Notes under the pieces: model-generated
Seen by the model: the letters and a program-made list of their open reading frames with translations, nothing else
Told to the model about the DNA's origin: nothing
Databases searched by the model: none
Part shown: piece after piece, positions 1-64,000 of the stretch
Layout of the letters: each line of letters opens with the position of its first letter
Position numbering within the stretch: position 1 is the stretch's first letter
Position numbers and translations under genes: made by a program
IMG/VR virus record: IMGVR_UViG_3300026292_000004
Coordinates: 26,509 to 90,508 of that record
DNA length: 64,000 nucleotides
From: a virus
Strand: one strand, 5' to 3'

Positions 1-28
1 CAAAAAAAGAAGGGGTCATGTGACCCCT
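1..28 (-). terminator. Rho-independent terminator of the late block
   Basis: A perfect 8-bp inverted repeat (positions 11-18 and 21-28, AGGGGTCA/TGACCCCT, 2-nt loop) is followed on the minus strand by a T-run (complement of 2-8). It sits just after the stop codon of the last minus-strand gene in the window, so it probably ends the late structural transcript. Confidence 0.8.
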
Positions 29-33
29 GACCT

Positions 34-270
34 TTATTCTTCAGTTGTGACTTCATCCACGGTCTCAACACCGCCAGGAGGACCGTCCTCAAGATACTGC
101 AAAGTCTCTAGAGCACCTTGCAATTTGAGAGCAGTAGTCTCATTTTCTTTAATTTTTGCTGCCAATTGATTGTTTTCATTAACCAATTTGGTTAGTCTCT
201 CAGTAAATTGAACTTTCAATTCTTCTGGAGATACCTTTTCAACTGGGCTTTCAGTTGGAGTTGCTGTCAT
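34..270 (-). CDS. Small coiled-coil protein, unknown function
   Basis: This 78-aa acidic protein is not assigned to a family. Residues about 15-60 form a heptad-rich segment (KLVNENNQLAAKIKENE) that predicts a coiled coil. The C-terminus is Glu/Asp/Thr-rich. The ATG at 270 overlaps the 3' end of the preceding 89-aa gene by 20 nt, so the two are probably translated together as the end of the late operon. A role as a tail-fibre or baseplate accessory or chaperone is a guess from position only. The terminator follows directly. Confidence 0.7.
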   Translation of the reverse strand: MTATPTESPVEKVSPEELKVQFTERLTKLVNENNQLAAKIKENETTALKLQGALETLQYLEDGPPGGVETVDEVTTEE

Positions 271-520
271 TTTCTTTATTAAGTAGAAGTTTCAGTAGGT
301 CTTTGACATCGCCTATATCAGATTTTAACCCATCTACGTCAGTTTGTAAAGTAGTAAAATCTTTTTTCTTAGCTTGCCTTGCCTCATATTGTGCCATGTA
401 CTCATCGTACTTGGTCATATTACAATTGACAATTGCATTTGATTCTGGATCACGATACCACCCATCCTGTCCTTCAACAGGAATGAGTTCATCGGTAAAG
501 TTAATTTTATTGTCAATCAT
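251..520 (-). CDS. Small protein with C-terminal coiled coil, unknown
   Basis: This 89-aa protein starts at the ATG at 520, which overlaps the TGA of the giant DUF4815 gene as ATGA, a translational-coupling arrangement. The N-terminal half carries a short motif (WYRDPESNAIVN) of the kind seen in phage proteins of unknown role. The C-terminal half (about 50-85) is heptad-like (DVDGLKSDIGDVKDLLKLL) and Lys-rich in the middle. It precedes the 78-aa coiled-coil gene and may act with it. Coupling to a virion gene suggests a structural or assembly role, which is inference. Confidence 0.75.
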   Translation of the reverse strand: MIDNKINFTDELIPVEGQDGWYRDPESNAIVNCNMTKYDEYMAQYEARQAKKKDFTTLQTDVDGLKSDIGDVKDLLKLLLNKENDSNSN

Positions 521-3500
521 TTAGCAAGTGCAATAGCACGGAAGTCAGAGATCAAAGGAACACGAGCTTGGTTTGTAGAACGCATTACAATTTTAACTTG
601 CATTGCATTGAAGTTCAAACCTTTCACTTCATATTCATAGTCTTTCCAAAGTTCCTCTTCTGTAGCAGTTGAGTTATAATTTGTTTGATAACCCATGTTG
701 ACCCACTGTTGCTCATCTATGTTACCAGTTGATCCAACAGGAACAACCTTATAATAGATTGAGATAGTAGTGTCAGGATGTCTACTAGCAGCGAACGAAA
801 CCGTCAAAGCAGTTGCCTTGGTTGCGAGTTTAGTTAGACGTGTAATGTATATAGCTTCGTTTGGATCACCCTTTGCTACGGTTGACCAGTCTGTATTTGT
901 ACTGAATCCACTGTCTCCACTCTGCATATAATAACCAGATCCACTAGTACTAGAACTAACAATATTGTTGATTCTATTAGAGGTGGTAATTAGAGAAGAA
1001 CGGTCAAGGTCAATAACAGGTGATACATTATCAGACTCACTAGTTAATATACATTCCATAGTGAATGATTTATTACCACTCAATTCATTATCTTCATTCA
1101 ACTTGGAGCATATAATACGAGGTGTTGGGAAGACATTTTGCTCATTTAAAATAATATCTTCAAATACACCATCATTTATAAATGACTGTTGAGTCATATT
1201 TGCTGCCTTACCATCATTCATTGACGTACCAGTAACAGTATTACATCTAGCACGAATTTCGGTCTTAGGTAGAACCATAGTCTTCATGTTAGGTGTCAAT
1301 ACTTCAAATGGTAAGTTCTGAGTTGCAACACCAAATAGACCACCTGAACGTATGCCAGCAGTAGCGACAGAATCCAAGTGAAGCATATAAGTGTCCATAG
1401 TAGGACAAGAGATTGAGGTATGTACCTTATTAATTTCTGTTAGAGGAACACCATCAATGTTGTAACAGAATATTGGTTCTGCATTAGCATGAGCAGCAGC
1501 CGTAGTACCACCAGCACCTCTACCAGCAGCATTAGGAACTGTGATGGTCTTTCCATCACTAGAAATTCCACTATACTGAATAATTTCATCTTCAATTTTT
1601 AAGTAACCAGGATTACTTACAGAGATTGCAACACCGTTAACTATCTGATGGAATACACCAGCAGACTCAACACTAATTGAAAGTGCGTCAGCAGCAAGAG
1701 CAGATGTCAATACAGTTGGAGCAATCTCAGATGTAATACCTGAAATTTCAACGTTGTTTCCACGATCATGCATACCGTGGTTCTGATGATAGATCCAGCA
1801 CTCACGTTCTGCATTATTATATGTTGGTTGTGCAACTGGGTATGCGTTAACACTATCACCAACGGCAGTAACACCACCACTAGCGTGTGAAGTAGCAAAT
1901 GCACCAGCAGCAGTACTATTTTCTTGGTCAATTTGATCGTTAGCAGGATCAAATACACCACTTACATAACGAACTGTTAATTGTGAAGGAACACCTGATG
2001 AACCTTCAGTAAATCCTGTAATTTGTGCTCTAGTAGAACTAGAAGATCCAACAACCCATCCACCTTCAACATTATTACCTGCATCAGGAACAGTGAATGT
2101 ACCTGTAACAGGGTGTGTTAGATATAAAGTAGCAGTAGCAGCAGAAGATACGATACCTTGTACTGTATTACCAGAGTTGTCTATAGATCCTGATAACCAC
2201 GATCCTTTAATATCAGTAATAGTAATTGTGTCAGGGTCAGTTGTACTATTGAATGCTGTAACAGTTGCTTCAGCGTTAGTAGTTTCTTGATACAGACGAG
2301 CACCAACTGATATAGTATAGTTAGTACCAGTAGCAAGTGTTAGAACCTGTTGAGGTTTCAATGTCTGAACTGGGTTCTCAACTAGAGTATGTGAACCAGC
2401 ATTTGCTAATCCAAGTTCTGCGTTTTCAAACTTAGCAAGACCACCAGCACTAGTATCAAACTTAGCACGGTAAATTGTAAACTTCAAATCTTCGTACTGG
2501 TCAGCAGTCCACGTAGATGCGTTCTGTGACTTGAATAGTACACCAGCGTAAGGCTGTTCTGATATAGTTCTATCTCCACCAATCTCTAGGTCTCCCATTC
2601 GGGATATCCAGATAGTATATTCGTTAGAGTCAGATAATAGAACGAAACAATATTCAGTTGACTGCTGAATATAAACAGGTGCTTGGAATACAAACGTTGT
2701 TGATACAGCAGCATTATCAGAAATTTCAACATCCTCTGGGTTTAAACTAACGTCAGAGAAAGGTAGAATAACTTTAGAAGGATAACCATTTTCCATAGCA
2801 CGAATCTGCATGGAGATTGGAATGTTCTTATCCTTACTTCCAAAGAATACGTCAACCTTAGTTAAGAATACTCCACCCTCAGTGTCAACAATAAAGGATT
2901 GTGCAACAGGGTCATACCAACCAATCTGTCTAACCTCAGTTCTAGTAGATCTAACAGTACGACTATCTGTAACAGTATCCATAACGACTTGAGCGTTACG
3001 TATTGAGTGGATAGTCTCTTGAACGGTAGTTAAAGTACCTCTTGCTGTAAAGTTTGCTTCAGCAGATGAATCAACTGTACCTGGAACTAGAGAGTTCTTT
3101 TCACTAGATGTAAATCTAATTTGTCTAATACCAGTTGCCCAACGTGGGTTAACGTTCTTAACTGGAGGTGGTATAAAGAAACAACCTCTAGCATATCCAC
3201 GCTTATCGGTAATAAGACGACGATCTTTAACAACAGCACGAGCACCAGATGTCTGTCCTATCAATACTTCTCCTACCTGAATATTACCTCTTGCTTTGTT
3301 ATTGGTAATCTTTGCCATCTGTGCAGCATTGTGGTTTAACAATGGTGTCTGAGATGAATAGGATGATGGTAGTGCAGCATCATCAGTTGAATATGGGTTA
3401 GTGTCATATACACTATTAGGTTTCAAAACTTTCAAACGAACGTCTGAAGTCATACCTTTAACAATTTCACCAACAACAAATGGTGTTTCATTTGTTCTAG

Positions 3501-6500
3501 CATCTTCAGTTGAGTTCTTAACTAACTCAATCAGTTTAGGAGTAATATAGTTACTAATCTTTTTCTTATCAAAGAAAGCATAAAGTCTTGTCTTAGGCTT
3601 AGCACGAGTAATAGTATAACGAATATTTCTGGATCTCATCCAAGGAATATTGGTTTGTGATAGAATTGAATCACCCTGTGATTGCCTTGTAATCTTAGGT
3701 ACAACACGAGTTCTGATACCTAAACGAGTTTGGTTGTTAGTAACAGTAAACTCACGACGTTGGTGTAGATAGAATAGACCTTGAGAACGACCAGCGTGAC
3801 CCAATCTACCTAATCTACGACCACCACCTAGGTTAGTTCTAGAACGGAAGTTACGAGTAGATCTTACTCTTTCACCAGTCCAGTTAGTTGTCCAACCAGT
3901 CCACTGAGTAGGAGAAAATCCATTCTTATCAACGTTAAGATCTCTTGATACTTGTGAGAAGTCACCTTCAACGTTCTCAACACGAGCAGGTAGACGCTTG
4001 ATGTCAACCCAGTCATCAGAGGATGGAAGAAGGTCAACACGTCCAATGAATGTGAATACGTTAAATGGGTTTACGTTCTCAAGTCTTGAAGCATATGGTT
4101 GCTCAATAATCTGTTCAGATTCATAAGGAAGAGTAGCAACTAATGCCTCATCAACATCATCTATATCCCAAGGAGTTAACATAATACCTGTTGAGGTAGT
4201 AGCATTAAACTCCAATGGGCAGTTATTGGTATAGTGAGAAGGTCTTAAATATCCATTCTGTATATCAATAGATGCTTTATAATCTTCGTTTAAAATGTCA
4301 CCAATAGTATGGTCAGTAAAGTCATCTACAACATAACCATTCTTAAATCTGTTTAAACCATCTTCATCGTAAGTAGTAGCATTCTGAGTCTCAGTTTCTA
4401 AAAGAGATAGTGAAGTATAGTATTCAACGTTATCTAATCTAGTTTCAATGTTACCAATGTCACGCATTGTATAACGTCTGTTATTCTCAACCTCTACTAA
4501 AATATCTCTTTCTGGATCATAGCAATATGGTTTATGTTCAAGAACTGCCAAGAGCATTGCTGAGTCCATATGGTCAGGTTCTTGAGGTTCCTCAGCAGAC
4601 TTACCTCTAACAATAGTAAATTCTCCATCATGTGTAAGGAATAATTTATCAATTCTTGGTAGATAATAATCAAAGTCACATCGGAATGATGTGCCAGTAT
4701 CCATTATATCAAAGACAGTTGAAGTAGCATCAAAGACACGGGATTCAAAGTCAAAACAAGTACAAGTCACATAGTATGGGTTTCCAACTGTACCAGAACC
4801 ATTAGCAAGTTCTTTAACACCTGGACGGAAATCAATTGTATCACGTAAGAACATAATACCGCCTTCTGGTTTCCAGTTAGGAATCTCAGAATAATCTATA
4901 CCAACATATGACTGAGCATTAAAGTAGTCTCCTGAAGACTCATGCTTGAAGTAGTCAAATACAACTGCTAATTGATGTCTTGGTTGCGAATAAGATCTTC
5001 CACGAACAAGTCTTGATACATCATAGTAATAAGAATCTTGTCCTGGTTGTAGGTTGAACTGTACAGTGATATCTGTTGATCCATTCTCAATTGCACCATC
5101 AGCATCAGAAACAAATGCTTGAATTGTTTCAGAGTTACTATTAACACCTGTTACAAGTTCACCAGGTATGAATGTACCATCAAGAACTACATGGTATAAT
5201 TTTAGTGTTGAAGAAACAAAGTCTACAACTGTTGCACGAGCACCAGAAGTTGTACCTTCAATAATAGTACCAGTTGCAAAGAATGCTGTTTCAACTAGAG
5301 TTACAAAAGGAACCTTAGCAGCTTCACCATCTAGTGATTCATATACTGCATGAATCTTATAAACGTCATTTAAACCAAATGTAATTTCCTCGTCTTCAAT
5401 ACGGGTTCCGTACTTGTTACTATAACCTAATCCAAATAATTGTTGATCCTGCTTAGTTCTAGTCTTATTGACTGCCATAACTTGCATCTTAGATGCAGTT
5501 TTAATTTTACGTTGGACTACAGACTTAGATAATGCAACTGTGGCTTTAATAGAAGTAATATTCTTAAGTCCAGTATTAGCACCACCTGGAGATGTTAACG
5601 TAGCAGTTTGTCTATCAGCACCAAATGTAATTGCAATAGTACCTGCATTAACAGCAGCTTCCATATCAATCTTAGTACCAGGACCAGCGTAGTCGTTGTT
5701 ACTACCACCACCTGTGTCAATAGTTACTACAAAGTTATCATTGGAGAATGTTTCAAACTGTTCATTCTCACCAAGAGTAATTGTTGTACCACCATTATTA
5801 ATACTGGTAGCATTGTAACTTCTATAAACTGTGAAGGACTCGTCAGAAATTGACTTAATGGAGTGCTTCGGCATGTCAATGGTAAGGTTACCATTCTGAT
5901 AATTCTTGAGGAATACTCTAGGTCTCATACGACCTACTTGCTGATAATCTCCATCTACAACAGTACCTATCTTATCTGCACCATCACATAATACAGTCTG
6001 AGCACCTGGTGTACCAAATATAACATTGGTTCCACTATTCTTATTAGCAGCAGTAACGTTAATATCAGATTGATTAACTTTCTCTGCTCTAAATGTATTG
6101 TTACCTACTTCATCAGATAGACCTACAGTTAGAACTTCACCTGGTCTTATATCTGAAGCATAGTTAGATGCAAATCCAGTCAGTTTTGTAGTAGGTATAC
6201 TACCTGTCAATACAACATTATGAGTTGAACCTTCAATCTGTTCAACAGTATTCAATAGAAGGTCAGCAGTAAATACTACTTGTGATGATAATGAAAGATC
6301 AGCACGTCCTACAACAGAACGAGTATCAGTAAATTCATATTCCCACAAAGCAGAAATAGATGTTAATGATACACCATCCAATTCAATAGCTTCTCCTTGT
6401 CTAAATCTACCTTTAACGTCTGTTAATTGAATAGTAGTTGTACTAATAGCACGAATAGATCCTATAGCACCTGAAGAAGCACCTCTAACGATCATTCCAG

Positions 6501-7971
6501 TCTCATTAAGAGTGGCAGATACATCAGCAGCAGTATTTAATACTGTATACATTTGCACGTCAAAGATGTGCAATTCATTACCTTCAGTAGCACCAGCAAT
6601 ACCACCATTAGTAAGGTTATTGCTTAACTGTGCACATCTTGCAAAACCAATTATATTACCTTGAGGTGTACCTTCACCAGCAACATCCCAGTCATCACGT
6701 AATTCAAGTACTTGATAGTTATAAGTTACGTTTGGTCCTGTAAGTAATGGCCAACCATATATGTTAGTAACTAGAACTGACTGTGCAAGTTCAAATGGAA
6801 TAATTGTATTCTGAACTGCCTTAGTATCTCTTGCTTTTGGAATATCAACATAAGTTGGTGCAAGGGTATGAAGTCTATAACCTCTTACATACGCTTTACC
6901 TGGAGCAATCTCAGCAGCAATATATTCATCAGATGCTGCTAGTCCAGCATCAGAACTTTCATCCTGTTGATACACACCATTATTAAATCCATCATCCTTA
7001 TGCTCACGCATAGTGATGTCAAAAGTATCAAGAGCATAGTCTCCAGACTCTTCGTAAGTACGAATAGCCATTGATCTTTCAAGTTCTGAGTATGCAGTCT
7101 TTTCTACAAACTCTTGTACCTTAGAGTTCTTAAGACGCAACAATTCTATAAAGTTTTTATCCGAGTCATCGTCTATTGCTTTCTTAACCAGAGTAGTTCT
7201 AATTCTAAATCTATGACCACCTGGAGCAGAGTAGTTTGACGTACCTGCTGCGTTATCATTTAGAGTTGGATCATCCTCAGAGGTAATAATTGATTCTGAT
7301 ACCTCAAGTCCTACTCTATATGATGGAGTGTTTGTATACTGGTCTAGAATAATATAACCAGTAGGAACATCAACAAAATATCCACGAATGAAATATACAC
7401 CTTCGTTAATATATGCTGCTGAAGCAGTTGCAGTAGCACCATCTGGTAACATCTGAGCGAAAGGTGAACCCATTTCAATCAGTGTAGTACCAAAAGTGAT
7501 GTCAGCATCTGCCATCAACTGTTCATTATTTTTAAATTGTTTAACATCTGTATCAGAAGTAGAGTCAGCAGAATCAATATACTTAACGTATAGTGTAATA
7601 TACCCCTTGTCTGATATAGTTGATGATATAGAATATAATACTTTTGCCTTAATACCTGTTGTAACACCAGTAATTAACTTACCTGTCAACTGTTCCCTAT
7701 ACAACTCAACGTCAGCCCCTAAGAAGTTTTGTTGTAAAAGAATAGCAGAAACATTTAAGTCATAACCAATTTGACCAGGTATAACCATCGCACCTTCTTT
7801 AAAGAAGTGCGTTCCCATGTTCTCAATCTGATTCTGCATGATTGATTGCATGGTCGTGAGTTCACGAGCCTGGATTGGAAACCCTGGTCGGAACAACACC
7901 TTATAAAAATTTTTATCCTTGTCAAAGTCGTCGTAATACGGCGTGACATTCAGGTTAGTATTCTGTGGCAT
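517..7971 (-). CDS. DUF4815-type giant baseplate/tail protein (gp10 position)
   Basis: A 2,484-aa virion protein. The first about 570 residues look like the DUF4815 family (start MPQNTNLNVTPYYDDFD, then FRPGFPIQARELTTMQSI), which in marine T4-type phages lies directly after gp8, where T4 encodes gp9/gp10. The middle is rich in short beta-repeat segments of the form GETVTGxxSGAxAxVxxF, typical of fibrous tail proteins. A basic stretch (about 1300-1400, RSRTNLGGGRRLGRLGHAGR) interrupts it. The C-terminus (about 2330-2484) is a compact beta domain. The protein probably forms a baseplate-peripheral or short-fibre component. The family assignment is from recognition of the N-terminus; the fold of the remainder is inferred. 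The stop is ATGA-coupled to the next gene. Confidence 0.8.
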   Translation of the reverse strand: MPQNTNLNVTPYYDDFDKDKNFYKVLFRPGFPIQARELTTMQSIMQNQIENMGTHFFKEGAMVIPGQIGYDLNVSAILLQQNFLGADVELYREQLTGKLITGVTTGIKAKVLYSISSTISDKGYITLYVKYIDSADSTSDTDVKQFKNNEQLMADADITFGTTLIEMGSPFAQMLPDGATATASAAYINEGVYFIRGYFVDVPTGYIILDQYTNTPSYRVGLEVSESIITSEDDPTLNDNAAGTSNYSAPGGHRFRIRTTLVKKAIDDDSDKNFIELLRLKNSKVQEFVEKTAYSELERSMAIRTYEESGDYALDTFDITMREHKDDGFNNGVYQQDESSDAGLAASDEYIAAEIAPGKAYVRGYRLHTLAPTYVDIPKARDTKAVQNTIIPFELAQSVLVTNIYGWPLLTGPNVTYNYQVLELRDDWDVAGEGTPQGNIIGFARCAQLSNNLTNGGIAGATEGNELHIFDVQMYTVLNTAADVSATLNETGMIVRGASSGAIGSIRAISTTTIQLTDVKGRFRQGEAIELDGVSLTSISALWEYEFTDTRSVVGRADLSLSSQVVFTADLLLNTVEQIEGSTHNVVLTGSIPTTKLTGFASNYASDIRPGEVLTVGLSDEVGNNTFRAEKVNQSDINVTAANKNSGTNVIFGTPGAQTVLCDGADKIGTVVDGDYQQVGRMRPRVFLKNYQNGNLTIDMPKHSIKSISDESFTVYRSYNATSINNGGTTITLGENEQFETFSNDNFVVTIDTGGGSNNDYAGPGTKIDMEAAVNAGTIAITFGADRQTATLTSPGGANTGLKNITSIKATVALSKSVVQRKIKTASKMQVMAVNKTRTKQDQQLFGLGYSNKYGTRIEDEEITFGLNDVYKIHAVYESLDGEAAKVPFVTLVETAFFATGTIIEGTTSGARATVVDFVSSTLKLYHVVLDGTFIPGELVTGVNSNSETIQAFVSDADGAIENGSTDITVQFNLQPGQDSYYYDVSRLVRGRSYSQPRHQLAVVFDYFKHESSGDYFNAQSYVGIDYSEIPNWKPEGGIMFLRDTIDFRPGVKELANGSGTVGNPYYVTCTCFDFESRVFDATSTVFDIMDTGTSFRCDFDYYLPRIDKLFLTHDGEFTIVRGKSAEEPQEPDHMDSAMLLAVLEHKPYCYDPERDILVEVENNRRYTMRDIGNIETRLDNVEYYTSLSLLETETQNATTYDEDGLNRFKNGYVVDDFTDHTIGDILNEDYKASIDIQNGYLRPSHYTNNCPLEFNATTSTGIMLTPWDIDDVDEALVATLPYESEQIIEQPYASRLENVNPFNVFTFIGRVDLLPSSDDWVDIKRLPARVENVEGDFSQVSRDLNVDKNGFSPTQWTGWTTNWTGERVRSTRNFRSRTNLGGGRRLGRLGHAGRSQGLFYLHQRREFTVTNNQTRLGIRTRVVPKITRQSQGDSILSQTNIPWMRSRNIRYTITRAKPKTRLYAFFDKKKISNYITPKLIELVKNSTEDARTNETPFVVGEIVKGMTSDVRLKVLKPNSVYDTNPYSTDDAALPSSYSSQTPLLNHNAAQMAKITNNKARGNIQVGEVLIGQTSGARAVVKDRRLITDKRGYARGCFFIPPPVKNVNPRWATGIRQIRFTSSEKNSLVPGTVDSSAEANFTARGTLTTVQETIHSIRNAQVVMDTVTDSRTVRSTRTEVRQIGWYDPVAQSFIVDTEGGVFLTKVDVFFGSKDKNIPISMQIRAMENGYPSKVILPFSDVSLNPEDVEISDNAAVSTTFVFQAPVYIQQSTEYCFVLLSDSNEYTIWISRMGDLEIGGDRTISEQPYAGVLFKSQNASTWTADQYEDLKFTIYRAKFDTSAGGLAKFENAELGLANAGSHTLVENPVQTLKPQQVLTLATGTNYTISVGARLYQETTNAEATVTAFNSTTDPDTITITDIKGSWLSGSIDNSGNTVQGIVSSAATATLYLTHPVTGTFTVPDAGNNVEGGWVVGSSSSTRAQITGFTEGSSGVPSQLTVRYVSGVFDPANDQIDQENSTAAGAFATSHASGGVTAVGDSVNAYPVAQPTYNNAERECWIYHQNHGMHDRGNNVEISGITSEIAPTVLTSALAADALSISVESAGVFHQIVNGVAISVSNPGYLKIEDEIIQYSGISSDGKTITVPNAAGRGAGGTTAAAHANAEPIFCYNIDGVPLTEINKVHTSISCPTMDTYMLHLDSVATAGIRSGGLFGVATQNLPFEVLTPNMKTMVLPKTEIRARCNTVTGTSMNDGKAANMTQQSFINDGVFEDIILNEQNVFPTPRIICSKLNEDNELSGNKSFTMECILTSESDNVSPVIDLDRSSLITTSNRINNIVSSSTSGSGYYMQSGDSGFSTNTDWSTVAKGDPNEAIYITRLTKLATKATALTVSFAASRHPDTTISIYYKVVPVGSTGNIDEQQWVNMGYQTNYNSTATEEELWKDYEYEVKGLNFNAMQVKIVMRSTNQARVPLISDFRAIALAK

Positions 7972-7985
7972 CTTAGGGACTTATA

Positions 7986-9518
7986 TTAGAATTCAATAAC
8001 AACTTTAATGTCTTCAATCTGGTCGTTAGCACGAGAAATCGTACGTCTATTATCTATGTAGATAAGATTACCAGAGTTAGACTCTATCTCAGGTTTTGCA
8101 TAACCAGAGGTAAATCTCATACCTAGGTCATATTCGGTGTTGTTAATAACACGAGAAGAGGTGTTAGGAACAGCAGGGAAGTTCACATCTGGGTCGCCAG
8201 AAGCACCAGACGAGGAACCTTGAATGGCATTAGAACCATCAAACTCGTTCAAAGAACCAGTAACAGCAGGGAAAATACCATCAACTCTATTTTGATAATA
8301 CTTAAGAACCTTAGTTGTTGAGTTCCAAGAAATAACCTTACCAGTTGCAGTAACAGACTGACCACCCACAATACGAGTTTGTGTAATTGTTTCGTCAGGA
8401 ATGAAGTTACCTTGGAAGGTTGTTGGGAAGATAACTGCTCTTGCAGCAGATAATGTTAGATCAGAAAGAAGTTCAGTAGTACCATACTTCTTAGGATTAG
8501 TGCAAAGACCAATACGACGATAATCGTTATCAATCGGGAAGTCTCCAGCACCTTCATCATATGATAGTTTAGCGTTAACCATAACACGGTAAGCACCCAC
8601 TTCCACTACTGGGTCTTTACCATGACCACCTGGAGGTGGAATGATAACGTCAATTTGACCACCAGTTCCAGTACCAATACCAGAAACTGAGTTAACGGTT
8701 ACTTTACCAAAGGAATATCCAGTACCACCAGATGTCACAGTAGCAGAAATAACACGACCACCATCAACCACGATGGAAACACGTCCACCAGTTCCATCTC
8801 CAGCAATCGCTACGTTATCATATGTACCATTGTTATAACCTGAACCAGATGAAGTAATGACAACAGTGTCAATTTCACCAGCAACAGCGTTAGAACTTAC
8901 TGAAGCATCTGAGAATACAGGCATGTAATCAGCAGAGAAGAACTTCAGAACCTGTGCGACAGGAATAGTATACATATACTTCCAACGATACCCGTCAGAA
9001 GTAGTGATGATGGATGTAGAAGTACCAGTAGGTTCAATGGTAGAAGGCTTACCATTAGGGTCAGCAGGAGAAGTACCGTTATAAATGCACTTATATACTT
9101 GGTAATTGGAGTTAACGACATAGAAGTCAGAGTCATACAACTTAGTAGCACCAGACGATGCTGTGTTAGTTGGTGAGTAGTCATGACGATACATGTCATA
9201 AGTATAACCCAAACCACCAGTAGTTTGTTCTGGGGGAATCCAGTCAATACGACGTACGACTTGAATCGTGTCAGCAGCAAGAACACGCTTCAATGACATC
9301 ATATCATCGTAAGCATCAGAGAACTCATCAAATGAGTCTACCGCTTGCGGCGGTGAGTTTTCGTTGTCCCATTCTTGGGGACGACCAATAAAGATGTATA
9401 GACGATCTCTATCATCACCCGCAGTTGTGTCACTTGCCAGAGGATCTGGTCCTTCTAGTGACTTAATAAACTTCTGGGCTGTAAATATTCTAAATTGATC
9501 AGTAAGTAGTGCTGCCAT
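7986..9518 (-). CDS. 8: Baseplate wedge protein, gp8-like
   Basis: This 510-aa protein has a start (MAALLTDQFRIFTAQKFIKSL) and an early segment with WxPP and SDGYRWKYMYTIP that match the gp8 family of marine T4-type phages. T4 gp8 is 334 aa, so this copy is longer; the extra length is glycine-rich GSGYN/GGTGYSFG beta repeats at about 200-290. In T4, gp8 dimers sit in the baseplate wedge between gp6/gp7 and gp10. The order here (gp6, gp7-position giant, then gp8, then DUF4815) agrees. A TATAAATA late promoter lies 24-31 nt upstream of the ATG at 9518. Confidence 0.75.
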   Translation of the reverse strand: MAALLTDQFRIFTAQKFIKSLEGPDPLASDTTAGDDRDRLYIFIGRPQEWDNENSPPQAVDSFDEFSDAYDDMMSLKRVLAADTIQVVRRIDWIPPEQTTGGLGYTYDMYRHDYSPTNTASSGATKLYDSDFYVVNSNYQVYKCIYNGTSPADPNGKPSTIEPTGTSTSIITTSDGYRWKYMYTIPVAQVLKFFSADYMPVFSDASVSSNAVAGEIDTVVITSSGSGYNNGTYDNVAIAGDGTGGRVSIVVDGGRVISATVTSGGTGYSFGKVTVNSVSGIGTGTGGQIDVIIPPPGGHGKDPVVEVGAYRVMVNAKLSYDEGAGDFPIDNDYRRIGLCTNPKKYGTTELLSDLTLSAARAVIFPTTFQGNFIPDETITQTRIVGGQSVTATGKVISWNSTTKVLKYYQNRVDGIFPAVTGSLNEFDGSNAIQGSSSGASGDPDVNFPAVPNTSSRVINNTEYDLGMRFTSGYAKPEIESNSGNLIYIDNRRTISRANDQIEDIKVVIEF

Positions 9519-9541
9519 GGCCTATGGGGTTTCCTCCGTTT

Positions 9542-9549
9542 TATTTATA
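9542..9549 (-). promoter_or_regulatory. T4-type late promoter (TATAAATA)
   Basis: The minus strand reads TATAAATA, an exact match to the T4 late -10-like element recognised by the gp55 sigma factor. It lies in the gap before gene 8, ending 24 nt upstream of its ATG, and overlaps no other coding sequence. Confidence 0.75.
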
Positions 9550-9550
9550 C

Positions 9551-12500
9551 TCAGTCGTTGCGGATACTTGTATCGTAGGTTATTCTCTTTATTCTCCAAG
9601 AAGCACCACCCGCACCAACGAGCTTCTCACCACCAAGGATAACCTCAGCGACTGCACCACTTCCTGTAGTATCAATTCCTGCATTTGTAAATGTCACAGT
9701 AGGGTGCAAAGTACCTGCTGTAACTACTTTCTTATATCCGTAACCACCATTGGTCACAGTTAAAGAACCAACCTGGTCACCGTCAGATGTCATATTAACA
9801 ACTGCCTGTGCTTGTATCTCACCAGAATTTTCAATTACAACTGTTGGAGTTGCAGTATAATCAAGTCCTGGTTCCAGTACCCTAACCTCTGTCACAGTAG
9901 AATCATCAGAGAACTCATAGAAATAACCATTTGTTCCGAGGTTTAGATTGTTAGTAAAGTATGGAAGTGGGTTGATAAGAACTAGAGTTCTAGTTGCTTG
10001 CTCCCATGATTCCACCGTTGCTTGAATATTAGAACTTTGTCCTGTTACAGTCTCACCTACAACAAATGCTATACTATTAGTATCTGTTGTTGCTAATGTT
10101 ACTCTTATTCTAGCAGTATGCTCAACACCATCTCTTAATGCTCCAGCAGATTCAACCGTGGAGTACTTAAATGGTATAGAAGCATCTTTTACTTGATCAC
10201 CAATTGCGAAGATAGTAGTATTCTGACCACCAACGGTTTCTTCAATACCATATAATGAACTATGTATCCCACCATCTAAGTTAATTTGGTCGGCATAATC
10301 AGTTCCAGTATTGAATACATCAGGAATACCATCACCTGCACCTGAAGCTTCAGCATCATCTTCAAATGCTTTGTCTGTCAAAGTTAATTGATAGACGACA
10401 ATATTACTTCCTACCTCATCTATAATGTTATGTGGTAACTGTGTATTGTTTGATGCATTAGGAGTACCACCATCAAAAGCAACTGTTCTATCTGAAGTAG
10501 ATGGAATACCAGCATCAATGAATGCCAACTCATCAACTTGGAATACAATTAACAGTTCTCTACTTACTGGGTTCCAGTCATAAACTTTAGCAATCTTATT
10601 ACTTGCACTCTCAACCTTACGAACTAACCTATCTCCAACATTAAATTCGTATGTTGATACACCATCAACGTTCTGAATACCATCAACTATAACTCTCTGG
10701 TCATATCTAAAGTTAGTACCTCTAGTACATCCTAAGAATTTTTTAGTATTTTTACTAGTATATTCAATGATCTCCTTACCGATCATGAATTTTCCAGATC
10801 CAGGATAGGCATCTGTACTATCTACAACTACTTCTTCATCGTTAGTATCAAGAGATTTTTGAAGACCAGTAACAAAGAAACTAGCAGCATTATAAGACTG
10901 ACGATTTCTAACCTTTCTTTTTACATTAACTAATTTAGTAAATATTATATTAGGTGATGATGTATATCCTCTACCTGGATCTATAACATCAATACCTACA
11001 ACTTCACCTTGATCAATCCTTGCAGTTGCTCTAGCACCAACTCCACCACCACCTTGAATGTAAATATATGGTGGTTCTTGATAGAATCTACCTGGATTAG
11101 TAACAGCAATATTAGTAACTATACCACTATAATCAATGTTAGCAACACCCTCAGCATCTTGTCCACCACCACCTTGGAAGAATAAAGTTGGTGGAGTTAT
11201 ATAACCAGAACCAGGATTATCTAATGATAAACCACTTATAGACTGTGTTACGGGAATAGCAGTAGCACCCGTACCTTCACCACCAAGAATATCTGCTCTT
11301 GCTTCACCAAAATATCCATCACCACCAGCAATCATCTTAACATATTCAACCTGACCAGCATTAGTTTCACTAAGAACAACTTCTGCTCTAGCACCGCTAG
11401 GTACTTCAGATGCTTGTACAGGAGGATTTGCACCTTTTCTAACTACATCACCATAATAAGTATTACCAATAGCATAAGGGTACTCTGGAGTCCCATCAGC
11501 TGCCGTTGTCATAAAGTATGCATAAGTTCCATTTGGATACTCAGGAGTTACACAATACCTACCATTATGCTCATCAAGATCACCTTCAGTAACATCCCAA
11601 ATATAATCTGAAATGAATGTACCAGCAGGATAATTTAGAATATTAGTCTTATTACCCATGTTAGGATGCATATAACAGAAGTAATGCAAATTAGCAGGTG
11701 CAAACCAAGGAACTGTAATTACAAGTTTTCTATTAGTAGCAGAGGTGTAATTAGAAACATACTGAGAATAGGTTACTTCTGCATTATTAATATAATACTT
11801 AACACCACGTTCATAAAGAACATCTTGATCATATAAGGTTTGACTATCTGCATGCCAACCTTGCTTATCTGTTTCTCCAGCAAAATCTGTTAATAGTAAT
11901 ACATGACCATCATTACTTGCATCATCTAAATTAAATGTAACTGTATCACCACGATTAATAAGTTCAATAGGTGCTACAACTCCATCTAATAAGAACTTAC
12001 TATTAGCAGTAGTAACAACATAAGTTGTATTAGTAGGTGTATTGATTCCTACTCTATTACCATCAATTTCAACACCAGTTTTAAACCTATAACCAGTATC
12101 AATTCTCTTAATTGCAGACTGATCATCTAATGGTGTTGTATAACCAAATGGTCCATATATCGGATACCCATCATATGATATACCTAAAACCTTACTATGT
12201 CCGTTAGTATGACGTGACTTATCTCCACCAAAATTAGTTTCATTATAATAAGTCTTAATTGTAAATAAACTATTGGCAGCAGCAAATGAATCAACTACCT
12301 TAGCATCTTGGAACAAATATAAATGATCATTATTTGGATACCCATGATAAGCATCATGATCTCTATAATTTATCTTAATCTGATCAAAATTAAATCCAAC
12401 AGGAGGAGTACCATCTGATCCTGCATCTGGAGATATTAATGGTGATCCATTAGCAAGTAATCCAACCTGTTCAGGAAGACGATTAGGATTATTCTGTTCA

Positions 12501-12988
12501 GGAACATCTTTACCACCACGATAAACTATCGTATGAGAATATGTCTGACCAAAAATATTATTGTTATTAAATGTACTAGGAAATACTCCTGTCCTAGCAG
12601 GATCTGGAAGATTGTTAGATACTAGTGTTAACCTATCTCCAGCAAATGCTCCTGTAGTAATAGATGCAGTTGTACTACTTAAAATACTTCTGATATCAAA
12701 AGAATCGTTGGTTAAGTTATCATCCTGTTTTGCTGTTATAACAACACGCAAAGGATCATACCCTTTACCACCATTTAATACTCTTACATGAACAACCTTA
12801 CCAGCTTCTATTATTGGATATAATATTGCTTCAATCTCTGGTGTACCACAATTAGTGATATCTAACTTAGGTGGATCTGTAGCAACATAGTCTTTACCAC
12901 CGTCTTTAACGACAACAGCATCTACACCAAAGTCTTTATTAAAGATTGGTGTAATAACTGCTCCAGATCCAGGTATTGTTCTCGTCAT
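9551..12988 (-). CDS. Virion protein: YHYH-type domain carrying a cupredoxin domain
   Basis: A 1,145-aa structural protein. Residues about 1-90 are a beta repeat. Residues about 100-290 are the first part of a YHYH-type domain (GHSKVLGISYDGYPIYGPFG). Residues about 345-455 form a cupredoxin-like domain with a candidate type-1 copper ligand set: His362, Cys438, His441, Met444 (FCYMHPNMG). The YHYH domain then resumes (DLDEHNGRYCVTPEYPNGTY). From about 560 the chain is glycine-rich repeats of the GSGYITPPTLFFQGGGG type and further beta repeats. This looks like a domain inserted within a domain. Copper binding is inferred from the ligand pattern; a host-surface or fibre role is inferred from position between gp8 and the other YHYH genes. 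The gene begins 3 nt after the upstream gene's stop. Confidence 0.8.
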   Translation of the reverse strand: MTRTIPGSGAVITPIFNKDFGVDAVVVKDGGKDYVATDPPKLDITNCGTPEIEAILYPIIEAGKVVHVRVLNGGKGYDPLRVVITAKQDDNLTNDSFDIRSILSSTTASITTGAFAGDRLTLVSNNLPDPARTGVFPSTFNNNNIFGQTYSHTIVYRGGKDVPEQNNPNRLPEQVGLLANGSPLISPDAGSDGTPPVGFNFDQIKINYRDHDAYHGYPNNDHLYLFQDAKVVDSFAAANSLFTIKTYYNETNFGGDKSRHTNGHSKVLGISYDGYPIYGPFGYTTPLDDQSAIKRIDTGYRFKTGVEIDGNRVGINTPTNTTYVVTTANSKFLLDGVVAPIELINRGDTVTFNLDDASNDGHVLLLTDFAGETDKQGWHADSQTLYDQDVLYERGVKYYINNAEVTYSQYVSNYTSATNRKLVITVPWFAPANLHYFCYMHPNMGNKTNILNYPAGTFISDYIWDVTEGDLDEHNGRYCVTPEYPNGTYAYFMTTAADGTPEYPYAIGNTYYGDVVRKGANPPVQASEVPSGARAEVVLSETNAGQVEYVKMIAGGDGYFGEARADILGGEGTGATAIPVTQSISGLSLDNPGSGYITPPTLFFQGGGGQDAEGVANIDYSGIVTNIAVTNPGRFYQEPPYIYIQGGGGVGARATARIDQGEVVGIDVIDPGRGYTSSPNIIFTKLVNVKRKVRNRQSYNAASFFVTGLQKSLDTNDEEVVVDSTDAYPGSGKFMIGKEIIEYTSKNTKKFLGCTRGTNFRYDQRVIVDGIQNVDGVSTYEFNVGDRLVRKVESASNKIAKVYDWNPVSRELLIVFQVDELAFIDAGIPSTSDRTVAFDGGTPNASNNTQLPHNIIDEVGSNIVVYQLTLTDKAFEDDAEASGAGDGIPDVFNTGTDYADQINLDGGIHSSLYGIEETVGGQNTTIFAIGDQVKDASIPFKYSTVESAGALRDGVEHTARIRVTLATTDTNSIAFVVGETVTGQSSNIQATVESWEQATRTLVLINPLPYFTNNLNLGTNGYFYEFSDDSTVTEVRVLEPGLDYTATPTVVIENSGEIQAQAVVNMTSDGDQVGSLTVTNGGYGYKKVVTAGTLHPTVTFTNAGIDTTGSGAVAEVILGGEKLVGAGGASWRIKRITYDTSIRND
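11640..11955 (-). other. Cupredoxin-like domain with full copper ligand set
   Basis: This encodes residues about 345-450 of the 1,145-aa protein. The spacing Cys-x2-His-x2-Met (Cys438, His441, Met444) with an upstream His362 is the arrangement of amicyanin-type blue copper proteins. The same C-terminal signature occurs in the neighbouring 394-aa protein. Confidence 0.65.
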
Positions 12989-12991
12989 TTA

Positions 12992-14176
12992 TTAAGTTAC
13001 GATTACGATTTGGTTGCCCATAGTGGGATGCATGGTACACTGATAATATAATGTTGCTGGTGCATCCATAGGTACTGTGAATGTAGTTGTACCAGAACCA
13101 TCATTAGTCACTCCAGCAGTATAAGCATTACCACCATTTGATTGTCTTATCTCAAATGGATGAACAACATACTGTGAATCATTCTTAAATCTATAGACTT
13201 GTCCTCTTTGTAGATAGAGGATAGGATCATTAGTAGCACTTACAAATCCTGAACCAGTAAATGTATAGTGACTATTAGTTCCATCTTCACCTAGAGTCCA
13301 TGTTAATGTTGGACCTGAAACTGGAATCCAGTCAAATCCATCATACATCAGCATGTCTCCTTCAGCTACACCTGTTCCTTCATAGGAGAATCCACCAGAA
13401 CCAGTATAGTTAATGGTTAAGGTGTCACCAGTAATACTGGTTGTTATAGATGTACCACCAGTAACAGTTAATGTATCAGTTGCTCCAAGAGCAGTTGTTG
13501 TACCAGTGTCAGCATTGATTGTAGCAAATATATTTCCACCGCCAGCCCCGCCACCAGTTCCAGGTCTAAACTCACCATTAGCAGAATTCCAGGTAGGAAC
13601 TTCCCCGTCTGCATAAGTTGTACTTTGAACATTACCAATACTTTGTAATGTAGAAGTAGAAGTGTCTAAGATCTCACGCCATCCAGCAGCTGCTGAATAG
13701 TATGCTTTACCTACATCATTAACATAGGCAAACATTCCTGTATACGTTCCATGTGCAGGAAGATTAGCAGATGCAACATAAGGAGCATTCCACTTTAGAA
13801 ATCCATCAGCACCATCAATAATAGTATCGGTAGCATTAGTACCATTTCTTAAAGCAATATCACCACTTCCATCCGATTGAATTACAATATTACCATTACC
13901 TGAAGATACAATGTTATATCCATTAACGTTTAAATTCTGTTCTAACGTTGCTTTATTAGTACCTTGACCTGGAGCAAAAGCAGTACCATTCCAAGTCAAA
14001 GAATCTCCTAAGTTAGGAGATGCAGTACTTACTAGAAGGTTTCCTGCTCCAGCCGATCCACCTAATGAATCATAGAGTTCTGTGAAATTTTCATTGACTT
14101 TAGTACCACCAGCACGTAGTGAATCACCAGTGCCATCATTAGCTGTAGTACCAAGTGCTAGTAGTTGTTTTGCCAT
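12992..14176 (-). CDS. Fibre-like protein with C-terminal cupredoxin domain
   Basis: A 394-aa protein. The N-terminus (LALGTTANDGTGDSLRAGGT) is a typical tail-fibre attachment or repeat start in marine myoviruses. Residues about 30-260 are low-complexity Thr/Gly/Asn beta repeats. Residues about 285-394 form a cupredoxin-like domain with His339, Cys380, His383 and Met386 (YQCTMHPTMG), matching the Cys-x2-His-x2-Met spacing of amicyanin-type sites. It is placed between two YHYH-domain genes, so a distal tail or baseplate location is likely. The ATG at 14176 lies 18 nt after a CATAAATA late-promoter match. Metal binding has not been shown and is inference. Confidence 0.78.
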   Translation of the reverse strand: MAKQLLALGTTANDGTGDSLRAGGTKVNENFTELYDSLGGSAGAGNLLVSTASPNLGDSLTWNGTAFAPGQGTNKATLEQNLNVNGYNIVSSGNGNIVIQSDGSGDIALRNGTNATDTIIDGADGFLKWNAPYVASANLPAHGTYTGMFAYVNDVGKAYYSAAAGWREILDTSTSTLQSIGNVQSTTYADGEVPTWNSANGEFRPGTGGGAGGGNIFATINADTGTTTALGATDTLTVTGGTSITTSITGDTLTINYTGSGGFSYEGTGVAEGDMLMYDGFDWIPVSGPTLTWTLGEDGTNSHYTFTGSGFVSATNDPILYLQRGQVYRFKNDSQYVVHPFEIRQSNGGNAYTAGVTNDGSGTTTFTVPMDAPATLYYQCTMHPTMGNQIVIVT

Positions 14177-14193
14177 TAGACTAAGTTTTTAAG

Positions 14194-14201
14194 TATTTAT
14201 G
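14194..14201 (-). promoter_or_regulatory. T4-type late promoter (CATAAATA)
   Basis: The minus strand reads CATAAATA, one base from the T4 late consensus, 18 nt upstream of the ATG at 14176. It overlaps the stop codon of the preceding gene. The same variant at the same distance precedes two other genes in this block. Confidence 0.6.
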
Positions 14202-15051
14202 AAGGTCTCTGTTCTTTAGTACTAGGACCGAAGATGTATGGGTAAACTGGCTTGTTATCCTCATCTAATGTGAGGTAATAAGCAAATGTACCACTAGGAA
14301 ATTCAGGAGTAACTGCGTATCTACCATTATAAACATCAAGGTCTCCTAAACCATTTACGTATTCATAATCTTGGATAAAAGTTCCAGCATTATATTGGCT
14401 GTAACTATATGTCCTATTCGCAGGTGGAGTAGTTAATACTCTATATGAACTAGTGAGTCTTTTAGTTCCTTGTGAATTATCAGTTGAAACTTTATACCCA
14501 AATGGTCCATATATCGGATACCCATCAAAACATACACCAACGATCTTTGAATGACCATCAGGATGTCTAAAGAAGTTACCTTCATAGTTGGAATTTGAGA
14601 AGTATCCATTGGATTGAATTACTCCGTTTGCCCAACAGTTAGTAAGAAAACTTCCTGAATGATAATGATATGATCCATTCTGCTCTGGGTGACCCCCACA
14701 AGGGTCTACACCGTACGCTTCTTCATTATATACTGCATTCCATTGAAAGTTCGCTGGTAGAGCATTAGTATCACCAGGTAGAGGACCACCAGCCGCAGAA
14801 GGGTTGGTCATCAATACACCATTAAGTGCAATACCTATACCACCAAGACCAGTTGCTTGAGGGTTAGAAGTATTAGTTCCACCTCTATATGTAATATCAA
14901 AACTATAAGTTTGTGCAGAGATATTGTTAGGATTATTAGGAAAATTCCCAGAACCTAAAGGATATCCAGCCAAAGCAGGATCGGGAAGACCATTACTTGT
15001 TACAGTAAGAGTATTCCCATCAATAGTAGCAGTAGTATTAGAAGCTGGCAT
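14197..15051 (-). CDS. YHYH domain-containing virion protein
   Basis: A 284-aa protein covering most of a YHYH domain. The name-giving YHYH tetrapeptide is at residues 128-131 in GSYHYHSG. It is preceded by a conserved N-terminal strand (TVTSNGLPDPALAGYP) and followed by GHSKIVGVCFDGYPIYGPFG and DLDVYNGRYAVTPEFPSGTF. Such domains are common in marine phage and bacterial surface proteins, but their biochemical role is unknown. Two neighbours, the 1,145-aa protein and the 9,243-aa protein, carry related domains that lack the YHYH tetrapeptide. A CATAAATA late promoter lies about 19 nt upstream. Confidence 0.85.
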   Translation of the reverse strand: MPASNTTATIDGNTLTVTSNGLPDPALAGYPLGSGNFPNNPNNISAQTYSFDITYRGGTNTSNPQATGLGGIGIALNGVLMTNPSAAGGPLPGDTNALPANFQWNAVYNEEAYGVDPCGGHPEQNGSYHYHSGSFLTNCWANGVIQSNGYFSNSNYEGNFFRHPDGHSKIVGVCFDGYPIYGPFGYKVSTDNSQGTKRLTSSYRVLTTPPANRTYSYSQYNAGTFIQDYEYVNGLGDLDVYNGRYAVTPEFPSGTFAYYLTLDEDNKPVYPYIFGPSTKEQRPS

Positions 15052-15069
15052 GTCTACAGAACTTTTTAA

Positions 15070-15077
15070 TATTTATG
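15070..15077 (-). promoter_or_regulatory. T4-type late promoter (CATAAATA)
   Basis: CATAAATA on the minus strand ends 19 nt before the ATG at 15051 and overlaps the stop codon of the giant gene. It would let the YHYH gene be transcribed separately from the 27.7-kb gene upstream. Confidence 0.6.
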
Positions 15078-18000
15078 GGGCGGGTGTACTTGACCATATG
15101 CTTGTTACAGCGAAGGTTCCAACTGTAGTACCTGTACCCGCTGGAGATGATCCTTGTCCAGGAATGTCTCCACTGTCCACGTTGGCAAGATTTTCGGGTG
15201 TTACATTAATAACATCAGTATCAACAACCTCTTCTTTATAAAGAGCTTCTTCACCGTATGCACTGAGATCTGGAGCAGTCCATTCATCAGCAACCACGTT
15301 AGTGATAGTAACACCAGGATAATTATAATTTGAACCAGGGGCGGTTGTATCTACACGAGAAACACCAACCAGTGCTTTAACTGCACCATCAAAACCAGAT
15401 GCACTGTCAACACGGATAACTGGACGTGCGCTGAATCCAGATCCAGGATTGGTTACCTGAACAGAATCAATTCTATTCTTAACGATAGCAGCATTACCTT
15501 GAGCATCACGACCAAATACAGATCCGATATACTCAAATGTTACTAGTGTATTAGAAGATTCAATGACAGCAACTTCTCTATCTTCAGTCTCACCTTGAAT
15601 GTCTAAGAGGTCACCTGCCTCAATTGGAGGAACAATCTCAGACTGCGTAACGTCAGCATCAGAACCAATGTATGCGAAACCAACGAATGTTGATCCTACA
15701 CGAGGAGTTTCTTTGAAAACGACACGAGAACCAACAAGTTCAAAACCGATTCCAGGTTGCTGAATAACACCGTTAAGCGAGATAATGATGTTGTTGTCTG
15801 CGATAATAGACTCAGTTGCCTGTACACCTTCAGTAAGTGCGATAGAGTAGAATGTACCGTCACGCTTAAGGTTGAAGGATGATCTCAATGAGTCAAACTC
15901 AAATGATATGTCATCCAACTGACGCATCTTACCTACGTAGAAACCAGTGAAGGAAGAACCAATGGTAGGTGCTTCGTTGAACTGTATGATGTCAGAGAAT
16001 GCTGTGTATGAACCAGCCGCGCCTGGAGGTTGTAGAATACCATTCACAAAGACCATCATGTGACCTTCAGGATCTGGGAAGTATGGAGTACCGTTTTGCT
16101 CAGTTAGTTTGAACTGTGTTTGTGTACCATCAAATCCAACGAACCAACGCTTAGTACGTCCTACGACATCTATCTTCTCACTAGATGCTGCTTTATATCC
16201 ATCATCAGAAATGATAGTATCATTTCCAGTAAATGTTCCAACAACATCACTTAGATACACACGATTTGTTAATCCAATTTCATCAATTCTACTGACTGTA
16301 CCGTAAGCAGTTGTAGTTGCGTTAACTGTAGTAGATACCTGACCATAAATTATTGGACTTGAAGTTTCACCTAATTGGTATTGACCAATATATTGACCAT
16401 TAGCGAATGCTGAAGATCCTATTGGTGACACGTACAAGTAATTATTTGCATCATCCCATCCAGTAACAATACCATATGCACCACCGTCAATTATTGACTG
16501 ATTATTGTTTGCTTGATAAACATACTGACCAACAGAGAAGTCAAGAGTTGCGTTAGCACCTGTGAGAGTAACACCTAAGCGTGTGTAACCCGTAGCAACA
16601 ACCTTATCACCCGTAGCAATATTTGCTGCTATTGAAGGATGCTTAGTAACATCTAAGTAAATTCTAGTAGCATCTGGGTAAACAACTGAATTCTCTTCAA
16701 ATGCACCTACGACACTCTCAGTATCAATTGTAAGTTTACCACCAGTATTATCAAGAACTGCACCTTCATTCTTATTGAATGCTACGATATCTGCCTTAGC
16801 ACCACTACTATAACCCTTGAATGAGTATCCTGCCTTCATCTCATTAACGAGATTAATAACTTGGAATCTATCAACGATAGTTTGAATACCCGCGTTAGTT
16901 AAAGTACCAACTTCAAATGTGATATTTGGAGCACCACCATTACCTAATAGTGCATCAGGAAGTGTTAATACATCACTAACACCATATCCAGTACCACCAT
17001 TAGCAATTGTAATATTAGCAGCACCTTGATCATCAACAGTTATGTTAAATGTTGCGTTAGAACCATTACCACCTGTAGCAGCGATACCATCGTAAGAACC
17101 TTGAGTTCTATTTACGTTAGCACCTGCATTTGTTAAGTTCGTAATAGATCCAACAAGGTTAGTACCACCTGCGAGAGCAGCACCAGAAGTTTGACCTGTA
17201 ATTCCTAGGTATTGTGTGAATGTACCTGCACTGATTACAACGTCCATATAACGGAAGTTATCATCAGAAGAAGTAGCATAAACAACACCTGTTATAGCAG
17301 CGTTACCAGTGATTTGTATGATTTCACCTAAAGCGAAGTCTGCATTACCACCACCTAGAGTAACTTGATCTGCTTTGAAACTAAATCTCTTAAAGATCTT
17401 AGCAATTCTTGCTTCGTTACTTGTAACTTTCTCAATTTCAGCATAACTATCAGATCCAACAGCATAGAAGTGATCAGAACCAACTATTTTTTGTCCAAGT
17501 CCTACAGGAACGTTTCTAGTACCACCAGCCACGTACGTAGTTGTTGGAAGTGTTACACCAACATAACCAGTTTGTTGCTCATAGAAACTATCATCTACAA
17601 GTTGTGACTTATAAAGTCTGATAGTATTCTTGATACGGAACATTACTTCAGGTGTATCATAGTATATGTTCAATTCTGGTTTGTAAGCAGGTATTGTTCC
17701 AGAATCAGGAGCAGGATTAATCAAATTATTATTGAGTTGCTCCTCAACAAAGTCCTCAAATTTATCAAGAATATAGTTCTTAATATTAAATTCATCAGAG
17801 ATATAGAACTTCTCACCAGCCTCAGACTGATAGATGTCTAGGAATCCCTTATTAAGTTTAGCACCCCAGATAAATGAACCCTTAGTACCATCACCCTCAG
17901 AACCACCACCAGCTAAAGTACCAGTATTATTGAGCATGTATTCCTTCATAGTGATAGTAGAAATACCGAATGGAACACGAATTGTTATGAATGGTCGGAA

Positions 18001-21000
18001 CCAACCAAATCCATAAGGTTTAACACCCCAGTATGTTCCCTTCATACCATTTGAATCTGAACCATCACCAACAATTACGTTACCGTTAATGAATAGTGAA
18101 GGACCAATAGCACCTGTTACTGCATCCCATGTAAATTCTGCCTTATCGGTAGCACTCCATGAAATACTATGACGGAACTTATAATACTCATCTTGCTTAA
18201 CAAAGCAACTGAATGTATATTCCTGATAGGATAGTGAAGAACCTTCGTCAAACTTGTTGATAGCATCATCAAATTTGATTGTGTCCTTATCAAAGGTATC
18301 ATATGTTGGTAGTGTAAATTCTCTTTCAATTACCTTAGCACTAGTATTAGCACCAGGAATATACTTGTCAGCAGTCATAGTGCCGTCTGGTGCAACACCT
18401 ATATCATTAGAAATAGTACCACCAGTTACAGTCCAACCACCAGCATCAAAAGTCTCTCTTTGACCACTTGGCCAGATATTATCTGATTGAGTCTCACCTG
18501 AGACTGGTGATTGTATTAGACGTATATTTTTTAATGCTGCGGTATTGTTGAGGGTAGCAGTAGTTACTGGACCTTCAATACATTCTTCATCAGCACTCGT
18601 AAATGTATGAGTGAAATCACCACCAGTTTGTATCGCATTAATAGCAGCACTTTGTCCAGCAACAAATGTATGTGGGTACTGATCAGCAGTAGCAGCAATA
18701 CCAACATTAACAATAATAGTACCATCTTGCTTCTTAATACCGTTAGGTGTACATGTTACGTACGTGTGTAAAGAAGTATCAGGTGAAGCACCAATATTAA
18801 CAGAAAGCTGATCAGCACTAATGATTGTAGGTTCTAACCACTTTTGACTCCAAGGATCAGTTGATCTTGGATAAGCATGAACACTAATCTCATTATCTAA
18901 CTGACACTTGAATGTGATTGCTCCATCCTCAAATTTAATCAAATCACCAGCAGAAAGACCGTGGTTGTTGATGTCAAGTGTTAATATACCATTATTAGGA
19001 TTATATGAAGCAGTATCAGGATCATCTACATTATCTGTACCTACTGATTTAATGTTAATTGACTTATTATAGAATGGGTCAGTTGTACGTGGGTATGTTT
19101 GGTTACCACCACCTTGAGTACAAGTGAATGTCAAACTATTAGGTGCAAGTCTAATACTAGTACCAGCAAGCAATCTATGACCAGTCATCACTGCACCAGG
19201 TAGACTGGAAGCATATGTATGAGATAATGGTACGCTAATAGCACCCTGACCACCGTTAACGTTAACTGTAATAGTTGTAGAACTAGTTCCTGTAATAGCG
19301 AGTCTGTTCTTGGCAGCATAATCTATACCACCTACAGCACGAGAACCAGTTAATCTAGGATACGCAGATTGAGTTTGATTACTTTGTCCAACATCAACAG
19401 TAACAGTTGTTCCAGTTACAGCATCAATTGATAATATTTGTCCAGATGCAGGGTCGGAAGAACGAGGATAAGGGTGCTGTGTAGCATGACTATCAGCATC
19501 GCAAGTAAAGATGACTGCCTGATCATCAATCTCAAGAGTATCAGAAGTAGTATAACTATGAGATCCAATCTCCAATACTAGAAGTCCAGTAGCAGGAGTA
19601 TATGTTGTACCAGCAGCAGCAGTCTTTTGACTTAAAGTTCCACCAACATCAAAGGTTAATCCATTAGTTACACCAGTAACAAATGTATGAGTACCTGTTG
19701 CAGCAGCACAAGTAAAGGTGAGAGATTCTGGTTTAAGACCAATGGTATCATCAGTAGTCAATCCATGATTAAGACCAACAGTCAACTCCATATCACCACT
19801 TGTGGCATTGTATGTTGCGTTAGTTACATCAAGTGCCCCAACTGTCAACTCCATATCACCAGTAGTATGGTTATAATCAGCAGCAGTAGGAGTATAAGTT
19901 CCAGCAGTTGTCTTACCAACATCAACCGTAATAGTATTTGTGGTTACAGATTCAACAGCAATATCTTTCTTATAGAATGGATCAGTTGGTCTTGGATATG
20001 AATGGTAACTACTATCATCATCCATTGCACAAGTAAATGTCAATGAATTTGGTTTGATTTGAATTACATCATTCTGTTTCTGGAGACAATCACTAAGTGC
20101 TGTCTGGAAAGTATGAGCAGTAGTGTTAGAAGATATTCCTACATTAACCACAAAAGTATTTGTAGTTACTCCTGTAATAGTCAACCATCTACCACTAGCA
20201 GGGTCAGATGATCTTGGATAAGTCTTAGTTACACTATTGTCTTGAGCACACTTGAATGTTAATGAATTATCATCAAGTTTAATCTTATCACCATTACTAA
20301 ATCCATGACCACTTAAAGTGATAGTCATTGCACCTGTAGCAGGTGTAAAGGCAGCACCAGTTGGTGTATGCTTAGTATATGGTGTCATTCCATGACCAGC
20401 AATGGTCAGTACCAATTTACCTGTTGAAGGAGTATATGATACATTAGTTGGACTATAAAGTGTACCAATTAAATCAGGTGTAGAAAGTAAATCATAGATT
20501 GCATCATCTTTAACCTGAGTTAAGAATGCAGTTTCTTCTTCCTCTTCCCAAACTCCACCCCAGTCAGCGATGGTAGAAGACCTAATCTCTTCTTCAAAGT
20601 ATTCATCACCAACAAGTATTTGTAGTGCTGATTCACGACCTTGCTTACCAGAAGGTACAAGAATCTCAATTATAGTTTCAATTAAAGTATCAATAGCAGA
20701 TTGAACATTAGCACAATCTTGAGCAGTATAATCAGTACTATAACCATCATCCTGAGAATCAGTTATAGTTAAATCTGTAACAGCAGGAATTATGTTTTGA
20801 TCAGTAAATCTACCAACATAATGTTCTGGAGATAATTGACCAGCACCAGTACTCTGAAGTAAGTTATTAACTGCTTTCTTACAAAGGAATCCTACTCTTT
20901 CAATTGCCTCAGCAGTTTGAGCAAGTTGATCTTCAACCTGTACAATATTTTGAGATGTATCAAGGAACTTCTTAGCAGCTTCTACAGAACTGTAGTTACC

Positions 21001-24000
21001 ACCAACAAGAAGGTCAGAAGCAATAGAGTCAACAATAAGAGTCATATCTCTGACACACTTATTCTTACCGTCAGTATCGCCACCTGGATAATTAAATACT
21101 CTGACATCATTACTACCAGCATCCTGATAAGTAAATTTCTCTTGCATTAAACCAACTGCTTCATTACCAATGTAATCCTTGTTAAAGATCATCAAATCAG
21201 CAGCATCAGCATATCTATCACCAGTTGGTGAAAGAGTACTATTCATTAAAGTAATAAGAGTATCAATAGAGGTTTTAACATTAGCACATCCACCACCATC
21301 AACAGTAATTCCAGCAGGAGGAATAATAACATTAGTAGAGTAATTAGCAACTAGAGTTCCGTCAATTGCTGCCTTAGCATAGAATGCTAAACGCTCATGA
21401 GCATATAGTGATTGTAGAAGTTGTAGTCTAATGTGAAGTATCTCACCATTAGAACCAAGATAGAATCTAAAGGCAGTAACAGTATTTGCATTACCACCAT
21501 ACTCTAAATCTTCTGCAATAGCATCAAGAATTAAACCAAGGTCAGTCTTACAACGTATTGTACCAAGACCAGAAGCACCACCTTCGTTTCTAGGCATATC
21601 CTGTACAAGATCAGGATAGCGATTAAGCATATCACCAGCAGTCTCGTCAACAATAACAGTTGCATTAGCACGAATTAGATTCGCGGCATCCTTATATCTG
21701 TTAAGTGCATCTGGATTTAATTGATTACTTACAAATAAGTCATCATCTGGGAATTCCTTATCACAAGTAAATTCACTAGTAACATAAGCATCAACTACAC
21801 CACCACCAGTTTCACTAGTAGGAGCAGTTCTAGTTACAGTACCAAGATGATCACTTGGTGTTAATGAATCTGCATTAAAGATAGTATCAGAAATAATACC
21901 AGTGTATGTTGTGATAGCAGTTGCTACATCCTGACAATAAGGATTAGCGGTATCTGTAGTGATTGTATTATCAATTACCTGCTCATAACCATGATCACCT
22001 GTGATTGATATAGCGTCTCTACGCATCACATTGATCATGAAATCACGAACCTTACCAATTGCCCATACAGTCTCACCCTCTTCACCTGAAATATGATTAA
22101 TAAGTATATTATTAGTATCTGCACGATTAACATAATATGCAGCAGTATCCCAAGACTTACTGTTACCTTCGTTACGAAGATCATAGCATATTGCCTTAAC
22201 CCACTCCTTAGCATCTCTAACACACTTAGAGAATGATGGATGAGTTCTTTGAATAAAGTTAACTGAACTTGGATATTCAATTGTTCTTAAAGCACCAGGA
22301 TCAGATAAAGTATCTGTCACGATCTTCATCAAAGCATCAAGACGTGCATTTGCTTCAGGATATCCACCATAAACGAATGGAATATTTGAATTAGTTTGCT
22401 GAATTTCACCGTGAGAAGTAATTGCATTATCTTCAGAACTTACAAATGTATGTGCATAACCACCACCAGTCTTAACAGCACCAGCAGCAGCACTCTGGAA
22501 TACATGAGTATAGTTACCACCAGCAATTACAGCACCAGCAGATGCACCGATGAATGTATGTGCTGTAGGTGAACCTACAGAAGTAATTGGTTTTACATCA
22601 ACTGTAATAGTTCCAGTCTGTGTCTCAAGACCATTAGATGAAGCACTTATAAATGTATGTTCAAAATCTCCAATACTAGTTTGACCAACTTGAACATCAA
22701 ATGTATTATCAGTTATATTACTGATTGCTGTCCACTTATTACTAATAGGATCATTTCCTCTAGGATAAGTATGAAGTGTCTGATGTAAATCTTGATTACA
22801 TGTAAATGTTAATGAGTTATCTAATATTCTAATCTTATCTTGATCAGTAAATCCATGATTAGCAATAGTTAGTCTTAAAATACCAGTAGAAGCAGTATAT
22901 GTTGCACCTGTTACTGTGTGCTGGTTCTTACCAATAGCAGTAATAGGAAGTGCTCTCTGCCAAGCATAGTCAGCACCAGATGGTGTACCACCACTGTAAC
23001 TAGAACCTGTGCCACGAGGATATGCAACCTGTACAGGTGAACCACCGTAAGTACACTGGAATGTTAATGAACTATCTGCTAGTTTAATACTCTGTGCTTC
23101 AATTAAGTCATGAGTTCCGATATTAAGTACCAAATCACCAGAGGTGAAGTTATAAGTTGCACCAGCAACATCATATAGAACTTGAGGTGATGCACCAACA
23201 TTAACTGTAATTTCACCAGTCTGCTTCTTAAGAGCATTACCTACACAACTGTTAAAGGTATGAACAGAAGTATCTGGTGACTTACCAATTTGTATGTCAA
23301 ATGTATGTGTTGTTAGGTTCTCAATTGGGATCCACTGAGATGCAGAAGGATCTTTTGGTCTTGGATATGAATGATATGAAGTATCACCATCTAACTTACA
23401 AGTAAACTTCAGAGCTTCGTTATCAAGTTTAACCTGATCACCAGCAACCTTAATACCATTAGAAGCAGAAGATTGCCATACATGAGTATAGTTTCCACCA
23501 GTTCTAACAACAGAAGTTAGAATACTATTGTTTACAGCATTAACGAATGTATGTGTATAGTTACCACCACTTGTTATAGCATTAGATGAAGTACCACCAA
23601 CCCATGTATGTGTTGATACGTTAGAAGAAATACCAACGTTAACAGTAATAGTTGTACGAGTTACACCATCAACATAGATTGTTCTATCATAGTATGGGTC
23701 TCTCTGAATTGAAATACCATTTGCAGTAGCAGACTCAAATATATGAGTATCTGGGTTTGTAGAAGGTGCAAGATCTAAAACTTGAACTTTAAACGTAGTT
23801 GAAGTTACATCAAAAATTGGTAACCATCTACCACTAGCATAATCACTTCCACGAGGATATGAGTGGTTAGTAGCATTACCATCCTTAGCACACTTGAATG
23901 TTAATGAATTATCTGCGATCTTAATCTTCTCACCATACTTGTAACCATGAAGAGGTACAGTCAATGTCAAATGTCCTGTAGCAGGATCATATGATGCAGT

Positions 24001-27000
24001 ATTAACTGTAGAAGTATCAATTGTATTTCTTGGATAAGTATGAGTTGTTACACCATCTGGTTCAGCGAGAGTAGCATCTTGCTGACACTTGAAGGATAAC
24101 TTATCCTGTCCAATCTTAATACCTTGTCCTTTCTTAATTCCGTGGTTATGACCAACAGTAAGAACCATCTCACCTGTATTTGGTGAATAAACTGCATTAG
24201 TTACATCATGGTTAACTAGAGGTGTTGTACCAACAGGAACAGTAATTGTATTAGCATCTACAACAGTAACATCTAACCACTTGTTAGCAACTGGATCTGT
24301 TGAACGAGGATATGCATGAACAGTTTCATGATGATCCATGTCACATGTAAACTGAAGTGCATCCTCAGCAATCTTAATTCTACTTGTACTTTCAAGTCCA
24401 TGACCAGTAATAGTCATCTGAAGAGTACCGTTACCAGGATTATATGTTGCAGCAGTAGGTGTTAATCCTACAGCAGGAACAAACTTATGGGCAAACTGGT
24501 TACCACCAGATCCTACATTTACATTAATAGTAATAGTAGTTGGAGTAACTCCCTTAATATTCAATGCTGCATTATAAGCAGGATCAGTTGATCTTGGATA
24601 CTTATGAGTAGTAGCATAACCATCATTAGAACATGTAAATTCTAAAGATTCTTTTGCTAGTTTAATAGCAGTTCCAACCTTAAGATCGTGATTACCAATC
24701 TCAAGTACTAAATCACCACCAGTATGATCATATTCAGCATGAGCAACATGGAAATCTTTAAGAGGTGACTTACCAACATTAACTTTGAATACTGTAGTAC
24801 TGTCAACATCTACATCTAACCACTTACCGAAAGTAGGATCACTCTTACGTGGATAGGTCTTATTACCAGAACCCATTGCACAACTAAATGTGAATGCACC
24901 TTCTTCAAATCTTACACGAGCACCGTTAGCAAGACTATGAACACCAGTTGTAGTAACTGACAATTCTCCAGTTGCAGGGTCGTATGTTGTTCCAGAAGCA
25001 CCTGTTAGATTAGTTGGTCCACTCCAACCATGATTTTGAATATCAAGAGTTAGAACACCTGTTTCAGGATTGTACTTAGTACCAGCAGTACCAATACCAA
25101 CATTCATTGTAATGTCGTTTCCAGCCTTAGTGATTGGAATAGTTCTACTCCAAGTAGCATCTGAGGTTCCTGTTCCTAATGTAGTAAAGATTGGGTCGGT
25201 TGCTCTTGGATATGCATGGTTAGTAGCATTTTGATCAAGATCACAAGTCATTGTTAGTGAACTTACCTTCATGTTAATGAAGTCACTAGCAGCAAGTGAA
25301 TCTGTACCATCAGCACCAACAGTAAGAACTAGGTTACCAGTTTCAGCAGTATAAACTGCATTAGTTACTGTATAAGTATTGCCTGTAGCACTAGCATCTC
25401 TGATACCGCCACTAAGAGCAGAAACAAATGCATGGTTACCAGCAACTACTGTATGTTGAGTTTGACCAACAGCAGTAATAGGAATATTTGTGTTATGTAC
25501 TGGATCAGTTGATCTTGGATAAGTCTTATTAGTATTCTGACTATCCATGTTACACTGGAATGTCAGAGAGTCAGTATCAATCTTAATAGCATTACCAACA
25601 TTCATATTGTGCTTACCAATATTGAGTGTTAGATTACCATCAGCAGGAGTATATGTAGCAGCAGATACATCATGTCCGACTTCAGGAGAAGCACCAACAT
25701 TAAATGTAACGTTACCATCTTGTCCTAAAAGTCCATGTGGAGCATGAGACTTGAATGTATGATTATAAGCACCACCATTGTATACAACTGCTCTTGATAC
25801 ACAATTGAATACCGCAGAAACAAATGTATGAACTGTATTATTAGAAGTAATTCCAACGTTAATAGCAAATGTATCTGTAGTGACCTTACCAATCTTCATC
25901 CACTTACCGCTAAATGGATCGGTCTCTCTTGGATAAGAATGCTGTGTCTTATTATCGTCAGTAGCACAAGTGAATACTAAACCAGCATCAGCAACCTTGA
26001 TATATTCACCACTTGCAAATGTATGACCAGCAAGAGTTAGAGTCATCCAACCTGTAGCAGGATCATAATCAGCATCAGTTGGAGTATACTGGTTGTTAGC
26101 ATTAACAAATTGATGAGTACTTGTATTGGTTGGAGTAGTACCCTGTAATGCATTAACCTTAATAATACCACTCTGATACTGAAGACCATTAGCAACAGCA
26201 CTGTCAAATGAATGAACAGTAGTGTTAGAAGAAACTCCTACGTTACACTTAAAGGTATCAGCATCTACTACCGTTACTGTAATCCACTTACCACTTATAG
26301 GGTCAGTAGATCTTGGATATGCATGAGTACCACCACCAGCAGTACAAGTAAACACGATTGAACTGTCTACTATTTTAATTCTTTGACCAGAAACAAATCC
26401 ATGAGCAGCAGATGTAATTGTTAATAAACCTGTAGTAGGTTCGTAAGTTGCACCAGTTGCTGTCTTAGCATTAGTTCCAATATCAGTAATCTTAAGGAAC
26501 TTATTGTATGCAGGATCAGTTGTTCTTGGATATGACTTATTAGTGATGTAGTTATCACTGTTATGGTTACAAACAAAGTTTAGAGAGTTGTTTGCAATCT
26601 TAACATACTCACCAACAGAGAAGTCATGATCTCCAATAGTAAGTTCTAGAACTCCAGATGCAGGTGTATAAGATGCACCAGTAACACCAAATCCTTCAAT
26701 ATTTTCACCAGTACCAGTTTCAATACAGTTATTATCAGCACGAACAAATGTATGTCCAGATGTATTAGAAGATACACCAACGTTAACAGTAATCTTACTG
26801 TCTCTTCTTATAATACCATTTGCAGCAACTGCTGTACAGTTATGATTAGAAGTGTCTGAAGACTTACCTATTTGAACATCAAAACTATCTGTAGCAACAG
26901 CATCAATACGTAACCATTGACCACTAGCAGGGTCAGTTGGACGTGGATATAGATGATTACTACCGTAACTATCAGTATTACACTGGAAGGTTAAGGACTC

Positions 27001-30000
27001 ATCAACAATCTTAACGTATTCACCGACAGTGAAATTATGACCTGTTTGTCCAATTGTTAGAACACCTGTAGTAGGTTCGTAGTCAGTATCTGACTGAGCA
27101 GCAGTATATGGTGTACCTTCATACTTAATAGGAATTGAAGTATCATATACTTTGTCACGTTTCTGTTGAATACCATCAGCAACACCAGAAACAAATGTAT
27201 GAGTGTAGTTACCACCAGTCTGTACAGCACCAGCAGAAGCAGAAACGAATCTATGCTCTGTCTGATCTGTTGAAGGAGCAGATGGAAGAACCTGCATACT
27301 AATAGTCATGTCCTGACCAGTAACACATCCAGCAGTACAAGATACGAAAGTATGCTCTGTTGCGTTAGTAGAAGGTACAGAAGCAAGAATCTGAACATCA
27401 AATGTATCAGGAGTTCTATTGAATACAGTTAACCACTTACCACTTGATTCATCAGTTGCTCTTGGATAAGAATGTACTGTGTCATGATTGTCATGATCAC
27501 ATGTAAAGCTAAGAGCATTGTTTGCAATCTTGATCTTATCACCATTCTGTACAGGATGATCCTTAATAGTTAAGGTTACATGACCTGTATTAGGATTATA
27601 ATCAGCAAATGTAGGTGTTAAAACAGCATCGCCAACCGCAGTGATAGCAATGGAAGTGTTGTATGTAGCACTATCATTACCATTATTTCTAGGATAAGTC
27701 TTAGTTGTTGCGTGATTATCGTTGTTATAATCACAAGTAAATGTTAATGAATCCTGAGCAAGTTTAATTGCATCACCCGCAACCATTCCATGAGTACCAA
27801 TGGTAAGTTCCATGATACCTGTGGTTGGGTTGTATGCAGCATCAGTTGGTGTATAGTTTACAGCAGGTGACTTACCTACATTAACAGTAAATCTTGTTGT
27901 ACTAGGAACACTCTCAACTTGTAACCACTTATCATATGTTGGGTCAGTCTGACGTGGATATGCCTTATTAGAACTACCACCGTCCATTGTGCAATTAAAT
28001 GTGATTGCACCTTCATTAAACTTGATCCAATCACCTACTTGCATACCATGTGTAGCAGCAGTAGTAACATCTAAAACACCAGTTAAAGGAGCATAAGTTG
28101 AACCAGATGCTGCCTGATGAGTATCAATAGCTGTACGAGGATAAGTATGCTCAGTAGCATTACTATCTAAAGCACAAGTCCAAACTAATGAATTGGGTTG
28201 AATCTTAATTGTCTGACCAGCAGCAAGACTATGAGTACCAATATCAAGTACCATATCTCCTGTAGTAGGATCATAAGTACCAGCAGAAGGAGTAAATGTG
28301 TATGATAAACTCTTACCTACATTAACTTCAAAACTGTCTGGATTTGAATTAGAAATCTTTAACCAACGACCATTCCAAGGATCAGTTGTTCTTGGATAGT
28401 TATGATCAGTATGATGATCATCTTGATCACATGTGAATACTAATGACTTACCAAGAATCTGAACACTATTACCATCTACAAATTTATGTCCAGGAACCCA
28501 TAACTGAAGTATTCCAGTCTCAGGATCATAAGTTGCATTATCTATAGTATGAGATGTAATACCAACTTCTTTAATTGCATTCTTACGTAAGTATGATTGA
28601 TCTTCAAGACGAGGATATGTGTGCTCAGACTTATTACCGTCCATTGCACAAGTAAACTTCAATGAGTTAGCAGTAACACATGCACTACCATTAGAACGAG
28701 TAGAGTTAACTATAAAGTTGTGTGATTTACCAATATCTACTGTAAGATCACCAGATACAGGTTCATAAGTTGCATCAGATGCCTTAAATCCATTATACTG
28801 AAGAACTGGAGAGTTGTTGATTACTCTCTTAGCAATATCTCTTGCTTCATTAAATACACGAATTGAGAAACTTTCTTTACCCTTAAGGTGATCAAGTTTA
28901 GCATTATTAACATATAATTTAGCAGCATCATAGGTCTTATTGTTAAAACCATATGTTAGGTTATAAGAAATATTACGAATAATATCTTTTACGTCATCCT
29001 TACAATCTATAGGACCAGTTCCTGGAGGTGGTTCTGGTGAAATACGATCATATGCTTCAGCAGCAATGAAATCTAAGTTACTATTGATAACATCGTAGAA
29101 TTCCTTACCGTAAGTAATAGGTACTTCAGTATCAGGATGAGGAATGTGTAATTTAACAAACTCTTTATCAGTCTGATAAATTGCTTCATTAGCAATCAAT
29201 TCAACGTTGTTTAATATCTCAGTTGAAGCATCAAAGAATCTGAAGGTAGTATCTCCAGTTAAGAACTGATCACCTTCGTTCCATGTAGGTACTCCAGACC
29301 AATCTTGGAAAGTAGTAGATAGGTTAGCACCATCAAAGTGTACTAAGAGGAGAGTATTAATATCTCCTTGATGCATATAAGTTGCATTAGTAAAGTTAGT
29401 AGTGTAACGCTTATTATTAGATACTCTTAATTCATCAACATATCCTTGGAACTGGTTAGCAGCAGCGTGATCTGCACCAACCTTAATTGGTTTTGTAGTA
29501 CCATAATCAGTAGCATTAGACCAAGTAGAACCTACCTGAGTTCCATCTAAGAACATTCTATGATTGTTTCCGTCTCTAGAAACTGCTACATGATGCCATG
29601 TATTTTGAGTTACAGTACCACCAGTAATTACATCAGCACCACTAACATGGTATTCTAATCCAGTACCATCAAGTCTTATGCAAGGTGATGCTTCTGAAGC
29701 TTGAGTTCTAAAGTCAATTAAATGCTGAGTACCAGTAACACTAGCAGCATAGAACCAACACTCAACTGTCCACTCACCATTTCCAAAACCAAATTCAGTT
29801 GAAGTTGGAACTGAAACATAAGCAGAACCATTCAAATATAGAGATGCACTACCAAATTTCTTCTGTAGAGTTGCATTAATAGCACCACTTTGAGCAACAG
29901 GAACGTGTAAATCTGTACTACGACGTGCTACCTTACCAAGATAAAGGTATTTACGTGCATAGTTAGTACCAATTACTTGAGCAGTACCATTCTCACTACG

Positions 30001-33000
30001 GATAATATCACCAGTTAAAATTAAACCATCAGGAGTAACTTTAGGTTCATCATATGCAAGTTTGTATAGACGAACTGTTTCTCCATCAATTAAATCGCCT
30101 GAGATGTTAGAGTAGTTAACAATGTGGTTACGAATATCTTCGTCAACTGTAAACGTACCAGCAGCATTATTATACTCTAGAATTAAGTTACTTACAACTT
30201 CAGAATTAGGGAACTTACTATTAAATTCAGTATTCTTATCATTAACATCAGTTAGTTGTAACTGAGTCTGTGAAACATTATCAAGAATAACGTTCTGGAA
30301 ATTAATATTAGTAATTCTGTTGAATACTAATCCTTGGAAAGTAGATCCTTCAGAAATAATAACTTGGTTATTTGGTTCATTAGTTACAGGATCTCTGTAT
30401 GCAGAAATACCAATAACTTCAGCAACAATATTACTCTTCTGACCAATGATTATATCACCAATAACAATATCAAATAAACCAGCAGTAGACTGATAAGTAC
30501 CAGCAGTCTTACTTAATAATACAGTATCTCCAATCTCAATAGTTGTTCCAAAGACATTACTATCAGTTTGGTGACCTACAACAGCAGTTCCATCAACACC
30601 TCTGTTAGCAGTAACAGTGTTACCAACTATAGTTGCCACCTCAAATCTCTCAGAATCAATCTGATAAACTCCACCAGTATTAGCAACAATAGTAACAGTA
30701 GCATCTTGATTACCACCACCACTAATTGTAATTACATCTCCAAGAGCATATCCTGTACCACGTTCCTTAATCTTAGTTGCAGTTATTACTCCACTACCAT
30801 CTGCATCAACAGTAACAGTCATTCCAGTACCAGATCCACCTGATGTAGATACACCATCAATATTATCAATGTATCCAGTACCAGCAGTAGTTAATGTTAC
30901 CTTAGAAAGTGCATATCCAGAAGCAACATCAAATGTGTTACCAGATGCAGAAAGACCAGCAGGGATAGTAGTTAGAACCTGACCATTATCACCTTCTAGG
31001 TTAACTCTTTCAATCTTAGCATTGTCCCCTCTAAGGTTCTCAATATCTTCTTTAAACTGGAATAAGTTAGTATTTGTGATAGGATCAATACTATCAACGT
31101 TTGCAGTAAATCCTGTAGCAGATGAAGTGATAGCCTCACCTTCATATGTAAGAGTTGTAGCAGGATCATCAACCTGGAAAGGTTGACCAGCAGTAGTCTT
31201 ATAATAGAAGTCAACAGTTGTTAAACCAGTAGCAACAACAATTGCCTCATAATCAGTTATAATACCTCTAATAGTACCACCTACAAGTGGGAAAATACCA
31301 GAAATAGTACTTAAATTCGCTCTATAAAGAGTTTTAAACTCTAATGTAGCATTTGAATACTGAACATTAGCAGGAGGTTGAGGTGGTGATGAGAATACAA
31401 CATTTGATCCCTGAACAGTAAATGCATCTCCAGGAGACTGTACAATACCATTCAAACTAATTAAGAGTTGATTAGCAGATGCAATAACAGGTTCTGTTAC
31501 AACATTACCATCTTGGTTAATATTTTGAACAGTCAATCCAAATGAGATCTTCTCGCCATCAAACTGATCTGAAATATCATTAATCTTCTGAACAGTAGAA
31601 GTTAGAATCTGCTCGGAAGAAGTCAAATTCTTCTGTCTGAAACGAACCTCAGTGTTATCAAATTCAGTATAAACTGGTTCAACTAGAGTAAAGTTCTGTA
31701 GATTTGGAACAATAGCAGATTCTGCAAGGTTAACTGACTTAGTAAGTTCAAATGCAGTCTCTTTGTTCTCAATAGTTGATTTTTCAACTAATCCCAATTC
31801 ACCAAATACCTTAAATCCAGCAGGGTGAACGTTAGTAATAAGGATGTCTCTCCAGTCAGATATTGAAACAGGAGCCTTAACACTATAGGAGAAGTCCTGA
31901 TAGAAATAAGAGTCTTGAATCTTCTGAATGATTTCTGAAGGTTTACCTACATCATCAACGAATCTACCTGGAGTTGTAGTGATAGCACCAACTTCTAGGA
32001 CACCCTTAGCAATACTAAAGTTATCAATTGTACCAGATGCCTTGGAAATAGTACCAGTAACAATCTGATTCTTACTAAATGTACCAGTATAATCAACAAT
32101 CTTAAGAATTCTAGGTCCAATTTGCCAACCATCATTCTCTGAAACGTATCCAGTTGCAGTTGCATTTTCTAATGTATCACCTTGATAGATTAATTCACCA
32201 GCAAGGAAACGACCAGTAACAACGTTTGCAGTAGCAGCACCACCGAATGAATCTGTTAAAACGACCTGTCTACCAGTACCAGCATTAGTATATGAAATAT
32301 AATCACCAATTGCAGCATTATCTTTAGTAATTGCTAAACGCAATTGATCATTTTCTAGTGAATTACTAATACCAGAAATAGCATAATATGTTGTATTGGC
32401 ATTCAATCTACCGAAAGATGAGATTGGTAGTTCTGGATCATCTCCACTACCATCATCATTAGAAGTTAATGTTACAGCAGAACCATTTACAATACCATGT
32501 GGGAACGAGAATTGTAGTAAATTAAGGTCAAGGTTAACAACATAGTTAAAGGATGACTTCAAAGTTACAGCAGGTTGTGAGGAGTAACCTGCACCTGGAT
32601 CCTTAACTTCAATAGCATCAATACGTCCGTTCTTAATAGATGCCTCAGCAGTTGCTCCTGAACCTCCACCACCAGCAATAATAACAGCAGGAGGGGTAGC
32701 ATATCCAGAACCTGGGTCAGTAACAGTAATACTATCCAGTATGTTTGTACTAGTTAACTGAACGTTGACTGGGAATGTGATTTCAGGACGTAATGTATAG
32801 TCATGAGTATAATCAAAACCGAAGTTGTTGTTCTTAAGTTTCTTAATCTTACCGATCTTATCTGCTTTAACGAAGACAGATGCACCAGTTCCATTTGGAG
32901 GAATAACAACAGTTAATTCTGCACCAGAACCAGTAAGTCCAGCACCTAAAATACCAGTGATAGACTCAATGTCAATAGTTGCAGTAGTATAATTCTTACC

Positions 33001-36000
33001 TGGATCAGTAACGATTACCTCAGCAATCTGACCTGGAATGTTGTTACCTTCATCATCCTCACCATCAGCAACAGTAATATTAACCTTACCACCTTCTCCA
33101 TCACCACTAATAGGTACTCCAGTGTATTCTCCTACAGCATATTCAGTACCTGGTTCAGTGATTGCAACTCTTTCAATCTTACGATTGGAGACAATTTGTG
33201 AAATAACAGGTAACTTCTTGTAGAACCCACCACCATTTACTAGACGGATATCTCCAATTGGTCCAACTGCTTTAGTTGAGAATGTTGTATATTTAACTAA
33301 ACTTGCTTGAGCAGTACCTTCTGGTTCCGAAGTTAATGGGAACTTAAAGATTGTATCACCAGTAGTAATAGTACCACCACTAGTAGAGTATATTACGAAA
33401 TTGCCGTTATATGGTGTAGTTACAACATCCATGTAAGTACCAGCATCAACTGGAGATGTATCACCAGTTTTTGATGGATCAAAGTAATATGATATATTTG
33501 TTACATCATTATTAATAGAAATCTGAACATAAGGTTCTGGTTGGTTTCCAACCTGATAACCTGGAGTTCCAACACGAGTAATTGAGTTGAATGAATATTC
33601 TAACTTAAATAGGTTATCCTTAGAGAAGGACATGAAATATCCTTGCAAGGATGTATCACCAAGCATAAACTTATACTTGTGCTGATAATACATCTTAAGT
33701 ACAGGATGCTTGGCATATATGTCAATTGCCGAAGCAGCAACAGGTAAACCAACAGCAACTGCTCGTAAACCAACAATAAATGATCTAGTGCTTAAAACAT
33801 TAGTAACATTGAATGATCCATTAAATTCCTCAAGATCATTACCAGAAATTAATAGATTATCTCCAACTTTATGGCGATGTGCTTCAGCAGTAGTAAAGTA
33901 AATCTTATCAGTATTAGCAGCATCATCAAGGATTATAATCTTCTCAAGATTAGTAATTAGAGTAATCTGAGTTACAGCAGTCAATTGATTAGGTGAAGCA
34001 CCAATTGTTAACTGAGTTCTATCGGCATTCCAAGAAACAGTATCTGAAGTTGGAGTAATAACACTTCCAACAATATATGGAGATCCAGCAGGTGCAGTAG
34101 CATCAATTCTTACAGTATAATCATTAATACTATATTCCTTAAATCTAGCAGATAATCCACCAGGAATGTCAAATATGAATGTACCTTGTCCAGCAGTAGC
34201 ATCATGATCCTGATTAGCAAAGGTTTGTGATGCAATTTCATTAACTTCAGTTCCAGTAGATACAATTTCTCCAGTATCTTCCCAACCTACCCAATCAGTA
34301 GCAGTACCGTAACTTGCAACATATACACCAGTAGAATCACTATCTACAATAGTAGCAGTTCCTATAACCTGCCCACCAGCATTCTTTTGTTGTAATTGAG
34401 ATCCAACATTAAAAGTTGCAGGTTGATTGAATGTGAATTTAAGAATATTATCTGCTTGTATAGCATCAACAGTCTGAATATAAAACTTACCCCAAGTTAG
34501 TGGAGTTGCTTTAACCTTTCTACCACCAATAGCAGGTATAGTAGCAGTTCTAGTAGACCATACATCTGTAGTAGATGATATAGTTACAGAGTCAAGTACA
34601 AGAGTTGAGTTTGCATCATTGTAGTCTAGAACCTGTAAACCTTCACCTGCAAGTGTTAATGCTCCTGGATTAATTACCTGATCAGTAACATTACTGTAGG
34701 TATATGCAGCAGTATTGAATTGCCACGTAGTATTAGTTCCAGTAAAGTCTCCTTGACGACTAGTATCAACATTCTTATCAGTCTTAAGTATTAAACTGCA
34801 ATCAACAGCGTAAGTATATTTCTGGAGATAAGTATTAAAATCAGCAGTAGTAGAAGGAACTATAACCTGTATTACACGGTCAGTAATCTTAAATCCATCA
34901 ACATTAAATGATCCAGCAGTGGTAACAGTCAATCCTGAAGAAGCACTCTGCCAATTAGGTGAGTTACCCATGTAAATCTTAGCAGTAGTTGCAATATTGC
35001 TATTTCCTGGAAGAGTTCCTGTACCTACTTGAGTTCCATTAGCATATACAGTATAGACATTACCATTCTTAGTTAATGCAATATGAACATAACCAACGTT
35101 GTTAATAAGAACATTATCAACACTAGCAATAGCACCAGCAGTTCTTTGAGTAGTAGCAGAAGCATACATCTCAATCCGCTTATTACTACGGTTTAACATG
35201 ACCGTAATACCTGGTTCATTACCATGTCCTACACCAAATAGGATATGGTGACTAGATCCAGCAGTACCTAATCTAGTATCTTGCTGATCATTAGATTCAT
35301 CAACTGAGAAGAATCCTTCAATTGTCCAATTACCATTAACATCAAATGAATCCTTGAATCCCCAAATACCTGTATTATTGCCTGGTTCTAGTTCAAAGTG
35401 AGTATCTGCCCATGCAGATCCATCCCAAGCATCAATCATCAAACCACCAGTACTACCCTTACCATTAGGAGCACCACTAGTAATATTAGAACCTTTATAG
35501 TAATCTCCAATAAGATTTCTATTAGTAATGTTACCTGTTGTATCTACAGGTTCAGTTTCACTAGTTTGTTCAAAGTTAAAGAGTCCAATGACTTCATTAC
35601 GGAATGCTTGTCCTACAAAAATTGGGTCACCAGAAGCATCTGAAACAAAATCGTTAATTTCAAATCCAACTATATTTCTAGTAAATTTAACTACATTAGT
35701 AGAAATTAAAGTACCATCATACTTAATCTTGGTAATTTCACTTTGCTTACGATATGCATCATACTCAGCAGTAGATTCGTTAACCTCATAGTTACATGCA
35801 ACGTTATACTGTCCGAATACATCAATATTACCACCAATTGCCTTTAAATTTCTCCAAGTAGTTCCTCCAGTAGGAGTCCAACGCTTACCCCAAACAACAG
35901 TGTCACTAGTAGTTACTTTAGTAACAATTATTGAATTTGAGTTAGATGCAGAGTATGCAGTACCAGAAACATAGAAATCTCCAAATTCGTCAATATCAAA

Positions 36001-39000
36001 CTTAGGATCCCAGAAATTATAACTGGTTGCAGTAAAGTTAGTAACTTTGTCTACAGCAAGTTGGAATTGTTGTGCTTCACAATGTGCAATAGCAAATGAC
36101 TTCTGAGGACTAGTATTAGTAGGTGCAACCTCTAAAAGAGCATAGAATTTACCATTATCAGGATTATACTTAATATCTGCTACTTTTTCAGAAGAATCGG
36201 TACTAGCGATCTTTCTCTTTTGTTGAATAAGAAGGTTTTCGTTGAATACAATCAAGAAAGCATCATAAGGGTTAGAAGTGTTAGTATTGGTATAACCACC
36301 CATACAGAACTTATTTTCACCAACCTTAGTAAGTGCAGTTACTATATCTTGACGAGTAGAACCTGAAATACCAGCAATTTCCTTCTGATACTGTATTCCT
36401 ACATTAGCACCACCTGAAGATTGATTGAACTTCATCAAAACAATATCAGGGTTGTAGTTAATATTGAGTGAATTTGGTTTTGTAGTACCACTTACATATA
36501 CATCTTGAGTATCACTAGTAATATCAACATATATTGCAGCAAAATCACAATAAGTATCTTGACCACTTGGTTGCTCAGATCTAGCAGTTTTAGACCAAAT
36601 TAAGTCTCCAGACTGAGAATACTTAGCAACATAACCTACTCTGTTGTTATATTCATCTAATGTATTACCACAAACGTAATAATCCTTAGTAGAATTATCA
36701 GTGAATATAGAATTGGCAACAGTATTCTTTAAATTATTTGTATTGTTAAGGAAGTATTCTGCCTTCTTAAATGACTGAGGATGTGAAATTACTAATTTTG
36801 GAGCAGTAGTAAACCCATTACCAGATCTAATAATATTAAATTCTGATACAGTACCATTACCAGTATCAATTATTGGAGTAATAGCAGCATGTTGTCCTAC
36901 ACCATCAATTTCAACACTAATAGGTACATCATCATTATATCCAGTACCAATCTGAGTAACATTAATTTGTTCAATACCATCAACGGCTTTAACCTTATAA
37001 GTCTCTAATTCACTTGCTGAATTTGGAGTATAATCAATAAGAACTCTATCAGTAGCAAGAAGATCATGAGGTTCAGCACATTCCACAACACCATGAGGAA
37101 CATCATCAATTAACTCATAACTGTAAGAACTAACAGATTTACCTTCAATTGTTCTAACAACAGCAGATATACCATATCCTTCAGTATCAGTGTTATCAAA
37201 GACCAAACGGTCATTAACCTGATAACTATCACCTGGGTTCTCTACAACAAATGATGAAACAGCAGCATCCTCAAATTTAGTCGTTGTTTCAACTTCAATA
37301 TCAACTTTAGAGTCAAATCTAACTTTAGGGAAGTAGTCAAATAATTCTAACTTGTTTTCTTCAAGTAAAGATCCAACATCTGTAAGTTCTTCAGCAGTTG
37401 TTGTAGTATTAGTGATTTCATAGGTAGCGCGGAAACCGACGTACTCAATGTCAGTAATATTAGCACTTTGTGAAGTTCCGTTATTATCATAAGTAAAATC
37501 TAGTCCAATATATTGATCATAAGTGCCATCAAATGCCTTATGGAAATTTTCATTAGAAATTGCTCTTACTAGAGCAGTATTAACTCCAAGTCCGTTATGA
37601 AGAACTTGTACAGTAATTGCAGTAGTGCTAGGAGCAAATTGACCGTTATTGGTAACAAATGCAGGTACAACATACTGTTGACCTTCTGCCATTGCAATGG
37701 TAGACTGATCATATGTTAACCTGAATACTCTATCATCTTGACGAGTTGCTAAACGATCTCCATTTTGTTGGTAATTAGTATCAATTACTTGGTCACCATC
37801 AGCATCTTCCCAAATTGGGTCAAATGTTAACTCTAAACCATCTTCTGTAGTTAAGAGATCAGCAGTTGCGTTAGGTGTACGTTCAACATCAATGTCAACA
37901 TTCTCATATGGGTCTCTATAACGAATAACACCAGTAGGAATATTTTGCTGAACAGCAGTTGCAGCAAGGTTCCACTTATCTACACTAGAGTTAAAACTAG
38001 GACCAATAATGTATGGGAATACTGGATTACCATCTTCAGTAGCATCAATAGTAATGAAATACCCATAAACACCTTCTGGGAATTCAGGAGTCTTACCAAA
38101 ACGACCATTATAGCGATCTAAGTCACCAACACCGAAGTTATAAGTATAATCTTCTACAAAAGTACCAGCAGGGAATGTATTAGTAGGTGCAGTTCCATAA
38201 TATGAATCTGGGATACCATCATCATTACTATCAGTTAGAATTACAGTTTCTCTACCATAAGCATCAATTGCAGGTAATACAGGACCACCAGTTCTAACTG
38301 GAACTTGATTAGTTACAGAGTTATATACTAACTCAGTTTTAAGACTATAACTAGGTTCTAAGCGACGTACATTTGAAGATTGGTCAGTAGGATCAGCATA
38401 TCCATAAGGACCATAAATTGGGTTACCATCATATGCCCATCCAAGAATAGGTGAGTGCTCAATGTTAGAAGTTGCTTCAGTTAACTTACCATTAGCATCT
38501 TCAATCAAATTATCACCAAGAACGTATCTAAGTCTCTTAGGATTGCTTAAGTGAGCATATTCACCACCATATTGGTTGTTTAGACCAGAGAAAACAGATC
38601 CTTGAGCATCATCAAGAACAGTAGTAGGAATATACCCACCTCTTGTCTCATTTCCGACTTGTAATGGTTTTTGCTCAGGACCAGCAAGGTTATAGTTCCA
38701 ATCTTGAACAGAAGCGGTAAATTTAGCATCTTTACCAACTGAACTTAGAACAATGATTGTAGTTCCTGATTCGTAGTTAATACCACGGTTACTGATAGTA
38801 ATACTTGTAACACGACCAGCATTTTCTCCATCAGTGTCAATAATTGCTTTAGCAACAGCACCAAATCCAGTACCATATATTTCTACTGTAGGAGGTGTTG
38901 TATATCCATTACCAGCGTTAATAACAGCAATTGAGATAATTCGTCCATTATTAACGATTGCTTGTGCCTGAGCACCAGTACCAGAACTTAGAGTAGCAGT

Positions 39001-42000
39001 TGGAGATGAAGTATACTCAGTACCAGCAGCAGTTATGTTAACAGTCTTAATTGGACCTCTAACAGATGCAGTAGCAGTTGCACCAAGACCACCGCCACCT
39101 ACAATAGTGATTTCTGGTTTAGATGTATATCCAGTACCACCATCATTGATTAGAACTCTTGAAACTGCCTTATTAACAACAACAGCAGTTGCAGATGCTC
39201 CAGATCCACCTCCACCAACAATAGAGACTAGAGGAGGTTCTGTATAACCAGATCCAGCAGCATCTACGTCAATTGCAGTAATAGAACCGTTAACAACTAC
39301 ATTACCTGTTGCTCCTGTACCGCCACCACCAGAAAGTGTTAAATTTGGAGGTGCAGCAGCATCATATTCAGATCCAGCAGCATCAATGCTAATAGCAGTA
39401 ACTTTACCAAATATTTTCTTTAAATCTGACTTATAAGACCATACAGAAACACCATTTACCCAAGAACCAGTTGCACCTGGGTTAATTGCGTCTTTTGTTG
39501 AAATTGTTTGAGAAATTCTTGGGAAACGAAGCAATTTACGCTGGTTTCCTGGAATAAGTGCCTGACCTTCAAATGGACCTACTTTATAGTTGGGAATACC
39601 TGATGCAGCAACATAAACGTAGTCATCATTGAAGAATGTGTTCTGAATGTTAGTAGTATAGATGCTAATAACGTTATTAACAGATTCAACGTCAGATTTA
39701 CCTCTGTTAAGGTCAACAGAGATCAAAATGTTACCTTGAGGGATTGTAGAACCAGGTTGTGCTAATTCATACTTAAATACTGTTGCAGATTCTCTAGATT
39801 GAACCAAATAGGTTCCATTGTATACAATTGGGTTTGCACCATAGATTGTTACCTGGTCTCCTACCAAAAGTCCATGTGGGTTACCACAAGTAACAGTTGC
39901 AGTCTGATTATTCAGTCCACCATACTCAATACTAGTAACAGAAACTAATTTTTTAACGTTATAGTTCCAAGTATCAAGCAATTTAGATTCTTCAGAAGCA
40001 CCTAACTTAGAAACTGTTAATTTGTCTCCAGGAAGGTAATAACTACCATCATCTGTTAAAGTTGTGTTCTCTGCCTTAACAATACCAACTAATTTAATAG
40101 TAACTTGAGTTTCTTGCCCATAGTTAACATAAACATAGAAATTGGAGGTTACTTCAGTAGCAGAATCCCAATCATCTACTACACTATTAACTGAACGAGT
40201 ACATTCAATGAACTGGTTAAGTGATTTCTCTTTGTAACGGATTAATTCATTACCTACAAGAATCTCACCGTTCCTTTCTGGCCAACCAATAGTAGAGTCA
40301 ACTGTAATAACACTATCAGTTGCACTAATACCTTCAGCAAGTTTTGTCTTGTATGGAATTGTAAATGCACCAGTAATAGTCTCTTCTGACAGTACAATCT
40401 CAAATATTTCTAATTCTGAAGTCTTAATTGAGATAAAGTTCTCAATTAGAGCAGATGCATCCGTAATATTAGGGTCTACATTATCAGAGAATTGCTGAAT
40501 TAAACCATCAGAAAGATTTGCTGCATCACCTTCAGTAATTACACAACGAAGGATAGTATCAACCTGCCAAGTAGCAGCAGATGGTTTAACAATCTGTTCT
40601 TTAGGGTAAGATACACTTACATCCTCACCATAAAGAATTTTGAACAAATATGCAATAGATTTAGGAGTTCCTTTTGCAGAATAGAACGTCCTAATGTTCT
40701 TAATAACTGTATTGATATTAATTGTATTAAGATCAATCTTAGGAATGTCTGGAAGATACTGTTCTGTGAATTTAGACAACATCTTCTCAATAAAGACACC
40801 ATCTAGACACTTAACAGTACTTGTAAGTACAGGATGAACTGCTGGATAGGTTTTATTCTCAAATATAGCATTTCCGTCTTTATCATATCCTACAAGACCA
40901 GAAACACCACGAGCACAACCAATAAACTGTGCTTTAGTATAAGCAGAACCTTCTTCTATAACTTTAAATCCAGTAACTTCACCAAATCCGACTTCAGCAG
41001 ATGCAGTAGCAGAAGGTGGTCTCTGAATTATGATTGTTGGAGGTTCAGTAATACTATATCCAGTACCAAAGTTGGTAATGTTAATATCAGTGATTTGACC
41101 GTTGAATATTGAAGCAACAGCAGTTGCACCAGTACCACCTATAAATTGACCTGAATTATCCTTCCTATTGTCTACAACGTAGATTGAAGGAATATCAACA
41201 TAACCAGAACCACCAGAAAGTAGTTCAATATCAACCACACGTCCAGTGGAGTCAACAGTAACATCAAGAATTTGAGCAGCACCTGGGTCAATTATAGCGA
41301 TTCTAGGAGCAGATGTATAACCTCTACCTCTATTAACAACACTAAATCCACTTACTGAACCATTTGTCAATGTAGCAGTAATTTCTGCCTGTACAGGATC
41401 AGCACCAGTAGGAGCATCAACATATACGGTAGGAGGAACAGTATAACCTACACCACCTGATAAAACCTCTATAGAAGCAGGATCTACACCATTATTAGAA
41501 TCAAGAGTAGGTTGACTTAGTTTACCACCACCAGGATCCTTAAAGACGATTCTAGGAGTAAATGTATAGTTACTACCTGAGTTATCTAACTCAATAGAAG
41601 TTACAGTTCCATTTTTAACTTTTGCCTTTGCAGTAGCATAAACACCACCAGCAGCAGTTGGAACCTGAATATCTACGATAGGTGGTTGTAAATCACTATA
41701 ACCAGCACCACCATCAAGTAGAGTTAAATTCTTAATACCATTTACAAGTGATTCAGCAGATGCACCACCACCAGAAGTAGTCGTAACTACAGTAACAGCA
41801 GGAGGATTGGTTAACCTATAATCTTTACCACCTTTTTTAACTTTAATACCTGAAAGTTTTCCAGCATTATCAATTTGAGCAACAGCAGTCGCTCCAGTAC
41901 CAAAACTAGTAATTGGTGCCTCAATTGACCCAAGATATGCCCTTTCATCAGCACTAGGAGCAGTTTTGAGTTTTAAAGTCTGTTTAAGTCCATCACTAAC

Positions 42001-42804
42001 AACAGAATAGTCAACATAAGGAATAAGCAGTTTATCACCAATAATAACGTTCAAATATACCGTTAAAACTGGAGTATAACTAACTTCTGAATTTTCTAAG
42101 TTAAATTCAGTCTTAGAACTGTTAAATTGACTAGCAATTGGGTCTAAAACCTGTACAGAATCCTGCAAAAATCCTTTTAAGTAGAAAATCGCAGTTTCTT
42201 CTACAGAGTCGGAAGGGTTAGGTGATCTTGGAGGATCTTGGAATATTATGTCTGTACCACTAATAGTGAAGTCTACTGTTGGAATTAGATACTTACCAAA
42301 CAGTCTTACTACAATATGATCAGCACTTGGAGGTGCAATTGGAGCATTTTCCGAAGCTAATGGAAATGACCTCTGAACACCGTTAAATGTTAAATATGGA
42401 CTCTGTAACTCAATCCACTTTTCCCTGAACTCTGGATAGGATACACCGTCTGTTAAGGAGACTTCTGGTGATTTATCTGCCTTTTCATAGTAAATAATCT
42501 CATCATTTACTAAGAGCGAACCATTACTCTCAGCAAAATCATCAACACTCTCTACAGTTATAACATCTGCCGTATTAGTAACCTCTTCAAGTAAAGATGT
42601 TTCACTTTGAATTAGGTTAAAATCATACTCGTCTATATTCAGGTAATCCCTGAACTCATTTACAATATTTTGGGGTTGACCAGTCTTTTCCTGACCCTTA
42701 TAGTAATATTGTAAGAACTTCTCAAATGCTGGATAATCAGCCCTGATAAAATCAGGCAACTGATTAAGGACATTCTGTGATACCTTATTAGTTGTACTTG
42801 TCAT
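15073..42804 (-). CDS. Giant 9,243-aa baseplate/tail protein in gp7 position
   Basis: One uninterrupted reading frame of 27.7 kb between gp6 and the YHYH gene, where T4 encodes gp7 (1,032 aa). The N-terminus (VLNQLPDFIRADYPAFEKFL) and a helical segment at about 660-750 (FYSAKGTPKSIAYLFKILYG) are of the type found in gp7-position proteins of marine myoviruses. The rest is modular (approximate residues): glycine-rich GxGYT strands 290-640, 1130-1340 and 3200-3410; YHYH-type domain lacking the tetrapeptide 1436-1612; propeller-like repeats 2010-2400; LamG-like folds 2450-2650 and 4300-4475; helical CxxD modules at 4600-4670 and 6860-7310; about 25 YPR modules 4680-6800 and 7450-8070; C-terminal NGVxQxPG strands 8830-9040. 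It probably forms a giant wedge-anchored fibre or adsorption surface. The anchor assignment is moderate; the surface role is inference. Confidence 0.82.
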   Translation of the reverse strand: MTSTTNKVSQNVLNQLPDFIRADYPAFEKFLQYYYKGQEKTGQPQNIVNEFRDYLNIDEYDFNLIQSETSLLEEVTNTADVITVESVDDFAESNGSLLVNDEIIYYEKADKSPEVSLTDGVSYPEFREKWIELQSPYLTFNGVQRSFPLASENAPIAPPSADHIVVRLFGKYLIPTVDFTISGTDIIFQDPPRSPNPSDSVEETAIFYLKGFLQDSVQVLDPIASQFNSSKTEFNLENSEVSYTPVLTVYLNVIIGDKLLIPYVDYSVVSDGLKQTLKLKTAPSADERAYLGSIEAPITSFGTGATAVAQIDNAGKLSGIKVKKGGKDYRLTNPPAVTVVTTTSGGGASAESLVNGIKNLTLLDGGAGYSDLQPPIVDIQVPTAAGGVYATAKAKVKNGTVTSIELDNSGSNYTFTPRIVFKDPGGGKLSQPTLDSNNGVDPASIEVLSGGVGYTVPPTVYVDAPTGADPVQAEITATLTNGSVSGFSVVNRGRGYTSAPRIAIIDPGAAQILDVTVDSTGRVVDIELLSGGSGYVDIPSIYVVDNRKDNSGQFIGGTGATAVASIFNGQITDINITNFGTGYSITEPPTIIIQRPPSATASAEVGFGEVTGFKVIEEGSAYTKAQFIGCARGVSGLVGYDKDGNAIFENKTYPAVHPVLTSTVKCLDGVFIEKMLSKFTEQYLPDIPKIDLNTININTVIKNIRTFYSAKGTPKSIAYLFKILYGEDVSVSYPKEQIVKPSAATWQVDTILRCVITEGDAANLSDGLIQQFSDNVDPNITDASALIENFISIKTSELEIFEIVLSEETITGAFTIPYKTKLAEGISATDSVITVDSTIGWPERNGEILVGNELIRYKEKSLNQFIECTRSVNSVVDDWDSATEVTSNFYVYVNYGQETQVTIKLVGIVKAENTTLTDDGSYYLPGDKLTVSKLGASEESKLLDTWNYNVKKLVSVTSIEYGGLNNQTATVTCGNPHGLLVGDQVTIYGANPIVYNGTYLVQSRESATVFKYELAQPGSTIPQGNILISVDLNRGKSDVESVNNVISIYTTNIQNTFFNDDYVYVAASGIPNYKVGPFEGQALIPGNQRKLLRFPRISQTISTKDAINPGATGSWVNGVSVWSYKSDLKKIFGKVTAISIDAAGSEYDAAAPPNLTLSGGGGTGATGNVVVNGSITAIDVDAAGSGYTEPPLVSIVGGGGSGASATAVVVNKAVSRVLINDGGTGYTSKPEITIVGGGGLGATATASVRGPIKTVNITAAGTEYTSSPTATLSSGTGAQAQAIVNNGRIISIAVINAGNGYTTPPTVEIYGTGFGAVAKAIIDTDGENAGRVTSITISNRGINYESGTTIIVLSSVGKDAKFTASVQDWNYNLAGPEQKPLQVGNETRGGYIPTTVLDDAQGSVFSGLNNQYGGEYAHLSNPKRLRYVLGDNLIEDANGKLTEATSNIEHSPILGWAYDGNPIYGPYGYADPTDQSSNVRRLEPSYSLKTELVYNSVTNQVPVRTGGPVLPAIDAYGRETVILTDSNDDGIPDSYYGTAPTNTFPAGTFVEDYTYNFGVGDLDRYNGRFGKTPEFPEGVYGYFITIDATEDGNPVFPYIIGPSFNSSVDKWNLAATAVQQNIPTGVIRYRDPYENVDIDVERTPNATADLLTTEDGLELTFDPIWEDADGDQVIDTNYQQNGDRLATRQDDRVFRLTYDQSTIAMAEGQQYVVPAFVTNNGQFAPSTTAITVQVLHNGLGVNTALVRAISNENFHKAFDGTYDQYIGLDFTYDNNGTSQSANITDIEYVGFRATYEITNTTTTAEELTDVGSLLEENKLELFDYFPKVRFDSKVDIEVETTTKFEDAAVSSFVVENPGDSYQVNDRLVFDNTDTEGYGISAVVRTIEGKSVSSYSYELIDDVPHGVVECAEPHDLLATDRVLIDYTPNSASELETYKVKAVDGIEQINVTQIGTGYNDDVPISVEIDGVGQHAAITPIIDTGNGTVSEFNIIRSGNGFTTAPKLVISHPQSFKKAEYFLNNTNNLKNTVANSIFTDNSTKDYYVCGNTLDEYNNRVGYVAKYSQSGDLIWSKTARSEQPSGQDTYCDFAAIYVDITSDTQDVYVSGTTKPNSLNINYNPDIVLMKFNQSSGGANVGIQYQKEIAGISGSTRQDIVTALTKVGENKFCMGGYTNTNTSNPYDAFLIVFNENLLIQQKRKIASTDSSEKVADIKYNPDNGKFYALLEVAPTNTSPQKSFAIAHCEAQQFQLAVDKVTNFTATSYNFWDPKFDIDEFGDFYVSGTAYSASNSNSIIVTKVTTSDTVVWGKRWTPTGGTTWRNLKAIGGNIDVFGQYNVACNYEVNESTAEYDAYRKQSEITKIKYDGTLISTNVVKFTRNIVGFEINDFVSDASGDPIFVGQAFRNEVIGLFNFEQTSETEPVDTTGNITNRNLIGDYYKGSNITSGAPNGKGSTGGLMIDAWDGSAWADTHFELEPGNNTGIWGFKDSFDVNGNWTIEGFFSVDESNDQQDTRLGTAGSSHHILFGVGHGNEPGITVMLNRSNKRIEMYASATTQRTAGAIASVDNVLINNVGYVHIALTKNGNVYTVYANGTQVGTGTLPGNSNIATTAKIYMGNSPNWQSASSGLTVTTAGSFNVDGFKITDRVIQVIVPSTTADFNTYLQKYTYAVDCSLILKTDKNVDTSRQGDFTGTNTTWQFNTAAYTYSNVTDQVINPGALTLAGEGLQVLDYNDANSTLVLDSVTISSTTDVWSTRTATIPAIGGRKVKATPLTWGKFYIQTVDAIQADNILKFTFNQPATFNVGSQLQQKNAGGQVIGTATIVDSDSTGVYVASYGTATDWVGWEDTGEIVSTGTEVNEIASQTFANQDHDATAGQGTFIFDIPGGLSARFKEYSINDYTVRIDATAPAGSPYIVGSVITPTSDTVSWNADRTQLTIGASPNQLTAVTQITLITNLEKIIILDDAANTDKIYFTTAEAHRHKVGDNLLISGNDLEEFNGSFNVTNVLSTRSFIVGLRAVAVGLPVAASAIDIYAKHPVLKMYYQHKYKFMLGDTSLQGYFMSFSKDNLFKLEYSFNSITRVGTPGYQVGNQPEPYVQISINNDVTNISYYFDPSKTGDTSPVDAGTYMDVVTTPYNGNFVIYSTSGGTITTGDTIFKFPLTSEPEGTAQASLVKYTTFSTKAVGPIGDIRLVNGGGFYKKLPVISQIVSNRKIERVAITEPGTEYAVGEYTGVPISGDGEGGKVNITVADGEDDEGNNIPGQIAEVIVTDPGKNYTTATIDIESITGILGAGLTGSGAELTVVIPPNGTGASVFVKADKIGKIKKLKNNNFGFDYTHDYTLRPEITFPVNVQLTSTNILDSITVTDPGSGYATPPAVIIAGGGGSGATAEASIKNGRIDAIEVKDPGAGYSSQPAVTLKSSFNYVVNLDLNLLQFSFPHGIVNGSAVTLTSNDDGSGDDPELPISSFGRLNANTTYYAISGISNSLENDQLRLAITKDNAAIGDYISYTNAGTGRQVVLTDSFGGAATANVVTGRFLAGELIYQGDTLENATATGYVSENDGWQIGPRILKIVDYTGTFSKNQIVTGTISKASGTIDNFSIAKGVLEVGAITTTPGRFVDDVGKPSEIIQKIQDSYFYQDFSYSVKAPVSISDWRDILITNVHPAGFKVFGELGLVEKSTIENKETAFELTKSVNLAESAIVPNLQNFTLVEPVYTEFDNTEVRFRQKNLTSSEQILTSTVQKINDISDQFDGEKISFGLTVQNINQDGNVVTEPVIASANQLLISLNGIVQSPGDAFTVQGSNVVFSSPPQPPANVQYSNATLEFKTLYRANLSTISGIFPLVGGTIRGIITDYEAIVVATGLTTVDFYYKTTAGQPFQVDDPATTLTYEGEAITSSATGFTANVDSIDPITNTNLFQFKEDIENLRGDNAKIERVNLEGDNGQVLTTIPAGLSASGNTFDVASGYALSKVTLTTAGTGYIDNIDGVSTSGGSGTGMTVTVDADGSGVITATKIKERGTGYALGDVITISGGGNQDATVTIVANTGGVYQIDSERFEVATIVGNTVTANRGVDGTAVVGHQTDSNVFGTTIEIGDTVLLSKTAGTYQSTAGLFDIVIGDIIIGQKSNIVAEVIGISAYRDPVTNEPNNQVIISEGSTFQGLVFNRITNINFQNVILDNVSQTQLQLTDVNDKNTEFNSKFPNSEVVSNLILEYNNAAGTFTVDEDIRNHIVNYSNISGDLIDGETVRLYKLAYDEPKVTPDGLILTGDIIRSENGTAQVIGTNYARKYLYLGKVARRSTDLHVPVAQSGAINATLQKKFGSASLYLNGSAYVSVPTSTEFGFGNGEWTVECWFYAASVTGTQHLIDFRTQASEASPCIRLDGTGLEYHVSGADVITGGTVTQNTWHHVAVSRDGNNHRMFLDGTQVGSTWSNATDYGTTKPIKVGADHAAANQFQGYVDELRVSNNKRYTTNFTNATYMHQGDINTLLLVHFDGANLSTTFQDWSGVPTWNEGDQFLTGDTTFRFFDASTEILNNVELIANEAIYQTDKEFVKLHIPHPDTEVPITYGKEFYDVINSNLDFIAAEAYDRISPEPPPGTGPIDCKDDVKDIIRNISYNLTYGFNNKTYDAAKLYVNNAKLDHLKGKESFSIRVFNEARDIAKRVINNSPVLQYNGFKASDATYEPVSGDLTVDIGKSHNFIVNSTRSNGSACVTANSLKFTCAMDGNKSEHTYPRLEDQSYLRKNAIKEVGITSHTIDNATYDPETGILQLWVPGHKFVDGNSVQILGKSLVFTCDQDDHHTDHNYPRTTDPWNGRWLKISNSNPDSFEVNVGKSLSYTFTPSAGTYDPTTGDMVLDIGTHSLAAGQTIKIQPNSLVWTCALDSNATEHTYPRTAIDTHQAASGSTYAPLTGVLDVTTAATHGMQVGDWIKFNEGAITFNCTMDGGSSNKAYPRQTDPTYDKWLQVESVPSTTRFTVNVGKSPAVNYTPTDAAYNPTTGIMELTIGTHGMVAGDAIKLAQDSLTFTCDYNNDNHATTKTYPRNNGNDSATYNTSIAITAVGDAVLTPTFADYNPNTGHVTLTIKDHPVQNGDKIKIANNALSFTCDHDNHDTVHSYPRATDESSGKWLTVFNRTPDTFDVQILASVPSTNATEHTFVSCTAGCVTGQDMTISMQVLPSAPSTDQTEHRFVSASAGAVQTGGNYTHTFVSGVADGIQQKRDKVYDTSIPIKYEGTPYTAAQSDTDYEPTTGVLTIGQTGHNFTVGEYVKIVDESLTFQCNTDSYGSNHLYPRPTDPASGQWLRIDAVATDSFDVQIGKSSDTSNHNCTAVAANGIIRRDSKITVNVGVSSNTSGHTFVRADNNCIETGTGENIEGFGVTGASYTPASGVLELTIGDHDFSVGEYVKIANNSLNFVCNHNSDNYITNKSYPRTTDPAYNKFLKITDIGTNAKTATGATYEPTTGLLTITSAAHGFVSGQRIKIVDSSIVFTCTAGGGTHAYPRSTDPISGKWITVTVVDADTFKCNVGVSSNTTVHSFDSAVANGLQYQSGIIKVNALQGTTPTNTSTHQFVNANNQYTPTDADYDPATGWMTLTLAGHTFASGEYIKVADAGLVFTCATDDNKTQHSYPRETDPFSGKWMKIGKVTTDTFAINVGITSNNTVHTFVSAVFNCVSRAVVYNGGAYNHTFKSHAPHGLLGQDGNVTFNVGASPEVGHDVSAATYTPADGNLTLNIGKHNMNVGNAIKIDTDSLTFQCNMDSQNTNKTYPRSTDPVHNTNIPITAVGQTQHTVVAGNHAFVSALSGGIRDASATGNTYTVTNAVYTAETGNLVLTVGADGTDSLAASDFINMKVSSLTMTCDLDQNATNHAYPRATDPIFTTLGTGTSDATWSRTIPITKAGNDITMNVGIGTAGTKYNPETGVLTLDIQNHGWSGPTNLTGASGTTYDPATGELSVTTTGVHSLANGARVRFEEGAFTFSCAMGSGNKTYPRKSDPTFGKWLDVDVDSTTVFKVNVGKSPLKDFHVAHAEYDHTGGDLVLEIGNHDLKVGTAIKLAKESLEFTCSNDGYATTHKYPRSTDPAYNAALNIKGVTPTTITINVNVGSGGNQFAHKFVPAVGLTPTAATYNPGNGTLQMTITGHGLESTSRIKIAEDALQFTCDMDHHETVHAYPRSTDPVANKWLDVTVVDANTITVPVGTTPLVNHDVTNAVYSPNTGEMVLTVGHNHGIKKGQGIKIGQDKLSFKCQQDATLAEPDGVTTHTYPRNTIDTSTVNTASYDPATGHLTLTVPLHGYKYGEKIKIADNSLTFKCAKDGNATNHSYPRGSDYASGRWLPIFDVTSTTFKVQVLDLAPSTNPDTHIFESATANGISIQRDPYYDRTIYVDGVTRTTITVNVGISSNVSTHTWVGGTSSNAITSGGNYTHTFVNAVNNSILTSVVRTGGNYTHVWQSSASNGIKVAGDQVKLDNEALKFTCKLDGDTSYHSYPRPKDPSASQWIPIENLTTHTFDIQIGKSPDTSVHTFNSCVGNALKKQTGEITVNVGASPQVLYDVAGATYNFTSGDLVLNIGTHDLIEAQSIKLADSSLTFQCTYGGSPVQVAYPRGTGSSYSGGTPSGADYAWQRALPITAIGKNQHTVTGATYTASTGILRLTIANHGFTDQDKIRILDNSLTFTCNQDLHQTLHTYPRGNDPISNKWTAISNITDNTFDVQVGQTSIGDFEHTFISASSNGLETQTGTITVDVKPITSVGSPTAHTFIGASAGAVIAGGNYTHVFQSAAAGAVKTGGGYAHTFVSSEDNAITSHGEIQQTNSNIPFVYGGYPEANARLDALMKIVTDTLSDPGALRTIEYPSSVNFIQRTHPSFSKCVRDAKEWVKAICYDLRNEGNSKSWDTAAYYVNRADTNNILINHISGEEGETVWAIGKVRDFMINVMRRDAISITGDHGYEQVIDNTITTDTANPYCQDVATAITTYTGIISDTIFNADSLTPSDHLGTVTRTAPTSETGGGVVDAYVTSEFTCDKEFPDDDLFVSNQLNPDALNRYKDAANLIRANATVIVDETAGDMLNRYPDLVQDMPRNEGGASGLGTIRCKTDLGLILDAIAEDLEYGGNANTVTAFRFYLGSNGEILHIRLQLLQSLYAHERLAFYAKAAIDGTLVANYSTNVIIPPAGITVDGGGCANVKTSIDTLITLMNSTLSPTGDRYADAADLMIFNKDYIGNEAVGLMQEKFTYQDAGSNDVRVFNYPGGDTDGKNKCVRDMTLIVDSIASDLLVGGNYSSVEAAKKFLDTSQNIVQVEDQLAQTAEAIERVGFLCKKAVNNLLQSTGAGQLSPEHYVGRFTDQNIIPAVTDLTITDSQDDGYSTDYTAQDCANVQSAIDTLIETIIEILVPSGKQGRESALQILVGDEYFEEEIRSSTIADWGGVWEEEEETAFLTQVKDDAIYDLLSTPDLIGTLYSPTNVSYTPSTGKLVLTIAGHGMTPYTKHTPTGAAFTPATGAMTITLSGHGFSNGDKIKLDDNSLTFKCAQDNSVTKTYPRSSDPASGRWLTITGVTTNTFVVNVGISSNTTAHTFQTALSDCLQKQNDVIQIKPNSLTFTCAMDDDSSYHSYPRPTDPFYKKDIAVESVTTNTITVDVGKTTAGTYTPTAADYNHTTGDMELTVGALDVTNATYNATSGDMELTVGLNHGLTTDDTIGLKPESLTFTCAAATGTHTFVTGVTNGLTFDVGGTLSQKTAAAGTTYTPATGLLVLEIGSHSYTTSDTLEIDDQAVIFTCDADSHATQHPYPRSSDPASGQILSIDAVTGTTVTVDVGQSNQTQSAYPRLTGSRAVGGIDYAAKNRLAITGTSSTTITVNVNGGQGAISVPLSHTYASSLPGAVMTGHRLLAGTSIRLAPNSLTFTCTQGGGNQTYPRTTDPFYNKSINIKSVGTDNVDDPDTASYNPNNGILTLDINNHGLSAGDLIKFEDGAITFKCQLDNEISVHAYPRSTDPWSQKWLEPTIISADQLSVNIGASPDTSLHTYVTCTPNGIKKQDGTIIVNVGIAATADQYPHTFVAGQSAAINAIQTGGDFTHTFTSADEECIEGPVTTATLNNTAALKNIRLIQSPVSGETQSDNIWPSGQRETFDAGGWTVTGGTISNDIGVAPDGTMTADKYIPGANTSAKVIEREFTLPTYDTFDKDTIKFDDAINKFDEGSSLSYQEYTFSCFVKQDEYYKFRHSISWSATDKAEFTWDAVTGAIGPSLFINGNVIVGDGSDSNGMKGTYWGVKPYGFGWFRPFITIRVPFGISTITMKEYMLNNTGTLAGGGSEGDGTKGSFIWGAKLNKGFLDIYQSEAGEKFYISDEFNIKNYILDKFEDFVEEQLNNNLINPAPDSGTIPAYKPELNIYYDTPEVMFRIKNTIRLYKSQLVDDSFYEQQTGYVGVTLPTTTYVAGGTRNVPVGLGQKIVGSDHFYAVGSDSYAEIEKVTSNEARIAKIFKRFSFKADQVTLGGGNADFALGEIIQITGNAAITGVVYATSSDDNFRYMDVVISAGTFTQYLGITGQTSGAALAGGTNLVGSITNLTNAGANVNRTQGSYDGIAATGGNGSNATFNITVDDQGAANITIANGGTGYGVSDVLTLPDALLGNGGAPNITFEVGTLTNAGIQTIVDRFQVINLVNEMKAGYSFKGYSSGAKADIVAFNKNEGAVLDNTGGKLTIDTESVVGAFEENSVVYPDATRIYLDVTKHPSIAANIATGDKVVATGYTRLGVTLTGANATLDFSVGQYVYQANNNQSIIDGGAYGIVTGWDDANNYLYVSPIGSSAFANGQYIGQYQLGETSSPIIYGQVSTTVNATTTAYGTVSRIDEIGLTNRVYLSDVVGTFTGNDTIISDDGYKAASSEKIDVVGRTKRWFVGFDGTQTQFKLTEQNGTPYFPDPEGHMMVFVNGILQPPGAAGSYTAFSDIIQFNEAPTIGSSFTGFYVGKMRQLDDISFEFDSLRSSFNLKRDGTFYSIALTEGVQATESIIADNNIIISLNGVIQQPGIGFELVGSRVVFKETPRVGSTFVGFAYIGSDADVTQSEIVPPIEAGDLLDIQGETEDREVAVIESSNTLVTFEYIGSVFGRDAQGNAAIVKNRIDSVQVTNPGSGFSARPVIRVDSASGFDGAVKALVGVSRVDTTAPGSNYNYPGVTITNVVADEWTAPDLSAYGEEALYKEEVVDTDVINVTPENLANVDSGDIPGQGSSPAGTGTTVGTFAVTSIWSSTPAP
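18590..20460 (-). repeat. Second block of YPR modules
   Basis: About five further copies of the FxC...YPR module (encoded at about 20215, 20000, 19460, 19090 and 18865), plus one degenerate YPR copy lacking the FxC strand near 19360. They lie C-terminal to the helical region of the giant protein. The module pattern is the same as in the first block. Confidence 0.8.
20870..21060 (-). repeat. Helical CxxD module, copy 4
   Basis: Encodes a helical segment beginning CVRDMTLIVDSIASDL, then GGNYSS, and ending in a Cys/Lys-Lys-Ala helix (FLCKKAVNNLL). It is similar in layout to three other segments of the giant protein. Confidence 0.6.
21360..21553 (-). repeat. Helical CxxD module, copy 3
   Basis: Encodes a helical segment beginning CKTDLGLILDAIAEDL, then YGGNANTVTAF, ending RLAFYAKAAIDG. 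It has the same layout as the other copies in the giant protein. Confidence 0.6.
22010..22230 (-). repeat. Helical CxxD module, copy 2
   Basis: Encodes a helical segment beginning CVRDAKEWVKAICYDL, then NEGNSKSWDTAAYYV, ending with a basic helix (MINVMRRDAI). It separates the two YPR blocks together with copies 3 and 4. Confidence 0.6.
22400..28770 (-). repeat. First block of about 20 YPR modules
   Basis: About 20 protein-level repeats of roughly 70-110 residues. Each has a strand (TGxLxLxIxxH), a GxxIKI turn, a strand ending F-x-C, a short acidic loop with Asp and His, the tripeptide YPR, often TDPxxxKWL, and a V-x-V-G-x-S strand, frequently followed by an HTFVSA..NGI strand. The copies differ at DNA level, so this is an old, selected expansion rather than a recent tandem duplication. 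Confidence 0.85.
28805..29004 (-). repeat. Helical CxxD module, copy 1
   Basis: Encodes a segment beginning CKDDVKDIIRNISYNL, then TYGFNNKTYDAAKLYVN, ending ARDIAKRVINNSP. It lies directly before the first YPR module and matches copies 2-4 in layout (Cys, acid pair, long helix, Gly-Asn turn, Ala-rich helix). Confidence 0.6.
29380..29905 (-). other. LamG-like domain 2 of the giant protein
   Basis: Residues about 4300-4475 read as a concanavalin A/LamG-type jelly roll: GSASLYLNGSAYVSVP, WTVECWFYA, WHHVAVSRDGN, MFLDGTQVGS and a closing YVDELRVSN. This matches the LamG_3-type pattern and suggests a carbohydrate-binding or structural lectin fold. Confidence 0.7.
34850..35460 (-). other. LamG-like domain 1 of the giant protein
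   Basis: Residues about 2450-2650 carry the same jelly-roll landmarks as the second domain: WTIEGFFSVDES, HILFGVGHG, YVHIALTKNGNVYTVYANG and VDGFKITDRV. It follows a segment with propeller-like repeats (VSGTAY, DFYVSGT, GDPIFVGQA). Confidence 0.65.
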
Positions 42805-42824
42805 TGATTATTTTTGGTTCAGGC

Positions 42825-44798
42825 TCAGAAACACGCCATATTATTGAGGTCACCAGCGTTATCAATAGTAACTGGGGTAACCACAGCAGGGACTACGGCA
42901 TACTGCTCAGGGTTAAGATTATTTAGCGGAATTGTAGCAGGTGGAAGGGTTCCAATTGGCACAACCGTGATATCAGGTGTCGGAAGAGAAATAATAGTAC
43001 CAGGAGTATCTGGTCTGACTTCCGATGGGTTTTGTGGAATAACTTGGACTGGTAATTTACCGCCACCTGGGGGTTCATCTATCGCAACAGGTCCGAAACA
43101 AACCTTTCCTGTAAGATAATTGATGCTACCAGCAGAGTTATTGGTATAAATCTTGCTTGAACCACTATTATAGTAAGTTCTCAAATTACCAAATCCATCA
43201 TCTTCAAAATACTGGACTACAGTTGGTCTATCAGTGGTAATGAACTGTCCAGATCTAATGATTGGTTCTTTATAACAAGTAGAACCGCTACCACCAGTTC
43301 CATCACCACTATCATTAGAAGGATTTGAATCATACAATGGTTGTCCAAAGTCAATACAGTAAGTATCAACAGAACCAGTATTAGCGTTCATATTCATATA
43401 ACGCATCAACGTAGTTTGTACGGATGCTGAATCAATAGAAGCATCTGATAAACCGATTGCTTTATTGAATTTAGATAATGAGAACGAAGATTCAAAGTTG
43501 TTTATATTCTCTTGAGAGGCATATTGCTCAATAGCACCTAATACAAGAGACTGTAATTCTGAAATACTCTTACTAGTTTTAGTTGGATCGTAGAGTACAA
43601 ATAGATTGTTAGCAACATAAAGGAATGATGGGTCAATAATGACTGGTTCAATGGATGCCATTGAATATGCCCTTAAATCCTTCGCAATTGACAATTTTGT
43701 CGCATTATTGAGTAAATTACCTGTTTTTGTCTTAATTGCGACGTAAACTTTACCATAAACAGGTGGATCTAGCTCATCTCCACCAAAAGCAATGACACTT
43801 TCGGCATTTGAGTAAACTTTTTTGGTAATAATTGAATAATCTTGTGATGTTACCGCCCTAAGTTGAGTCGTATAGTCCCTAGGAGCAGTGTATTTGATGG
43901 ACTCAATGGATTCAACAGAATCACCGAATTGAGACCTCTCATTGACTGTTAGACCTGTCTCTACGATGCTATCAATTGTTCTAGCATACTGGTCTTCTAT
44001 TTCTCCAACAAAATCAAAATCCTGAACGTCATTAGCAGCAGCTTCATGACTCTTGACGTATGATATGTTAATAACTTCACCATCTTGTAGTTTCCTTCCA
44101 ATGACACCATCACCAAAGATGATCTCATACCTTTGGTCTTCAGTTTCACTAAGGAAATACACCCTGGAGTCTGCTTTAATGTTCGTTACGTCCTCACCAA
44201 GCACATAAACGTCTTCTTGAGTGGACTGAGCATTAGGTTTAACAGTAATCCTAAGTGTAGAAGTATCAACTTTATCAGTTGGAACCAAATATTTCTGTTT
44301 TTTGAAGGATGATACCGTATATCGGTAAGTTAGAATGCTTCCTTCATAAATTACGGTCTTATTAAATAATGCTACTCCATTAATGTCAGTAACAGCATTA
44401 ACATCCTCAAGTACGTTGAATGTATATGCTCCACCAGTAGCAACAATACCCTTTTTAAGAGACACATACTGAGGATATGCATCATTCAGCAATTCTGTCT
44501 GTACACTGAACGATACACACGCTTTTGCTGCCCTAGAAGACCTTGGAGTATAGTTTAGAGTCTTTGCTAGACTTACAACGTTATCCCTGACTGTAGCGGA
44601 TGAGAGAAAGGTCTCATTAACCGCCATGTTAGCATTGAATGCTGTATAGTAAGTATTATAAGCAAGAACATCAACCAAATACGACAAAGTAGACCCTTCA
44701 AAGTCATAATCCGTAAACTCATCACGAGTCCTAAGATAATCTTTGATTGAACTCTTAATAGAGTCAAAATCCATTGCTGTAAGGTTATTTGGAATCAT
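42825..44798 (-). CDS. 6: Baseplate wedge protein gp6
   Basis: A 657-aa protein with the classic gp6 N-terminus (FDSIKSSIKDYLRTRDEF, then DVLAYNTYYTAFNANMAVNE and the TLNYTPRSSRAA segment). In T4, gp6 forms the ring that holds the baseplate wedges together. Residues 1-560 match the family. The last about 90 residues are a Pro-rich tail (PGGGKLPVQVIPQNP onward), which I have no family explanation for. The ATG at 44798 overlaps the TAA of gp25 by one base (TAATG), so the pair is translationally coupled. It lies 20 nt upstream of the giant gene. Confidence 0.93.
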   Translation of the reverse strand: MIPNNLTAMDFDSIKSSIKDYLRTRDEFTDYDFEGSTLSYLVDVLAYNTYYTAFNANMAVNETFLSSATVRDNVVSLAKTLNYTPRSSRAAKACVSFSVQTELLNDAYPQYVSLKKGIVATGGAYTFNVLEDVNAVTDINGVALFNKTVIYEGSILTYRYTVSSFKKQKYLVPTDKVDTSTLRITVKPNAQSTQEDVYVLGEDVTNIKADSRVYFLSETEDQRYEIIFGDGVIGRKLQDGEVINISYVKSHEAAANDVQDFDFVGEIEDQYARTIDSIVETGLTVNERSQFGDSVESIESIKYTAPRDYTTQLRAVTSQDYSIITKKVYSNAESVIAFGGDELDPPVYGKVYVAIKTKTGNLLNNATKLSIAKDLRAYSMASIEPVIIDPSFLYVANNLFVLYDPTKTSKSISELQSLVLGAIEQYASQENINNFESSFSLSKFNKAIGLSDASIDSASVQTTLMRYMNMNANTGSVDTYCIDFGQPLYDSNPSNDSGDGTGGSGSTCYKEPIIRSGQFITTDRPTVVQYFEDDGFGNLRTYYNSGSSKIYTNNSAGSINYLTGKVCFGPVAIDEPPGGGKLPVQVIPQNPSEVRPDTPGTIISLPTPDITVVPIGTLPPATIPLNNLNPEQYAVVPAVVTPVTIDNAGDLNNMACF

Positions 44799-45217
44799 TA
44801 TTCCGCCCGTTGTAAAATAAAGTCTATAGTCTGCGTTAGAGGTTGACCGACAATACGATATTCAACGTCTACTCGTAGTTCATGATAATCATCTAGTGCT
44901 GTTATCTCAACACTAATAACTTCTACCCTAGGTTCAAAATTCCTAAGAGTATTAGTAATCTCATCTTGTAATGTATCAACTGTAAATGCATCTAAAGGTT
45001 CAAACAATAATTGATATACTTTAGAACCAACCTCTGATTGAAATAATTTCTCTCCTGGTGATGTTAGAACTAAGTTTTTCATTGCTTGTTTAATGGCAGC
45101 TGCATTCTTCAAAACAATAAGGTCTTTCGTAACTGGATTCTTTGCAAATGAATTTGCAAGATCCTGAAAACTACGAGAGACCTTAAGGTTCTTTGATGTT
45201 ATTGTCTTTAGTGCCAC
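44798..45217 (-). CDS. 25: Baseplate wedge protein gp25
   Basis: A 139-aa protein of the gp25/T6SS TssE family: VTKDLIVLKNAAAIKQAMKN, then the diagnostic GEKLFQSEVGSKVYQLLFEP and the late EYRIVGQPLTQTIDF strand. It joins sheath and baseplate wedge next to gp6. The start is GTG at 45217; it overlaps the SET-gene stop TAG by one base, which fixes this start. Length matches T4 gp25 (132 aa). Confidence 0.93.
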   Translation of the reverse strand: MALKTITSKNLKVSRSFQDLANSFAKNPVTKDLIVLKNAAAIKQAMKNLVLTSPGEKLFQSEVGSKVYQLLFEPLDAFTVDTLQDEITNTLRNFEPRVEVISVEITALDDYHELRVDVEYRIVGQPLTQTIDFILQRAE

Positions 45218-45504
45218 TATACGCTATAAAATGTATATTTTAGAGTTAACTCCTCCATTGGACCTATTGGTTTAATTACTTCTATAAAGTATCTTCCATC
45301 CTCATATTCATACTTTGCACAATTAGGATTATCACTGTGATTAATAAAACCACCTAAAGGAGTGCGTATAATTTCATCATGTAGAATAATGTGGGATAAA
45401 CCAAGTTTGGTTCCAACTGCAAGGTCTTTTCTTGAGAAAAGTCCCTGACCAGCAACAGGACTCTCACTAACGAAGAGTCCCTCTGGTAAAGCTTGATATG
45501 TCAC
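45217..45504 (-). CDS. Compact SET-domain protein
   Basis: A 95-aa protein covering a minimal SET domain. It has a GQGLFSRKDLAVG strand, the cofactor/substrate motif NHSDNPNC at residues 55-62, and a C-terminal EELTLKYTFYS (84-94) matching the EELxxxY end of SET domains. SET proteins are usually lysine methyltransferases using S-adenosylmethionine. The start is GTG at 45504. It is coupled to gp25 by a one-base overlap and preceded by a CATAAATA late promoter. A small methyltransferase acting on a virion or host protein is the simplest reading; the substrate is unknown. Small SET-like proteins of this size also occur in other phages. Confidence 0.8.
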   Translation of the reverse strand: MTYQALPEGLFVSESPVAGQGLFSRKDLAVGTKLGLSHIILHDEIIRTPLGGFINHSDNPNCAKYEYEDGRYFIEVIKPIGPMEELTLKYTFYSV

Positions 45505-45524
45505 TTTATCATTATATCTCTTTT

Positions 45525-45532
45525 TATTTATG
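45525..45532 (-). promoter_or_regulatory. T4-type late promoter (CATAAATA)
   Basis: CATAAATA on the minus strand ends 21 nt before the GTG start at 45504 and overlaps the stop of the 44-aa gene. It would drive the SET, gp25 and gp6 genes. Confidence 0.6.
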
Positions 45533-45662
45533 CACCTTGTCCACGGTATCTCTTTTTTGCTTTATTGCGAGATGTCGCAGAGAGCTTTGTGTTCTTAGAT
45601 TTACCTTGTCTCGTCACCTTCGCAGGAGGTGCGGCATAATCTGAATTGTTATAAAGTGCCAT
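45528..45662 (-). CDS. 44-aa basic protein
   Basis: A short ORF from the ATG at 45662 to the TAA at 45528 that fills the gap between the PAAR and SET genes. The product starts MALYNNSDYAAPP and has a strongly basic C-terminal half (about 13 Lys/Arg in 30 residues, ending KKRYRGQGA). It starts 3 nt after the PAAR-gene stop, so it belongs to the operon. No family recognised; a charged tail of this kind could bind nucleic acid or another virion protein. Confidence 0.65.
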   Translation of the reverse strand: MALYNNSDYAAPPAKVTRQGKSKNTKLSATSRNKAKKRYRGQGA

Positions 45663-45665
45663 TAA

Positions 45666-46160
45666 TTAAGGACCGATCATTACGTTTGGACTACCCTGAG
45701 CAATCACAGAAAGGCACGGTGGACCTAATTGGTCGCCAACCTTACCCATTGCTAACTTATTAGCAAAAACTGTCTTTGTAGTGGCATGCATCACTCTTGT
45801 GTGACCAATACCTTTCTTATCTTCAGAAGCAAGCATACTACAATTACATACTTTAGGTCTAGGTGGTGTTTTACCACAAGGACCAACCATAATGATATTT
45901 GTACTTGATGCTCTATGCACTGTTAATACGTCCTTATCCAATATTGGTAAGATGCTATTAACAAAAACATTTCTCACATAAGGAGCAAATGGTGCTAAGA
46001 CAGTAGGTGGCCAAAAACAAACAGCATTTTTAACCGCTACAGATTTAGTGCTACATGTTAAACAAGTAGTACCACAACCAAACCAACCATGAATGTGACC
46101 ACTAATGGCTACACCATGACCAGAACAGTTTCCTCTATAAATCGCCGCAGGGACTCCCAT
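45666..46160 (-). CDS. PAAR-like spike-tip protein
   Basis: A 164-aa protein with PAAR-domain character. It begins MGVPAAIYRGNCSGHG, has several Cys and His residues in the first 50 positions (candidate metal ligands), and ends with the PAAR-like closing motif LGPPCLSVIAQGSPNVMIG. PAAR proteins cap the central spike of contractile tails and sharpen its tip. It lies between a 955-aa virion protein and the gp25/gp6 wedge genes, as expected for a hub/spike gene. An SD-like AGGAG is 5-7 nt before the ATG. The middle Cys-rich segment (KVCNCSM) is unusual. Confidence 0.78.
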   Translation of the reverse strand: MGVPAAIYRGNCSGHGVAISGHIHGWFGCGTTCLTCSTKSVAVKNAVCFWPPTVLAPFAPYVRNVFVNSILPILDKDVLTVHRASSTNIIMVGPCGKTPPRPKVCNCSMLASEDKKGIGHTRVMHATTKTVFANKLAMGKVGDQLGPPCLSVIAQGSPNVMIGP

Positions 46161-46169
46161 ATTATACTC

Positions 46170-49037
46170 CTAGGTACACTTAAAGTCAAATGGATTGCCA
46201 GCTTTGTCACAAGCTTGTCCAAATAGATAGGCACTATTAGTCAAATCGTTATAAACCAATATTTTACCTTCAACATTGAAAGCTTTACAACCTTCACCAA
46301 ATGGTCCTGTTAATGAAGAACTATATGAAACATTTCCGCTATTGGAGGGTTGACCAGAAGTACCAAAACATCCACCTGATGTATTGTCTCCACAACCACG
46401 AGGGTTTAACGGTTCCCATGCCAATTTAACGTTTATATTAGCAGTTATTCTAGAATCAGGTATGTATTGTCTCAATAGGTATTTAGTATACGCAGAGGCA
46501 CATGGAAGGTCGTAGAAAGTACCGTGAACAGTACGTACTTCCTCTTTATCAAATTTGACTAATTTCTTGCCTGAAGATGTTACTTCGGGTGCTTCTGAGT
46601 TTAAATCTATAAACTCATCCTTACGAATCTTGTCAGCATCAACAAAATCTTGCATTGTACCTGCTTCAGAAGCAAATCCCCCTGCTCTAAGTCCTTCTCC
46701 CATTCTATCATCCAAAGTTCGCCATCTTAGGTCTTCCATATCCTCTCTATCGGGCAAAGCACGTCCTACTCGCTCAGTTCTGATCACATTTGGTAAGCGT
46801 TTTAGGTCTTTTACCTCATTTTGCTGAAATTGATGCGTAACATCAGTGTAAGGAGCCTGTCCCATACCCTTTCTTATGTCATCCATCGTTAAATTTGTCT
46901 GAAAATACAGTCTGTCTAGTCCATCTGGCATATCTTCTGCGGCACGTTGCATTATTCTCTTATAATGATCGTAATCATTGATCTCAGTACCCTCAGTATT
47001 GTAATCTTTTGGTGATAATCCACTCGCAGTCACACTATCAACGAAGACCTTATCGCTAAAACGTGGTATTGATGTAATTTCTGGCCGTGCTAACGCTTCA
47101 TTTAGCGGTTCATTTTGAGGATCTTCCTCATATGTGGTGCTTGCTGCGTAAAGTTTCTGTTTTATCTCCTTATGAGTCATCGGAATTGCAATATCAATCA
47201 ATTCACCTTGCGGATACATGGATCCACTGGATTTAACTGATAAAGATGTTAAAACTCCACTAGTAAATTCGTAGTCTATGACTGCATCTATCCCAGTTTC
47301 CTTTAAAGGATGTGCAATTGTGACTATCGGTTTGCTATTTAACTTATTCCAACCCATACCACCATCAGCAATCTTCATAGATTTGATTTGTCCGTTCTCA
47401 ATCTCTATATTAGTGATCTCTGCTCGTGTTTTTATTGCTGGACCTGTATTAGTTCCATCACATGTACTGTTAACAGTAAAGGAAGTACCATTAACTGCGG
47501 TAATATATGAGTTTTCTGCAAAGAATCCTGCTCTAAAATTGTATCCTACCTTAATCCACTGCGTATCTGCACCATTGACTAGTGTAACTGTACTACTTCC
47601 TTGAGTAACCATTACATCAAGTTTCTTTACACACGTAGGTTGACGGTAATCATTGAAAGAATTAGGTTGTCTATTCAAGTCTGCGGTCATATATTGCATA
47701 GACTTGTTACGAAATTCAAAGAGACCACCCAAAAATGCGCGATCTGGAATGCCAAATCCCGCTAAAACCGTAATTTGATTACCTCTAGAGGTCGTATATG
47801 TAGTATCTTTCGCAAAATCACTGCCATCTCCGCTAAGTTCCGCAATATGATAGTTAAAATTGAGATCCATGTGCTTCACTTTCTCAACTATATGCCCATT
47901 TACGGTATCTGCTGCATTTAAAAGCGCATAATTTGCATAAGGGTTACTTGTTTGAACATCACCAATAGCAGTAACTGCCAAATTAAAGTCAATACTACCC
48001 GCACCACCTATAGGTATAGACAAGTTAAAGTTATCACCTACCTGATAGTTGATACCAGCATTCATTAATTCGTCAATATAGATTGTACTACCAACAATAG
48101 TTGCAGGATCACCAGTCGTTCTAGGCTCATAACGCATTTTAATACGCAATCCTGTACCAGTACCACTATCCAATTCATCAAATACTAGGATATATGAAGC
48201 ACCAATGTCATCTGGATCACTCCAAGGGTTCTCTGGACAGTCTATGGGTATACCATTTGAACTAGTTCCTTCCCAACAATCCGTAGCACTACCACTAGTA
48301 GGTGTTATAGAGAAATCTACTGGTCCTTGAGGTGGTGTAGTAGGTATTCCATCCTCATATCTAAAAGCAATAGCATTAGTACGTGTACCAGCAGTCCATA
48401 TAGTAGGAAAAGGATCTCTACCTTCTACAAGACTACCTTCTGCTGTTGTATACTCTACAGTAGTTGCACCTGCTTCACAGGTAAAACTCTTACAAGGGTG
48501 ACATGTTTGACCCCATGATGATGTACTACTAGTAGGATTACCATCTCCATCAGTACCACTAGTTGTTTCATCTGTATCTTCTAGGAAATAACAAGGATAT
48601 CCTGCTATAGGACGTGATGTATCAAACAAGTAGTAGAACCATTGGTCTCCCCATAGAGGTTCAAATGATATCCCTGAAGGATATCTACTCATAACACCAT
48701 ATAATGCAGGGTTGGATCCTCCCAAAGATATTATAATCTTTCCACAATCACCACCATTGCCACAATTGAAGGGTGGTGGAGCATCATCCTGTTCACATAT
48801 AGTTCCACAGTACATTACAAGGTCTCGTTCCCACTCAGGAACGTTTACTTCCTCATATTGTGTTTTATCTACTCCATCTATAGGATCATATCTTTCATGT
48901 TGAAATGGAACACCATTAGTTACCTCATCAGGTAAATTGGTCATGTTAAGTTGACCCGTGTAGATATTACCACTAGGGTCGCATCTAGCACAGTGCTTAC
49001 TATTTCTCTCAGCATTCTTATTGGTATTACACCCCAC
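46170..49037 (-). CDS. 955-aa Cys-rich virion protein upstream of the PAAR tip
   Basis: A large structural protein of unrecognised family. The N-terminus is Cys-rich (MGCNTNKNAERNSKHCARCD), and about 140-220 and 860-955 also carry many Cys. The central part (about 540-640) has Gly/Thr beta repeats similar to neighbouring tail proteins. About 680-790 is acidic and helical (ALPDREDMEDLRWRTLDD). By position, directly upstream of the PAAR gene, it could be a hub or spike component; this is inference. The start is GTG at 49037, placed by a GGAGG Shine-Dalgarno; it overlaps the preceding gene by 11 nt. Confidence 0.75.
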   Translation of the reverse strand: MGCNTNKNAERNSKHCARCDPSGNIYTGQLNMTNLPDEVTNGVPFQHERYDPIDGVDKTQYEEVNVPEWERDLVMYCGTICEQDDAPPPFNCGNGGDCGKIIISLGGSNPALYGVMSRYPSGISFEPLWGDQWFYYLFDTSRPIAGYPCYFLEDTDETTSGTDGDGNPTSSTSSWGQTCHPCKSFTCEAGATTVEYTTAEGSLVEGRDPFPTIWTAGTRTNAIAFRYEDGIPTTPPQGPVDFSITPTSGSATDCWEGTSSNGIPIDCPENPWSDPDDIGASYILVFDELDSGTGTGLRIKMRYEPRTTGDPATIVGSTIYIDELMNAGINYQVGDNFNLSIPIGGAGSIDFNLAVTAIGDVQTSNPYANYALLNAADTVNGHIVEKVKHMDLNFNYHIAELSGDGSDFAKDTTYTTSRGNQITVLAGFGIPDRAFLGGLFEFRNKSMQYMTADLNRQPNSFNDYRQPTCVKKLDVMVTQGSSTVTLVNGADTQWIKVGYNFRAGFFAENSYITAVNGTSFTVNSTCDGTNTGPAIKTRAEITNIEIENGQIKSMKIADGGMGWNKLNSKPIVTIAHPLKETGIDAVIDYEFTSGVLTSLSVKSSGSMYPQGELIDIAIPMTHKEIKQKLYAASTTYEEDPQNEPLNEALARPEITSIPRFSDKVFVDSVTASGLSPKDYNTEGTEINDYDHYKRIMQRAAEDMPDGLDRLYFQTNLTMDDIRKGMGQAPYTDVTHQFQQNEVKDLKRLPNVIRTERVGRALPDREDMEDLRWRTLDDRMGEGLRAGGFASEAGTMQDFVDADKIRKDEFIDLNSEAPEVTSSGKKLVKFDKEEVRTVHGTFYDLPCASAYTKYLLRQYIPDSRITANINVKLAWEPLNPRGCGDNTSGGCFGTSGQPSNSGNVSYSSSLTGPFGEGCKAFNVEGKILVYNDLTNSAYLFGQACDKAGNPFDFKCT

Positions 49038-49413
49038 CTAGTTTATCCTCCAAAGCAGTAAGTCTCTTTCCATGATCGGTACGAGGTGCAGGATGTGCCT
49101 GTTCCTCAAGTTCTTTCAATTTCTTATAGATCAGTTCAAAGTTCTTACCAATATTTAGATGTTCCCCTTCACCTGGAGGTTTATACATGAATAAATCTTG
49201 GTCTATTGTGGGCATTTCATTTAAAGTTTTAATGCATGCACTTATTAATTCCTCATCTTCACGTAGTCTACCCAAGATATTCTCAAACGTTTTGCATATG
49301 GCATCGTGCGCCATTGAGTTGTCTAACCAGAGACTAACACTTCTTTCCTGCATCCATGCTGGAATAGCACCTTCAATAGGATCTGTTAGATTAACGTCTT
49401 CTTTACTGAACAT
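49027..49413 (-). CDS. Unknown 128-aa protein in late operon
   Basis: A mostly helical acidic protein. It has an N-terminal amphipathic part (EGAIPAWMQERSVSLWLDN), a helical middle with paired acids, and a C-terminal coiled-coil-like helix (FELIYKKLKELEEQ). No family recognised. It overlaps the 955-aa gene by 11 nt, so the two products are probably made in fixed proportion and may interact. ATG at 49413. Confidence 0.75.
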   Translation of the reverse strand: MFSKEDVNLTDPIEGAIPAWMQERSVSLWLDNSMAHDAICKTFENILGRLREDEELISACIKTLNEMPTIDQDLFMYKPPGEGEHLNIGKNFELIYKKLKELEEQAHPAPRTDHGKRLTALEDKLGGV

Positions 49414-49453
49414 GTTTCATAATAATTGCAGAGATCGCGGGGATCGCGCCCCA

Positions 49454-49621
49454 CTATTTTTCGTCAAGTGACCTGTATACTAATAATGTTCCATCACCTT
49501 CGTCATCATACTCCAAGTGATCACCAGGACGCCACGAGAGGTCTTCTGTTAGGTCTTCAGGTAGGTTTAGATACAATCTACCTTCATCGTCCTCTTGCAG
49601 TGTTAATTGGAATCTTTTCAT
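49454..49621 (-). CDS. AbrB/MazE-like small DNA-binding protein
   Basis: A 55-aa protein. I place the start at the ATG at 49621 (MKRFQLTLQED) because it overlaps the preceding stop as ATGA; a longer reading from 49636 adds five residues. The sequence LNLPEDLTEDLSWRPGD followed by HLEYDDEGDGTLLVYR matches the swapped-hairpin AbrB/SpoVT fold (LPxxLxxxLxxxxGD). Such domains bind DNA as dimers, as antitoxins or transition regulators. No toxin neighbour is evident. Its place in the late operon is unusual for a regulator. Confidence 0.7.
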   Translation of the reverse strand: MKRFQLTLQEDDEGRLYLNLPEDLTEDLSWRPGDHLEYDDEGDGTLLVYRSLDEK

Positions 49622-49794
49622 GTAGGTTCGCTCCATCCTTTTTCTATGCTTGCTTTCACATCTGCGGATGCATTCACCTTATGTAGCAGAGAACTACAGT
49701 AATCTCGTCTACCTTCTGCCATATCTAGCGTAGCGTGTCTGGAATCTACGATCTTTTCTGAGGGTGTCTGAAAAAATACTGTGTATTGTGCCAT
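49618..49794 (-). CDS. Unknown 58-aa protein
   Basis: A short ORF from the ATG at 49794 to the TGA at 49618. It begins MAQYTVFFQTPSEKIVDS and has a helical C-terminal half. It is joined to both neighbours by overlaps: TAATG with the upstream gene and ATGA with the AbrB-like gene. This supports it as a real operon member. No family recognised. Confidence 0.7.
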   Translation of the reverse strand: MAQYTVFFQTPSEKIVDSRHATLDMAEGRRDYCSSLLHKVNASADVKASIEKGWSEPT

Positions 49795-49994
49795 TAGAGA
49801 GGTGCTATAGAATAATCGCGTATGTTAGGTTTGTACTTCTCCCATCTTAAGATAATCTCTTTAGAATCTTTCACTCCCGATCTTACCATGTCATCGGCAA
49901 AGGCATACATCTGAGTTGCCAAGTGCTTCTCATGGTGGATTAAAGTCTCTAGAATAAACGTTCTAGTATCTTGGAGGGATTGGGTGAATTCCAT
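49794..49994 (-). CDS. Unknown 66-aa helical protein, first late gene
   Basis: A 66-aa helical protein (MEFTQSLQDTRTFILETLIH...). The start is the ATG at 49994, which has AGGA 6 nt upstream. The frame stays open to a TTG at 50051, but that start lacks a ribosome site. It is the first gene after the TATAAATA late promoter, with an about 60-nt leader. Function unknown; a repeat of charged residues and HHEKHL suggests a helical bundle. Confidence 0.65.
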   Translation of the reverse strand: MEFTQSLQDTRTFILETLIHHEKHLATQMYAFADDMVRSGVKDSKEIILRWEKYKPNIRDYSIAPL

Positions 49995-50063
49995 TTGATC
50001 CTGTGGGGGAATTTTTAGTAGGCAAAAAAATTTTGGTCTACCCTGTACCAAACACGCAATTTT

Positions 50064-50071
50064 TATTTATA
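50064..50071 (-). promoter_or_regulatory. T4-type late promoter (TATAAATA), start of late operon
   Basis: An exact TATAAATA on the minus strand, upstream of the whole cluster of late genes that runs from 49994 to the left edge. No open frame crosses it in the reading direction. Confidence 0.75.
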
Positions 50072-50218
50072 TCTCTGGCGTTGGGGAACCTTTGTAGGTT
50101 AGGGTAGTAAGTCTTTTTAATATAAGGACGGCCGCCCCAACCGCCGAGATCCCTTAGTATGACTGCGATTTGGGGTGAGTTCTTTACATTTAGTGAGTGT
50201 GATTGCGTGTACTATGTG
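50072..50218. other. Intergenic gap at start of late operon
   Basis: About 150 nt without a supported gene, between the late promoter and the 115-aa gene. It has short inverted repeats (AACCT/AGGTT near 50090) and GC-rich patches (near 50130) unlike the AT-rich surroundings. I see no clear terminator T-run and no tRNA. Confidence 0.4.
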
Positions 50219-50566
50219 TTAGGCAACCTCTAAGGATTGCCCATCTAATAGTATCATTCCGTCAAAGAAAGATTCGGTAGCATTGTGATAACTAACAAAC
50301 CAATTCCATTGCTTTTGGAATACTTTAGCACCGTACTTTACCTCTTCTAAAATAGCATTTAGGCGAGATTTTGTCGTTACTGTTTCATAACCACAAGAGT
50401 CTAATTTGACTGCTTGAGTGTTATGATCAAAAGTCGCAATTTGATGCCCGTGGAGATAAACTTGTGAGCAATTTGTACTAGGGTTAAATGTTACTGAAGT
50501 GTTGGAAGATTGCCAGCAGTTCTTGTTAACAATTGCCCTGTTCATTTGCTGTTCAATTTTTCTCAT
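50219..50566 (-). CDS. Unknown 115-aa protein
   Basis: A protein with Trp/Tyr/Asn-rich content (NCWQSSNTSVTFNPSTNC near the N-terminus, YLHGHQIATFD in the middle, QWNWFVSYHN near the C-terminus). No family recognised; the size and promoter context are typical of a phage early gene. The ATG is at 50566, with an AAGGAG site upstream and a TTGAAC/17 nt/TATACT promoter ending 26 nt before it. Confidence 0.7.
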   Translation of the reverse strand: MRKIEQQMNRAIVNKNCWQSSNTSVTFNPSTNCSQVYLHGHQIATFDHNTQAVKLDSCGYETVTTKSRLNAILEEVKYGAKVFQKQWNWFVSYHNATESFFDGMILLDGQSLEVA

Positions 50567-50592
50567 TTAGTGCTTTGCTTGTTTACTCCTTA

Positions 50593-50621
50593 AGTATAAC
50601 CCGCCTAGGGGTACAGTTCAA
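50593..50621 (-). promoter_or_regulatory. Sigma70-like early promoter
   Basis: The -35 TTGAAC (50616-50621) and -10 TATACT (50593-50598) are 17 nt apart on the minus strand, with AAGGAG downstream. It lies immediately after repeat copy 1 and serves the 115-aa gene. Confidence 0.7.
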
Positions 50622-50622
50622 G

Positions 50623-50826
50623 TTACTTTGTGCCACTTTGTGAACTGTCTATAATGTCAATAAACCAACCGATTGATTTGATATAATCAAGGGGTGAATG
50701 TATCGGCGAATTATGTCTATTTTCGCCTCTACGGTTTCTAACACTATCCATATGCAATTCAAGGTCTGAGAGTGTATTAAACGTGCCCTGAATTACCTCT
50801 TCTGAGTTATACAAACGGTATTGCAT
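50623..50826 (-). CDS. Unknown 67-aa protein
   Basis: A small protein with no family recognised. Its start is MQYRLYNSEEVIQGTFN and its C-terminus is SQSGTK. The last 9 codons coincide with copy 1 of the recurrent 21-bp motif, so the C-terminal residues may be set by the cassette rather than by protein selection. It begins 7 nt after the stop of the next upstream gene, so both are on one transcript. Confidence 0.65.
   Translation of the reverse strand: MQYRLYNSEEVIQGTFNTLSDLELHMDSVRNRRGENRHNSPIHSPLDYIKSIGWFIDIIDSSQSGTK
50630..50651 (-). repeat. Dispersed inverted-repeat cassette, copy 1
   Basis: Minus-strand layout GACAGT, 6 nt, AGTGGCAC: an imperfect inverted repeat at the 3' end of a gene. 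It is followed by a -35/-10 promoter (50593-50621). One of seven related copies. Confidence 0.75.
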
Positions 50827-50833
50827 TTTTGGT

Positions 50834-51034
50834 TCAATTGTTTATAGGAACGTGGTAAAGATACCCCTCTGATAGTAAATGTTCTGCTCTACGGTTTATG
50901 TTAAAGTTTTCCACATGTTGCTCAGTATCTAACAAGAACTGTAGCAGGTCTATCTCATCACTTAGTGGGAAAAGTTGCTCGTTTCGTTGTAACCATCTGC
51001 TGTACAGTTCTTTATACTTAGTGGTCAAAAACAT
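50834..51034 (-). CDS. Unknown 66-aa protein
   Basis: A small helical protein (FLTTKYKELYSRWLQRNEQL..., ending YHVPINN). The ATG at 51034 abuts a TTTTCCACA box on the same strand. It lies just after a consensus TTGACA/17/TATAAT promoter, so it is probably strongly expressed early. No family recognised. Confidence 0.7.
   Translation of the reverse strand: MFLTTKYKELYSRWLQRNEQLFPLSDEIDLLQFLLDTEQHVENFNINRRAEHLLSEGYLYHVPINN
50907..50915 (+). promoter_or_regulatory. DnaA-box-like TTTTCCACA, copy 1
   Basis: A perfect 9-mer matching the TTWTNCACA DnaA-box pattern and the cyanobacterial consensus TTTTCCACA. It lies inside the 66-aa gene. Confidence 0.4.
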
Positions 51035-51042
51035 GTGGAAAA
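51034..51042 (-). promoter_or_regulatory. DnaA-box-like TTTTCCACA, copy 2 (reverse)
   Basis: TTTTCCACA on the minus strand, next to the ATG at 51034 and 119 nt from copy 1, in inverted orientation. Confidence 0.4.
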
Positions 51043-51068
51043 CTTCCTATAAGTGTTTTGATATTACC

Positions 51069-51097
51069 ATTATACCAGATATACTTAGGGATGTCAA
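51069..51097 (-). promoter_or_regulatory. Consensus sigma70-like promoter with extended -10
   Basis: The -35 TTGACA (51092-51097), a 17-nt spacer, and TGG-TATAAT (51069-51074) form a full consensus match on the minus strand. It points at the 66-aa gene about 35 nt downstream. This is the best bacterial-type promoter seen in the window. Confidence 0.8.
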
Positions 51098-51290
51098 GTA
51101 TTTAGTCTAATGTGACATTTTACTACGAAAGATTGACAATCCTTAGAGAAGTCGCTAAGGGAACGATTGTTCTGCTTAATTAACATTATTCCGTAGACTT
51201 TTCCACAGGGTTGTTAATAACTCTACCATATATTACGAATACTAACTAACAATTAAGTATTACATATATAGTCCTAGTGAGTAACACTTT
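51098..51290. other. Intergenic gap upstream of the GIY-YIG gene
   Basis: About 190 nt of AT-rich sequence with no supported gene. It holds one DnaA-box-like sequence (51199-51207) and small inverted repeats (GATTG/CAATC near 51131-51141; GAAC/GTTC near 51153-51162). A TTGACA at 51133-51138 on the plus strand lacks a convincing -10. The endonuclease gene has no clear Shine-Dalgarno. Confidence 0.4.
51199..51207 (+). promoter_or_regulatory. DnaA-box-like TTTTCCACA, copy 3
   Basis: A perfect 9-mer. The ten bases 51199-51208 are repeated at 52263-52272, so copies 3 and 4 bracket the GIY-YIG gene. Confidence 0.4.
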
Positions 51291-52262
51291 ATGTCTTTAA
51301 TCTATTCCATTACAAATACAATCAATCAGAAGAAATACATTGGTAAAACATCAAGAACTATTTCACAACGTATTAACGAACATAAGCAAATTGCATCTGG
51401 TAATAGTAACAATAAGGGTGCAATTCATCATGCTATTAGTAAGTATGGTATTGAAAACTTTTCTATTAAGTGTATAGAAGAGTGTGATACTAATAGAGAA
51501 AATGAGCGTGAAATCTATTGGATTAAGATGTTACAAACCCATGTACAATATGGTAAAGGTTATAACATGACTAAAGGTGGAGATGGTATTACTTTAGCAC
51601 GTGAAGATTGGGGCAAACATATACATTCAAAACCTGTAAGTAAGTACGACTTAAATGGTAATCACATGGAAGATTACGACTCTATGGGATTAGCGTTAAC
51701 TGCAATCCTTGGGAAAAGTAAAAGATTACATGGTAAATCTGCTATTAGAAAATGTTGTACTGGGGGACAATCTTTTGCATTTGGTTATAGATGGAGTTGG
51801 AAAGATTGTCCTCTCCCAGATGTTAGTCACTTGCGTGATTATTCCAAGGGTAAGATATACGGTATTAATAAAGATGGGCGTACTAAATGTTGGTCAACTC
51901 AATTGGATTGCGTTAAAGAAATATCAAATAACCCCAAAGATAATAGCGGGATGAGTTTATCTTTAAGCAGTGAAGTTGACGCTAAAAGATGTACTTTTGG
52001 ATGGTATTTGTTCTATGATAAGAAACAATGTGCATTTGGTAAGTTTACACCTATGGTAAAAGGTGGGAGACCTAAAGGTACAAATAAGGTGAGATTTAAG
52101 GGCGTTAAGTATAACAATCCAGAGGACATTGTTTATTACGATTCATACCTAGATCTTAAAAAAGAGTATAAGTCATATGAGAATATTTACCGTAATATTC
52201 ATAACATAGAAATGGGTAAAAAGTGGTCTAAATGTTATGATCGTCAGTGGTATAAGGTTTAG
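51291..52262 (+). CDS. GIY-YIG homing endonuclease, freestanding
   Basis: A 323-aa protein and the only plus-strand gene in the window. The N-terminal 95 residues are a GIY-YIG nuclease domain: LIYSITNTINQKKYIGKT, then an Arg in SRTISQRINEHK, a Glu in EREIYWIKML and an Asn in YNMTKGG. Residues about 115-168 (KPVSKYDLNGNHMEDYDS... GYRWSW) resemble the NUMOD1/IENR1-type DNA-binding repeats of homing endonucleases. The C-terminus is less conserved. Such genes in T4-type phages are mobile and cut a related phage's DNA. Its reversed orientation and bracketing 10-bp direct repeats fit insertion between phage genes. Confidence 0.88.
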   Translation: MSLIYSITNTINQKKYIGKTSRTISQRINEHKQIASGNSNNKGAIHHAISKYGIENFSIKCIEECDTNRENEREIYWIKMLQTHVQYGKGYNMTKGGDGITLAREDWGKHIHSKPVSKYDLNGNHMEDYDSMGLALTAILGKSKRLHGKSAIRKCCTGGQSFAFGYRWSWKDCPLPDVSHLRDYSKGKIYGINKDGRTKCWSTQLDCVKEISNNPKDNSGMSLSLSSEVDAKRCTFGWYLFYDKKQCAFGKFTPMVKGGRPKGTNKVRFKGVKYNNPEDIVYYDSYLDLKKEYKSYENIYRNIHNIEMGKKWSKCYDRQWYKV

Positions 52263-52350
52263 TTTTCCACAGATTACGCTCTCTAATGTATTCCCATATG
52301 ATACATGTTATCTCTTTCATTGTTAGATAGGTGAGCGAATCTTTAGGCAT
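52228..52350 (-). CDS. SWIB-like short ORF, possibly truncated
   Basis: A 40-aa ORF from the ATG at 52350. The ATG overlaps the 3' end of the 67-aa gene by 8 nt. Residues about 11-28 (MKEITCIIWEYIRERNLW) resemble the first half of a SWIB/MDM2-type domain (IWxYIxxxNL). The expected second half (NKRxIxxD...) is missing: from residue 28 the frame runs into the antisense of the GIY-YIG gene and stops at 52228. It could be a gene cut short by the endonuclease insertion or a chance match. Family similarity is short, so confidence is low. Confidence 0.4.
   Translation of the reverse strand: MPKDSLTYLTMKEITCIIWEYIRERNLWKTKPYTTDDHNI
52263..52271 (+). promoter_or_regulatory. DnaA-box-like TTTTCCACA, copy 4
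   Basis: A perfect 9-mer directly after the stop codon of the GIY-YIG gene, matching the 10 bases at 51199-51208. Confidence 0.4.
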
Positions 52351-52546
52351 CTTGTAACACCAAATCACCCCAATATGCAGCATAAATTAATACATTGCAT
52401 TGACTCCATCCCCACATCTTTCCAGGATCGTCCCATTGTCTAACAGTTAGTGTGATATATTGTGTGCCAATAAAGTTAACAACACCACACTCACTTCCAT
52501 CCTTTAAACATACTTTGTCACCACGATTAAAAGGAAACTTTCTCAT
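52343..52546 (-). CDS. Small SH3-like protein, paralogue of the 119-aa protein at 63.5 kb
   Basis: A 67-aa protein with the pattern GDKVCLKDGSECGVVNFIG, QYITL, DPGKMWG, NVLIY and W-x-D. The same pattern (LKSGEEGTINFIGDQYIT, DPNSMHG, NVLVY) occurs in the protein at 63325-63684, so the two are paralogues. The short beta-rich layout (turns around GxxVxLKxG) suggests an SH3/KOW-like barrel. Both copies directly follow a 2OG-Fe(II) oxygenase gene; here the start overlaps the oxygenase stop by one base. Function unknown. Confidence 0.78.
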   Translation of the reverse strand: MRKFPFNRGDKVCLKDGSECGVVNFIGTQYITLTVRQWDDPGKMWGWSQCNVLIYAAYWGDLVLQDA

Positions 52547-53514
52547 TAATCCCAGAACGATTTGGTCTGTTTCTTATGACCTATTCCCCCCATACTTCCA
52601 TCAAATTGTTTACGCCAAGGGGCAGGACTTGGTTTGCTTCCTTTATACTCAGGTGTGGATGATTTATCAGGTTGTTTATTAGTTTGATCCTTTAATTCTC
52701 TATCCATTGTTGATGCCATTGGTTCAAATCCTAACCAGTCAGGTGGTAAAGATTCTCTTCCAGGTAACTCACTTTCTAACATTTTAACCTCAAATCCGTA
52801 TCTATGACTAAACACAATGCGAGGAATCATGTTGACACTAAGTGATATTCTATTAGGTGAATTGTTGTCACTATATCCATGTCTGAGGTGTGATTCCCAT
52901 ATTAAAAAGTCACCTACATCAGGTTTAATTACTGCTCTAGGTTGTGAAAATACTGTTGCATTCTCTATATCTGGTGTAAATCCTATATGAGGTTCTATCG
53001 CAAAGTTAAACTTAGGGGATTGAAATTCAATGGGTGCAGCATCATCATCATGGTCTAAATACATGGTTCCCGATAAGAAACTATTTACATGTGCATGATA
53101 ACTTTGTCCACCATTTCCACGATTACAGTTAACCCAACTATCGTTAATTAGGTACTCTGATTGTATCATATAACCCAATACTTTAGTATGAAAATGATAA
53201 GCACATTCTTTCATCCATTGTTCTAACTCAGGTGCTTCAACATTCTTAAAGAAATTGTTATTTAGTGTAACCCCTTGTGTCTCACCTTTAGCATTAACTT
53301 GTTCACCACGTTGATAATAATGCTTGAGATCTTTATTACTCCAATTAACATTATGATTACGATCTTTCGTATCTTCTCTTACTTTATTGGTCAAATCTTC
53401 CAGATATTGTTTATCTGGATAAGAGTAACATCCAACTGCTATTGGAAACAATGGGAGTATTTCTTTAGGGGTAATGTTGTTACTTTGCATCTTAAGATTG
53501 TGGTTCAAGTCCAT
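52546..53514 (-). CDS. 2OG-Fe(II) oxygenase, HxHxN type
   Basis: A 322-aa protein of the phage 2OG-Fe(II) oxygenase family typified by PF13759. Candidate iron-site region His140/His142 in YHAHVNSFLSG, distal His212 in LRHGYS, and a downstream Arg in NRISLSV expected for 2-oxoglutarate binding. The C-terminal about 60 residues are a Lys/Pro-rich tail ending in TKSFWD. Such enzymes use 2-oxoglutarate, Fe(II) and O2 to hydroxylate a protein, small-molecule or nucleic-acid substrate; the substrate here is unknown. It is the middle member of a coupled run: a second oxygenase starts it and the paralogue gene follows. Confidence 0.82.
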   Translation of the reverse strand: MDLNHNLKMQSNNITPKEILPLFPIAVGCYSYPDKQYLEDLTNKVREDTKDRNHNVNWSNKDLKHYYQRGEQVNAKGETQGVTLNNNFFKNVEAPELEQWMKECAYHFHTKVLGYMIQSEYLINDSWVNCNRGNGGQSYHAHVNSFLSGTMYLDHDDDAAPIEFQSPKFNFAIEPHIGFTPDIENATVFSQPRAVIKPDVGDFLIWESHLRHGYSDNNSPNRISLSVNMIPRIVFSHRYGFEVKMLESELPGRESLPPDWLGFEPMASTMDRELKDQTNKQPDKSSTPEYKGSKPSPAPWRKQFDGSMGGIGHKKQTKSFWD

Positions 53515-54130
53515 AGTATGTGCCTAAATCATGGTCAACATGTATCCAGAAGAAACGTGTTATTTGATATAAACCATTACCAGAATAGGGCATATCATTA
53601 TCTATAAGGACAGGACTTATACTATTAAGTAATGATGCGGGAAATAAGATTGCCTCGTTATTCTTTAACTCAACTGTGTAATCCTCATCATTAAATATCA
53701 AGTCACCACCTGTAAATAGTTTAGGTTGTTTATACAAATTAACCAACAATACCCACGCTACACCATCAACATGCTCATTGATATAACAGTTATTATCATA
53801 ATAATTAACAGTAGTTAATTGCGTACCACAGTTACTAAAACCTCTAAATGCGGGGTTAATACTTTCTAGTGCGGAAACTGTCTCTTTAGTGTATATTTTA
53901 TCTACACAATTTAATATATCTGATTGTCTAGCATCTTTAAATAACTCTTCAATAGTAACATAATTACGGTTACAAAATGGTTGCTCCGCATCATTACTCA
54001 TTATCTGCGGATGTAAACGAGTGGGAGACGTTAAATATTTCAATTCAGGAAATATTTGATGCTCTAGTTCATACTCAGTAAAAAATTCCTCAATCAAAAG
54101 ATGAGGAATAGGAGAGGTAATTTGCTTCAT
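53492..54130 (-). CDS. 2OG-Fe(II) oxygenase-like, altered active site
   Basis: A 212-aa protein with the jelly-roll layout of prolyl-hydroxylase-like oxygenases: QLTTVNYYDNNCYINEHVD with His120 and Asp122, FTGGDLIF, and a late ITRFFW with the expected 2-oxoglutarate Arg. At the position of the distal iron His (FPASLLNSISPV) there is Asn169 and no His is nearby. It overlaps the next oxygenase gene by 23 nt and is ATGA-coupled to the membrane peptide upstream. The missing ligand may mean a non-canonical enzyme or a non-catalytic binding protein; the family call is otherwise good. Confidence 0.7.
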   Translation of the reverse strand: MKQITSPIPHLLIEEFFTEYELEHQIFPELKYLTSPTRLHPQIMSNDAEQPFCNRNYVTIEELFKDARQSDILNCVDKIYTKETVSALESINPAFRGFSNCGTQLTTVNYYDNNCYINEHVDGVAWVLLVNLYKQPKLFTGGDLIFNDEDYTVELKNNEAILFPASLLNSISPVLIDNDMPYSGNGLYQITRFFWIHVDHDLGTYYGLEPQS

Positions 54131-54273
54131 TGATTTAACATTCTATCAATTTGTTGTTGTTTCTCAGTATTAATATCTTTGAGATGATTACCAAAGTTGA
54201 TAACACCGAAGATTGCTTTTACACCATAGATTAAGAAGAATACTATGATGAATATGGTGATTGATTGTTTCAT
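54127..54273 (-). CDS. 48-aa single-span membrane peptide
   Basis: The product starts MKQSITIFIIVFFLIYG and continues VKAIFGVINF, which gives one hydrophobic span of about 21 residues near the N-terminus. A short hydrophilic tail (KDINTEKQQQIDRM) follows. It is ATGA-coupled to the oxygenase gene downstream and to the 42-aa gene upstream. Topology and function unknown; a membrane anchor or holin-like role is possible but unproven. Confidence 0.75.
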   Translation of the reverse strand: MKQSITIFIIVFFLIYGVKAIFGVINFGNHLKDINTEKQQQIDRMLNQ

Positions 54274-54398
54274 TGGCACATATCTTCAAAGCGTTGTTTA
54301 GCAATAATCTCGCAATGTGCCTCATCTAATTGAGGAAATTCTTCAAGGACTTCTTCATATATAGTCTCAAGAATTGATTCGTGATGTAATACACTCAT
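54270..54398 (-). CDS. Unknown 42-aa acidic peptide
   Basis: A short acidic helical product (MSVLHHESILETIYEEVLEE..., ending FEDMCQ). It is linked on both sides by ATGA overlaps. The frame and chaining are the support; no family recognised. Confidence 0.65.
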   Translation of the reverse strand: MSVLHHESILETIYEEVLEEFPQLDEAHCEIIAKQRFEDMCQ

Positions 54399-54640
54399 TG
54401 TAATTTACCCCATGAATGAAATTGTGGAAGATTGTCTTTGCAATCTGTTACTTTGTATCCAAAATCTAAACGATCTTGTACACATTGGTTGAAGACTTCA
54501 TCAGTAATGATCATCTTTTTCATGGTCTTACCCATGAATGATAATACTCTCAACCGATAGTTTGCAATCAAAGTATTATCCCAGTCCTTAATTGGATAGA
54601 AATCTAATACCATGTTGCCGTCATTTGATGTAAGTTGCAT
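54395..54640 (-). CDS. Unknown 81-aa protein
   Basis: A small protein (MQLTSNDGNMVLDFYPIKDWD... ending FHSWGKLQ) with a basic middle (MGKTMKKMIITDEVF). The ATG is at 54640; the stop is ATGA-coupled to the 42-aa gene. No family recognised. It heads the chain 54640-52343 of six overlapping genes. Confidence 0.7.
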   Translation of the reverse strand: MQLTSNDGNMVLDFYPIKDWDNTLIANYRLRVLSFMGKTMKKMIITDEVFNQCVQDRLDFGYKVTDCKDNLPQFHSWGKLQ

Positions 54641-54671
54641 AATAATTAAAGCGAATGATTTACTTGGGGAG

Positions 54672-54974
54672 TTAAACTCCTAGATCTAATAGTAGATCTT
54701 TTAGATAATCTTCAGCACAATCTTGTGCGTCATAGATGTTATCAAAAGAACCGAGATTGATCTGGTCACCAACAATGCAACCAGTTGCATCATTGTAAAC
54801 CATTGTACGAACATCAAAACGGTCTCCACCGTAGTGATAGATAGCAAGGTTGCCATCTAGGTCGTTCTCACGCCTGTAAGAGTCAAAGATTGAGGTTCTT
54901 ACACCCCTGATCCACTCAAGACCGAGATAGTCATCACATAGATTGATTGACTGTTGAAATAAAGATTTTGACAT
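54672..54974 (-). CDS. Unknown 100-aa acidic protein
   Basis: I place the start at the ATG at 54974 (MSKSLFQQSINLCDDYLG). A longer open frame to 55193 would run antisense-frame through the neighbouring 53-aa gene and across the promoter, so it is not used. The product has a beta-rich middle (LAIYHYGGDRFDVRTMVYND) and acidic ends. No family recognised. A TTGATT/17/TATATT promoter lies about 40-70 nt upstream. Confidence 0.68.
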   Translation of the reverse strand: MSKSLFQQSINLCDDYLGLEWIRGVRTSIFDSYRRENDLDGNLAIYHYGGDRFDVRTMVYNDATGCIVGDQINLGSFDNIYDAQDCAEDYLKDLLLDLGV

Positions 54975-55016
54975 AATTGAAAAATTGAAAATTTGCTGTT
55001 CCTTGATTATGTACTT

Positions 55017-55045
55017 AATATAGCACAGATTCGGGCAAAAATCAA
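55017..55045 (-). promoter_or_regulatory. Sigma70-like promoter
   Basis: The -35 TTGATT (55040-55045), 17-nt spacer, and -10 TATATT (55017-55022) on the minus strand. It directly follows repeat copy 2 and serves the 100-aa gene. Confidence 0.65.
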
Positions 55046-55053
55046 GCGATCTT

Positions 55054-55075
55054 GTGGCAGTTTGTCTACTGTCCA
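55054..55075 (-). repeat. Dispersed inverted-repeat cassette, copy 2
   Basis: Minus-strand TGGACAGT, 5-6 nt, AACTGCCAC. It overlaps the TAG stop of the 53-aa gene and sits 9 nt before a -35 box. Confidence 0.75.
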
Positions 55076-55227
55076 TTAGTGTAGGATCCCATGACGCAAG
55101 CACCATATCTGACCTCAGCATATCCATACTCTTCGGATAGATCAAGGCATAGACCCCAACAATCGGCAAGGTCAACAAATGAAGTGTTTTCAAATGGTGC
55201 GGATGGGCAGTGAACTGAATATCTCAT
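55066..55227 (-). CDS. Unknown 53-aa protein
   Basis: Start placed at the ATG at 55227 (MRYSVHCPSAPFENTSFVD...), because an upstream ATG at 55275 lies inside the promoter. It is Cys- and aromatic-rich (WGLCLDLSEEYGYAEVRYGAC) and unrecognised. The stop codon lies inside repeat copy 2. Confidence 0.6.
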   Translation of the reverse strand: MRYSVHCPSAPFENTSFVDLADCWGLCLDLSEEYGYAEVRYGACVMGSYTNGQ

Positions 55228-55251
55228 AATTTTAATTTCGTGTATATACTC

Positions 55252-55257
55252 ATTATA
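55252..55257 (-). promoter_or_regulatory. Possible promoter -10 (TATAAT)
   Basis: TATAAT on the minus strand, 24 nt upstream of the 53-aa gene's ATG and downstream of repeat copy 3. I see no good -35 at 16-18 nt. Confidence 0.45.
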
Positions 55258-55288
55258 CACACGCAACCACCCCATTTGGGAGAAATGT

Positions 55289-55310
55289 GTGACAGTTTAC
55301 TGAGTGTCCA
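55289..55310 (-). repeat. Dispersed inverted-repeat cassette, copy 3
   Basis: Minus-strand TGGACACT, 6 nt, AACTGTCAC. It covers the last codons and the TAA stop of the 54-aa gene, and is followed by a TATAAT. Confidence 0.7.
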
Positions 55311-55461
55311 TCATTGGTCTTAAGAGGTCGTCCATTATGATACCATTGAAATTGTTATATATTCCTATTAATTCATCATCTAATGATGTACATGTATCAA
55401 GCAATTGTTTAACCTCATTCAAATGAATTAACAATTTCTGTTTATCATTTAACTCATTCAT
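55297..55461 (-). CDS. Unknown 54-aa acidic helical protein
   Basis: MNELNDKQKLLIHLNEVKQL onward, a helical leucine-rich N-terminal half and an acidic C-terminal half ending PMMDTQ. The start at 55461 is ATGA-coupled to the upstream 76-aa gene. The last residues fall in repeat copy 3. No family recognised. Confidence 0.65.
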   Translation of the reverse strand: MNELNDKQKLLIHLNEVKQLLDTCTSLDDELIGIYNNFNGIIMDDLLRPMMDTQ

Positions 55462-55688
55462 AATCCATCCTTAATTGATATTGCGTTTGAATGATTCCAT
55501 AGTATGTTTAAACATGCCATGTGTATATCTAATAGATTTGATAGATTAATTCCCTCCAAATCTGTCCAGTCTGAAACATAATCAGTCTGATCAAAATCAC
55601 CAGTTCCATCTATTCTTTCTGGACATGATTTGAAATTGTGATCCTCATCTACCCAGAAGATTCTTCCAAATGATTTACTATGAAACAT
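55458..55688 (-). CDS. Unknown 76-aa protein
   Basis: A small acidic/aromatic protein (MFHSKSFGRIFWVDEDHNFKS...; C-terminal NILWNHSNAISIKDG). The start at 55688 overlaps the upstream gene by 11 nt. No family recognised. Confidence 0.68.
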   Translation of the reverse strand: MFHSKSFGRIFWVDEDHNFKSCPERIDGTGDFDQTDYVSDWTDLEGINLSNLLDIHMACLNILWNHSNAISIKDGL

Positions 55689-55824
55689 TGCTATTTACCT
55701 CCTTAAGTGATAGTTTCATGTTAAGATCCCATAGATTCTTAACATCTTGCTCATCTACATCTGTATCATTCTCTATTACAAACATGATACAATCTTTGAG
55801 CATTTGTATATCTGAATTAGTCAT
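55678..55824 (-). CDS. Unknown 48-aa protein
   Basis: The start at 55824 (MTNSDIQMLKDCIMFVIEND) is fixed by a strong AAGGAGGTGATT site immediately upstream; a longer frame to 55869 lacks one. It is helical and acidic. It overlaps the 76-aa gene by 11 nt. Confidence 0.7.
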   Translation of the reverse strand: MTNSDIQMLKDCIMFVIENDTDVDEQDVKNLWDLNMKLSLKEVNSNVS

Positions 55825-55834
55825 AATCACCTCC

Positions 55835-56194
55835 TTAAGTATATGATGCTGCATCTTTGTCAGCATCATAGGTTACGTTATCAACTAATTCATTATATAA
55901 TTCTTCATCATGTGTACACTCTATTTCTATTTTTAACTCATCATCTGATAACCTTGAATAATCATCTACAAGTGTATCTCTAATAAACTGTGCCATAGTT
56001 TTCCAGTCCATACTATCAACATGTAACTCAACATACTGATCAATTAGTTCACCACGTTGAGCATCAGTTAATACAACTTCAGGTGAATCATCTTCAGCAA
56101 ATTGATAATCATCAAACGTTACATGATGTACTATTTTCTTTGCATCTAACTCACTATTTGTTGCATTTGGATTTGCAGATTGTGAATAAGTCAT
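55835..56194 (-). CDS. Unknown 119-aa acidic protein
   Basis: The start at 56194 (MTYSQSANPNATNSELDAKK) is set by GGAGGT just upstream. It is acidic (many Asp/Glu throughout), with several predicted helices (LIDQYVELHVDSMDWKTMAQ). No family recognised. The high acidity could make it a DNA mimic, but nothing supports that directly. Confidence 0.7.
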   Translation of the reverse strand: MTYSQSANPNATNSELDAKKIVHHVTFDDYQFAEDDSPEVVLTDAQRGELIDQYVELHVDSMDWKTMAQFIRDTLVDDYSRLSDDELKIEIECTHDEELYNELVDNVTYDADKDAASYT

Positions 56195-56195
56195 G

Positions 56196-56447
56196 TTAAC
56201 CTCCGAATGTGAATCTTGGATTTTCAAGTAATATATCTCTCACTCTTTCTCTGTCTAAACTATCACCATCACCCCATGAATAATGAACATATTCTAAATC
56301 ACCTTTCTCAATTCTTCTCTTATATGTGAAGAATGCGTCATAGATGTGACCCTTAGTTAAACCAATGATAGGATACAAATCACTGTTAGGTGCATAGAAA
56401 TCCCAAACATAATTAACAAAGTTGTTGAGTTCTTTAATACTAGGCAT
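56196..56447 (-). CDS. Unknown 83-aa protein
   Basis: A small protein (MPSIKELNNFVNYVWDFYAP...; VHYSWGDGDSLDRERVRDIL). It overlaps the 46-aa gene by 8 nt at its start. A conserved-looking end (LENPRFTFGG). No family recognised. Confidence 0.7.
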   Translation of the reverse strand: MPSIKELNNFVNYVWDFYAPNSDLYPIIGLTKGHIYDAFFTYKRRIEKGDLEYVHYSWGDGDSLDRERVRDILLENPRFTFGG

Positions 56448-56580
56448 TGTTGATAACCTCCTCTCTCCAATCTATGTCTGCAAACACTTCATAAAAGAGT
56501 TCACATCCAATGTCAAAATCATCATCAAGTTCACCTTGATAGACTTTAACAACTTCATCATAAGTCCTAGACTCTGACAT
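56440..56580 (-). CDS. Unknown 46-aa acidic protein
   Basis: A short acidic protein (MSESRTYDEVVKVYQGELDD..., ending EEVINNA). The ATG is at 56580. It is the first gene after a structured leader and a TATAAT, with overlap into the 83-aa gene. No family recognised. Confidence 0.65.
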   Translation of the reverse strand: MSESRTYDEVVKVYQGELDDDFDIGCELFYEVFADIDWREEVINNA

Positions 56581-56611
56581 AATTAAAAGACTCCAAAAAG
56601 AATAGGTGAGA

Positions 56612-56671
56612 GGAACAAACCCAATTGTCGCAGATGAGCGATTAGTCAGTTACTGCGGGTGGGTTTGTTCC
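56612..56671 (-). promoter_or_regulatory. Long hairpin in 5' leader
   Basis: A perfect 12-bp inverted repeat (GGAACAAACCCA/TGGGTTTGTTCC, 56612-56623 and 56660-56671) encloses a second 5-bp helix (CGCAG/CTGCG). It begins within about 10 nt of the expected transcription start after the TATAAT at 56682. It would form the 5' end of the mRNA for the 46-aa gene. It is not a tRNA. Confidence 0.6.
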
Positions 56672-56681
56672 CCATACATGT

Positions 56682-56687
56682 ATTATA
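56682..56687 (-). promoter_or_regulatory. Possible promoter -10 (TATAAT)
   Basis: Minus-strand TATAAT in the context ATCGGTTATAATAC, similar to two other sites here. A -35 is not evident. It lies inside the 3' end of the 74-aa gene, downstream of copy 4. Confidence 0.5.
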
Positions 56688-56692
56688 ACCGA

Positions 56693-56917
56693 TTATGGGT
56701 ATGTGTCTGCCTGTTTGGTGACACTTTGTAATCTGTCCACTCCTCTAACTACATCAATCTCTCGTATGATACGCTCAATTCTGGGTGTATTAATCGGACA
56801 ACGATAACTAAATGTTGTCGCTTCCTTATTGAGGCATTTGATGATAAGATCTAACTCCTTATCTTCAAGTGTTATGTTAAAGTATACACCTGAAGATGTG
56901 ATGATAGGTTCACTCAT
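56693..56917 (-). CDS. Unknown 74-aa protein
   Basis: The product begins MSEPIITSSGVYFNITLEDK. A basic C-terminal half (YRCPINTPRIERIIREIDVVRGVDR). Residues near the C-terminus fall in repeat copy 4. The ATG at 56917 overlaps the upstream gene's TGA. No family recognised. Confidence 0.68.
   Translation of the reverse strand: MSEPIITSSGVYFNITLEDKELDLIIKCLNKEATTFSYRCPINTPRIERIIREIDVVRGVDRLQSVTKQADTYP
56718..56739 (-). repeat. Dispersed inverted-repeat cassette, copy 4
   Basis: Minus-strand TGGACAGA, 6 nt, AAGTGTCAC. It lies in the last 15 codons of the 74-aa gene, upstream of the TATAAT and the long leader hairpin. Confidence 0.7.
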
Positions 56918-57080
56918 TGTCTTTAATTAACTCAGCAATTTGTGAATCTTCAACCTGATATTGTCTCAATCTGAGATAAATATCAGACCAAAATTCCTCT
57001 TGTTCTTCACCATTACCAAACGTCATTTGTTGTTTGACATTGTTAAGAACTGCTTCCCATTGATAGTTACTTAGTGCCAT
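56910..57080 (-). CDS. Unknown 56-aa protein
   Basis: MALSNYQWEAVLNNVKQQMT onward, a helical glutamine-rich protein ending ELIKDNE. It overlaps the zinc-ribbon gene by 14 nt and the 74-aa gene by 8 nt. No family recognised. Confidence 0.68.
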   Translation of the reverse strand: MALSNYQWEAVLNNVKQQMTFGNGEEQEEFWSDIYLRLRQYQVEDSQIAELIKDNE

Positions 57081-57234
57081 GAATACTCCAATCGGTTTTG
57101 TTTACTGTAGCATCACAATGTATGCAGTTTAATGCACTCCAACTAAAGTGAAATACTCTAGCGTGACTATTACATTGTGGACAGATAATCAACTTGCCGT
57201 TGTTACCTGCACGAGTGTATCTGTTAACGTTCAT
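57067..57234 (-). CDS. Small zinc-ribbon protein
   Basis: A 55-aa protein. The start at 57234 (MNVNRYTRAGN) overlaps the upstream stop as ATGA; an ATG at 57249 would overlap further. Two CxxC pairs (CPQC and CIHC, about 19 residues apart) form a probable zinc ribbon. Such small ribbons in phages often bind nucleic acid or RNA polymerase. Function unknown. Confidence 0.75.
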   Translation of the reverse strand: MNVNRYTRAGNNGKLIICPQCNSHARVFHFSWSALNCIHCDATVNKTDWSIHGTK

Positions 57235-57404
57235 GTTATTGCGTCCCATGCTTTACCATAATCAGATAACCATCTTTTGACTTCTGGTGTTAACTCATTG
57301 CCATCTTTATCAACACCACAGTATAATATATCATCAGCACTATCATGCTCTAAATTGTTATCTCTACAGTAATCGTAGAGTAAATCTACTAATGTATCAA
57401 ACAT
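57231..57404 (-). CDS. Unknown 57-aa protein
   Basis: The product begins MFDTLVDLLYDYCRDNNLEH and ends with YGKAWDAIT. It is joined to its neighbours by ATGA/TAATG overlaps on both sides. No family recognised. Confidence 0.68.
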   Translation of the reverse strand: MFDTLVDLLYDYCRDNNLEHDSADDILYCGVDKDGNELTPEVKRWLSDYGKAWDAIT

Positions 57405-57574
57405 TATGCTACCTCCTTAATATCATTGATGTCCCACTCTGAAGTATATTCATCTAATACTTCAAATGAGTTTATATCAGCATGAGCAAGTTCTCTTGCT
57501 TCATCCTCATTTTGTGCTTCAACTTCTATTACGAAGTAACTAACTTCTGCACATTCTAGTTGATAAGTTTTCAT
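57404..57574 (-). CDS. DpnD/PcfM-like small protein
   Basis: A 56-aa product starting MKTYQLECAEVSYFVIEVEA followed by QNEDEARELA. The layout (strand, strand, helix with EDEAxxxA) resembles the DpnD/PcfM-like small-protein family. The role of that family is uncertain. It starts directly after the 69-aa gene and ends overlapping the 57-aa gene (TAATG). Confidence 0.6.
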   Translation of the reverse strand: MKTYQLECAEVSYFVIEVEAQNEDEARELAHADINSFEVLDEYTSEWDINDIKEVA

Positions 57575-57784
57575 CTAATACTCCTCCTTAGATGTGAATG
57601 GGATAAAGTTATCATACTCAAATTTATAACCTATTATCTTATTGTTTGAATACTCACCAGTTTCTGAATCAAGATAACAGTACATACTGTTAATTGATGC
57701 TTGTAATTCTTCTGCTAAGTATTCAGGATTTACATCCTGATCGTCTTCTAATTGAATACGAAGAGTGAAGATTGCTGATTTCAT
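57575..57784 (-). CDS. Unknown 69-aa protein
   Basis: A small protein beginning MKSAIFTLRIQLEDDQDVNP, with a central helix (EYLAEELQASINSMY) and a beta C-terminus. Possibly of the same general two-strand/helix layout as the next gene. The start at 57784 overlaps the upstream stop by one base. Confidence 0.68.
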   Translation of the reverse strand: MKSAIFTLRIQLEDDQDVNPEYLAEELQASINSMYCYLDSETGEYSNNKIIGYKFEYDNFIPFTSKEEY

Positions 57785-58014
57785 TATATACCCTCAAACC
57801 ATGAATCATTGTCCTCATCATTAACAACTGATGACAATGTGAAATTTGGAATGAATAGAAACTTATAATCATTATCTTCAGGATCTAATCCATCTACAAC
57901 AAATTCAGAGTAGATAGATGTAACATTACCCATGTTATTATCCTGGAGATTCCTCTGTAATGCTTCCATGAGTGTATCACTCATATTTTCAATTGACGTT
58001 TGTTGTTCGTCCAT
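57784..58014 (-). CDS. Unknown 76-aa acidic protein
   Basis: An acidic protein (MDEQQTSIENMSDTLMEALQ ... DPEDNDYKFLFIPN). No family recognised. It is the first gene after a promoter with a hairpin leader, with the same arrangement as the 46-aa gene at 56.5 kb. Confidence 0.68.
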   Translation of the reverse strand: MDEQQTSIENMSDTLMEALQRNLQDNNMGNVTSIYSEFVVDGLDPEDNDYKFLFIPNFTLSSVVNDEDNDSWFEGI

Positions 58015-58036
58015 GTAATCTCCAATAGTGTGAATA

Positions 58037-58114
58037 GAGTGTGGGAGAGGTTCGCCTTAAAAGCGTATTCTACAGAACTTAATTGAAGGTGTCCGCTACC
58101 CTTGCCTCCCACTC
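58037..58114 (-). promoter_or_regulatory. Hairpin-forming 5' leader
   Basis: Arms GAGTG(TG)GGAG (58037-58047) and CTCCCACTC (58106-58114) pair except for a 2-nt bulge and enclose about 58 nt. The arm begins just after the expected start of transcription from the site at about 58118-58136. It differs in sequence from the leader at 56612 but is placed the same way. Not a tRNA: no T-loop or anticodon arm is found. Confidence 0.5.
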
Positions 58115-58136
58115 TTATATAATACACGATTTTCAA
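58115..58136 (-). promoter_or_regulatory. Possible promoter (TTGAAA ... TATTATATA)
   Basis: Minus-strand TTGAAAATCGTGTATTATA. The promoter-like stretch near 58947 is nearly identical in sequence. The -10 candidates (TATTAT or TATATA) are clear, but a -35 with canonical spacing is not. Confidence 0.5.
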
Positions 58137-58154
58137 GTTAAATGGGGTGAGAGT

Positions 58155-58176
58155 GTGTAGGTTTGTAGACTGTCAC
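58155..58176 (-). repeat. Dispersed inverted-repeat cassette, copy 5
   Basis: Minus-strand GTGTGACAGT, 6 nt, AACCTACAC: imperfect arms. It is about 60 nt after the HicA-like gene and 20 nt before the promoter-like stretch. Confidence 0.65.
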
Positions 58177-58237
58177 ACAATCGCTTGACTAAACCTTAAA
58201 AAACGTGCATTTTAAAATGTAGCGGTGGTATGAATCA

Positions 58238-58435
58238 TCATACCACTTTTCCCATTATTCGCCTTATTTGGCGTGAGCATTGAGCAACTGCATAATTATC
58301 ACTCGGAGTCTTACTCGTTGTTATAATTGTACCATTGTCATGTTGCCAAATAAAGTGTTTAGTTTCTCTTACTAAATGAAAGTCATTCTTTTCCATTAAG
58401 AACCGAATCTCTTTAGTTAAACTCTTCTTTCCCAT
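58238..58435 (-). CDS. HicA/YcfA-like small protein
   Basis: A 65-aa protein. The start at 58435 (MGKKSLTKEIRFLMEKN) has GAGGT 8 nt upstream; an earlier start at 58489 would add residues antisense-frame to the 105-aa gene. The layout IRFLMEKNDFHLVRETKHFIWQ, then NGTIITTSKTPSDNYA and RQIRRI fits the HicA/YcfA dsRBD-like fold (KxHxxW strand, TPSD turn, C-terminal helix). HicA proteins are mRNA interferases normally paired with HicB, but no HicB is seen here. It could be a repurposed RNA-binding protein. Confidence 0.72.
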   Translation of the reverse strand: MGKKSLTKEIRFLMEKNDFHLVRETKHFIWQHDNGTIITTSKTPSDNYAVAQCSRQIRRIMGKVV

Positions 58436-58440
58436 GATGA

Positions 58441-58758
58441 TTACCTCAGATAAAGATAACCACCTGCCCAATCTGCTCGTGCATAGCATTCACCACGTGA
58501 ATCACTATCTAACAAATTGTAGCGAACATGCTTTGCTGGTTTGTTCCAACTAGCAGGTTTAAATACGTCCCCTGTTTTCTTATCAATGAACGCATGTACT
58601 CCACCATTTACTTCATGTAACTTGTAGTATTTGCGTCCTTCAGTTATCTCAAAGACGATACGATTAGCAGTGGAAGACTTATTATAATCCTCCTGTAATC
58701 TCTGTGCTAGTTTATGAGTGTACCCATAAACTTCTGAAACAAATAATGTTTTAGTCAT
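58441..58758 (-). CDS. Unknown 105-aa protein
   Basis: The N-terminus (MTKTLFVSEVYGYTHKLAQR) is helical. The C-terminus is beta and aromatic-rich (GECYARADWAGGYLYLR), with a central Gly-Val strand (YYKLHEVNGGVHAFID). It starts 3 nt after the 53-aa gene's stop and ends 5 nt before the HicA-like start. No family recognised. Confidence 0.7.
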   Translation of the reverse strand: MTKTLFVSEVYGYTHKLAQRLQEDYNKSSTANRIVFEITEGRKYYKLHEVNGGVHAFIDKKTGDVFKPASWNKPAKHVRYNLLDSDSRGECYARADWAGGYLYLR

Positions 58759-58761
58759 TGA

Positions 58762-58923
58762 TTAAGTCCAGTAAGAGTTTAAAGAACGAGAGGTGTATTG
58801 ATACTCTACAGTATCATCTAGTGACCCTAATATGTCACCTACCCACTCATCTTCGTTGACTTGTGATTGATCTGACTCAAACACTTCACTTGGAATTTCA
58901 AGTGATTTTGATTTCCTAGGCAT
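58762..58923 (-). CDS. Unknown 53-aa protein
   Basis: A small acidic protein (MPRKSKSLEIPSEVFESDQS..., ending SLNSYWT). The ATG at 58923 follows a TATAAT about 25 nt upstream. No family recognised. Confidence 0.65.
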   Translation of the reverse strand: MPRKSKSLEIPSEVFESDQSQVNEDEWVGDILGSLDDTVEYQYTSRSLNSYWT

Positions 58924-58946
58924 TTAATCCTTTGGTTGACTACTCT

Positions 58947-58968
58947 ATTATAATACACGATATTTCAA
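58947..58968 (-). promoter_or_regulatory. Possible promoter (TTGAAA ... TATAAT)
   Basis: Minus-strand TTGAAATATCGTGTATTATAAT, nearly the same as the stretch at 58115-58136. TATAAT at 58947-58952. It lies between repeat copy 6 and the 53-aa gene. Confidence 0.55.
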
Positions 58969-58985
58969 TACAATGGTAAAATAGT

Positions 58986-59006
58986 GTGCAGTTTGCATAC
59001 TGTCAC
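58986..59006 (-). repeat. Dispersed inverted-repeat cassette, copy 6
   Basis: Minus-strand GTGACAGT, 6 nt, AACTGCAC. It overlaps the TGA stop of the 198-aa gene. Confidence 0.75.
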
Positions 59007-59599
59007 AGACTCATCAACTTCTCATATAATTTCGTTCTAATCTTAAAGTGTCCTTTAACATGATGCTCATGTATGTAATCCTTATCTAGGTAGTGTACAA
59101 TTAGATTAGGATCATTGTACCATTGTTCATAAGTCCATGCACATGATCTAACATAACGTTGACCTTTATTCTCACAGATATCTGTTACTTGCTTGTCTAA
59201 CTTGTCTGCTATTTGTTTAAACTTATACTCAACAACATACATCACTCTACCATAAACAAAGAGTGATGATATGATAGGTAAATTAACAGCGTAATCCTTT
59301 AAGTATCTCAACCTAGTATAATCATTAAAGCAACCTCCTCCGTTGGTTGTTGATCTATAATAATTTTTAGGTTTAATTTCTTTCTCTTCACCTGTTAATT
59401 TACACTTACAATCTCTACCAAGTTTACCAGCAATAGGATCACAATTAGCAAGACTGGCAGTAATATGTTCTCTAAGTGTGGAACTATTTGGGTCATTAAC
59501 ATAAATTTCATAGAGTTCCTCAAATAAACTATCTAGTTGTTTGGATGATTTGCCTGTTGATCTATCAACGGCAAGTTGTAATAATTCAGGAGTAAACAT
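59003..59599 (-). CDS. Unknown 198-aa protein, possible PD-(D/E)xK nuclease
   Basis: The start is placed at the ATG at 59599 (MFTPELLQLAVDRSTG), inside the last codons of the helicase gene (14-nt overlap). A motif GRDCKCKLTGEEKEIKPKN (about residues 61-79) has an Asp followed by E-I-K, as in PD-(D/E)xK restriction-type nucleases, next to a hydrophobic strand. It also has a second basic half (KFKQIADKLDKQVTDICEN, then HHVKGHFKIRTKLYEK). The nuclease reading rests on this short motif and on tight coupling to the helicase; the sequence has no other recognised domain. Confidence 0.55.
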   Translation of the reverse strand: MFTPELLQLAVDRSTGKSSKQLDSLFEELYEIYVNDPNSSTLREHITASLANCDPIAGKLGRDCKCKLTGEEKEIKPKNYYRSTTNGGGCFNDYTRLRYLKDYAVNLPIISSLFVYGRVMYVVEYKFKQIADKLDKQVTDICENKGQRYVRSCAWTYEQWYNDPNLIVHYLDKDYIHEHHVKGHFKIRTKLYEKLMSL

Positions 59600-60830
59600 T
59601 AGCAATAGCGGGGATACCTTTGGTAAAGATTAAGTCAACTATTGCCTCTAATCTTCTCTGAGTTCTTGTACCTGCACCATGTCCACTTGTAGTAGGAACT
59701 GTTACATAACCACAAGGTTTTACCCAGTTTGCATAACAAGTAGTAGAGATATTACCTGCTGCTAATTGTTTACGATCCTCATCATGTACTCTAATAACTC
59801 TACCTATAGTCTGTGCCATTTCAATGGTAGGTAGGTTACGAAGTAGGATACAATGTGATAATCCTGGAACTGAAATACCCTCACTAAGTATACTATAGTG
59901 GAACACAAGGAACTTTCTATCTGGCATCTTACCAAGAGCATTTAACACCTTAAAGAACATTTGTCTGTTGATCTTTTTCTTATTAAAGTAACAACCATGC
60001 TTAGATGTTATGTGTAAGATATCATAACCTAGTTCTTTACATCTATCAAGCACATCAGTTTGTGATAACATATTCCACAATACTTTAGTTGATGGTGCTG
60101 CAACTAGAATCTTCTGTGCTTGATCTGCATCTAATCCTTCAATGATTCCTAATATATTAGCGGCATCAAGATCAGGTGCATTTAACTTAGTTCTGACAAT
60201 ATCACACTCATAAGTTGATAGTTTAGGTGGTAGAATCTTACCTGCTGCTACTAACTCAGGGGCAGGAGTATTCTCTAATACACCACCATAAACAGATGAA
60301 TTGTTCATGCCTCGTTTAGCACTACCTCTATCATGTTTAGGTGTAGCAGTAAAGAAGAATCTTCTATTTGCATGAGGAATCATATCAACAACTGCACGAT
60401 TAAAGTGTCTACCAGTTGCGTTATGTGCCTCATCATAATATATACTATCTACTTCAATTCCACTGTCATATATTCTATTTAAAGAGTGATATGTTGTAAA
60501 GATAAGACGGTGCTTATCATTATTACCTGATACCCAATTAAGGATTTCATGTGATTTAGTGCTGTTAAATTCCTTAGTTTCTCCACTATGAACGTGCATT
60601 ACTTCAGCGTCTAGTATATGCTCACTAAACTCTGAATGTAATTGATTACTCAATAGTATGCGTGGTGCTACTACAACAACAACCCTAGATTCATAAGAAG
60701 TTTTTAACCTTCTCTTACAATCTGCGATCATAATGTAAGTTTTACCACCACCTGTAGGAATGATAATTTGACCACAATCTTTAGTGTTCATCTTATCATA
60801 AGCACGTTGTTGATGTGCTGATAGATTCAT
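59586..60830 (-). CDS. DEAH-box SF2 helicase/ATPase
   Basis: A 414-aa helicase of the SF2 (type III restriction/SSL2-like) class. In the longer 424-aa reading: motif I PTGGGKT at 35-41, Ia VAPRILL, motif II DEAH at about 142, motif III FTAT, motif V near LSEGISVPG, and motif VI QTIGRVIR. I start it at the ATG at 60830, which has GAGG 5 nt upstream; the ATG at 60860 is within the promoter/terminator region. It lacks the N-terminal domain of T4 UvsW (503 aa), so UvsW is not certain. It probably unwinds or translocates on DNA. Directly coupled to the gene that may encode a nuclease. Confidence 0.82.
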   Translation of the reverse strand: MNLSAHQQRAYDKMNTKDCGQIIIPTGGGKTYIMIADCKRRLKTSYESRVVVVVAPRILLSNQLHSEFSEHILDAEVMHVHSGETKEFNSTKSHEILNWVSGNNDKHRLIFTTYHSLNRIYDSGIEVDSIYYDEAHNATGRHFNRAVVDMIPHANRRFFFTATPKHDRGSAKRGMNNSSVYGGVLENTPAPELVAAGKILPPKLSTYECDIVRTKLNAPDLDAANILGIIEGLDADQAQKILVAAPSTKVLWNMLSQTDVLDRCKELGYDILHITSKHGCYFNKKKINRQMFFKVLNALGKMPDRKFLVFHYSILSEGISVPGLSHCILLRNLPTIEMAQTIGRVIRVHDEDRKQLAAGNISTTCYANWVKPCGYVTVPTTSGHGAGTRTQRRLEAIVDLIFTKGIPAIANVYS

Positions 60831-60861
60831 TAAAACCTCATTAATACTATTAGTATACATG

Positions 60862-60887
60862 AAAAAAGCACCCAGTGGTGGGTGCTT
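60862..60887 (-). terminator. Rho-independent terminator
   Basis: An 8-bp stem AAGCACCC/GGGTGCTT (60866-60887) with a 6-nt loop, followed on the minus strand by a run of six Ts (complement of 60862-60867). It lies 21 nt after the stop of the 33-aa gene and upstream of the helicase start. Confidence 0.75.
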
Positions 60888-60908
60888 GTGACAGTTTGTA
60901 GTGTGGTC
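60888..60908 (-). repeat. Dispersed inverted-repeat cassette, copy 7
   Basis: Minus-strand GACCACACT, 4 nt, AACTGTCAC: one arm weakened. It adjoins the TAG stop of the 33-aa gene and is followed at once by a strong terminator. Confidence 0.65.
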
Positions 60909-61009
60909 TATGAGTTAGCGATATAGTCCTCAATCACTTGTAGAACTTCAGCAGAAGTCTCAGCATCTTCTAGTAGAGCAAAGAGAGCAACTTCAGGATT
61001 AAATGCCAT
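60908..61009 (-). CDS. Unknown 33-aa peptide
   Basis: MAFNPEVALFALLEDAETSA onward, a small acidic helical peptide ending DYIANS. The frame and a terminator directly after it support it as a gene. It lies between the methyltransferase and helicase. No family recognised. Confidence 0.55.
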   Translation of the reverse strand: MAFNPEVALFALLEDAETSAEVLQVIEDYIANS

Positions 61010-61035
61010 GATGTGTTTTGTTGAATACCTTGTTA

Positions 61036-61986
61036 TTATACTGCATCCATCAGGTCTGTCAGTGGATTGTATGCCACTTCCTCAGTTGGCACACGATTCT
61101 GAATGAGTTCGCCATACGACTCGTGCAGTTCACATCCTAGATAGAATCTGCCTAGTTGCTTCGCTACCATAGCAGTAGTGCCTGATCCCATGAACGGATC
61201 TAATATAATATCACCCTCCTCTGATCCCGCCTTGATACATGGTTCAATCAAATCAGGTGGGAATACTGCGAAGTGTGCCCCCTTATAAGGTTTATTTGTT
61301 ATACTCCAAACACTACGTTTATTCTTAGTTGGATATGATTTAGTGAGACCAGAATGAGGTTGTAAACCTGTACCTTTGTTGTGATATTTCCCCTTAGTTC
61401 TATCTCTTGTTCCCCAATCTTTAGCAGGTTCCTTTATAGCATCATTATCATAATAATACTTCTTGTTCTTACTTAGTAGGAAGATGTATTCATGTGATTT
61501 AGTACATCTATCTCTCACACTCTCAGGCATTGGATTAGGTTTATGCCATATAATATCTTGACGTAAGTACCAACCATCTGCTCTTAATGCAAATGCTAAC
61601 ATCCAAGGTATACCAATTAAATCCTTTTCTTTTAATCCTTCAAGTCTATTTCCTCTGCGAGGACACACATCTGGTAAGTCTTGTTTAGTATTTGAGACTG
61701 TCTGTTTTGCCAGTCCTTGTCCCCTTCCAGGTCTGTAATTATAGTAACTATCGCCAATATTAACCCAACAAGTTCCATCATCTGTGAGCACATTTCGCAC
61801 CTCCCTGAATACCTTTACCAAGTTATCTATGTAATCTTCAGGAGTCTGCTCCTGACCTATTTGATCCTTCTCACCACCATAGTCTCTTAGACCATAATAA
61901 GGCGGTGACGTTACACACATCCTCGCCTTATCAATAAATGCAGGTAATGTCTCTCGACAATCACCATACAATATGGTATCCTTCAT
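61036..61986 (-). CDS. DNA methyltransferase, N4-cytosine/N6-adenine type
   Basis: A 316-aa beta-class amino methyltransferase. Motif IV TSPPYYGL at about residues 29-36 precedes motif I DPFMGSGTTAMVA at about 263, which is the order of the beta class. Between them are strands of the SAM fold and a variable target-recognition region. A phage methyltransferase of this type would modify adenines or cytosines in the phage genome, possibly to evade restriction or to regulate. The specificity cannot be read from sequence. The start is ATGA-coupled to the 89-aa gene. Confidence 0.88.
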   Translation of the reverse strand: MKDTILYGDCRETLPAFIDKARMCVTSPPYYGLRDYGGEKDQIGQEQTPEDYIDNLVKVFREVRNVLTDDGTCWVNIGDSYYNYRPGRGQGLAKQTVSNTKQDLPDVCPRRGNRLEGLKEKDLIGIPWMLAFALRADGWYLRQDIIWHKPNPMPESVRDRCTKSHEYIFLLSKNKKYYYDNDAIKEPAKDWGTRDRTKGKYHNKGTGLQPHSGLTKSYPTKNKRSVWSITNKPYKGAHFAVFPPDLIEPCIKAGSEEGDIILDPFMGSGTTAMVAKQLGRFYLGCELHESYGELIQNRVPTEEVAYNPLTDLMDAV

Positions 61987-62252
61987 GTATTTTTGTTAGT
62001 TATATGATACTCTATCACAATCTTCTTACTTTGTCTACCCACTGAGTTCAATGTCTCATAATGATTCCATTCACCATTTAATAACTCTTCCATTAATTTC
62101 TTATCTAAACCTGCTAGGTTAACACAGTTATCAACAGACTTACGCACTGACTCAAGACCTAAAGGTTTATGATCTATGAATGATCCTGCTAGATCATCAT
62201 TCTTTGCCTTCTCTAGTGCCTTATCAATATCAATTGTAAATTCATCACTCAT
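61983..62252 (-). CDS. Unknown 89-aa protein
   Basis: The product starts MSDEFTIDIDKALEKAKNDD and has a Gly-Asn helical middle (LAGLDKKLMEELLNGEW). It is ATGA-coupled to the DNA methyltransferase and overlaps the upstream gene by 4 nt. No family recognised; co-translation with the methyltransferase suggests a related task. Confidence 0.7.
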   Translation of the reverse strand: MSDEFTIDIDKALEKAKNDDLAGSFIDHKPLGLESVRKSVDNCVNLAGLDKKLMEELLNGEWNHYETLNSVGRQSKKIVIEYHITNKNT

Positions 62253-62428
62253 TGTTTTGTTGTGTTACTACGTGTCCTATTAATTATAGTGATAAACTTA
62301 TCACCAGCAAATGTACCTGCTAGACATACATCTATCTCATCACCATCATGCCAATTGACTTCACCATTCTTTTTGGTATGTACCATTGCTAGTTGTATCT
62401 TCTTTATAATTTCATCAGTTATTCTCAT
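62249..62428 (-). CDS. Unknown 59-aa protein
   Basis: The start is the ATG at 62428 (MRITDEIIKKIQLAMVHTKK), because it overlaps the TGA of the 78-aa gene as ATGA. A longer frame from 62497 overlaps that gene much more. A beta C-terminal half with DVCLAGTFAGDKFITI. No family recognised. Confidence 0.65.
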   Translation of the reverse strand: MRITDEIIKKIQLAMVHTKKNGEVNWHDGDEIDVCLAGTFAGDKFITIINRTRSNTTKQ

Positions 62429-62661
62429 GAGTTTAATACCAGTATAAGTCTTGTTACCATTAATATTATAATAATGTAGTAGGTCCACATTATCCACATA
62501 CCTATTTTATTATGCCTACTTCCACGTTGATATGGGTGACAACCTGATGGTGTTTTGTCCCATCCTGCTTGCATATACTCATCAGGATGTATCTTCCTGT
62601 TAGGATCTCTCTTAGGTCTATCCCAAGGTCTATGGTCATCTAAATTAAACCAGCGTTTCAT
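62425..62661 (-). CDS. 78-aa protein with C-terminal membrane span
   Basis: The first about 50 residues are basic/polar with many Pro and Asp (DDHRPWDRPKRDPNRK; DKTPSGCHPYQRGS). The C-terminal about 25 residues (GMWIMWTYYIIIILMVTRLI) form one hydrophobic span. It is ATGA-coupled to purC. Function unknown; the layout (soluble N-terminus, C-terminal anchor) suggests a membrane-tethered host-takeover or lysis-related protein. Confidence 0.72.
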   Translation of the reverse strand: MKRWFNLDDHRPWDRPKRDPNRKIHPDEYMQAGWDKTPSGCHPYQRGSRHNKIGMWIMWTYYIIIILMVTRLILVLNS

Positions 62662-63356
62662 GATTGAAGTGAGTCTAGAATAGTATTATATGCCTCCACT
62701 ATATCACCTTGTCCTTTCCTAAACAAGTCTTTGTCAAAACTCTTACCATCTTTCCAGAGTCGCATCGAGTCAGGTGATAGTTCATCAGCAACGAGTATAT
62801 TTTGTCTAGAATCATAACCAAACTCCAATTTAAAATCAACAAGTGTAAGACCTATATCTTTAAAGGTCTCTGTTAGTATAGCATTAATTTCTCTTGCTAG
62901 TGCCTTTAATAGGTTTAAGTTGGTACCAATATTGGTAAACTTCATTAATGCTATGCGATCCTCTGTAAGTAATGGATCATCTTTATCATCATCCTTCAAA
63001 TAAAACTCTACCAATGGTTCAGAGAGCACTGTGCCCTCTTCTATGGTAGTTTGTCTGCATATACTACCTGCTGCTACATTCCTTACCACAACCTCTATTG
63101 GTATGATCTCAACCCTCTTACATGCCATTGCTTGATGAGTTGGCATATTAATATAGTGAGTATCAATACCATTCAATTCAAGTAATTGAAAGAGACACTC
63201 AGATATCTTACAACATACCTCTCCTTTACCTTCGGGGAAATCTACCTGCCTACCATTACCAGCAGTGACCTTATCTTCATATTGTATAAGAACAGTTTCA
63301 GTCTCATCAGTTGAGAATACTGTCTTAACCTTGCCCTGAGTTATCGTTGTTTTCAT
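62658..63356 (-). CDS. purC: SAICAR synthetase PurC
   Basis: A 232-aa protein, close to the E. coli PurC length (237). It has GKVKTVFSTDE at the N-terminus (ATP-site strand), a KRVEIIPIEVVVRNVAAGSI segment (substrate-site region), LVDFKLEFGYD, and ADELSPDSMRLWKDG near the C-terminus. It joins aspartate to CAIR in purine synthesis. Phages of this group use such genes to keep nucleotide supply up during replication. The typical N-terminal EGK is here QGK. It is coupled to the 78-aa gene and overlaps the 119-aa gene by 32 nt. Confidence 0.93.
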   Translation of the reverse strand: MKTTITQGKVKTVFSTDETETVLIQYEDKVTAGNGRQVDFPEGKGEVCCKISECLFQLLELNGIDTHYINMPTHQAMACKRVEIIPIEVVVRNVAAGSICRQTTIEEGTVLSEPLVEFYLKDDDKDDPLLTEDRIALMKFTNIGTNLNLLKALAREINAILTETFKDIGLTLVDFKLEFGYDSRQNILVADELSPDSMRLWKDGKSFDKDLFRKGQGDIVEAYNTILDSLQS

Positions 63357-63684
63357 TATTTGTTATATCATTGGGTAGATCTTCATTGCCTGGATGGTCC
63401 TTAATGACACCCTTATAATTCTTATGATTATAAAAATGCTCATCCTCTATTTCCATGTCATCCCACTCATGTGGATATACTAGCACATTTGTCTCCTTAT
63501 ATCCATGCATACTATTAGGATCTGCTCTCCTATTCATTGATACAGTAATATACTGGTCACCAATGAAATTAATAGTACCCTCTTCACCACTCTTTAACCT
63601 AACTGGCATTCCTCTCTTTAATGATTTAAGAATGTTTCTTATCTCCAATGGTACTGCCTCCGCTAAGAAAATAGGAATAGTCAT
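63325..63684 (-). CDS. 119-aa SH3-like protein, paralogue of the 67-aa protein
   Basis: Residues about 18-80 match the 67-aa protein at 52343-52546 closely: RLKSGEEGTINFIGDQYIT, then DPNSMHG and TNVLVY. It adds an N-terminal segment (MTIPIFLAEAVPLEIRNILK) and a low-complexity tail rich in Asn/Asp (PNDITNNENNDNSGQG). It overlaps purC by 32 nt and is ATGA-coupled to the oxygenase gene. Function unknown. Confidence 0.78.
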   Translation of the reverse strand: MTIPIFLAEAVPLEIRNILKSLKRGMPVRLKSGEEGTINFIGDQYITVSMNRRADPNSMHGYKETNVLVYPHEWDDMEIEDEHFYNHKNYKGVIKDHPGNEDLPNDITNNENNDNSGQG

Positions 63685-64000
63685 AGTTTTAACTGATGGT
63701 CATCATAACCATAGTCACCCCTCAAAATATAATTAAATGCGATAGAATATCTATCCTCATTACTATTATTAACTCTAACAGCATGTGCTAGATGTGATGG
63801 AAATAATAATAACATACCTTCACTTACTGGTATCCTAGACTCCCTCATATTATATGTGTTATACTCTTTGACCTCTGGATATAGAGTCTGAGTACACCAC
63901 GTAGGGATCATAGATGGGACATAAAATGATATGTCACCACTATTAGGTGGACACTTGTAATACATAACGCCACTAAACATAGCATTATTATGGGCATGAC
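63681..64000 (-). CDS. 2OG-Fe(II) oxygenase, partial (5' end beyond window)
   Basis: The open frame continues off the right edge: the last six codons read HAHNNA directly before MFSGVMYY, so the internal ATG at 63980 is not the start. HAHNNAMFSGVMYY matches HAHVNSFLSG of the 322-aa oxygenase, and LAHAV with a later Arg (EDRYSIAF) matches its distal His and 2-oxoglutarate Arg. It is the C-terminal about 105 residues of an HxHxN-type oxygenase. It is ATGA-coupled to the paralogue gene, repeating the arrangement at 52.3-53.5 kb. Confidence 0.8.
   Translation of the reverse strand, partial: HAHNNAMFSGVMYYKCPPNSGDISFYVPSMIPTWCTQTLYPEVKEYNTYNMRESRIPVSEGMLLLFPSHLAHAVRVNNSNEDRYSIAFNYILRGDYGYDDHQLKL

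Follow-up and report, generated by a model that had tools for sequence, protein, structure and literature searches.

Predicted cupredoxin modules in two baseplate proteins of a T4-like marine cyanophage and the conservation of their type-1 copper ligands

Does the baseplate of a marine phage carry blue-copper sites and, if so, what might they do there? The question is raised by two consecutive genes in a stretch of 64,000 nucleotides, hereafter called the window, from the virus record IMGVR_UViG_3300026292_000004, which has 90,508 bases in total. Their products, of 1,145 and 394 residues and hereafter abbreviated as proteins A and B, each present the His, Cys, His and Met residues typical of type-1 copper proteins. 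The original prediction, which was made from the letters of the window, had left the choice between a redox function, metal scavenging and simply a stable fold.

Baseplate setting and ligand residues

Protein A is encoded at 9551-12988 and protein B at 12992-14176, both on the minus strand, in a record with T4-type baseplate genes (gp6-like, gp25 and gp8). As had been claimed, the two genes sit between that of a gp8-like baseplate wedge protein (7986-9518, minus strand; 60.8 bits to Pfam Phage-Gp8, PF09215, and phrog_438) and that of a stand-alone YHYH protein of 284 aa without a cupredoxin domain (14197-15051, minus strand; 132.9 bits to PF14240). The next feature is a single ORF of 9,243 aa (15073-42804, minus strand), and giant virion proteins occupy the equivalent place in other cyanophages. 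Elsewhere in the window we noted a GIY-YIG domain protein at 51291-52262, encoded on the plus strand and hence opposite to its neighbours, as well as a gene for SAICAR synthetase at 62658-63356 on the minus strand.

Gene order was inspected in 15 cyanomyovirus regions around a B-type gene. The succession of giant ORF, B and A is present in 10 of these regions (L092, L096, L101-L104, L106, L109, L111 and L112), while in three others (L099, L100 and L110), as in the window, a single gene separates the giant ORF from B; L105 shows B and A with no giant ORF annotated and L107 has a different order. In 10 further regions the cupredoxin domain belongs to other proteins or settings. The giant ORF just upstream of B in Syn19 carries the cluster name T4-GC969, and T4-GC969 has been detected in S-SM1 virions (PMC3037559). 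Baseplate wedge proteins are also listed for the S-CREM2 virion, in passages that do not name the families of A and B (PMC10665884).

Protein A, an orthologue of T4-GC 399, matches phrog_708 (baseplate wedge subunit) with an E value of 0 and 1686 bits, while protein B belongs to phrog_677 (baseplate wedge tail fiber protein connector; 7e-130) and scores 31.6 bits against the T4 gp9/gp10 N-terminal family PF07880, above its gathering cut-off of 25. These relationships support the assignment of A and B as baseplate proteins of a T4-like marine cyanophage, each predicted to bear a cupredoxin module, with presence in the virion following by homology.

All eight ligand residues proposed originally were found at their positions when the translations were checked. 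In protein A, the codons of His362, Cys438, His441 and Met444 lie at 11903-11905, 11675-11677, 11666-11668 and 11657-11659, respectively, whereas those of His339, Cys380, His383 and Met386 in protein B lie at 13160-13162, 13037-13039, 13028-13030 and 13019-13021, all on the minus strand. The order of the ligands is that of type-1 copper sites and the C-x2-H-x2-M spacing of both proteins corresponds to a short loop of amicyanin length, which we take to be the amicyanin loop type. The motif CxxHxxM occurs twice in the 17,932 residues of the 17 ORFs of the window, against 0.05 expected, and two or more occurrences were reached in 2 of 2000 shuffles of these ORFs, values that rule out a chance origin of the pair.

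Domain architecture and kinship with copper proteins

Protein B consists of a T4 gp9/gp10-like N-terminal part, a fibre-like middle and a C-terminal cupredoxin domain, which spans residues 290-394 (12995-13309, minus strand) and contains H339, C380, H383 and M386. The match to T4 gp10 itself (E 7e-7) covers only residues 3-90 of B, and no match to T4 chains is listed for the cupredoxin part. In the AlphaFold model obtained with 38 sequences, residues 290-394 form a cupredoxin with block means of 88-95 pLDDT (about 90), the values being lower outside this region. Foldseek searches with the model returned 12 PDB chains at E<=0.001, all of which are rusticyanin or three-domain copper nitrite reductase; their TM-scores are low because the query was the whole model of 394 aa. 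The best match in VIA-align is Hyphomicrobium NirK 2dv6 (Z 10.1, 2.4 A over 95 residues), and rusticyanin 2cal has a Z score of 8.5. The fold prediction does not separate the four residues of B, which all lie in a high-confidence cupredoxin matching type-1 copper proteins, and the model thus supports a cupredoxin beta-sandwich fold for the C-terminal domain. The B model is also matched, with an E value of 4e-6, by two predicted beta-sandwich proteins (BFVD A0A481Z6J5 and A0A481YWX9) from giant viruses resembling Pithovirus and Marseillevirus.

The domain organization of protein A had been missed in the original prediction: the protein contains a YHYH domain of its own, in which the cupredoxin is inserted. 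The match to YHYH PF14240 (80.3 bits, above the gathering cut-off of 25) is split into two stretches around the cupredoxin domain, which covers approximately residues 318-450 (11639-12037, minus strand) and holds H362, C438, H441 and M444. This single cupredoxin occupies the later loop of the YHYH domain, hereafter loop 2, between the GHSK motif and the C-terminal piece, where the alignment of the stand-alone YHYH protein of 284 aa shows a gap. The name-giving motif is missing from the YHYH domain of A, which has DHLYLF in place of the SYHYH of its neighbour; the stretch without the motif extends approximately from 12190 to 12690 (minus strand), and the loop-1 cupredoxin of relatives with two copies sits nearby.

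The AlphaFold model of the A region is poor, with a mean pLDDT of 39.9 and values of 50-90 in the cupredoxin stretch, and its best structural match has a Z score of 7.1, to multicopper oxidases. The domains of A and B share 30% identity (E 9e-7) and each is detected by a profile started from the other, the domain of A reaching 7.5e-31 in the iterated profile. The cupredoxin fold of A is therefore predicted from its homology to B, together with a structure model that is weak by itself.

Neither A nor B matches any of the Pfam copper families, including Copper-bind PF00127, at E<=1, and for this reason databases name them only as wedge proteins. A profile of 31 rows of the family matches nitrite reductase (5.6e-7), plastocyanin (3.6e-5), rusticyanin and amicyanin chains; its rows were picked for an intact ligand quartet and the invariance of the ligands within it is uninformative. 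When this profile is aligned with plastocyanin, the His, Cys, His and Met of the family fall on a His, Cys, His and Met of plastocyanin that are its copper ligands. The tail-spike copy of P-SSM2 scores 23.3 bits against PF00127, above the gathering cut-off of 21.2. Membership of the amicyanin family proper (TIGR02657) was rejected, the score being 15.8 bits versus a curated cut-off of 110.2.

A petE gene for plastocyanin is present in the same virus record outside the window (G000:C1:13362-13607, locus L196), in line with a cyanobacterial host; its product has a signal-like N-terminus and 71.7 bits to PF00127. The possibility that A and B are misread petE genes was dismissed, as the genuine petE maps to a different part of the record and A and B are baseplate proteins. 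In a comparison of 16 cyanophages, petE appears in the row for '10 genomes' (PMC3037559).

Distribution and conservation of the ligand set

Among 50,697 phage records searched by tblastn, 346 contain the B domain and 290 the A domain, many of them being near-copies. The B-domain records are labelled Synechococcus (263), Cyanophage (54), Prochlorococcus (23), Marine (4), Pelagibacter (1) and uncultured (1), so that 340 of the 346 are cyanophage-named, as are all the A-domain records. With a single-sequence query, no close relatives were found in cellular genomes; an alignment used as the query yielded 15 loci, among which L199 and L200 look phage-like and L201 secreted when judged by eye, and these loci, found via a pattern holding the ligand Cys, were kept out of the ligand counts. 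The same applies to 80 more loci, for which one of two search patterns held the Cys; they contain 112 domains, 95 with CxxHxxM. The T7-like cyanophage P-GSP1 has the module near the N-terminus of a 666-aa protein (L093, 4001-4303), which suggests that it has moved between phage families.

The set used for ligand counts comprised the window and 195 loci, giving 319 domains in 237 ORFs, of which 126 are non-redundant at 80%. Most of the counted loci were found without ligand patterns, by YHYH patterns or tblastn, while two sets of six patterns each included one with the Cys-His loop. Among the non-redundant domains, 82 have all four ligands and 36 have none, with three ligands retained in 4, one in 4 and two in 0. 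The 82 complete quartets compare with 27 expected if the ligands were independent, which is a naive baseline, and with a maximum of 40 in 2000 permutations.

The distribution of intact quartets follows the type of copy. After removal of identical domains, the quartet is intact in 66/66 B-type (connector) copies and in 49/56 of other domain copies. It is also intact in 53/54 loop-1 copies of wedge proteins with two copies, the remaining one having Tyr for Met, and in 17/21 single-copy wedge domains, of which the other four keep His/Cys/His with Lys for Met. Conversely, none of the 54 loop-2 copies of the two-copy wedge proteins has the quartet, a class in which at most three members are ligand-informed, as L101, L179 and L192 were moved to it by a second-signature rule. 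When wedge (A-type) proteins are tallied per ORF, with 'A' and 'B' labels given by simple text patterns, 85 of the 92 unique ORFs have exactly one intact site: 62 with two copies, one of them intact, and 23 with a single intact copy. The others are five single-copy ORFs with H/C/H only or otherwise incomplete, one two-copy ORF without a full quartet and L087, with seven copies of which four are intact. The last is a virus protein of 3,187 aa (1-9561; L088 is listed alongside), in which the three other copies are degenerate. Many other cyanophages have an extra copy in an earlier loop of the YHYH domain (loop 1), and in these cases loop 1 is intact and loop 2 disarmed.

The retention of the quartet in 66 of 66 B-type and 53 of 54 loop-1 copies, together with losses that are all-or-none, supports purifying selection on the ligand set, and the all-or-none losses mark the four residues as one functional unit. 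The disarmed loop-2 copies retain positions such as R324, G325, F330 and Y352 at 100%, with the four ligands at 0-2%; Y378, a non-ligand residue beside the Cys, is also at 0%. In a tree built without the ligand columns, loop-2 copies, intact and disarmed, lie on one side (99) and loop-1 copies group together (99), with five changes between intact and lost states in all, although this tree has few columns and many weak forks. The grouping of the loop-2 copies suggests that the loss of their ligands was probably about one old event, the 54 copies not being independent. The pattern indicates that the ligands drift together once the other copy carries the site, while the fold is retained. Sister copies of this kind provide a natural control, namely the same domain with and without its predicted metal site within one protein.

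These results bear on the proposal that the domain is only a stable fold, a sandwich serving as Ig-like decoration or receptor-binding module in which the ligands are leftovers. The loop-2 copies that keep the fold without ligands, and the three degenerate copies among the seven of L087, agree with it, and the persistence of ligand-free copies implies that the fold has a non-metal use as well. However, the quartet is maintained throughout the B-type copies and nearly all loop-1 and most single-copy wedge domains despite low overall identity, and its losses are not piecemeal. Conserved ligands, alongside paralogues that keep the fold and lose all four, argue for metal binding and render this option, one of those originally offered, improbable.

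Whether the metal would be copper is a separate matter. Zinc or another structural metal could occupy the site in the virion, considering that the cytosol in which assembly takes place buffers copper tightly but offers zinc, and that one clade has Lys in place of Met, where zinc is more possible. Against this, Cys/His/His/Met is the classic ligand set of copper, and Met is retained in 82 of the 86 domains with three or more ligands; we consider zinc quite unlikely. Domains that retain His/Cys/His but have Lys, Gln or Tyr instead of the axial Met were seen in L133-L136, L139, L050 and L160, and in known type-1 sites the axial Met is the variable ligand.

Possible roles and comparison with known systems

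The cupredoxin of these phages is a genuine and conserved feature that has gone unannotated, the fold being known but its setting new. A metal site, with copper as the metal, is likely to be present in these virion proteins, and the virus particles probably carry copper, to judge from the conserved residues. We infer that copper-loaded, solvent-exposed modules are displayed on the baseplate and its fibre connector. Protein B would be anchored via its gp9/10-type N-terminus, presenting the C-terminal cupredoxin away from the baseplate; each B trimer would expose three cupredoxins, hence about 18 per virion if the T4 stoichiometry, which we assume here, holds, and A would contribute one further site per copy. 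As the virion is assembled in the copper-poor cytosol of the host, the proteins would probably start in the apo form and acquire copper once the cell has lysed, the source being the copper-rich lysate or seawater.

The most likely mechanism seems to us a copper-dependent docking module, an idea that we advance tentatively and at somewhat less than even chances. Copper would fix the ligand loop and the exposed-His face, and the latter would contact a component of the cyanobacterial surface before or during the triggering of the baseplate. Known cupredoxins contact their partners via this exposed-His face.

A different use of the metal would be scavenging, or a 'Trojan horse', in which displayed copper is bound by a metal receptor of the host. 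The near confinement of the domain to cyanophages fits this proposal, and cyanobacterial hosts need copper for plastocyanin. Yet a type-1 site buries its copper and holds it tightly, which makes a poor lure, and no host copper receptor has been implicated. For iron, a version of this hypothesis that involves HxH motifs of the tail fibres has been proposed for marine phages (PMC11705849). On balance, copper scavenging is unlikely to be the function of the module.

A redox switch would involve electron transfer between the copper and a donor at the cell surface or in the periplasm, altering the baseplate and signalling contact. The module indeed retains the four ligands that make up an electron-transfer site, its best structural matches come from electron-transfer proteins or copper enzymes, and a true plastocyanin is encoded in the same record. 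However, no redox partner is known at the outer surface, and host plastocyanin, which sits in the thylakoid lumen, is beyond the reach of the baseplate. A trigger based on electron exchange with the cell surface is possible, if improbable, and less likely than copper-dependent docking. A broader scenario would have the type-1 sites of the baseplate and fibre connectors, numbering in the dozens and loaded after lysis, act as a metal- or redox-gated contact sensor for the cyanobacterial surface, the wedge protein being selected for exactly one live site, which moved between YHYH loops as the old copy was disarmed; taken as a whole, this is speculative and we regard it as rather doubtful.

T4-like cyanophages of marine waters belong to the commonest viruses of the oceans. 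Should blue-copper sites be present on their baseplates, the virions would represent a store of bound copper and their adsorption might be governed by copper chemistry; a further metal centre would also be added to the iron and zinc known from phage tails. Our literature search brought up no article dealing with cupredoxins of phage tails, baseplates or virions, which is weak evidence of absence, with subscription papers and preprints outside its scope. In the texts consulted, the phage YHYH domain has been proposed as a Zn hydrolase (PMC7824862) and listed among host-recognition domains (PMC7029224), and the words 'copper' and 'cupredoxin' have zero occurrences in both.

Compared with amicyanin, plastocyanin and rusticyanin, the phage modules are alike in fold (for B), ligand order, C-x2-H-x2-M loop length and the ligand-on-ligand alignment with plastocyanin, but those proteins are free periplasmic or lumenal carriers, whereas here the domain is a module of phage baseplate proteins. 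The three-domain copper nitrite reductase NirK 2dv6 contains the cupredoxin domain that is the best structural match of B, but neither its enzyme domains nor a type-2 site were detected here. The T4 connector proteins gp9 and gp10 resemble the N-terminal anchor of B, although the resemblance to gp10 stops short of the cupredoxin part. Protein A shares the phage YHYH domain, which the cupredoxin splits into two pieces, yet lacks the motif that its 284-aa neighbour retains. Finally, the petE plastocyanin of phages has the same copper fold and accompanies A and B in this record, but petE products are secreted and serve the cell as carriers, in contrast to the structural proteins A and B.

Follow-up and report, generated by a model that had tools for sequence, protein, structure and literature searches.

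Directly downstream of the baseplate wedge gene gp6, at the position that gp7 holds in T4, a metagenomic virus contig carries a single open reading frame of 9,243 codons. Is a frame of this length real, is its product a gp7, and what would a phage baseplate do with so long a chain? We addressed these questions in a window of 64,000 nucleotides, which is a portion of the 90,508-base virus contig IMGVR_UViG_3300026292_000004 (positions 26,509 to 90,508).

One conserved reading frame directly after gp6

The source phage is a marine cyanomyovirus (Kyanoviridae) that is known from metagenomic contigs only. A tblastn search with residues 1-2,000 of the product of the long frame, referred to below as the giant, matched 474 phage records, nearly all of them from Synechococcus or Prochlorococcus phages, and the best matches of these first 2,000 residues were to S-SSM4 (75%) and ACG-2014d (72%). 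The baseplate genes of the window are as follows.

44798..45217, minus strand: gp25 baseplate wedge protein
42825..44798, minus strand: gp6 baseplate wedge protein, adjoining the giant gene upstream
15073..42804, minus strand: giant gp7-slot protein, a probable baseplate wedge protein, 9,243 aa (phrog_701, phrog_18802)
14197..15051, minus strand: YHYH protein, 284 aa
12992..14176, minus strand: gp9/gp10-N baseplate wedge/tail-fibre connector
9551..12988, minus strand: baseplate wedge-type protein with YHYH, 1,145 aa (phrog_708)
7986..9518, minus strand: gp8 baseplate wedge protein (PF09215)
517..7971, minus strand: VrlC-type protein, 2,484 aa (phrog_358, DUF4815)

The giant frame spans 27.7 kb, opens with an ATG and contains neither a stop codon nor an N over its 9,243 codons, which occupy 43.3% of the window; the calculated mass of its product is 990 kDa and the pI is 4.7. 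Given the base composition, the log10 probability of 9,243 stop-free codons is approximately -269. A sister gene of 9,242 aa, also without a stop, lies on a second IMG/VR contig, IMGVR_UViG_3300020470_001313 (150,607 bases). The two copies are 93.7% identical at the nucleotide level and differ by a single 1-codon indel, with two C-terminal residues unmatched in the alignment. Against this sister copy, the giant gene has an overall dN/dS of 0.177, with values of 0.05 to 0.26 for the individual 500-aa blocks, repeat arrays included, and Tandem Repeats Finder detected no DNA-level tandem repeats in the gene. Because the sister copy is intact, dN/dS is low and DNA tandem repeats are absent, a frameshift or repeat-expansion artefact is excluded for practical purposes. 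These results show that the giant gene is a single reading frame, conserved and subject to purifying selection. The original prediction of a single open frame filling 43% of the window thus stands, with exact coordinates, an independent copy and a dN/dS of 0.18, and the frameshift split that it had weighed against itself was not found. That the length is an artefact of assembly or annotation, with neighbouring genes fused or a repeat falsely expanded, is scarcely credible: the source is metagenomic and the protein is repetitive, but the independent contig reproduces the length to within one codon, purifying selection extends throughout, and isolates carry orthologues of 6-7.3 kaa, and we rejected an assembly artefact on the intact independent copy together with the lack of DNA tandem repeats. 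As a side observation, the giant frame of one relative (IMGVR_UViG_3300021368_002493) is reported with an internal TAA (6,404 aa), which may reflect an error of sequencing or a gene that is split.

The frame had been placed in the gp7 slot by its flanking genes. This slot, after gp6 and before gp8, is supported, with one correction: gp6 is the direct upstream neighbour, and gp8 is the fourth gene downstream of the giant, separated from it by the genes for the 284-aa YHYH protein, the gp9/gp10-N protein and the 1,145-aa wedge-type protein. The order gp25, gp6, giant, gp9, gp8, VrlC is common to S-SSM4, ACG-2014d, P-SSM4 and S-SM1. In the first two of these the YHYH gene also follows the giant, and it is missing from the other two. 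The 284-aa YHYH protein aligns to residues 1-283 only of its 590-aa counterpart in S-SSM4, and on the sister contig the corresponding stretch is 98% identical, with a similar gap to gp9. Since both contigs share this stretch and a similar gap, the C-terminal half of the YHYH gene seems to have been lost in the lineage. The GIY-YIG nuclease gene at 51291-52262 (plus strand) is the sole sizeable recognised plus-strand gene in an otherwise minus-strand region and is possibly a homing endonuclease.

Relation of the core to gp7

Within the giant we distinguish the following parts.

37825..42804, minus strand: N-terminal region, residues 1-1660, conserved (57% identity to the orthologue of S-SM1)
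39445..41007, minus strand: gp7-like core, residues 600-1120, with profile matches to S-SM2 gp7, S-CREM2 ORF122, Melnitz gp161, phiM7 gp92 and T4 gp7
40612..40698, minus strand: gp7 signature at residues 703-731 (with FYSAKGTPKSIAYLFKILYGEDVSV), which align to residues 733-759 of T4 gp7
38041..38577, minus strand: YHYH domain, residues 1410-1588 (PF14240, E 2e-25)
34948..35346, minus strand: LamG/concanavalin-like domain 1, residues 2487-2619
29413..29832, minus strand: LamG/concanavalin-like domain 2, residues 4325-4464 (E 1.2e-19)
22675..28785, minus strand: YPR array A, residues 4674-6710, 20 of the 26 copies, each of ~80 aa; forms the main insertion when compared with S-SSM4 and ACG-2014d
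20455..22257, minus strand: helical-looking region (judged by eye), residues 6850-7450, conserved in relatives and lying between the two YPR arrays
18781..20454, minus strand: YPR array B, residues 7451-8008, 6 of the 26 copies
15232..16899, minus strand: conserved C-terminal region, residues 8636-9191, 54% identical to S-SM1

A direct phmmer search of the N-terminus against the PDB returned nothing useful, and gp7 was reached by an alignment profile only. This profile covers residues 600-1120 and was built from 40 sequences. When it was searched against 177,635 PDB sequences, two matches were obtained at E<=1, and both are baseplate wedge protein gp7 (T4, E = 0.0033; a KP1-type phage, E = 0.0013), aligned at gp7 733-760. 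At a search space of 100,000, the profile matched the gp7-slot proteins of S-SM2 (1.6e-37), Melnitz (3e-18), S-CREM2 (1.9e-17) and phiM7 (1e-14), and T4 gp7 (0.004). Once S-SM2, S-CREM2, Melnitz and phiM7 had been added to the profile, the value for T4 gp7 became 0.0003, and decoys stayed at E>=80. Only ~28 residues of T4 gp7 itself are matched, with moderate significance. The giant and T4 gp7 also share the signature FYSxKGxxxSxxxLFKxLYxExV, and PHROG 17744 matches both proteins. The Pfam gp7 helical domain, domain V and domain VI were not recognised in the giant, while T4 gp7 matches all three. An AlphaFold model of the core reached a pLDDT of 56. Its top Foldseek match was a 1,031-residue chain of a phage baseplate entry that holds gp7, a ranking that we do not count as evidence because of this pLDDT. 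Overall, these searches support a remote but specific homology between the core of the giant and gp7, and the remainder of the chain does not appear to be a T4-type gp7. The expectation that the N-terminus would look like gp7 is borne out in so far as the core profile matches only gp7 in the PDB, but the signature lies at ~660-760 and not at the extreme N-terminus; likewise, the profile search of the N-terminal part reaches gp7 through the core, but not through the three Pfam domains. The helical domain of gp6 (PF21379) is presumed to be the partner of the giant in the core bundle.

One paper states that cyano- and pelagimyophages lack gp7 and have VrlC in its place (PMC7029224). We rejected VrlC as a gp7 substitute, given that the core profile matches gp7 and not VrlC, which scores like a decoy (E ~1.9e3). 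The claim that gp7 is missing and VrlC stands in for it is thus not supported by our searches, and the literature is in conflict with sequence evidence that puts a gp7 core in the giant.

The giant is an extra-long addition to a known family (PHROG 701/T4-GC969 and related clusters) that is found in nearly all viruses of marine cyanobacteria. It lies directly after gp6 and has both profile and full-length similarity to the gp7-slot proteins, and the P-SSM4 orthologue is already annotated as gp7, 'baseplate wedge initiator'. Proteins encoded at the same locus measure 896 aa in Melnitz, 1,006 in phiM7, 1,032 in T4, 1,937 in S-CREM2, 3,007 in S-SSM6a, 4,156 in S-SM2, 4,454 in P-HM2, 6,064 in S-MbCM100, 6,114 in S-MS29, 6,180 in S-SM1, 6,198 in S-ShM2, 6,283 in QB2, 6,405 in S-RIM50, 6,603 in S-TIM4, 6,817 in ACG-2014d, 6,932 in S-SSM4, 7,041 in S-E7 and 7,312 in P-SSM4. 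Open frames of the family in IMG/VR reach 9,131, 8,458 and 8,359 aa, and many others end at contig ends. At 9,243 aa the giant is the longest among the ~90 members checked, yet it is not out of line with its family. The original prediction had called a protein of this size exceptional in phages, which does not hold at the gp7 slot of marine cyanomyoviruses, where 5-9 kaa is the rule and such proteins have been annotated for years. Within T4-like phages, then, one virion locus has grown from ~0.9 to 9.2 thousand residues with its wedge core still recognisable. T4 gp7 is nine times shorter than the giant and is without LamG, YHYH and YPR modules. Within the Kyanoviridae, S-CREM2 ORF122 and Melnitz gp161 have the slot and the core of the giant but not the long modular extension.

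Modules outside the core

The giant matches PHROG 701 (a 6,136-position profile) across its N-terminal, middle and C-terminal parts. The proteins of P-SSM4, S-SSM4 (CYXG_00059) and S-SM1 share with it the locus, the neighbours and the YHYH, LamG and C-terminal regions and are homologous over most of the length, but are ~1,900-3,000 residues shorter. Those of S-SSM4 and ACG-2014d are 68-69% identical to it, and SSM1_102 of S-SM1 aligns at residues 1-1695 (57% identity), 1806-3936 (45%) and 8636-9191 (54%). Over four phages, conservation is high at residues 500-1500, 3000-3750 and 8750-9150, whereas the YPR arrays show almost none. The N-terminal region (1-1660) contains ~12 copies of a Gly-rich 'GxGYtxPP' repeat of ~45 aa, and across the giant ~19 matches to this repeat fall mainly at 300-620, 1130-1340, 3350-3450 and 4000-4055. 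No NCBIfam family scored above its cut-off in the giant. The LamG and YHYH domains of the original prediction were confirmed as two LamG domains and one YHYH domain. YHYH has been predicted to be a tail-associated metal hydrolase (PMC7824862). We predict that the two LamG domains, the YHYH domain and the YPR modules are carbohydrate-binding or adhesin-type modules, as in tail fibre and receptor-binding proteins.

This baseplate cluster contains three proteins with a YHYH domain, all encoded on the minus strand: the giant, the 284-aa protein and the 1,145-aa protein. They cross-match one another's PHROGs, which suggests that the YHYH domain may have been duplicated within the cluster.

The extra length of the giant relative to S-SSM4 and ACG-2014d consists of YPR arrays (residues 4668-6801, 7475-7576 and 7678-7874). 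The giant has 26 copies of the YPR motif, compared with 11 in P-SSM4, 8 in S-E7, 5 in S-SSM4, 3 in ACG-2014d and 2 in S-SM1, and on both the source contig and the sister contig every copy lies within the giant gene. The best partner of each YPR module of the window is found in another phage (43-77% identity) and not in the window (35-55%). The modules have diverged, and each resembles its counterparts in other phages more than the rest of the array; the array is therefore old or has been exchanged, and a recent tandem duplication, which we also considered, is not supported. Among phage records, YPR modules occur in cyanophages and marine viruses only, in the gp7 slot and in annotated tail-fibre proteins. 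The P-HM1 'YapH/tail fiber' and the Sf-CH1b tail fiber protein carry the same ~80-aa module family; unlike the giant, tail-fibre proteins of the P-HM1 type are encoded by separate genes and not by the gp7-slot gene. The modules thus lie in a tail-fibre gene in P-HM1 (GU071101.1 81240-82205) and in a gene annotated as baseplate wedge subunit in MED4-213 (NC_020845.1 53460-66836), as if they moved between fibre and wedge genes. A model of a YPR double module is all-beta (pLDDT 83.6). A fold search of the PDB with this model gave no significant match, the weak ones including the first catalytic-cysteine half-domain of E1 and the phi92 endosialidase (E 0.4-0.7); good fold matches in BFVD were to cyanophage proteins only.

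Virion status and a possible wedge-plus-fibre role

A proteomic study of purified S-SM1 virions reports multiple peptides of T4-GC969 (Sullivan et al. 2010, PMC3037559), which in the S-SM1 record is SSM1_102, a protein of 6,180 aa encoded directly after gp6. Similarly, S-CREM2 ORF122 (1,937 aa), which carries the gp7-like core, is described as a virion protein with 91 unique peptides (PMC10665884). The detection of these two homologues in virions supports the original prediction that the giant is a virion protein, by orthology.

We propose that the giant is probably a wedge protein of the baseplate in which the lateral part has expanded into a long modular structure, for which an appendage role is our inference. 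Residues ~600-1120 would occupy the wedge next to gp6, as gp7 does in T4, and each virion would have six copies, one in each wedge. The remainder of the chain would form a modular arm off the lateral face of the baseplate, composed of the Gly-rich repeats, the YHYH domain, two LamG lectin-like domains and ~26 all-beta YPR modules. This arm may make early contact with cell-surface polysaccharide and substitute for gp11, the short tail fibres and similar peripheral proteins of T4, and the number of YPR copies, which varies between lineages, would set its reach. We found no match to the gp11 family in the two contigs of the source phage, ACG-2014d, P-SSM4 or S-SM1, with a T4 positive control that worked, and a tail-collar family search, run without a T4-like positive control, returned nothing in these records. 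Cyanomyoviruses have been reported to be without g10, g11, g12, g34, g35 and g37 (PMC2984593). The gp7-like part of AlgoCIS, which is a related contractile injection system, is located laterally and binds the tail fibres, and it has been called a 'hotspot' for re-engineering (PMC8894135). A lateral arm fits AlgoCIS, the lack of gp11 matches, the reported absence of these T4 genes and the hydrolase prediction for YHYH. The fused baseplate anchor and fibre of the original prediction is plausible, although it is one that we infer.

We regard a more complete version of this proposal as possible rather than probable: an uncut chain of ~1 MDa (six per virion, ~6 MDa) would act as wedge and fibre together, with the gp7 core as its anchor and an arm that extends to the host, its length adjusted as YPR modules are gained and lost, and would replace the separate peripheral baseplate and short-fibre proteins of T4. 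If this is true, such a single-molecule chain would rank with the longest proteins encoded by tailed phages. The giant also makes it testable how some of the most abundant ocean viruses contact their hosts without a recognisable gp11.

Alternatively, a gp7-derived wedge protein could be cut after translation, so that only an N-terminal piece is retained in the wedge while the others become separate fibres or are lost. A chain of ~990 kDa is unusually long, proteolysis is frequent in phage assembly, and the published mass spectrometry data show presence and not intact size. We nevertheless consider this unlikely. Searches of the giant revealed no protease or autoprocessing domain, and orthologues preserve both termini, a pattern that a single functional chain would be expected to show, though it is still compatible with cutting. 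It is quite unlikely, moreover, that the giant serves chiefly as a long adhesin or tail fibre and occupies the gp7 slot by chance, with VrlC filling the wedge role. LamG, YHYH and YPR modules are characteristic of proteins that contact receptors, and VrlC has been proposed in place of gp7 (see above), but the core profile points to gp7, and the smaller relatives encoded at this locus (896-1,937 aa), which are nearer to gp7 in size, have the same core.

Follow-up and report, generated by a model that had tools for sequence, protein, structure and literature searches.

A variable array of small beta-barrel modules with a putative glycan-binding role in a giant baseplate protein of a marine T4-like cyanophage

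The window analysed here (64,000 nucleotides; positions 26,509 to 90,508 of IMG/VR record IMGVR_UViG_3300026292_000004) carries one intact open reading frame of 9243 aa (15073..42804; this and all other features given below lie on the minus strand), whose product, judged by its sequence, is a T4-gp7-slot baseplate protein of marine T4-like cyanophages (Kyanoviridae). Its repeated modules appear to be barrels of the endosialidase-barrel/E1-FCCH type that form a variable array, and we propose with moderate confidence that this array binds glycans multivalently. Little is known of how T4-like cyanophages, which are very common marine viruses, recognise Prochlorococcus and Synechococcus, and the annotation of their largest baseplate genes goes no further than 'structural'. 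Here one such giant gene is resolved into copies of a unit whose fold is predicted confidently, which probably has a remote sugar-binding relative and whose copy number differs from phage to phage, so that the idea of host adhesion can be put to a direct test on individual purified modules.

Assignment as a giant gp7-slot baseplate/virion structural protein draws on matches to PHROG 701, 18802 and 19630 (all E=0). PHROG 701 matches aa 5-3962 and the C-terminal half, as does PHROG 18802, and PHROG 1276 covers the module region (E=2.1e-246, in 23 stretches); the giant protein and its modules are already listed in PHROGs (1276/701/18802), without an assigned function. The N-terminal part contains a short match to the Baseplate_wedge profile (aa 692-738, 40591..40731; PF23786, E=3.2e-10, 40.4 bits against a cut-off of 27), followed by a YHYH domain (aa 1410-1588, 38041..38577; PF14240, E=1.1e-25). 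A Laminin_G_3 (concanavalin-like lectin) domain lies directly ahead of the array (aa 4325-4464, 29413..29832; PF13385, E=8.8e-27), and we counted its presence there in favour of a glycan-binding reading. The C-terminal region (aa 8636-9191, 15232..16899) is common to every family member compared, with or without YPR modules, at 51% identity to P-SSM7 and 44% to S-SZBM1_208 (aa 8652-9195).

The genomic setting is that of a baseplate cluster. Upstream lies the gp6 baseplate wedge protein (42825..44798; PHROG 219, Pfam Gp6-like), and downstream are a gp9/gp10-like fibre connector (12992..14176; PHROG 677, Pfam T4_gp9_10_N) and a baseplate wedge subunit (7986..9518; PHROG 438, E=1e-230) that occupies the gp8 position in P-SSM4. 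Gene order around the giant reading frame is that of P-SSM4, P-SSM7 and S-SSM4, the order gp6-[giant]-gp9-gp8 being common to many cyanophages, and the protein is collinear in its N and C termini and its slot with P-SSM7, P-RSM6, S-SSM4 and S-SZBM1. S-SZBM1_208 (6619 aa), a relative that occupies this slot but has no modules, was detected by 71 peptides from virions (PMC9146016). T4 gp7, a peripheral wedge protein present in six copies (PMC3004832), likewise sits between gp6 and gp8, and the P-SSM4 homologue is annotated gp7; at ~119 kDa, however, T4 gp7 is many times smaller, and the likeness rests on the slot and the short PF23786 match. Annotated homologues are P-SSM4 gp7 (PSSM4_080), P-RSM6 CPXG_00128, S-SSM4 CYXG_00059 and P-SSM7 PSSM7_090, which belong to the same family, follow gp6 and contain the modules. 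These homologues are shorter than the window protein, have no assigned function or domain, and carry 4-17 modules in the stretches examined compared with 25 here.

The original prediction described about 25 modules with a set order of residues, and its count was borne out by a module HMM, which recovered 25 modules at aa 4673-8017 (window 28788-18754), each with an E-value between 1e-19 and 1e-38, far beyond chance. They fall into two blocks, modules 1-20 (aa 4673-6721, 22642..28788) and modules 21-25 (aa 7477-8017, 18754..20376), divided by a module-free segment (aa ~6797-7420, 20545..22416) that is helical by eye and partly similar to S-SSM4 4622-4777 and 4872-5348. The order of residues held for its first part: Cys is present in 25/25 window modules, Asp or Asn follows three residues later (four in longer loops) in 21/25, and His stands two residues ahead of YPR in 17/25, the others having Lys (six), Val (one) or Gln (one); all three residues occur together in 16. 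The proposed TDPxxxKWL ending, on the other hand, proved merely a loose consensus, with TDP or SDP after YPR in about two-thirds of modules and exact KWL in few. The YPR tripeptide itself occurs 26 times. Where YPR repeats had no Cys close by, they were truncated copies, modules whose longer loop places the Cys beyond the reach of the test, or unrelated.

Paralogous modules share a mean amino acid identity of 39% (maximum 61%), and each retains its own sequence in orthologues. An assembly artefact was ruled out, as contigs L009 and L010 share the modules of the array, and their order, at 83-100% identity. Across the array, dN/dS was ~0.20 against L010 and 0.36 against L011, values which indicate purifying selection on module residues; together with retention of the Cys in 653/653 distinct modules, this agrees with the earlier suggestion that the residues are selected. 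Module number per phage ranges from 0 to 31 or more between conserved termini, and in some phages the modules are located in a separate tail-fibre gene, from which we conclude that the array is a variable accessory. No match to the modules was found in the plasmid collection or by Megablast among phages, and 45 pattern matches in the bacterial genome collection yielded no relatives, in a search that reaches close relatives only. A link between the modules and the host-coevolution mutations of S-PM2 (PMC9910659) was rejected, the S-PM2 stretch with most of S-PM2d088 being free of YPR modules.

AlphaFold predicted module 10 (aa 5570-5665, 25810..26097) as an eight-stranded small beta-barrel with a pLDDT of 95.5 and a pTM of 0.85, in which the Cys/Asp/His/YPR hairpin is FTCATDDNKTQHSYPRETDP; modules 14-15 (aa 6015-6203, 24196..24762), modelled jointly, reached a pLDDT of 85.6. 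The phi92 endosialidase took ranks 1-3 in a Foldseek search with the module model (prob 1.00, TMq 0.57, E 0.11), and VIA aligned the model with K1F endosialidase 424-501 (Z 6.7, rmsd 2.1, 73 residues) and with the UBA1 FCCH domain (Z 6.8, rmsd 2.5, 71 residues), matches that may reflect just a common arrangement at VIA Z <8 or Foldseek E >1e-3. Profile comparison pointed the same way: hhalign of 125 modules against six endosialidase barrels gave Prob 80 and E 1.4e-5 with the HGL..GD and FTV motifs in register, the gap falling on the FTC...YPR.TDP block, and a local endosialidase-barrel HMM scored above 10 bits in 108/571 modules versus 0/571 shuffled and 8/571 reversed sequences. At low threshold, the Pfam family with the most module matches was PF12195 (End_beta_barrel; 12/125, best E 1.3e-3), with aligned relatives reaching E 2.3e-4 and 1.3e-3 at best, and E1_FCCH (PF16190) matched 5/125 (best E 0.012); curated cut-offs were reached for neither, and the C-terminal half matched no Pfam family at E <=0.1.

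These comparisons suggest that the modules are likely small beta-barrels with the core 'HGF..GD.I.I ... TF.V', and that their remote relatives are the endosialidase beta-barrel and the E1 FCCH domain. The earlier remark that no named family was recognised stands only in part: the array is without a match in Pfam and NCBIfam at ordinary thresholds, but PHROG 1276/701/18802 contain the modules and the fold appears remotely endosialidase-barrel/E1-FCCH-like. The endosialidase barrel (PF12195; K1F ~424-501, phi92 256-333) shares the HGL..GD..NF and FTV motifs and the status of a virion tail protein, and appears to share the fold. In contrast to the modules, it lacks the ~20-residue Cys/Asp/His/YPR hairpin, forms part of a sialidase tailspike and was matched once in the K1F tailspike rather than as an array. 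The FCCH domain of E1 ubiquitin-activating enzymes (PF16190) appears to share the small-barrel fold, with weak Pfam matches, but is a cellular enzyme domain without the YPR hairpin. A match to iota-carbonic anhydrase (E 0.007, and later 3.8e-4 with the whole chain) was rejected, because its E-value adds up three weak repeats, each worth 4-9 bits, and the match covers only half of the module.

The Cys, Asp, His/Lys, YPR and TDP residues sit in a ~20-residue beta-hairpin insertion of each module. Covarying pairs 37-50, 39-48 and 43-47 place L36/F38/C40/T47/H49/Y51 on one hairpin face, a register that fits DSSP strands 40-44 and 52-55 of the module model, so that Cys, Asp and His probably lie close together, as originally predicted. 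Near-invariant Cys, Tyr, Pro, Arg and Asp share this one hairpin, with the Cys probably on the core-facing side of its strand. Search bias was rejected as the source of the Cys invariance, since every module recovered by a model that ignores the Cys-to-YPR block still has the Cys, and nine seeming exceptions were alignment shifts with the Cys in place. Among 279 non-redundant modules, the His position holds His in 68%, Lys in 24% and sometimes Gln, Val or Gly, and Asp is retained in 82%.

A metal ion bound by the Cys, Asp and His of every module, either stabilising it or simply carried along, had been raised as one role for the Cys, and we now consider it very unlikely. All three residues lie in one hairpin, probably close, and occur together in 16/25 window modules, but Lys takes the place of His in 24% of the 279 non-redundant modules and 18% have lost the Asp, each loss being independent of the other, with Asp present with 168/190 His modules and 54/66 Lys modules. 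Nor are the Lys modules decaying, because the choice of His or Lys is fixed by position across relatives. That each module is a small enzyme with a Cys-His-Asp triad is hardly credible: the three residue types are present and near in sequence, but the His is not conserved, the folds closest in structure are those of barrel domains and not of Cys-enzymes, and no enzyme family scored above threshold against the array. A covalent cross-link, in which the invariant Cys forms a disulfide, Cys-Lys (N-O-S) or similar bond that stiffens modules or joins neighbouring chains, would accord with complete Cys retention, with the His or Lys found in >90% of modules at the position inferred to lie diagonal to the Cys across the hairpin, and with the disulfide suggested between T4 gp10 and gp7 (PMC3004832). 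We nevertheless judge it unlikely, as each module has a single conserved, apparently core-facing Cys and hence no conserved partner thiol, and Lys fills the diagonal position in only 24%, some modules having Gln, Val or Gly there.

It is possible, though we rather doubt it, that the modules are a passive spacer, inert barrels that lengthen an arm from the gp7-like N-terminal part to other domains, such that copy number sets reach, not stickiness. Conserved termini with a copy number running from 0 to 31+ would be expected of a spacer, as would a module identity so low on average that no shared ligand site is obvious. Against this, the hairpin Cys, Tyr, Pro, Arg and Asp are near-invariant, the nearest structural relative is a ligand-binding barrel, and orthologues preserve the individual sequence of each module. 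We favour a glycan-binding array because the K1F barrel binds polysialic acid, being one of three sites for this ligand and a host-discrimination hotspot (PMC12632334). The array would extend outward at the rim of the baseplate, its barrels strung like beads that each bind glycan with low affinity, and their ligands may be host lipopolysaccharide or other surface sugars; six gp7 copies, as in T4, would give each particle ~150 barrels, and host adsorption could be tuned through the number of copies and the sequence of their loops. As the inserted hairpin is missing from the endosialidase barrel, the binding site need not be conserved.

Within such a glycan-binding bead, the Cys and Asp may chiefly keep the inserted hairpin in shape, the Asp capping its turn against the Thr that follows. 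A Cys with a purely structural role, however, ought to vary more often than 0 in 653. We regard it as distinctly improbable that the Cys does chemistry in every module, whether by itself forming a covalent bond with the adjacent His/Lys or as a thiol/metal site; if true, the baseplate of each particle would display some 150 sites, reactive or loaded with metal, which might for instance carry metal or covalently stiffen a very long adhesive arm. Retention of the Cys in all 653 modules is a separate, simple puzzle.

The giant protein is encoded by an uninterrupted ORF of 9243 aa on the minus strand of the window (15073-42804), itself part of a 90.5-kb viral record. A module HMM made from the YPR segments placed 25 modules between aa 4673 and 8017 (28788-18754 in the window), in agreement with the original prediction of about 25. 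The array falls into two blocks, of 20 and five modules, separated by ~750 module-free residues of partly helical appearance. Cys was present in all 25 modules, Asp or Asn followed shortly after it in 21, and the residue two before YPR was His in 17, Lys in six, Val in one and Gln in one; Cys, Asp/Asn and His occurred together in 16/25. The proposed TDPxxxKWL motif holds as a loose consensus, but not as a fixed string. The interrupting segment (20545-22416; aa ~6797-7420), helical in appearance, is of the C..DV..I.YDL.YG.N type; a shorter related copy precedes the array (~28790-29010; aa ~4600-4670), and phage S-SSM4 contains matching parts.

The gene follows gp6 (42825-44798) and is succeeded by genes for a YHYH protein, a gp9/10-like connector, another wedge protein, a protein in the gp8 position and a DUF4815 protein. 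In P-SSM4, P-SSM7, S-SSM4, S-TIM4, ACG-2014d and P-RSM6, the same slot holds module-bearing proteins of 6,600–8,600 aa, annotated as gp7, 'baseplate wedge initiator' or virion structural protein. Each T4 tail has six copies of gp7, a wedge protein located peripherally (PMC3004832). The protein family is already known, though without explanation: PHROGs 701, 18802 and 1276 include the giant protein and give no function. Its N-terminal half matched Pfam entries for a baseplate wedge segment and for YHYH and lectin-like LamG domains; the array matched no Pfam family at ordinary thresholds, and an NCBIfam search returned no match. The adjoining YHYH-domain protein (14197-15051) is separate from the giant protein's own YHYH domain (aa 1410-1588), and a PAAR-like Cys-rich protein (PHROG 281; 45666-46160) lies upstream of gp6.

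Structure prediction from 125 aligned modules gave a single-module model of eight strands (pLDDT 95.5, pTM 0.85); a two-module model reached pLDDT 85.6. Foldseek of the single module against PDB returned nothing with E < 1e-3, its top three rows being phi92 endosialidase (prob 1.00, TMq 0.57, E 0.11). VIA matched UBA1 FCCH (Z 6.8, rmsd 2.5, 71 residues) and K1F endosialidase 424-501 (Z 6.7, rmsd 2.1, 73 residues), Z scores that alone may mean a common arrangement. Independently of structure comparison, sequence evidence points the same way: hhalign aligned the modules with six endosialidase barrels (Prob 80, E 1.4e-5), with the shared HGL..GD and F.V motifs in register and a gap spanning the FTC...YPR.TDP block, and a local endosialidase-barrel HMM scored >10 bits in 108/571 modules, vs 0/571 shuffled and 8/571 reversed. 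At low threshold, PF12195 (endosialidase beta-barrel) was the Pfam family matching most modules, with E1_FCCH also matching; scores fell short of the curated threshold, and the module was therefore not placed in PF12195. In our reading, the module is remotely related to the endosialidase beta-barrel and carries an inserted hairpin; both fold assignment and insertion appear previously undescribed, no description having been found in the limited open-access literature searched. Barrel motifs (HGLLVGDQVTI...NGTYLV...TVFKY) lacking the YPR hairpin also occur at ~39760-39912 (aa 965-1015) and ~33769-33903 (aa 2968-3012), matching the endosialidase-barrel HMM weakly.

Module order is the same in related contigs L009, L010 and L011, where orthologous modules share 97–100%, 83–100% and 58–92% identity with the window, respectively; among the window's paralogous modules, mean identity is 39% and the maximum 61%. 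It follows that the array is ancient, its copies being maintained individually. Array dN/dS was ~0.20 (vs L010) and ~0.36 (vs L011), and the choice of His or Lys is constant per position among relatives, module 13 being the sole exception.

Module number varied across the available stretches, from 25 in the window to 17 in P-RSM6, 10 in P-SSM4 and P-SSM7, six in S-TIM4, four in S-SSM4, three in ACG-2014d and two in S-SCSM2R; a 12-kb fragment (L031) had 31 module matches. In S-RIM44, Sf-CH1b and S-H9-2, a distinct tail-fibre-type gene of ~3,500 aa carries the modules instead. The same-slot protein S-SZBM1_208 (50% N-terminal and 44% C-terminal identity to the window protein) has zero YPR modules and was detected in purified virions by 71 peptides (PMC9146016); the backbone thus forms part of the virion in one relative, and the array is an accessory. 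In L091 (17514-27935), L092 (17508-27998) and L095 (16494-27104), YPR-type modules lie within a separate gene of tail-fibre type, several having lost YPR yet retaining Cys (FTCTMDGNKTEHALPD).

Beyond the repeat, fold, slot, selection and variable module number, all demonstrated computationally, we propose that the array would form an arm at the rim of the baseplate that binds glycans multivalently, with ~150 barrels per particle provided T4 stoichiometry applies. In K1F, polysialic acid binds at the barrel, which is also a host-discrimination hotspot (PMC12632334). Of four rivals, that the array is a passive spacer is the likeliest, followed by a cross-link, the original prediction's alternative to a metal site as a role for the Cys. 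With the Cys-to-YPR block masked in the search, Cys was found in 653/653 distinct modules (nine calls being alignment shifts, read by eye), 66 of them without YPR, placing it among the most constant module features.

A metal site ranks third. Covariation pairs 37-50, 39-48 and 43-47 fix a hairpin register in which Leu36, Phe38, Cys40, Thr47, His49 and Tyr51 share one face, and the strands of the single-module model agree, so the predicted proximity of Cys, Asp and His is probably right. A metal site formed by these residues is nevertheless poorly supported: among 279 non-redundant modules, Cys and the Pro of YPR were invariant (100%), Tyr (97%), Arg (96%) and the Asp of TDP (94%) nearly so, but the Asp past Cys occurred in 82%, and the His position held His in 68% and Lys in 24%. 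Asp and His losses were independent, Asp being present in 168/190 His modules and 54/66 Lys modules. Least likely of the four is that the module is an enzyme.

Elsewhere, the window encodes a GIY-YIG homing endonuclease (51291-52262, plus strand, opposite to the structural genes), two adjacent 2OG-Fe(II) oxygenase-like genes (52546-54130) and a SAICAR synthetase-like auxiliary gene (purC; 62658-63356).
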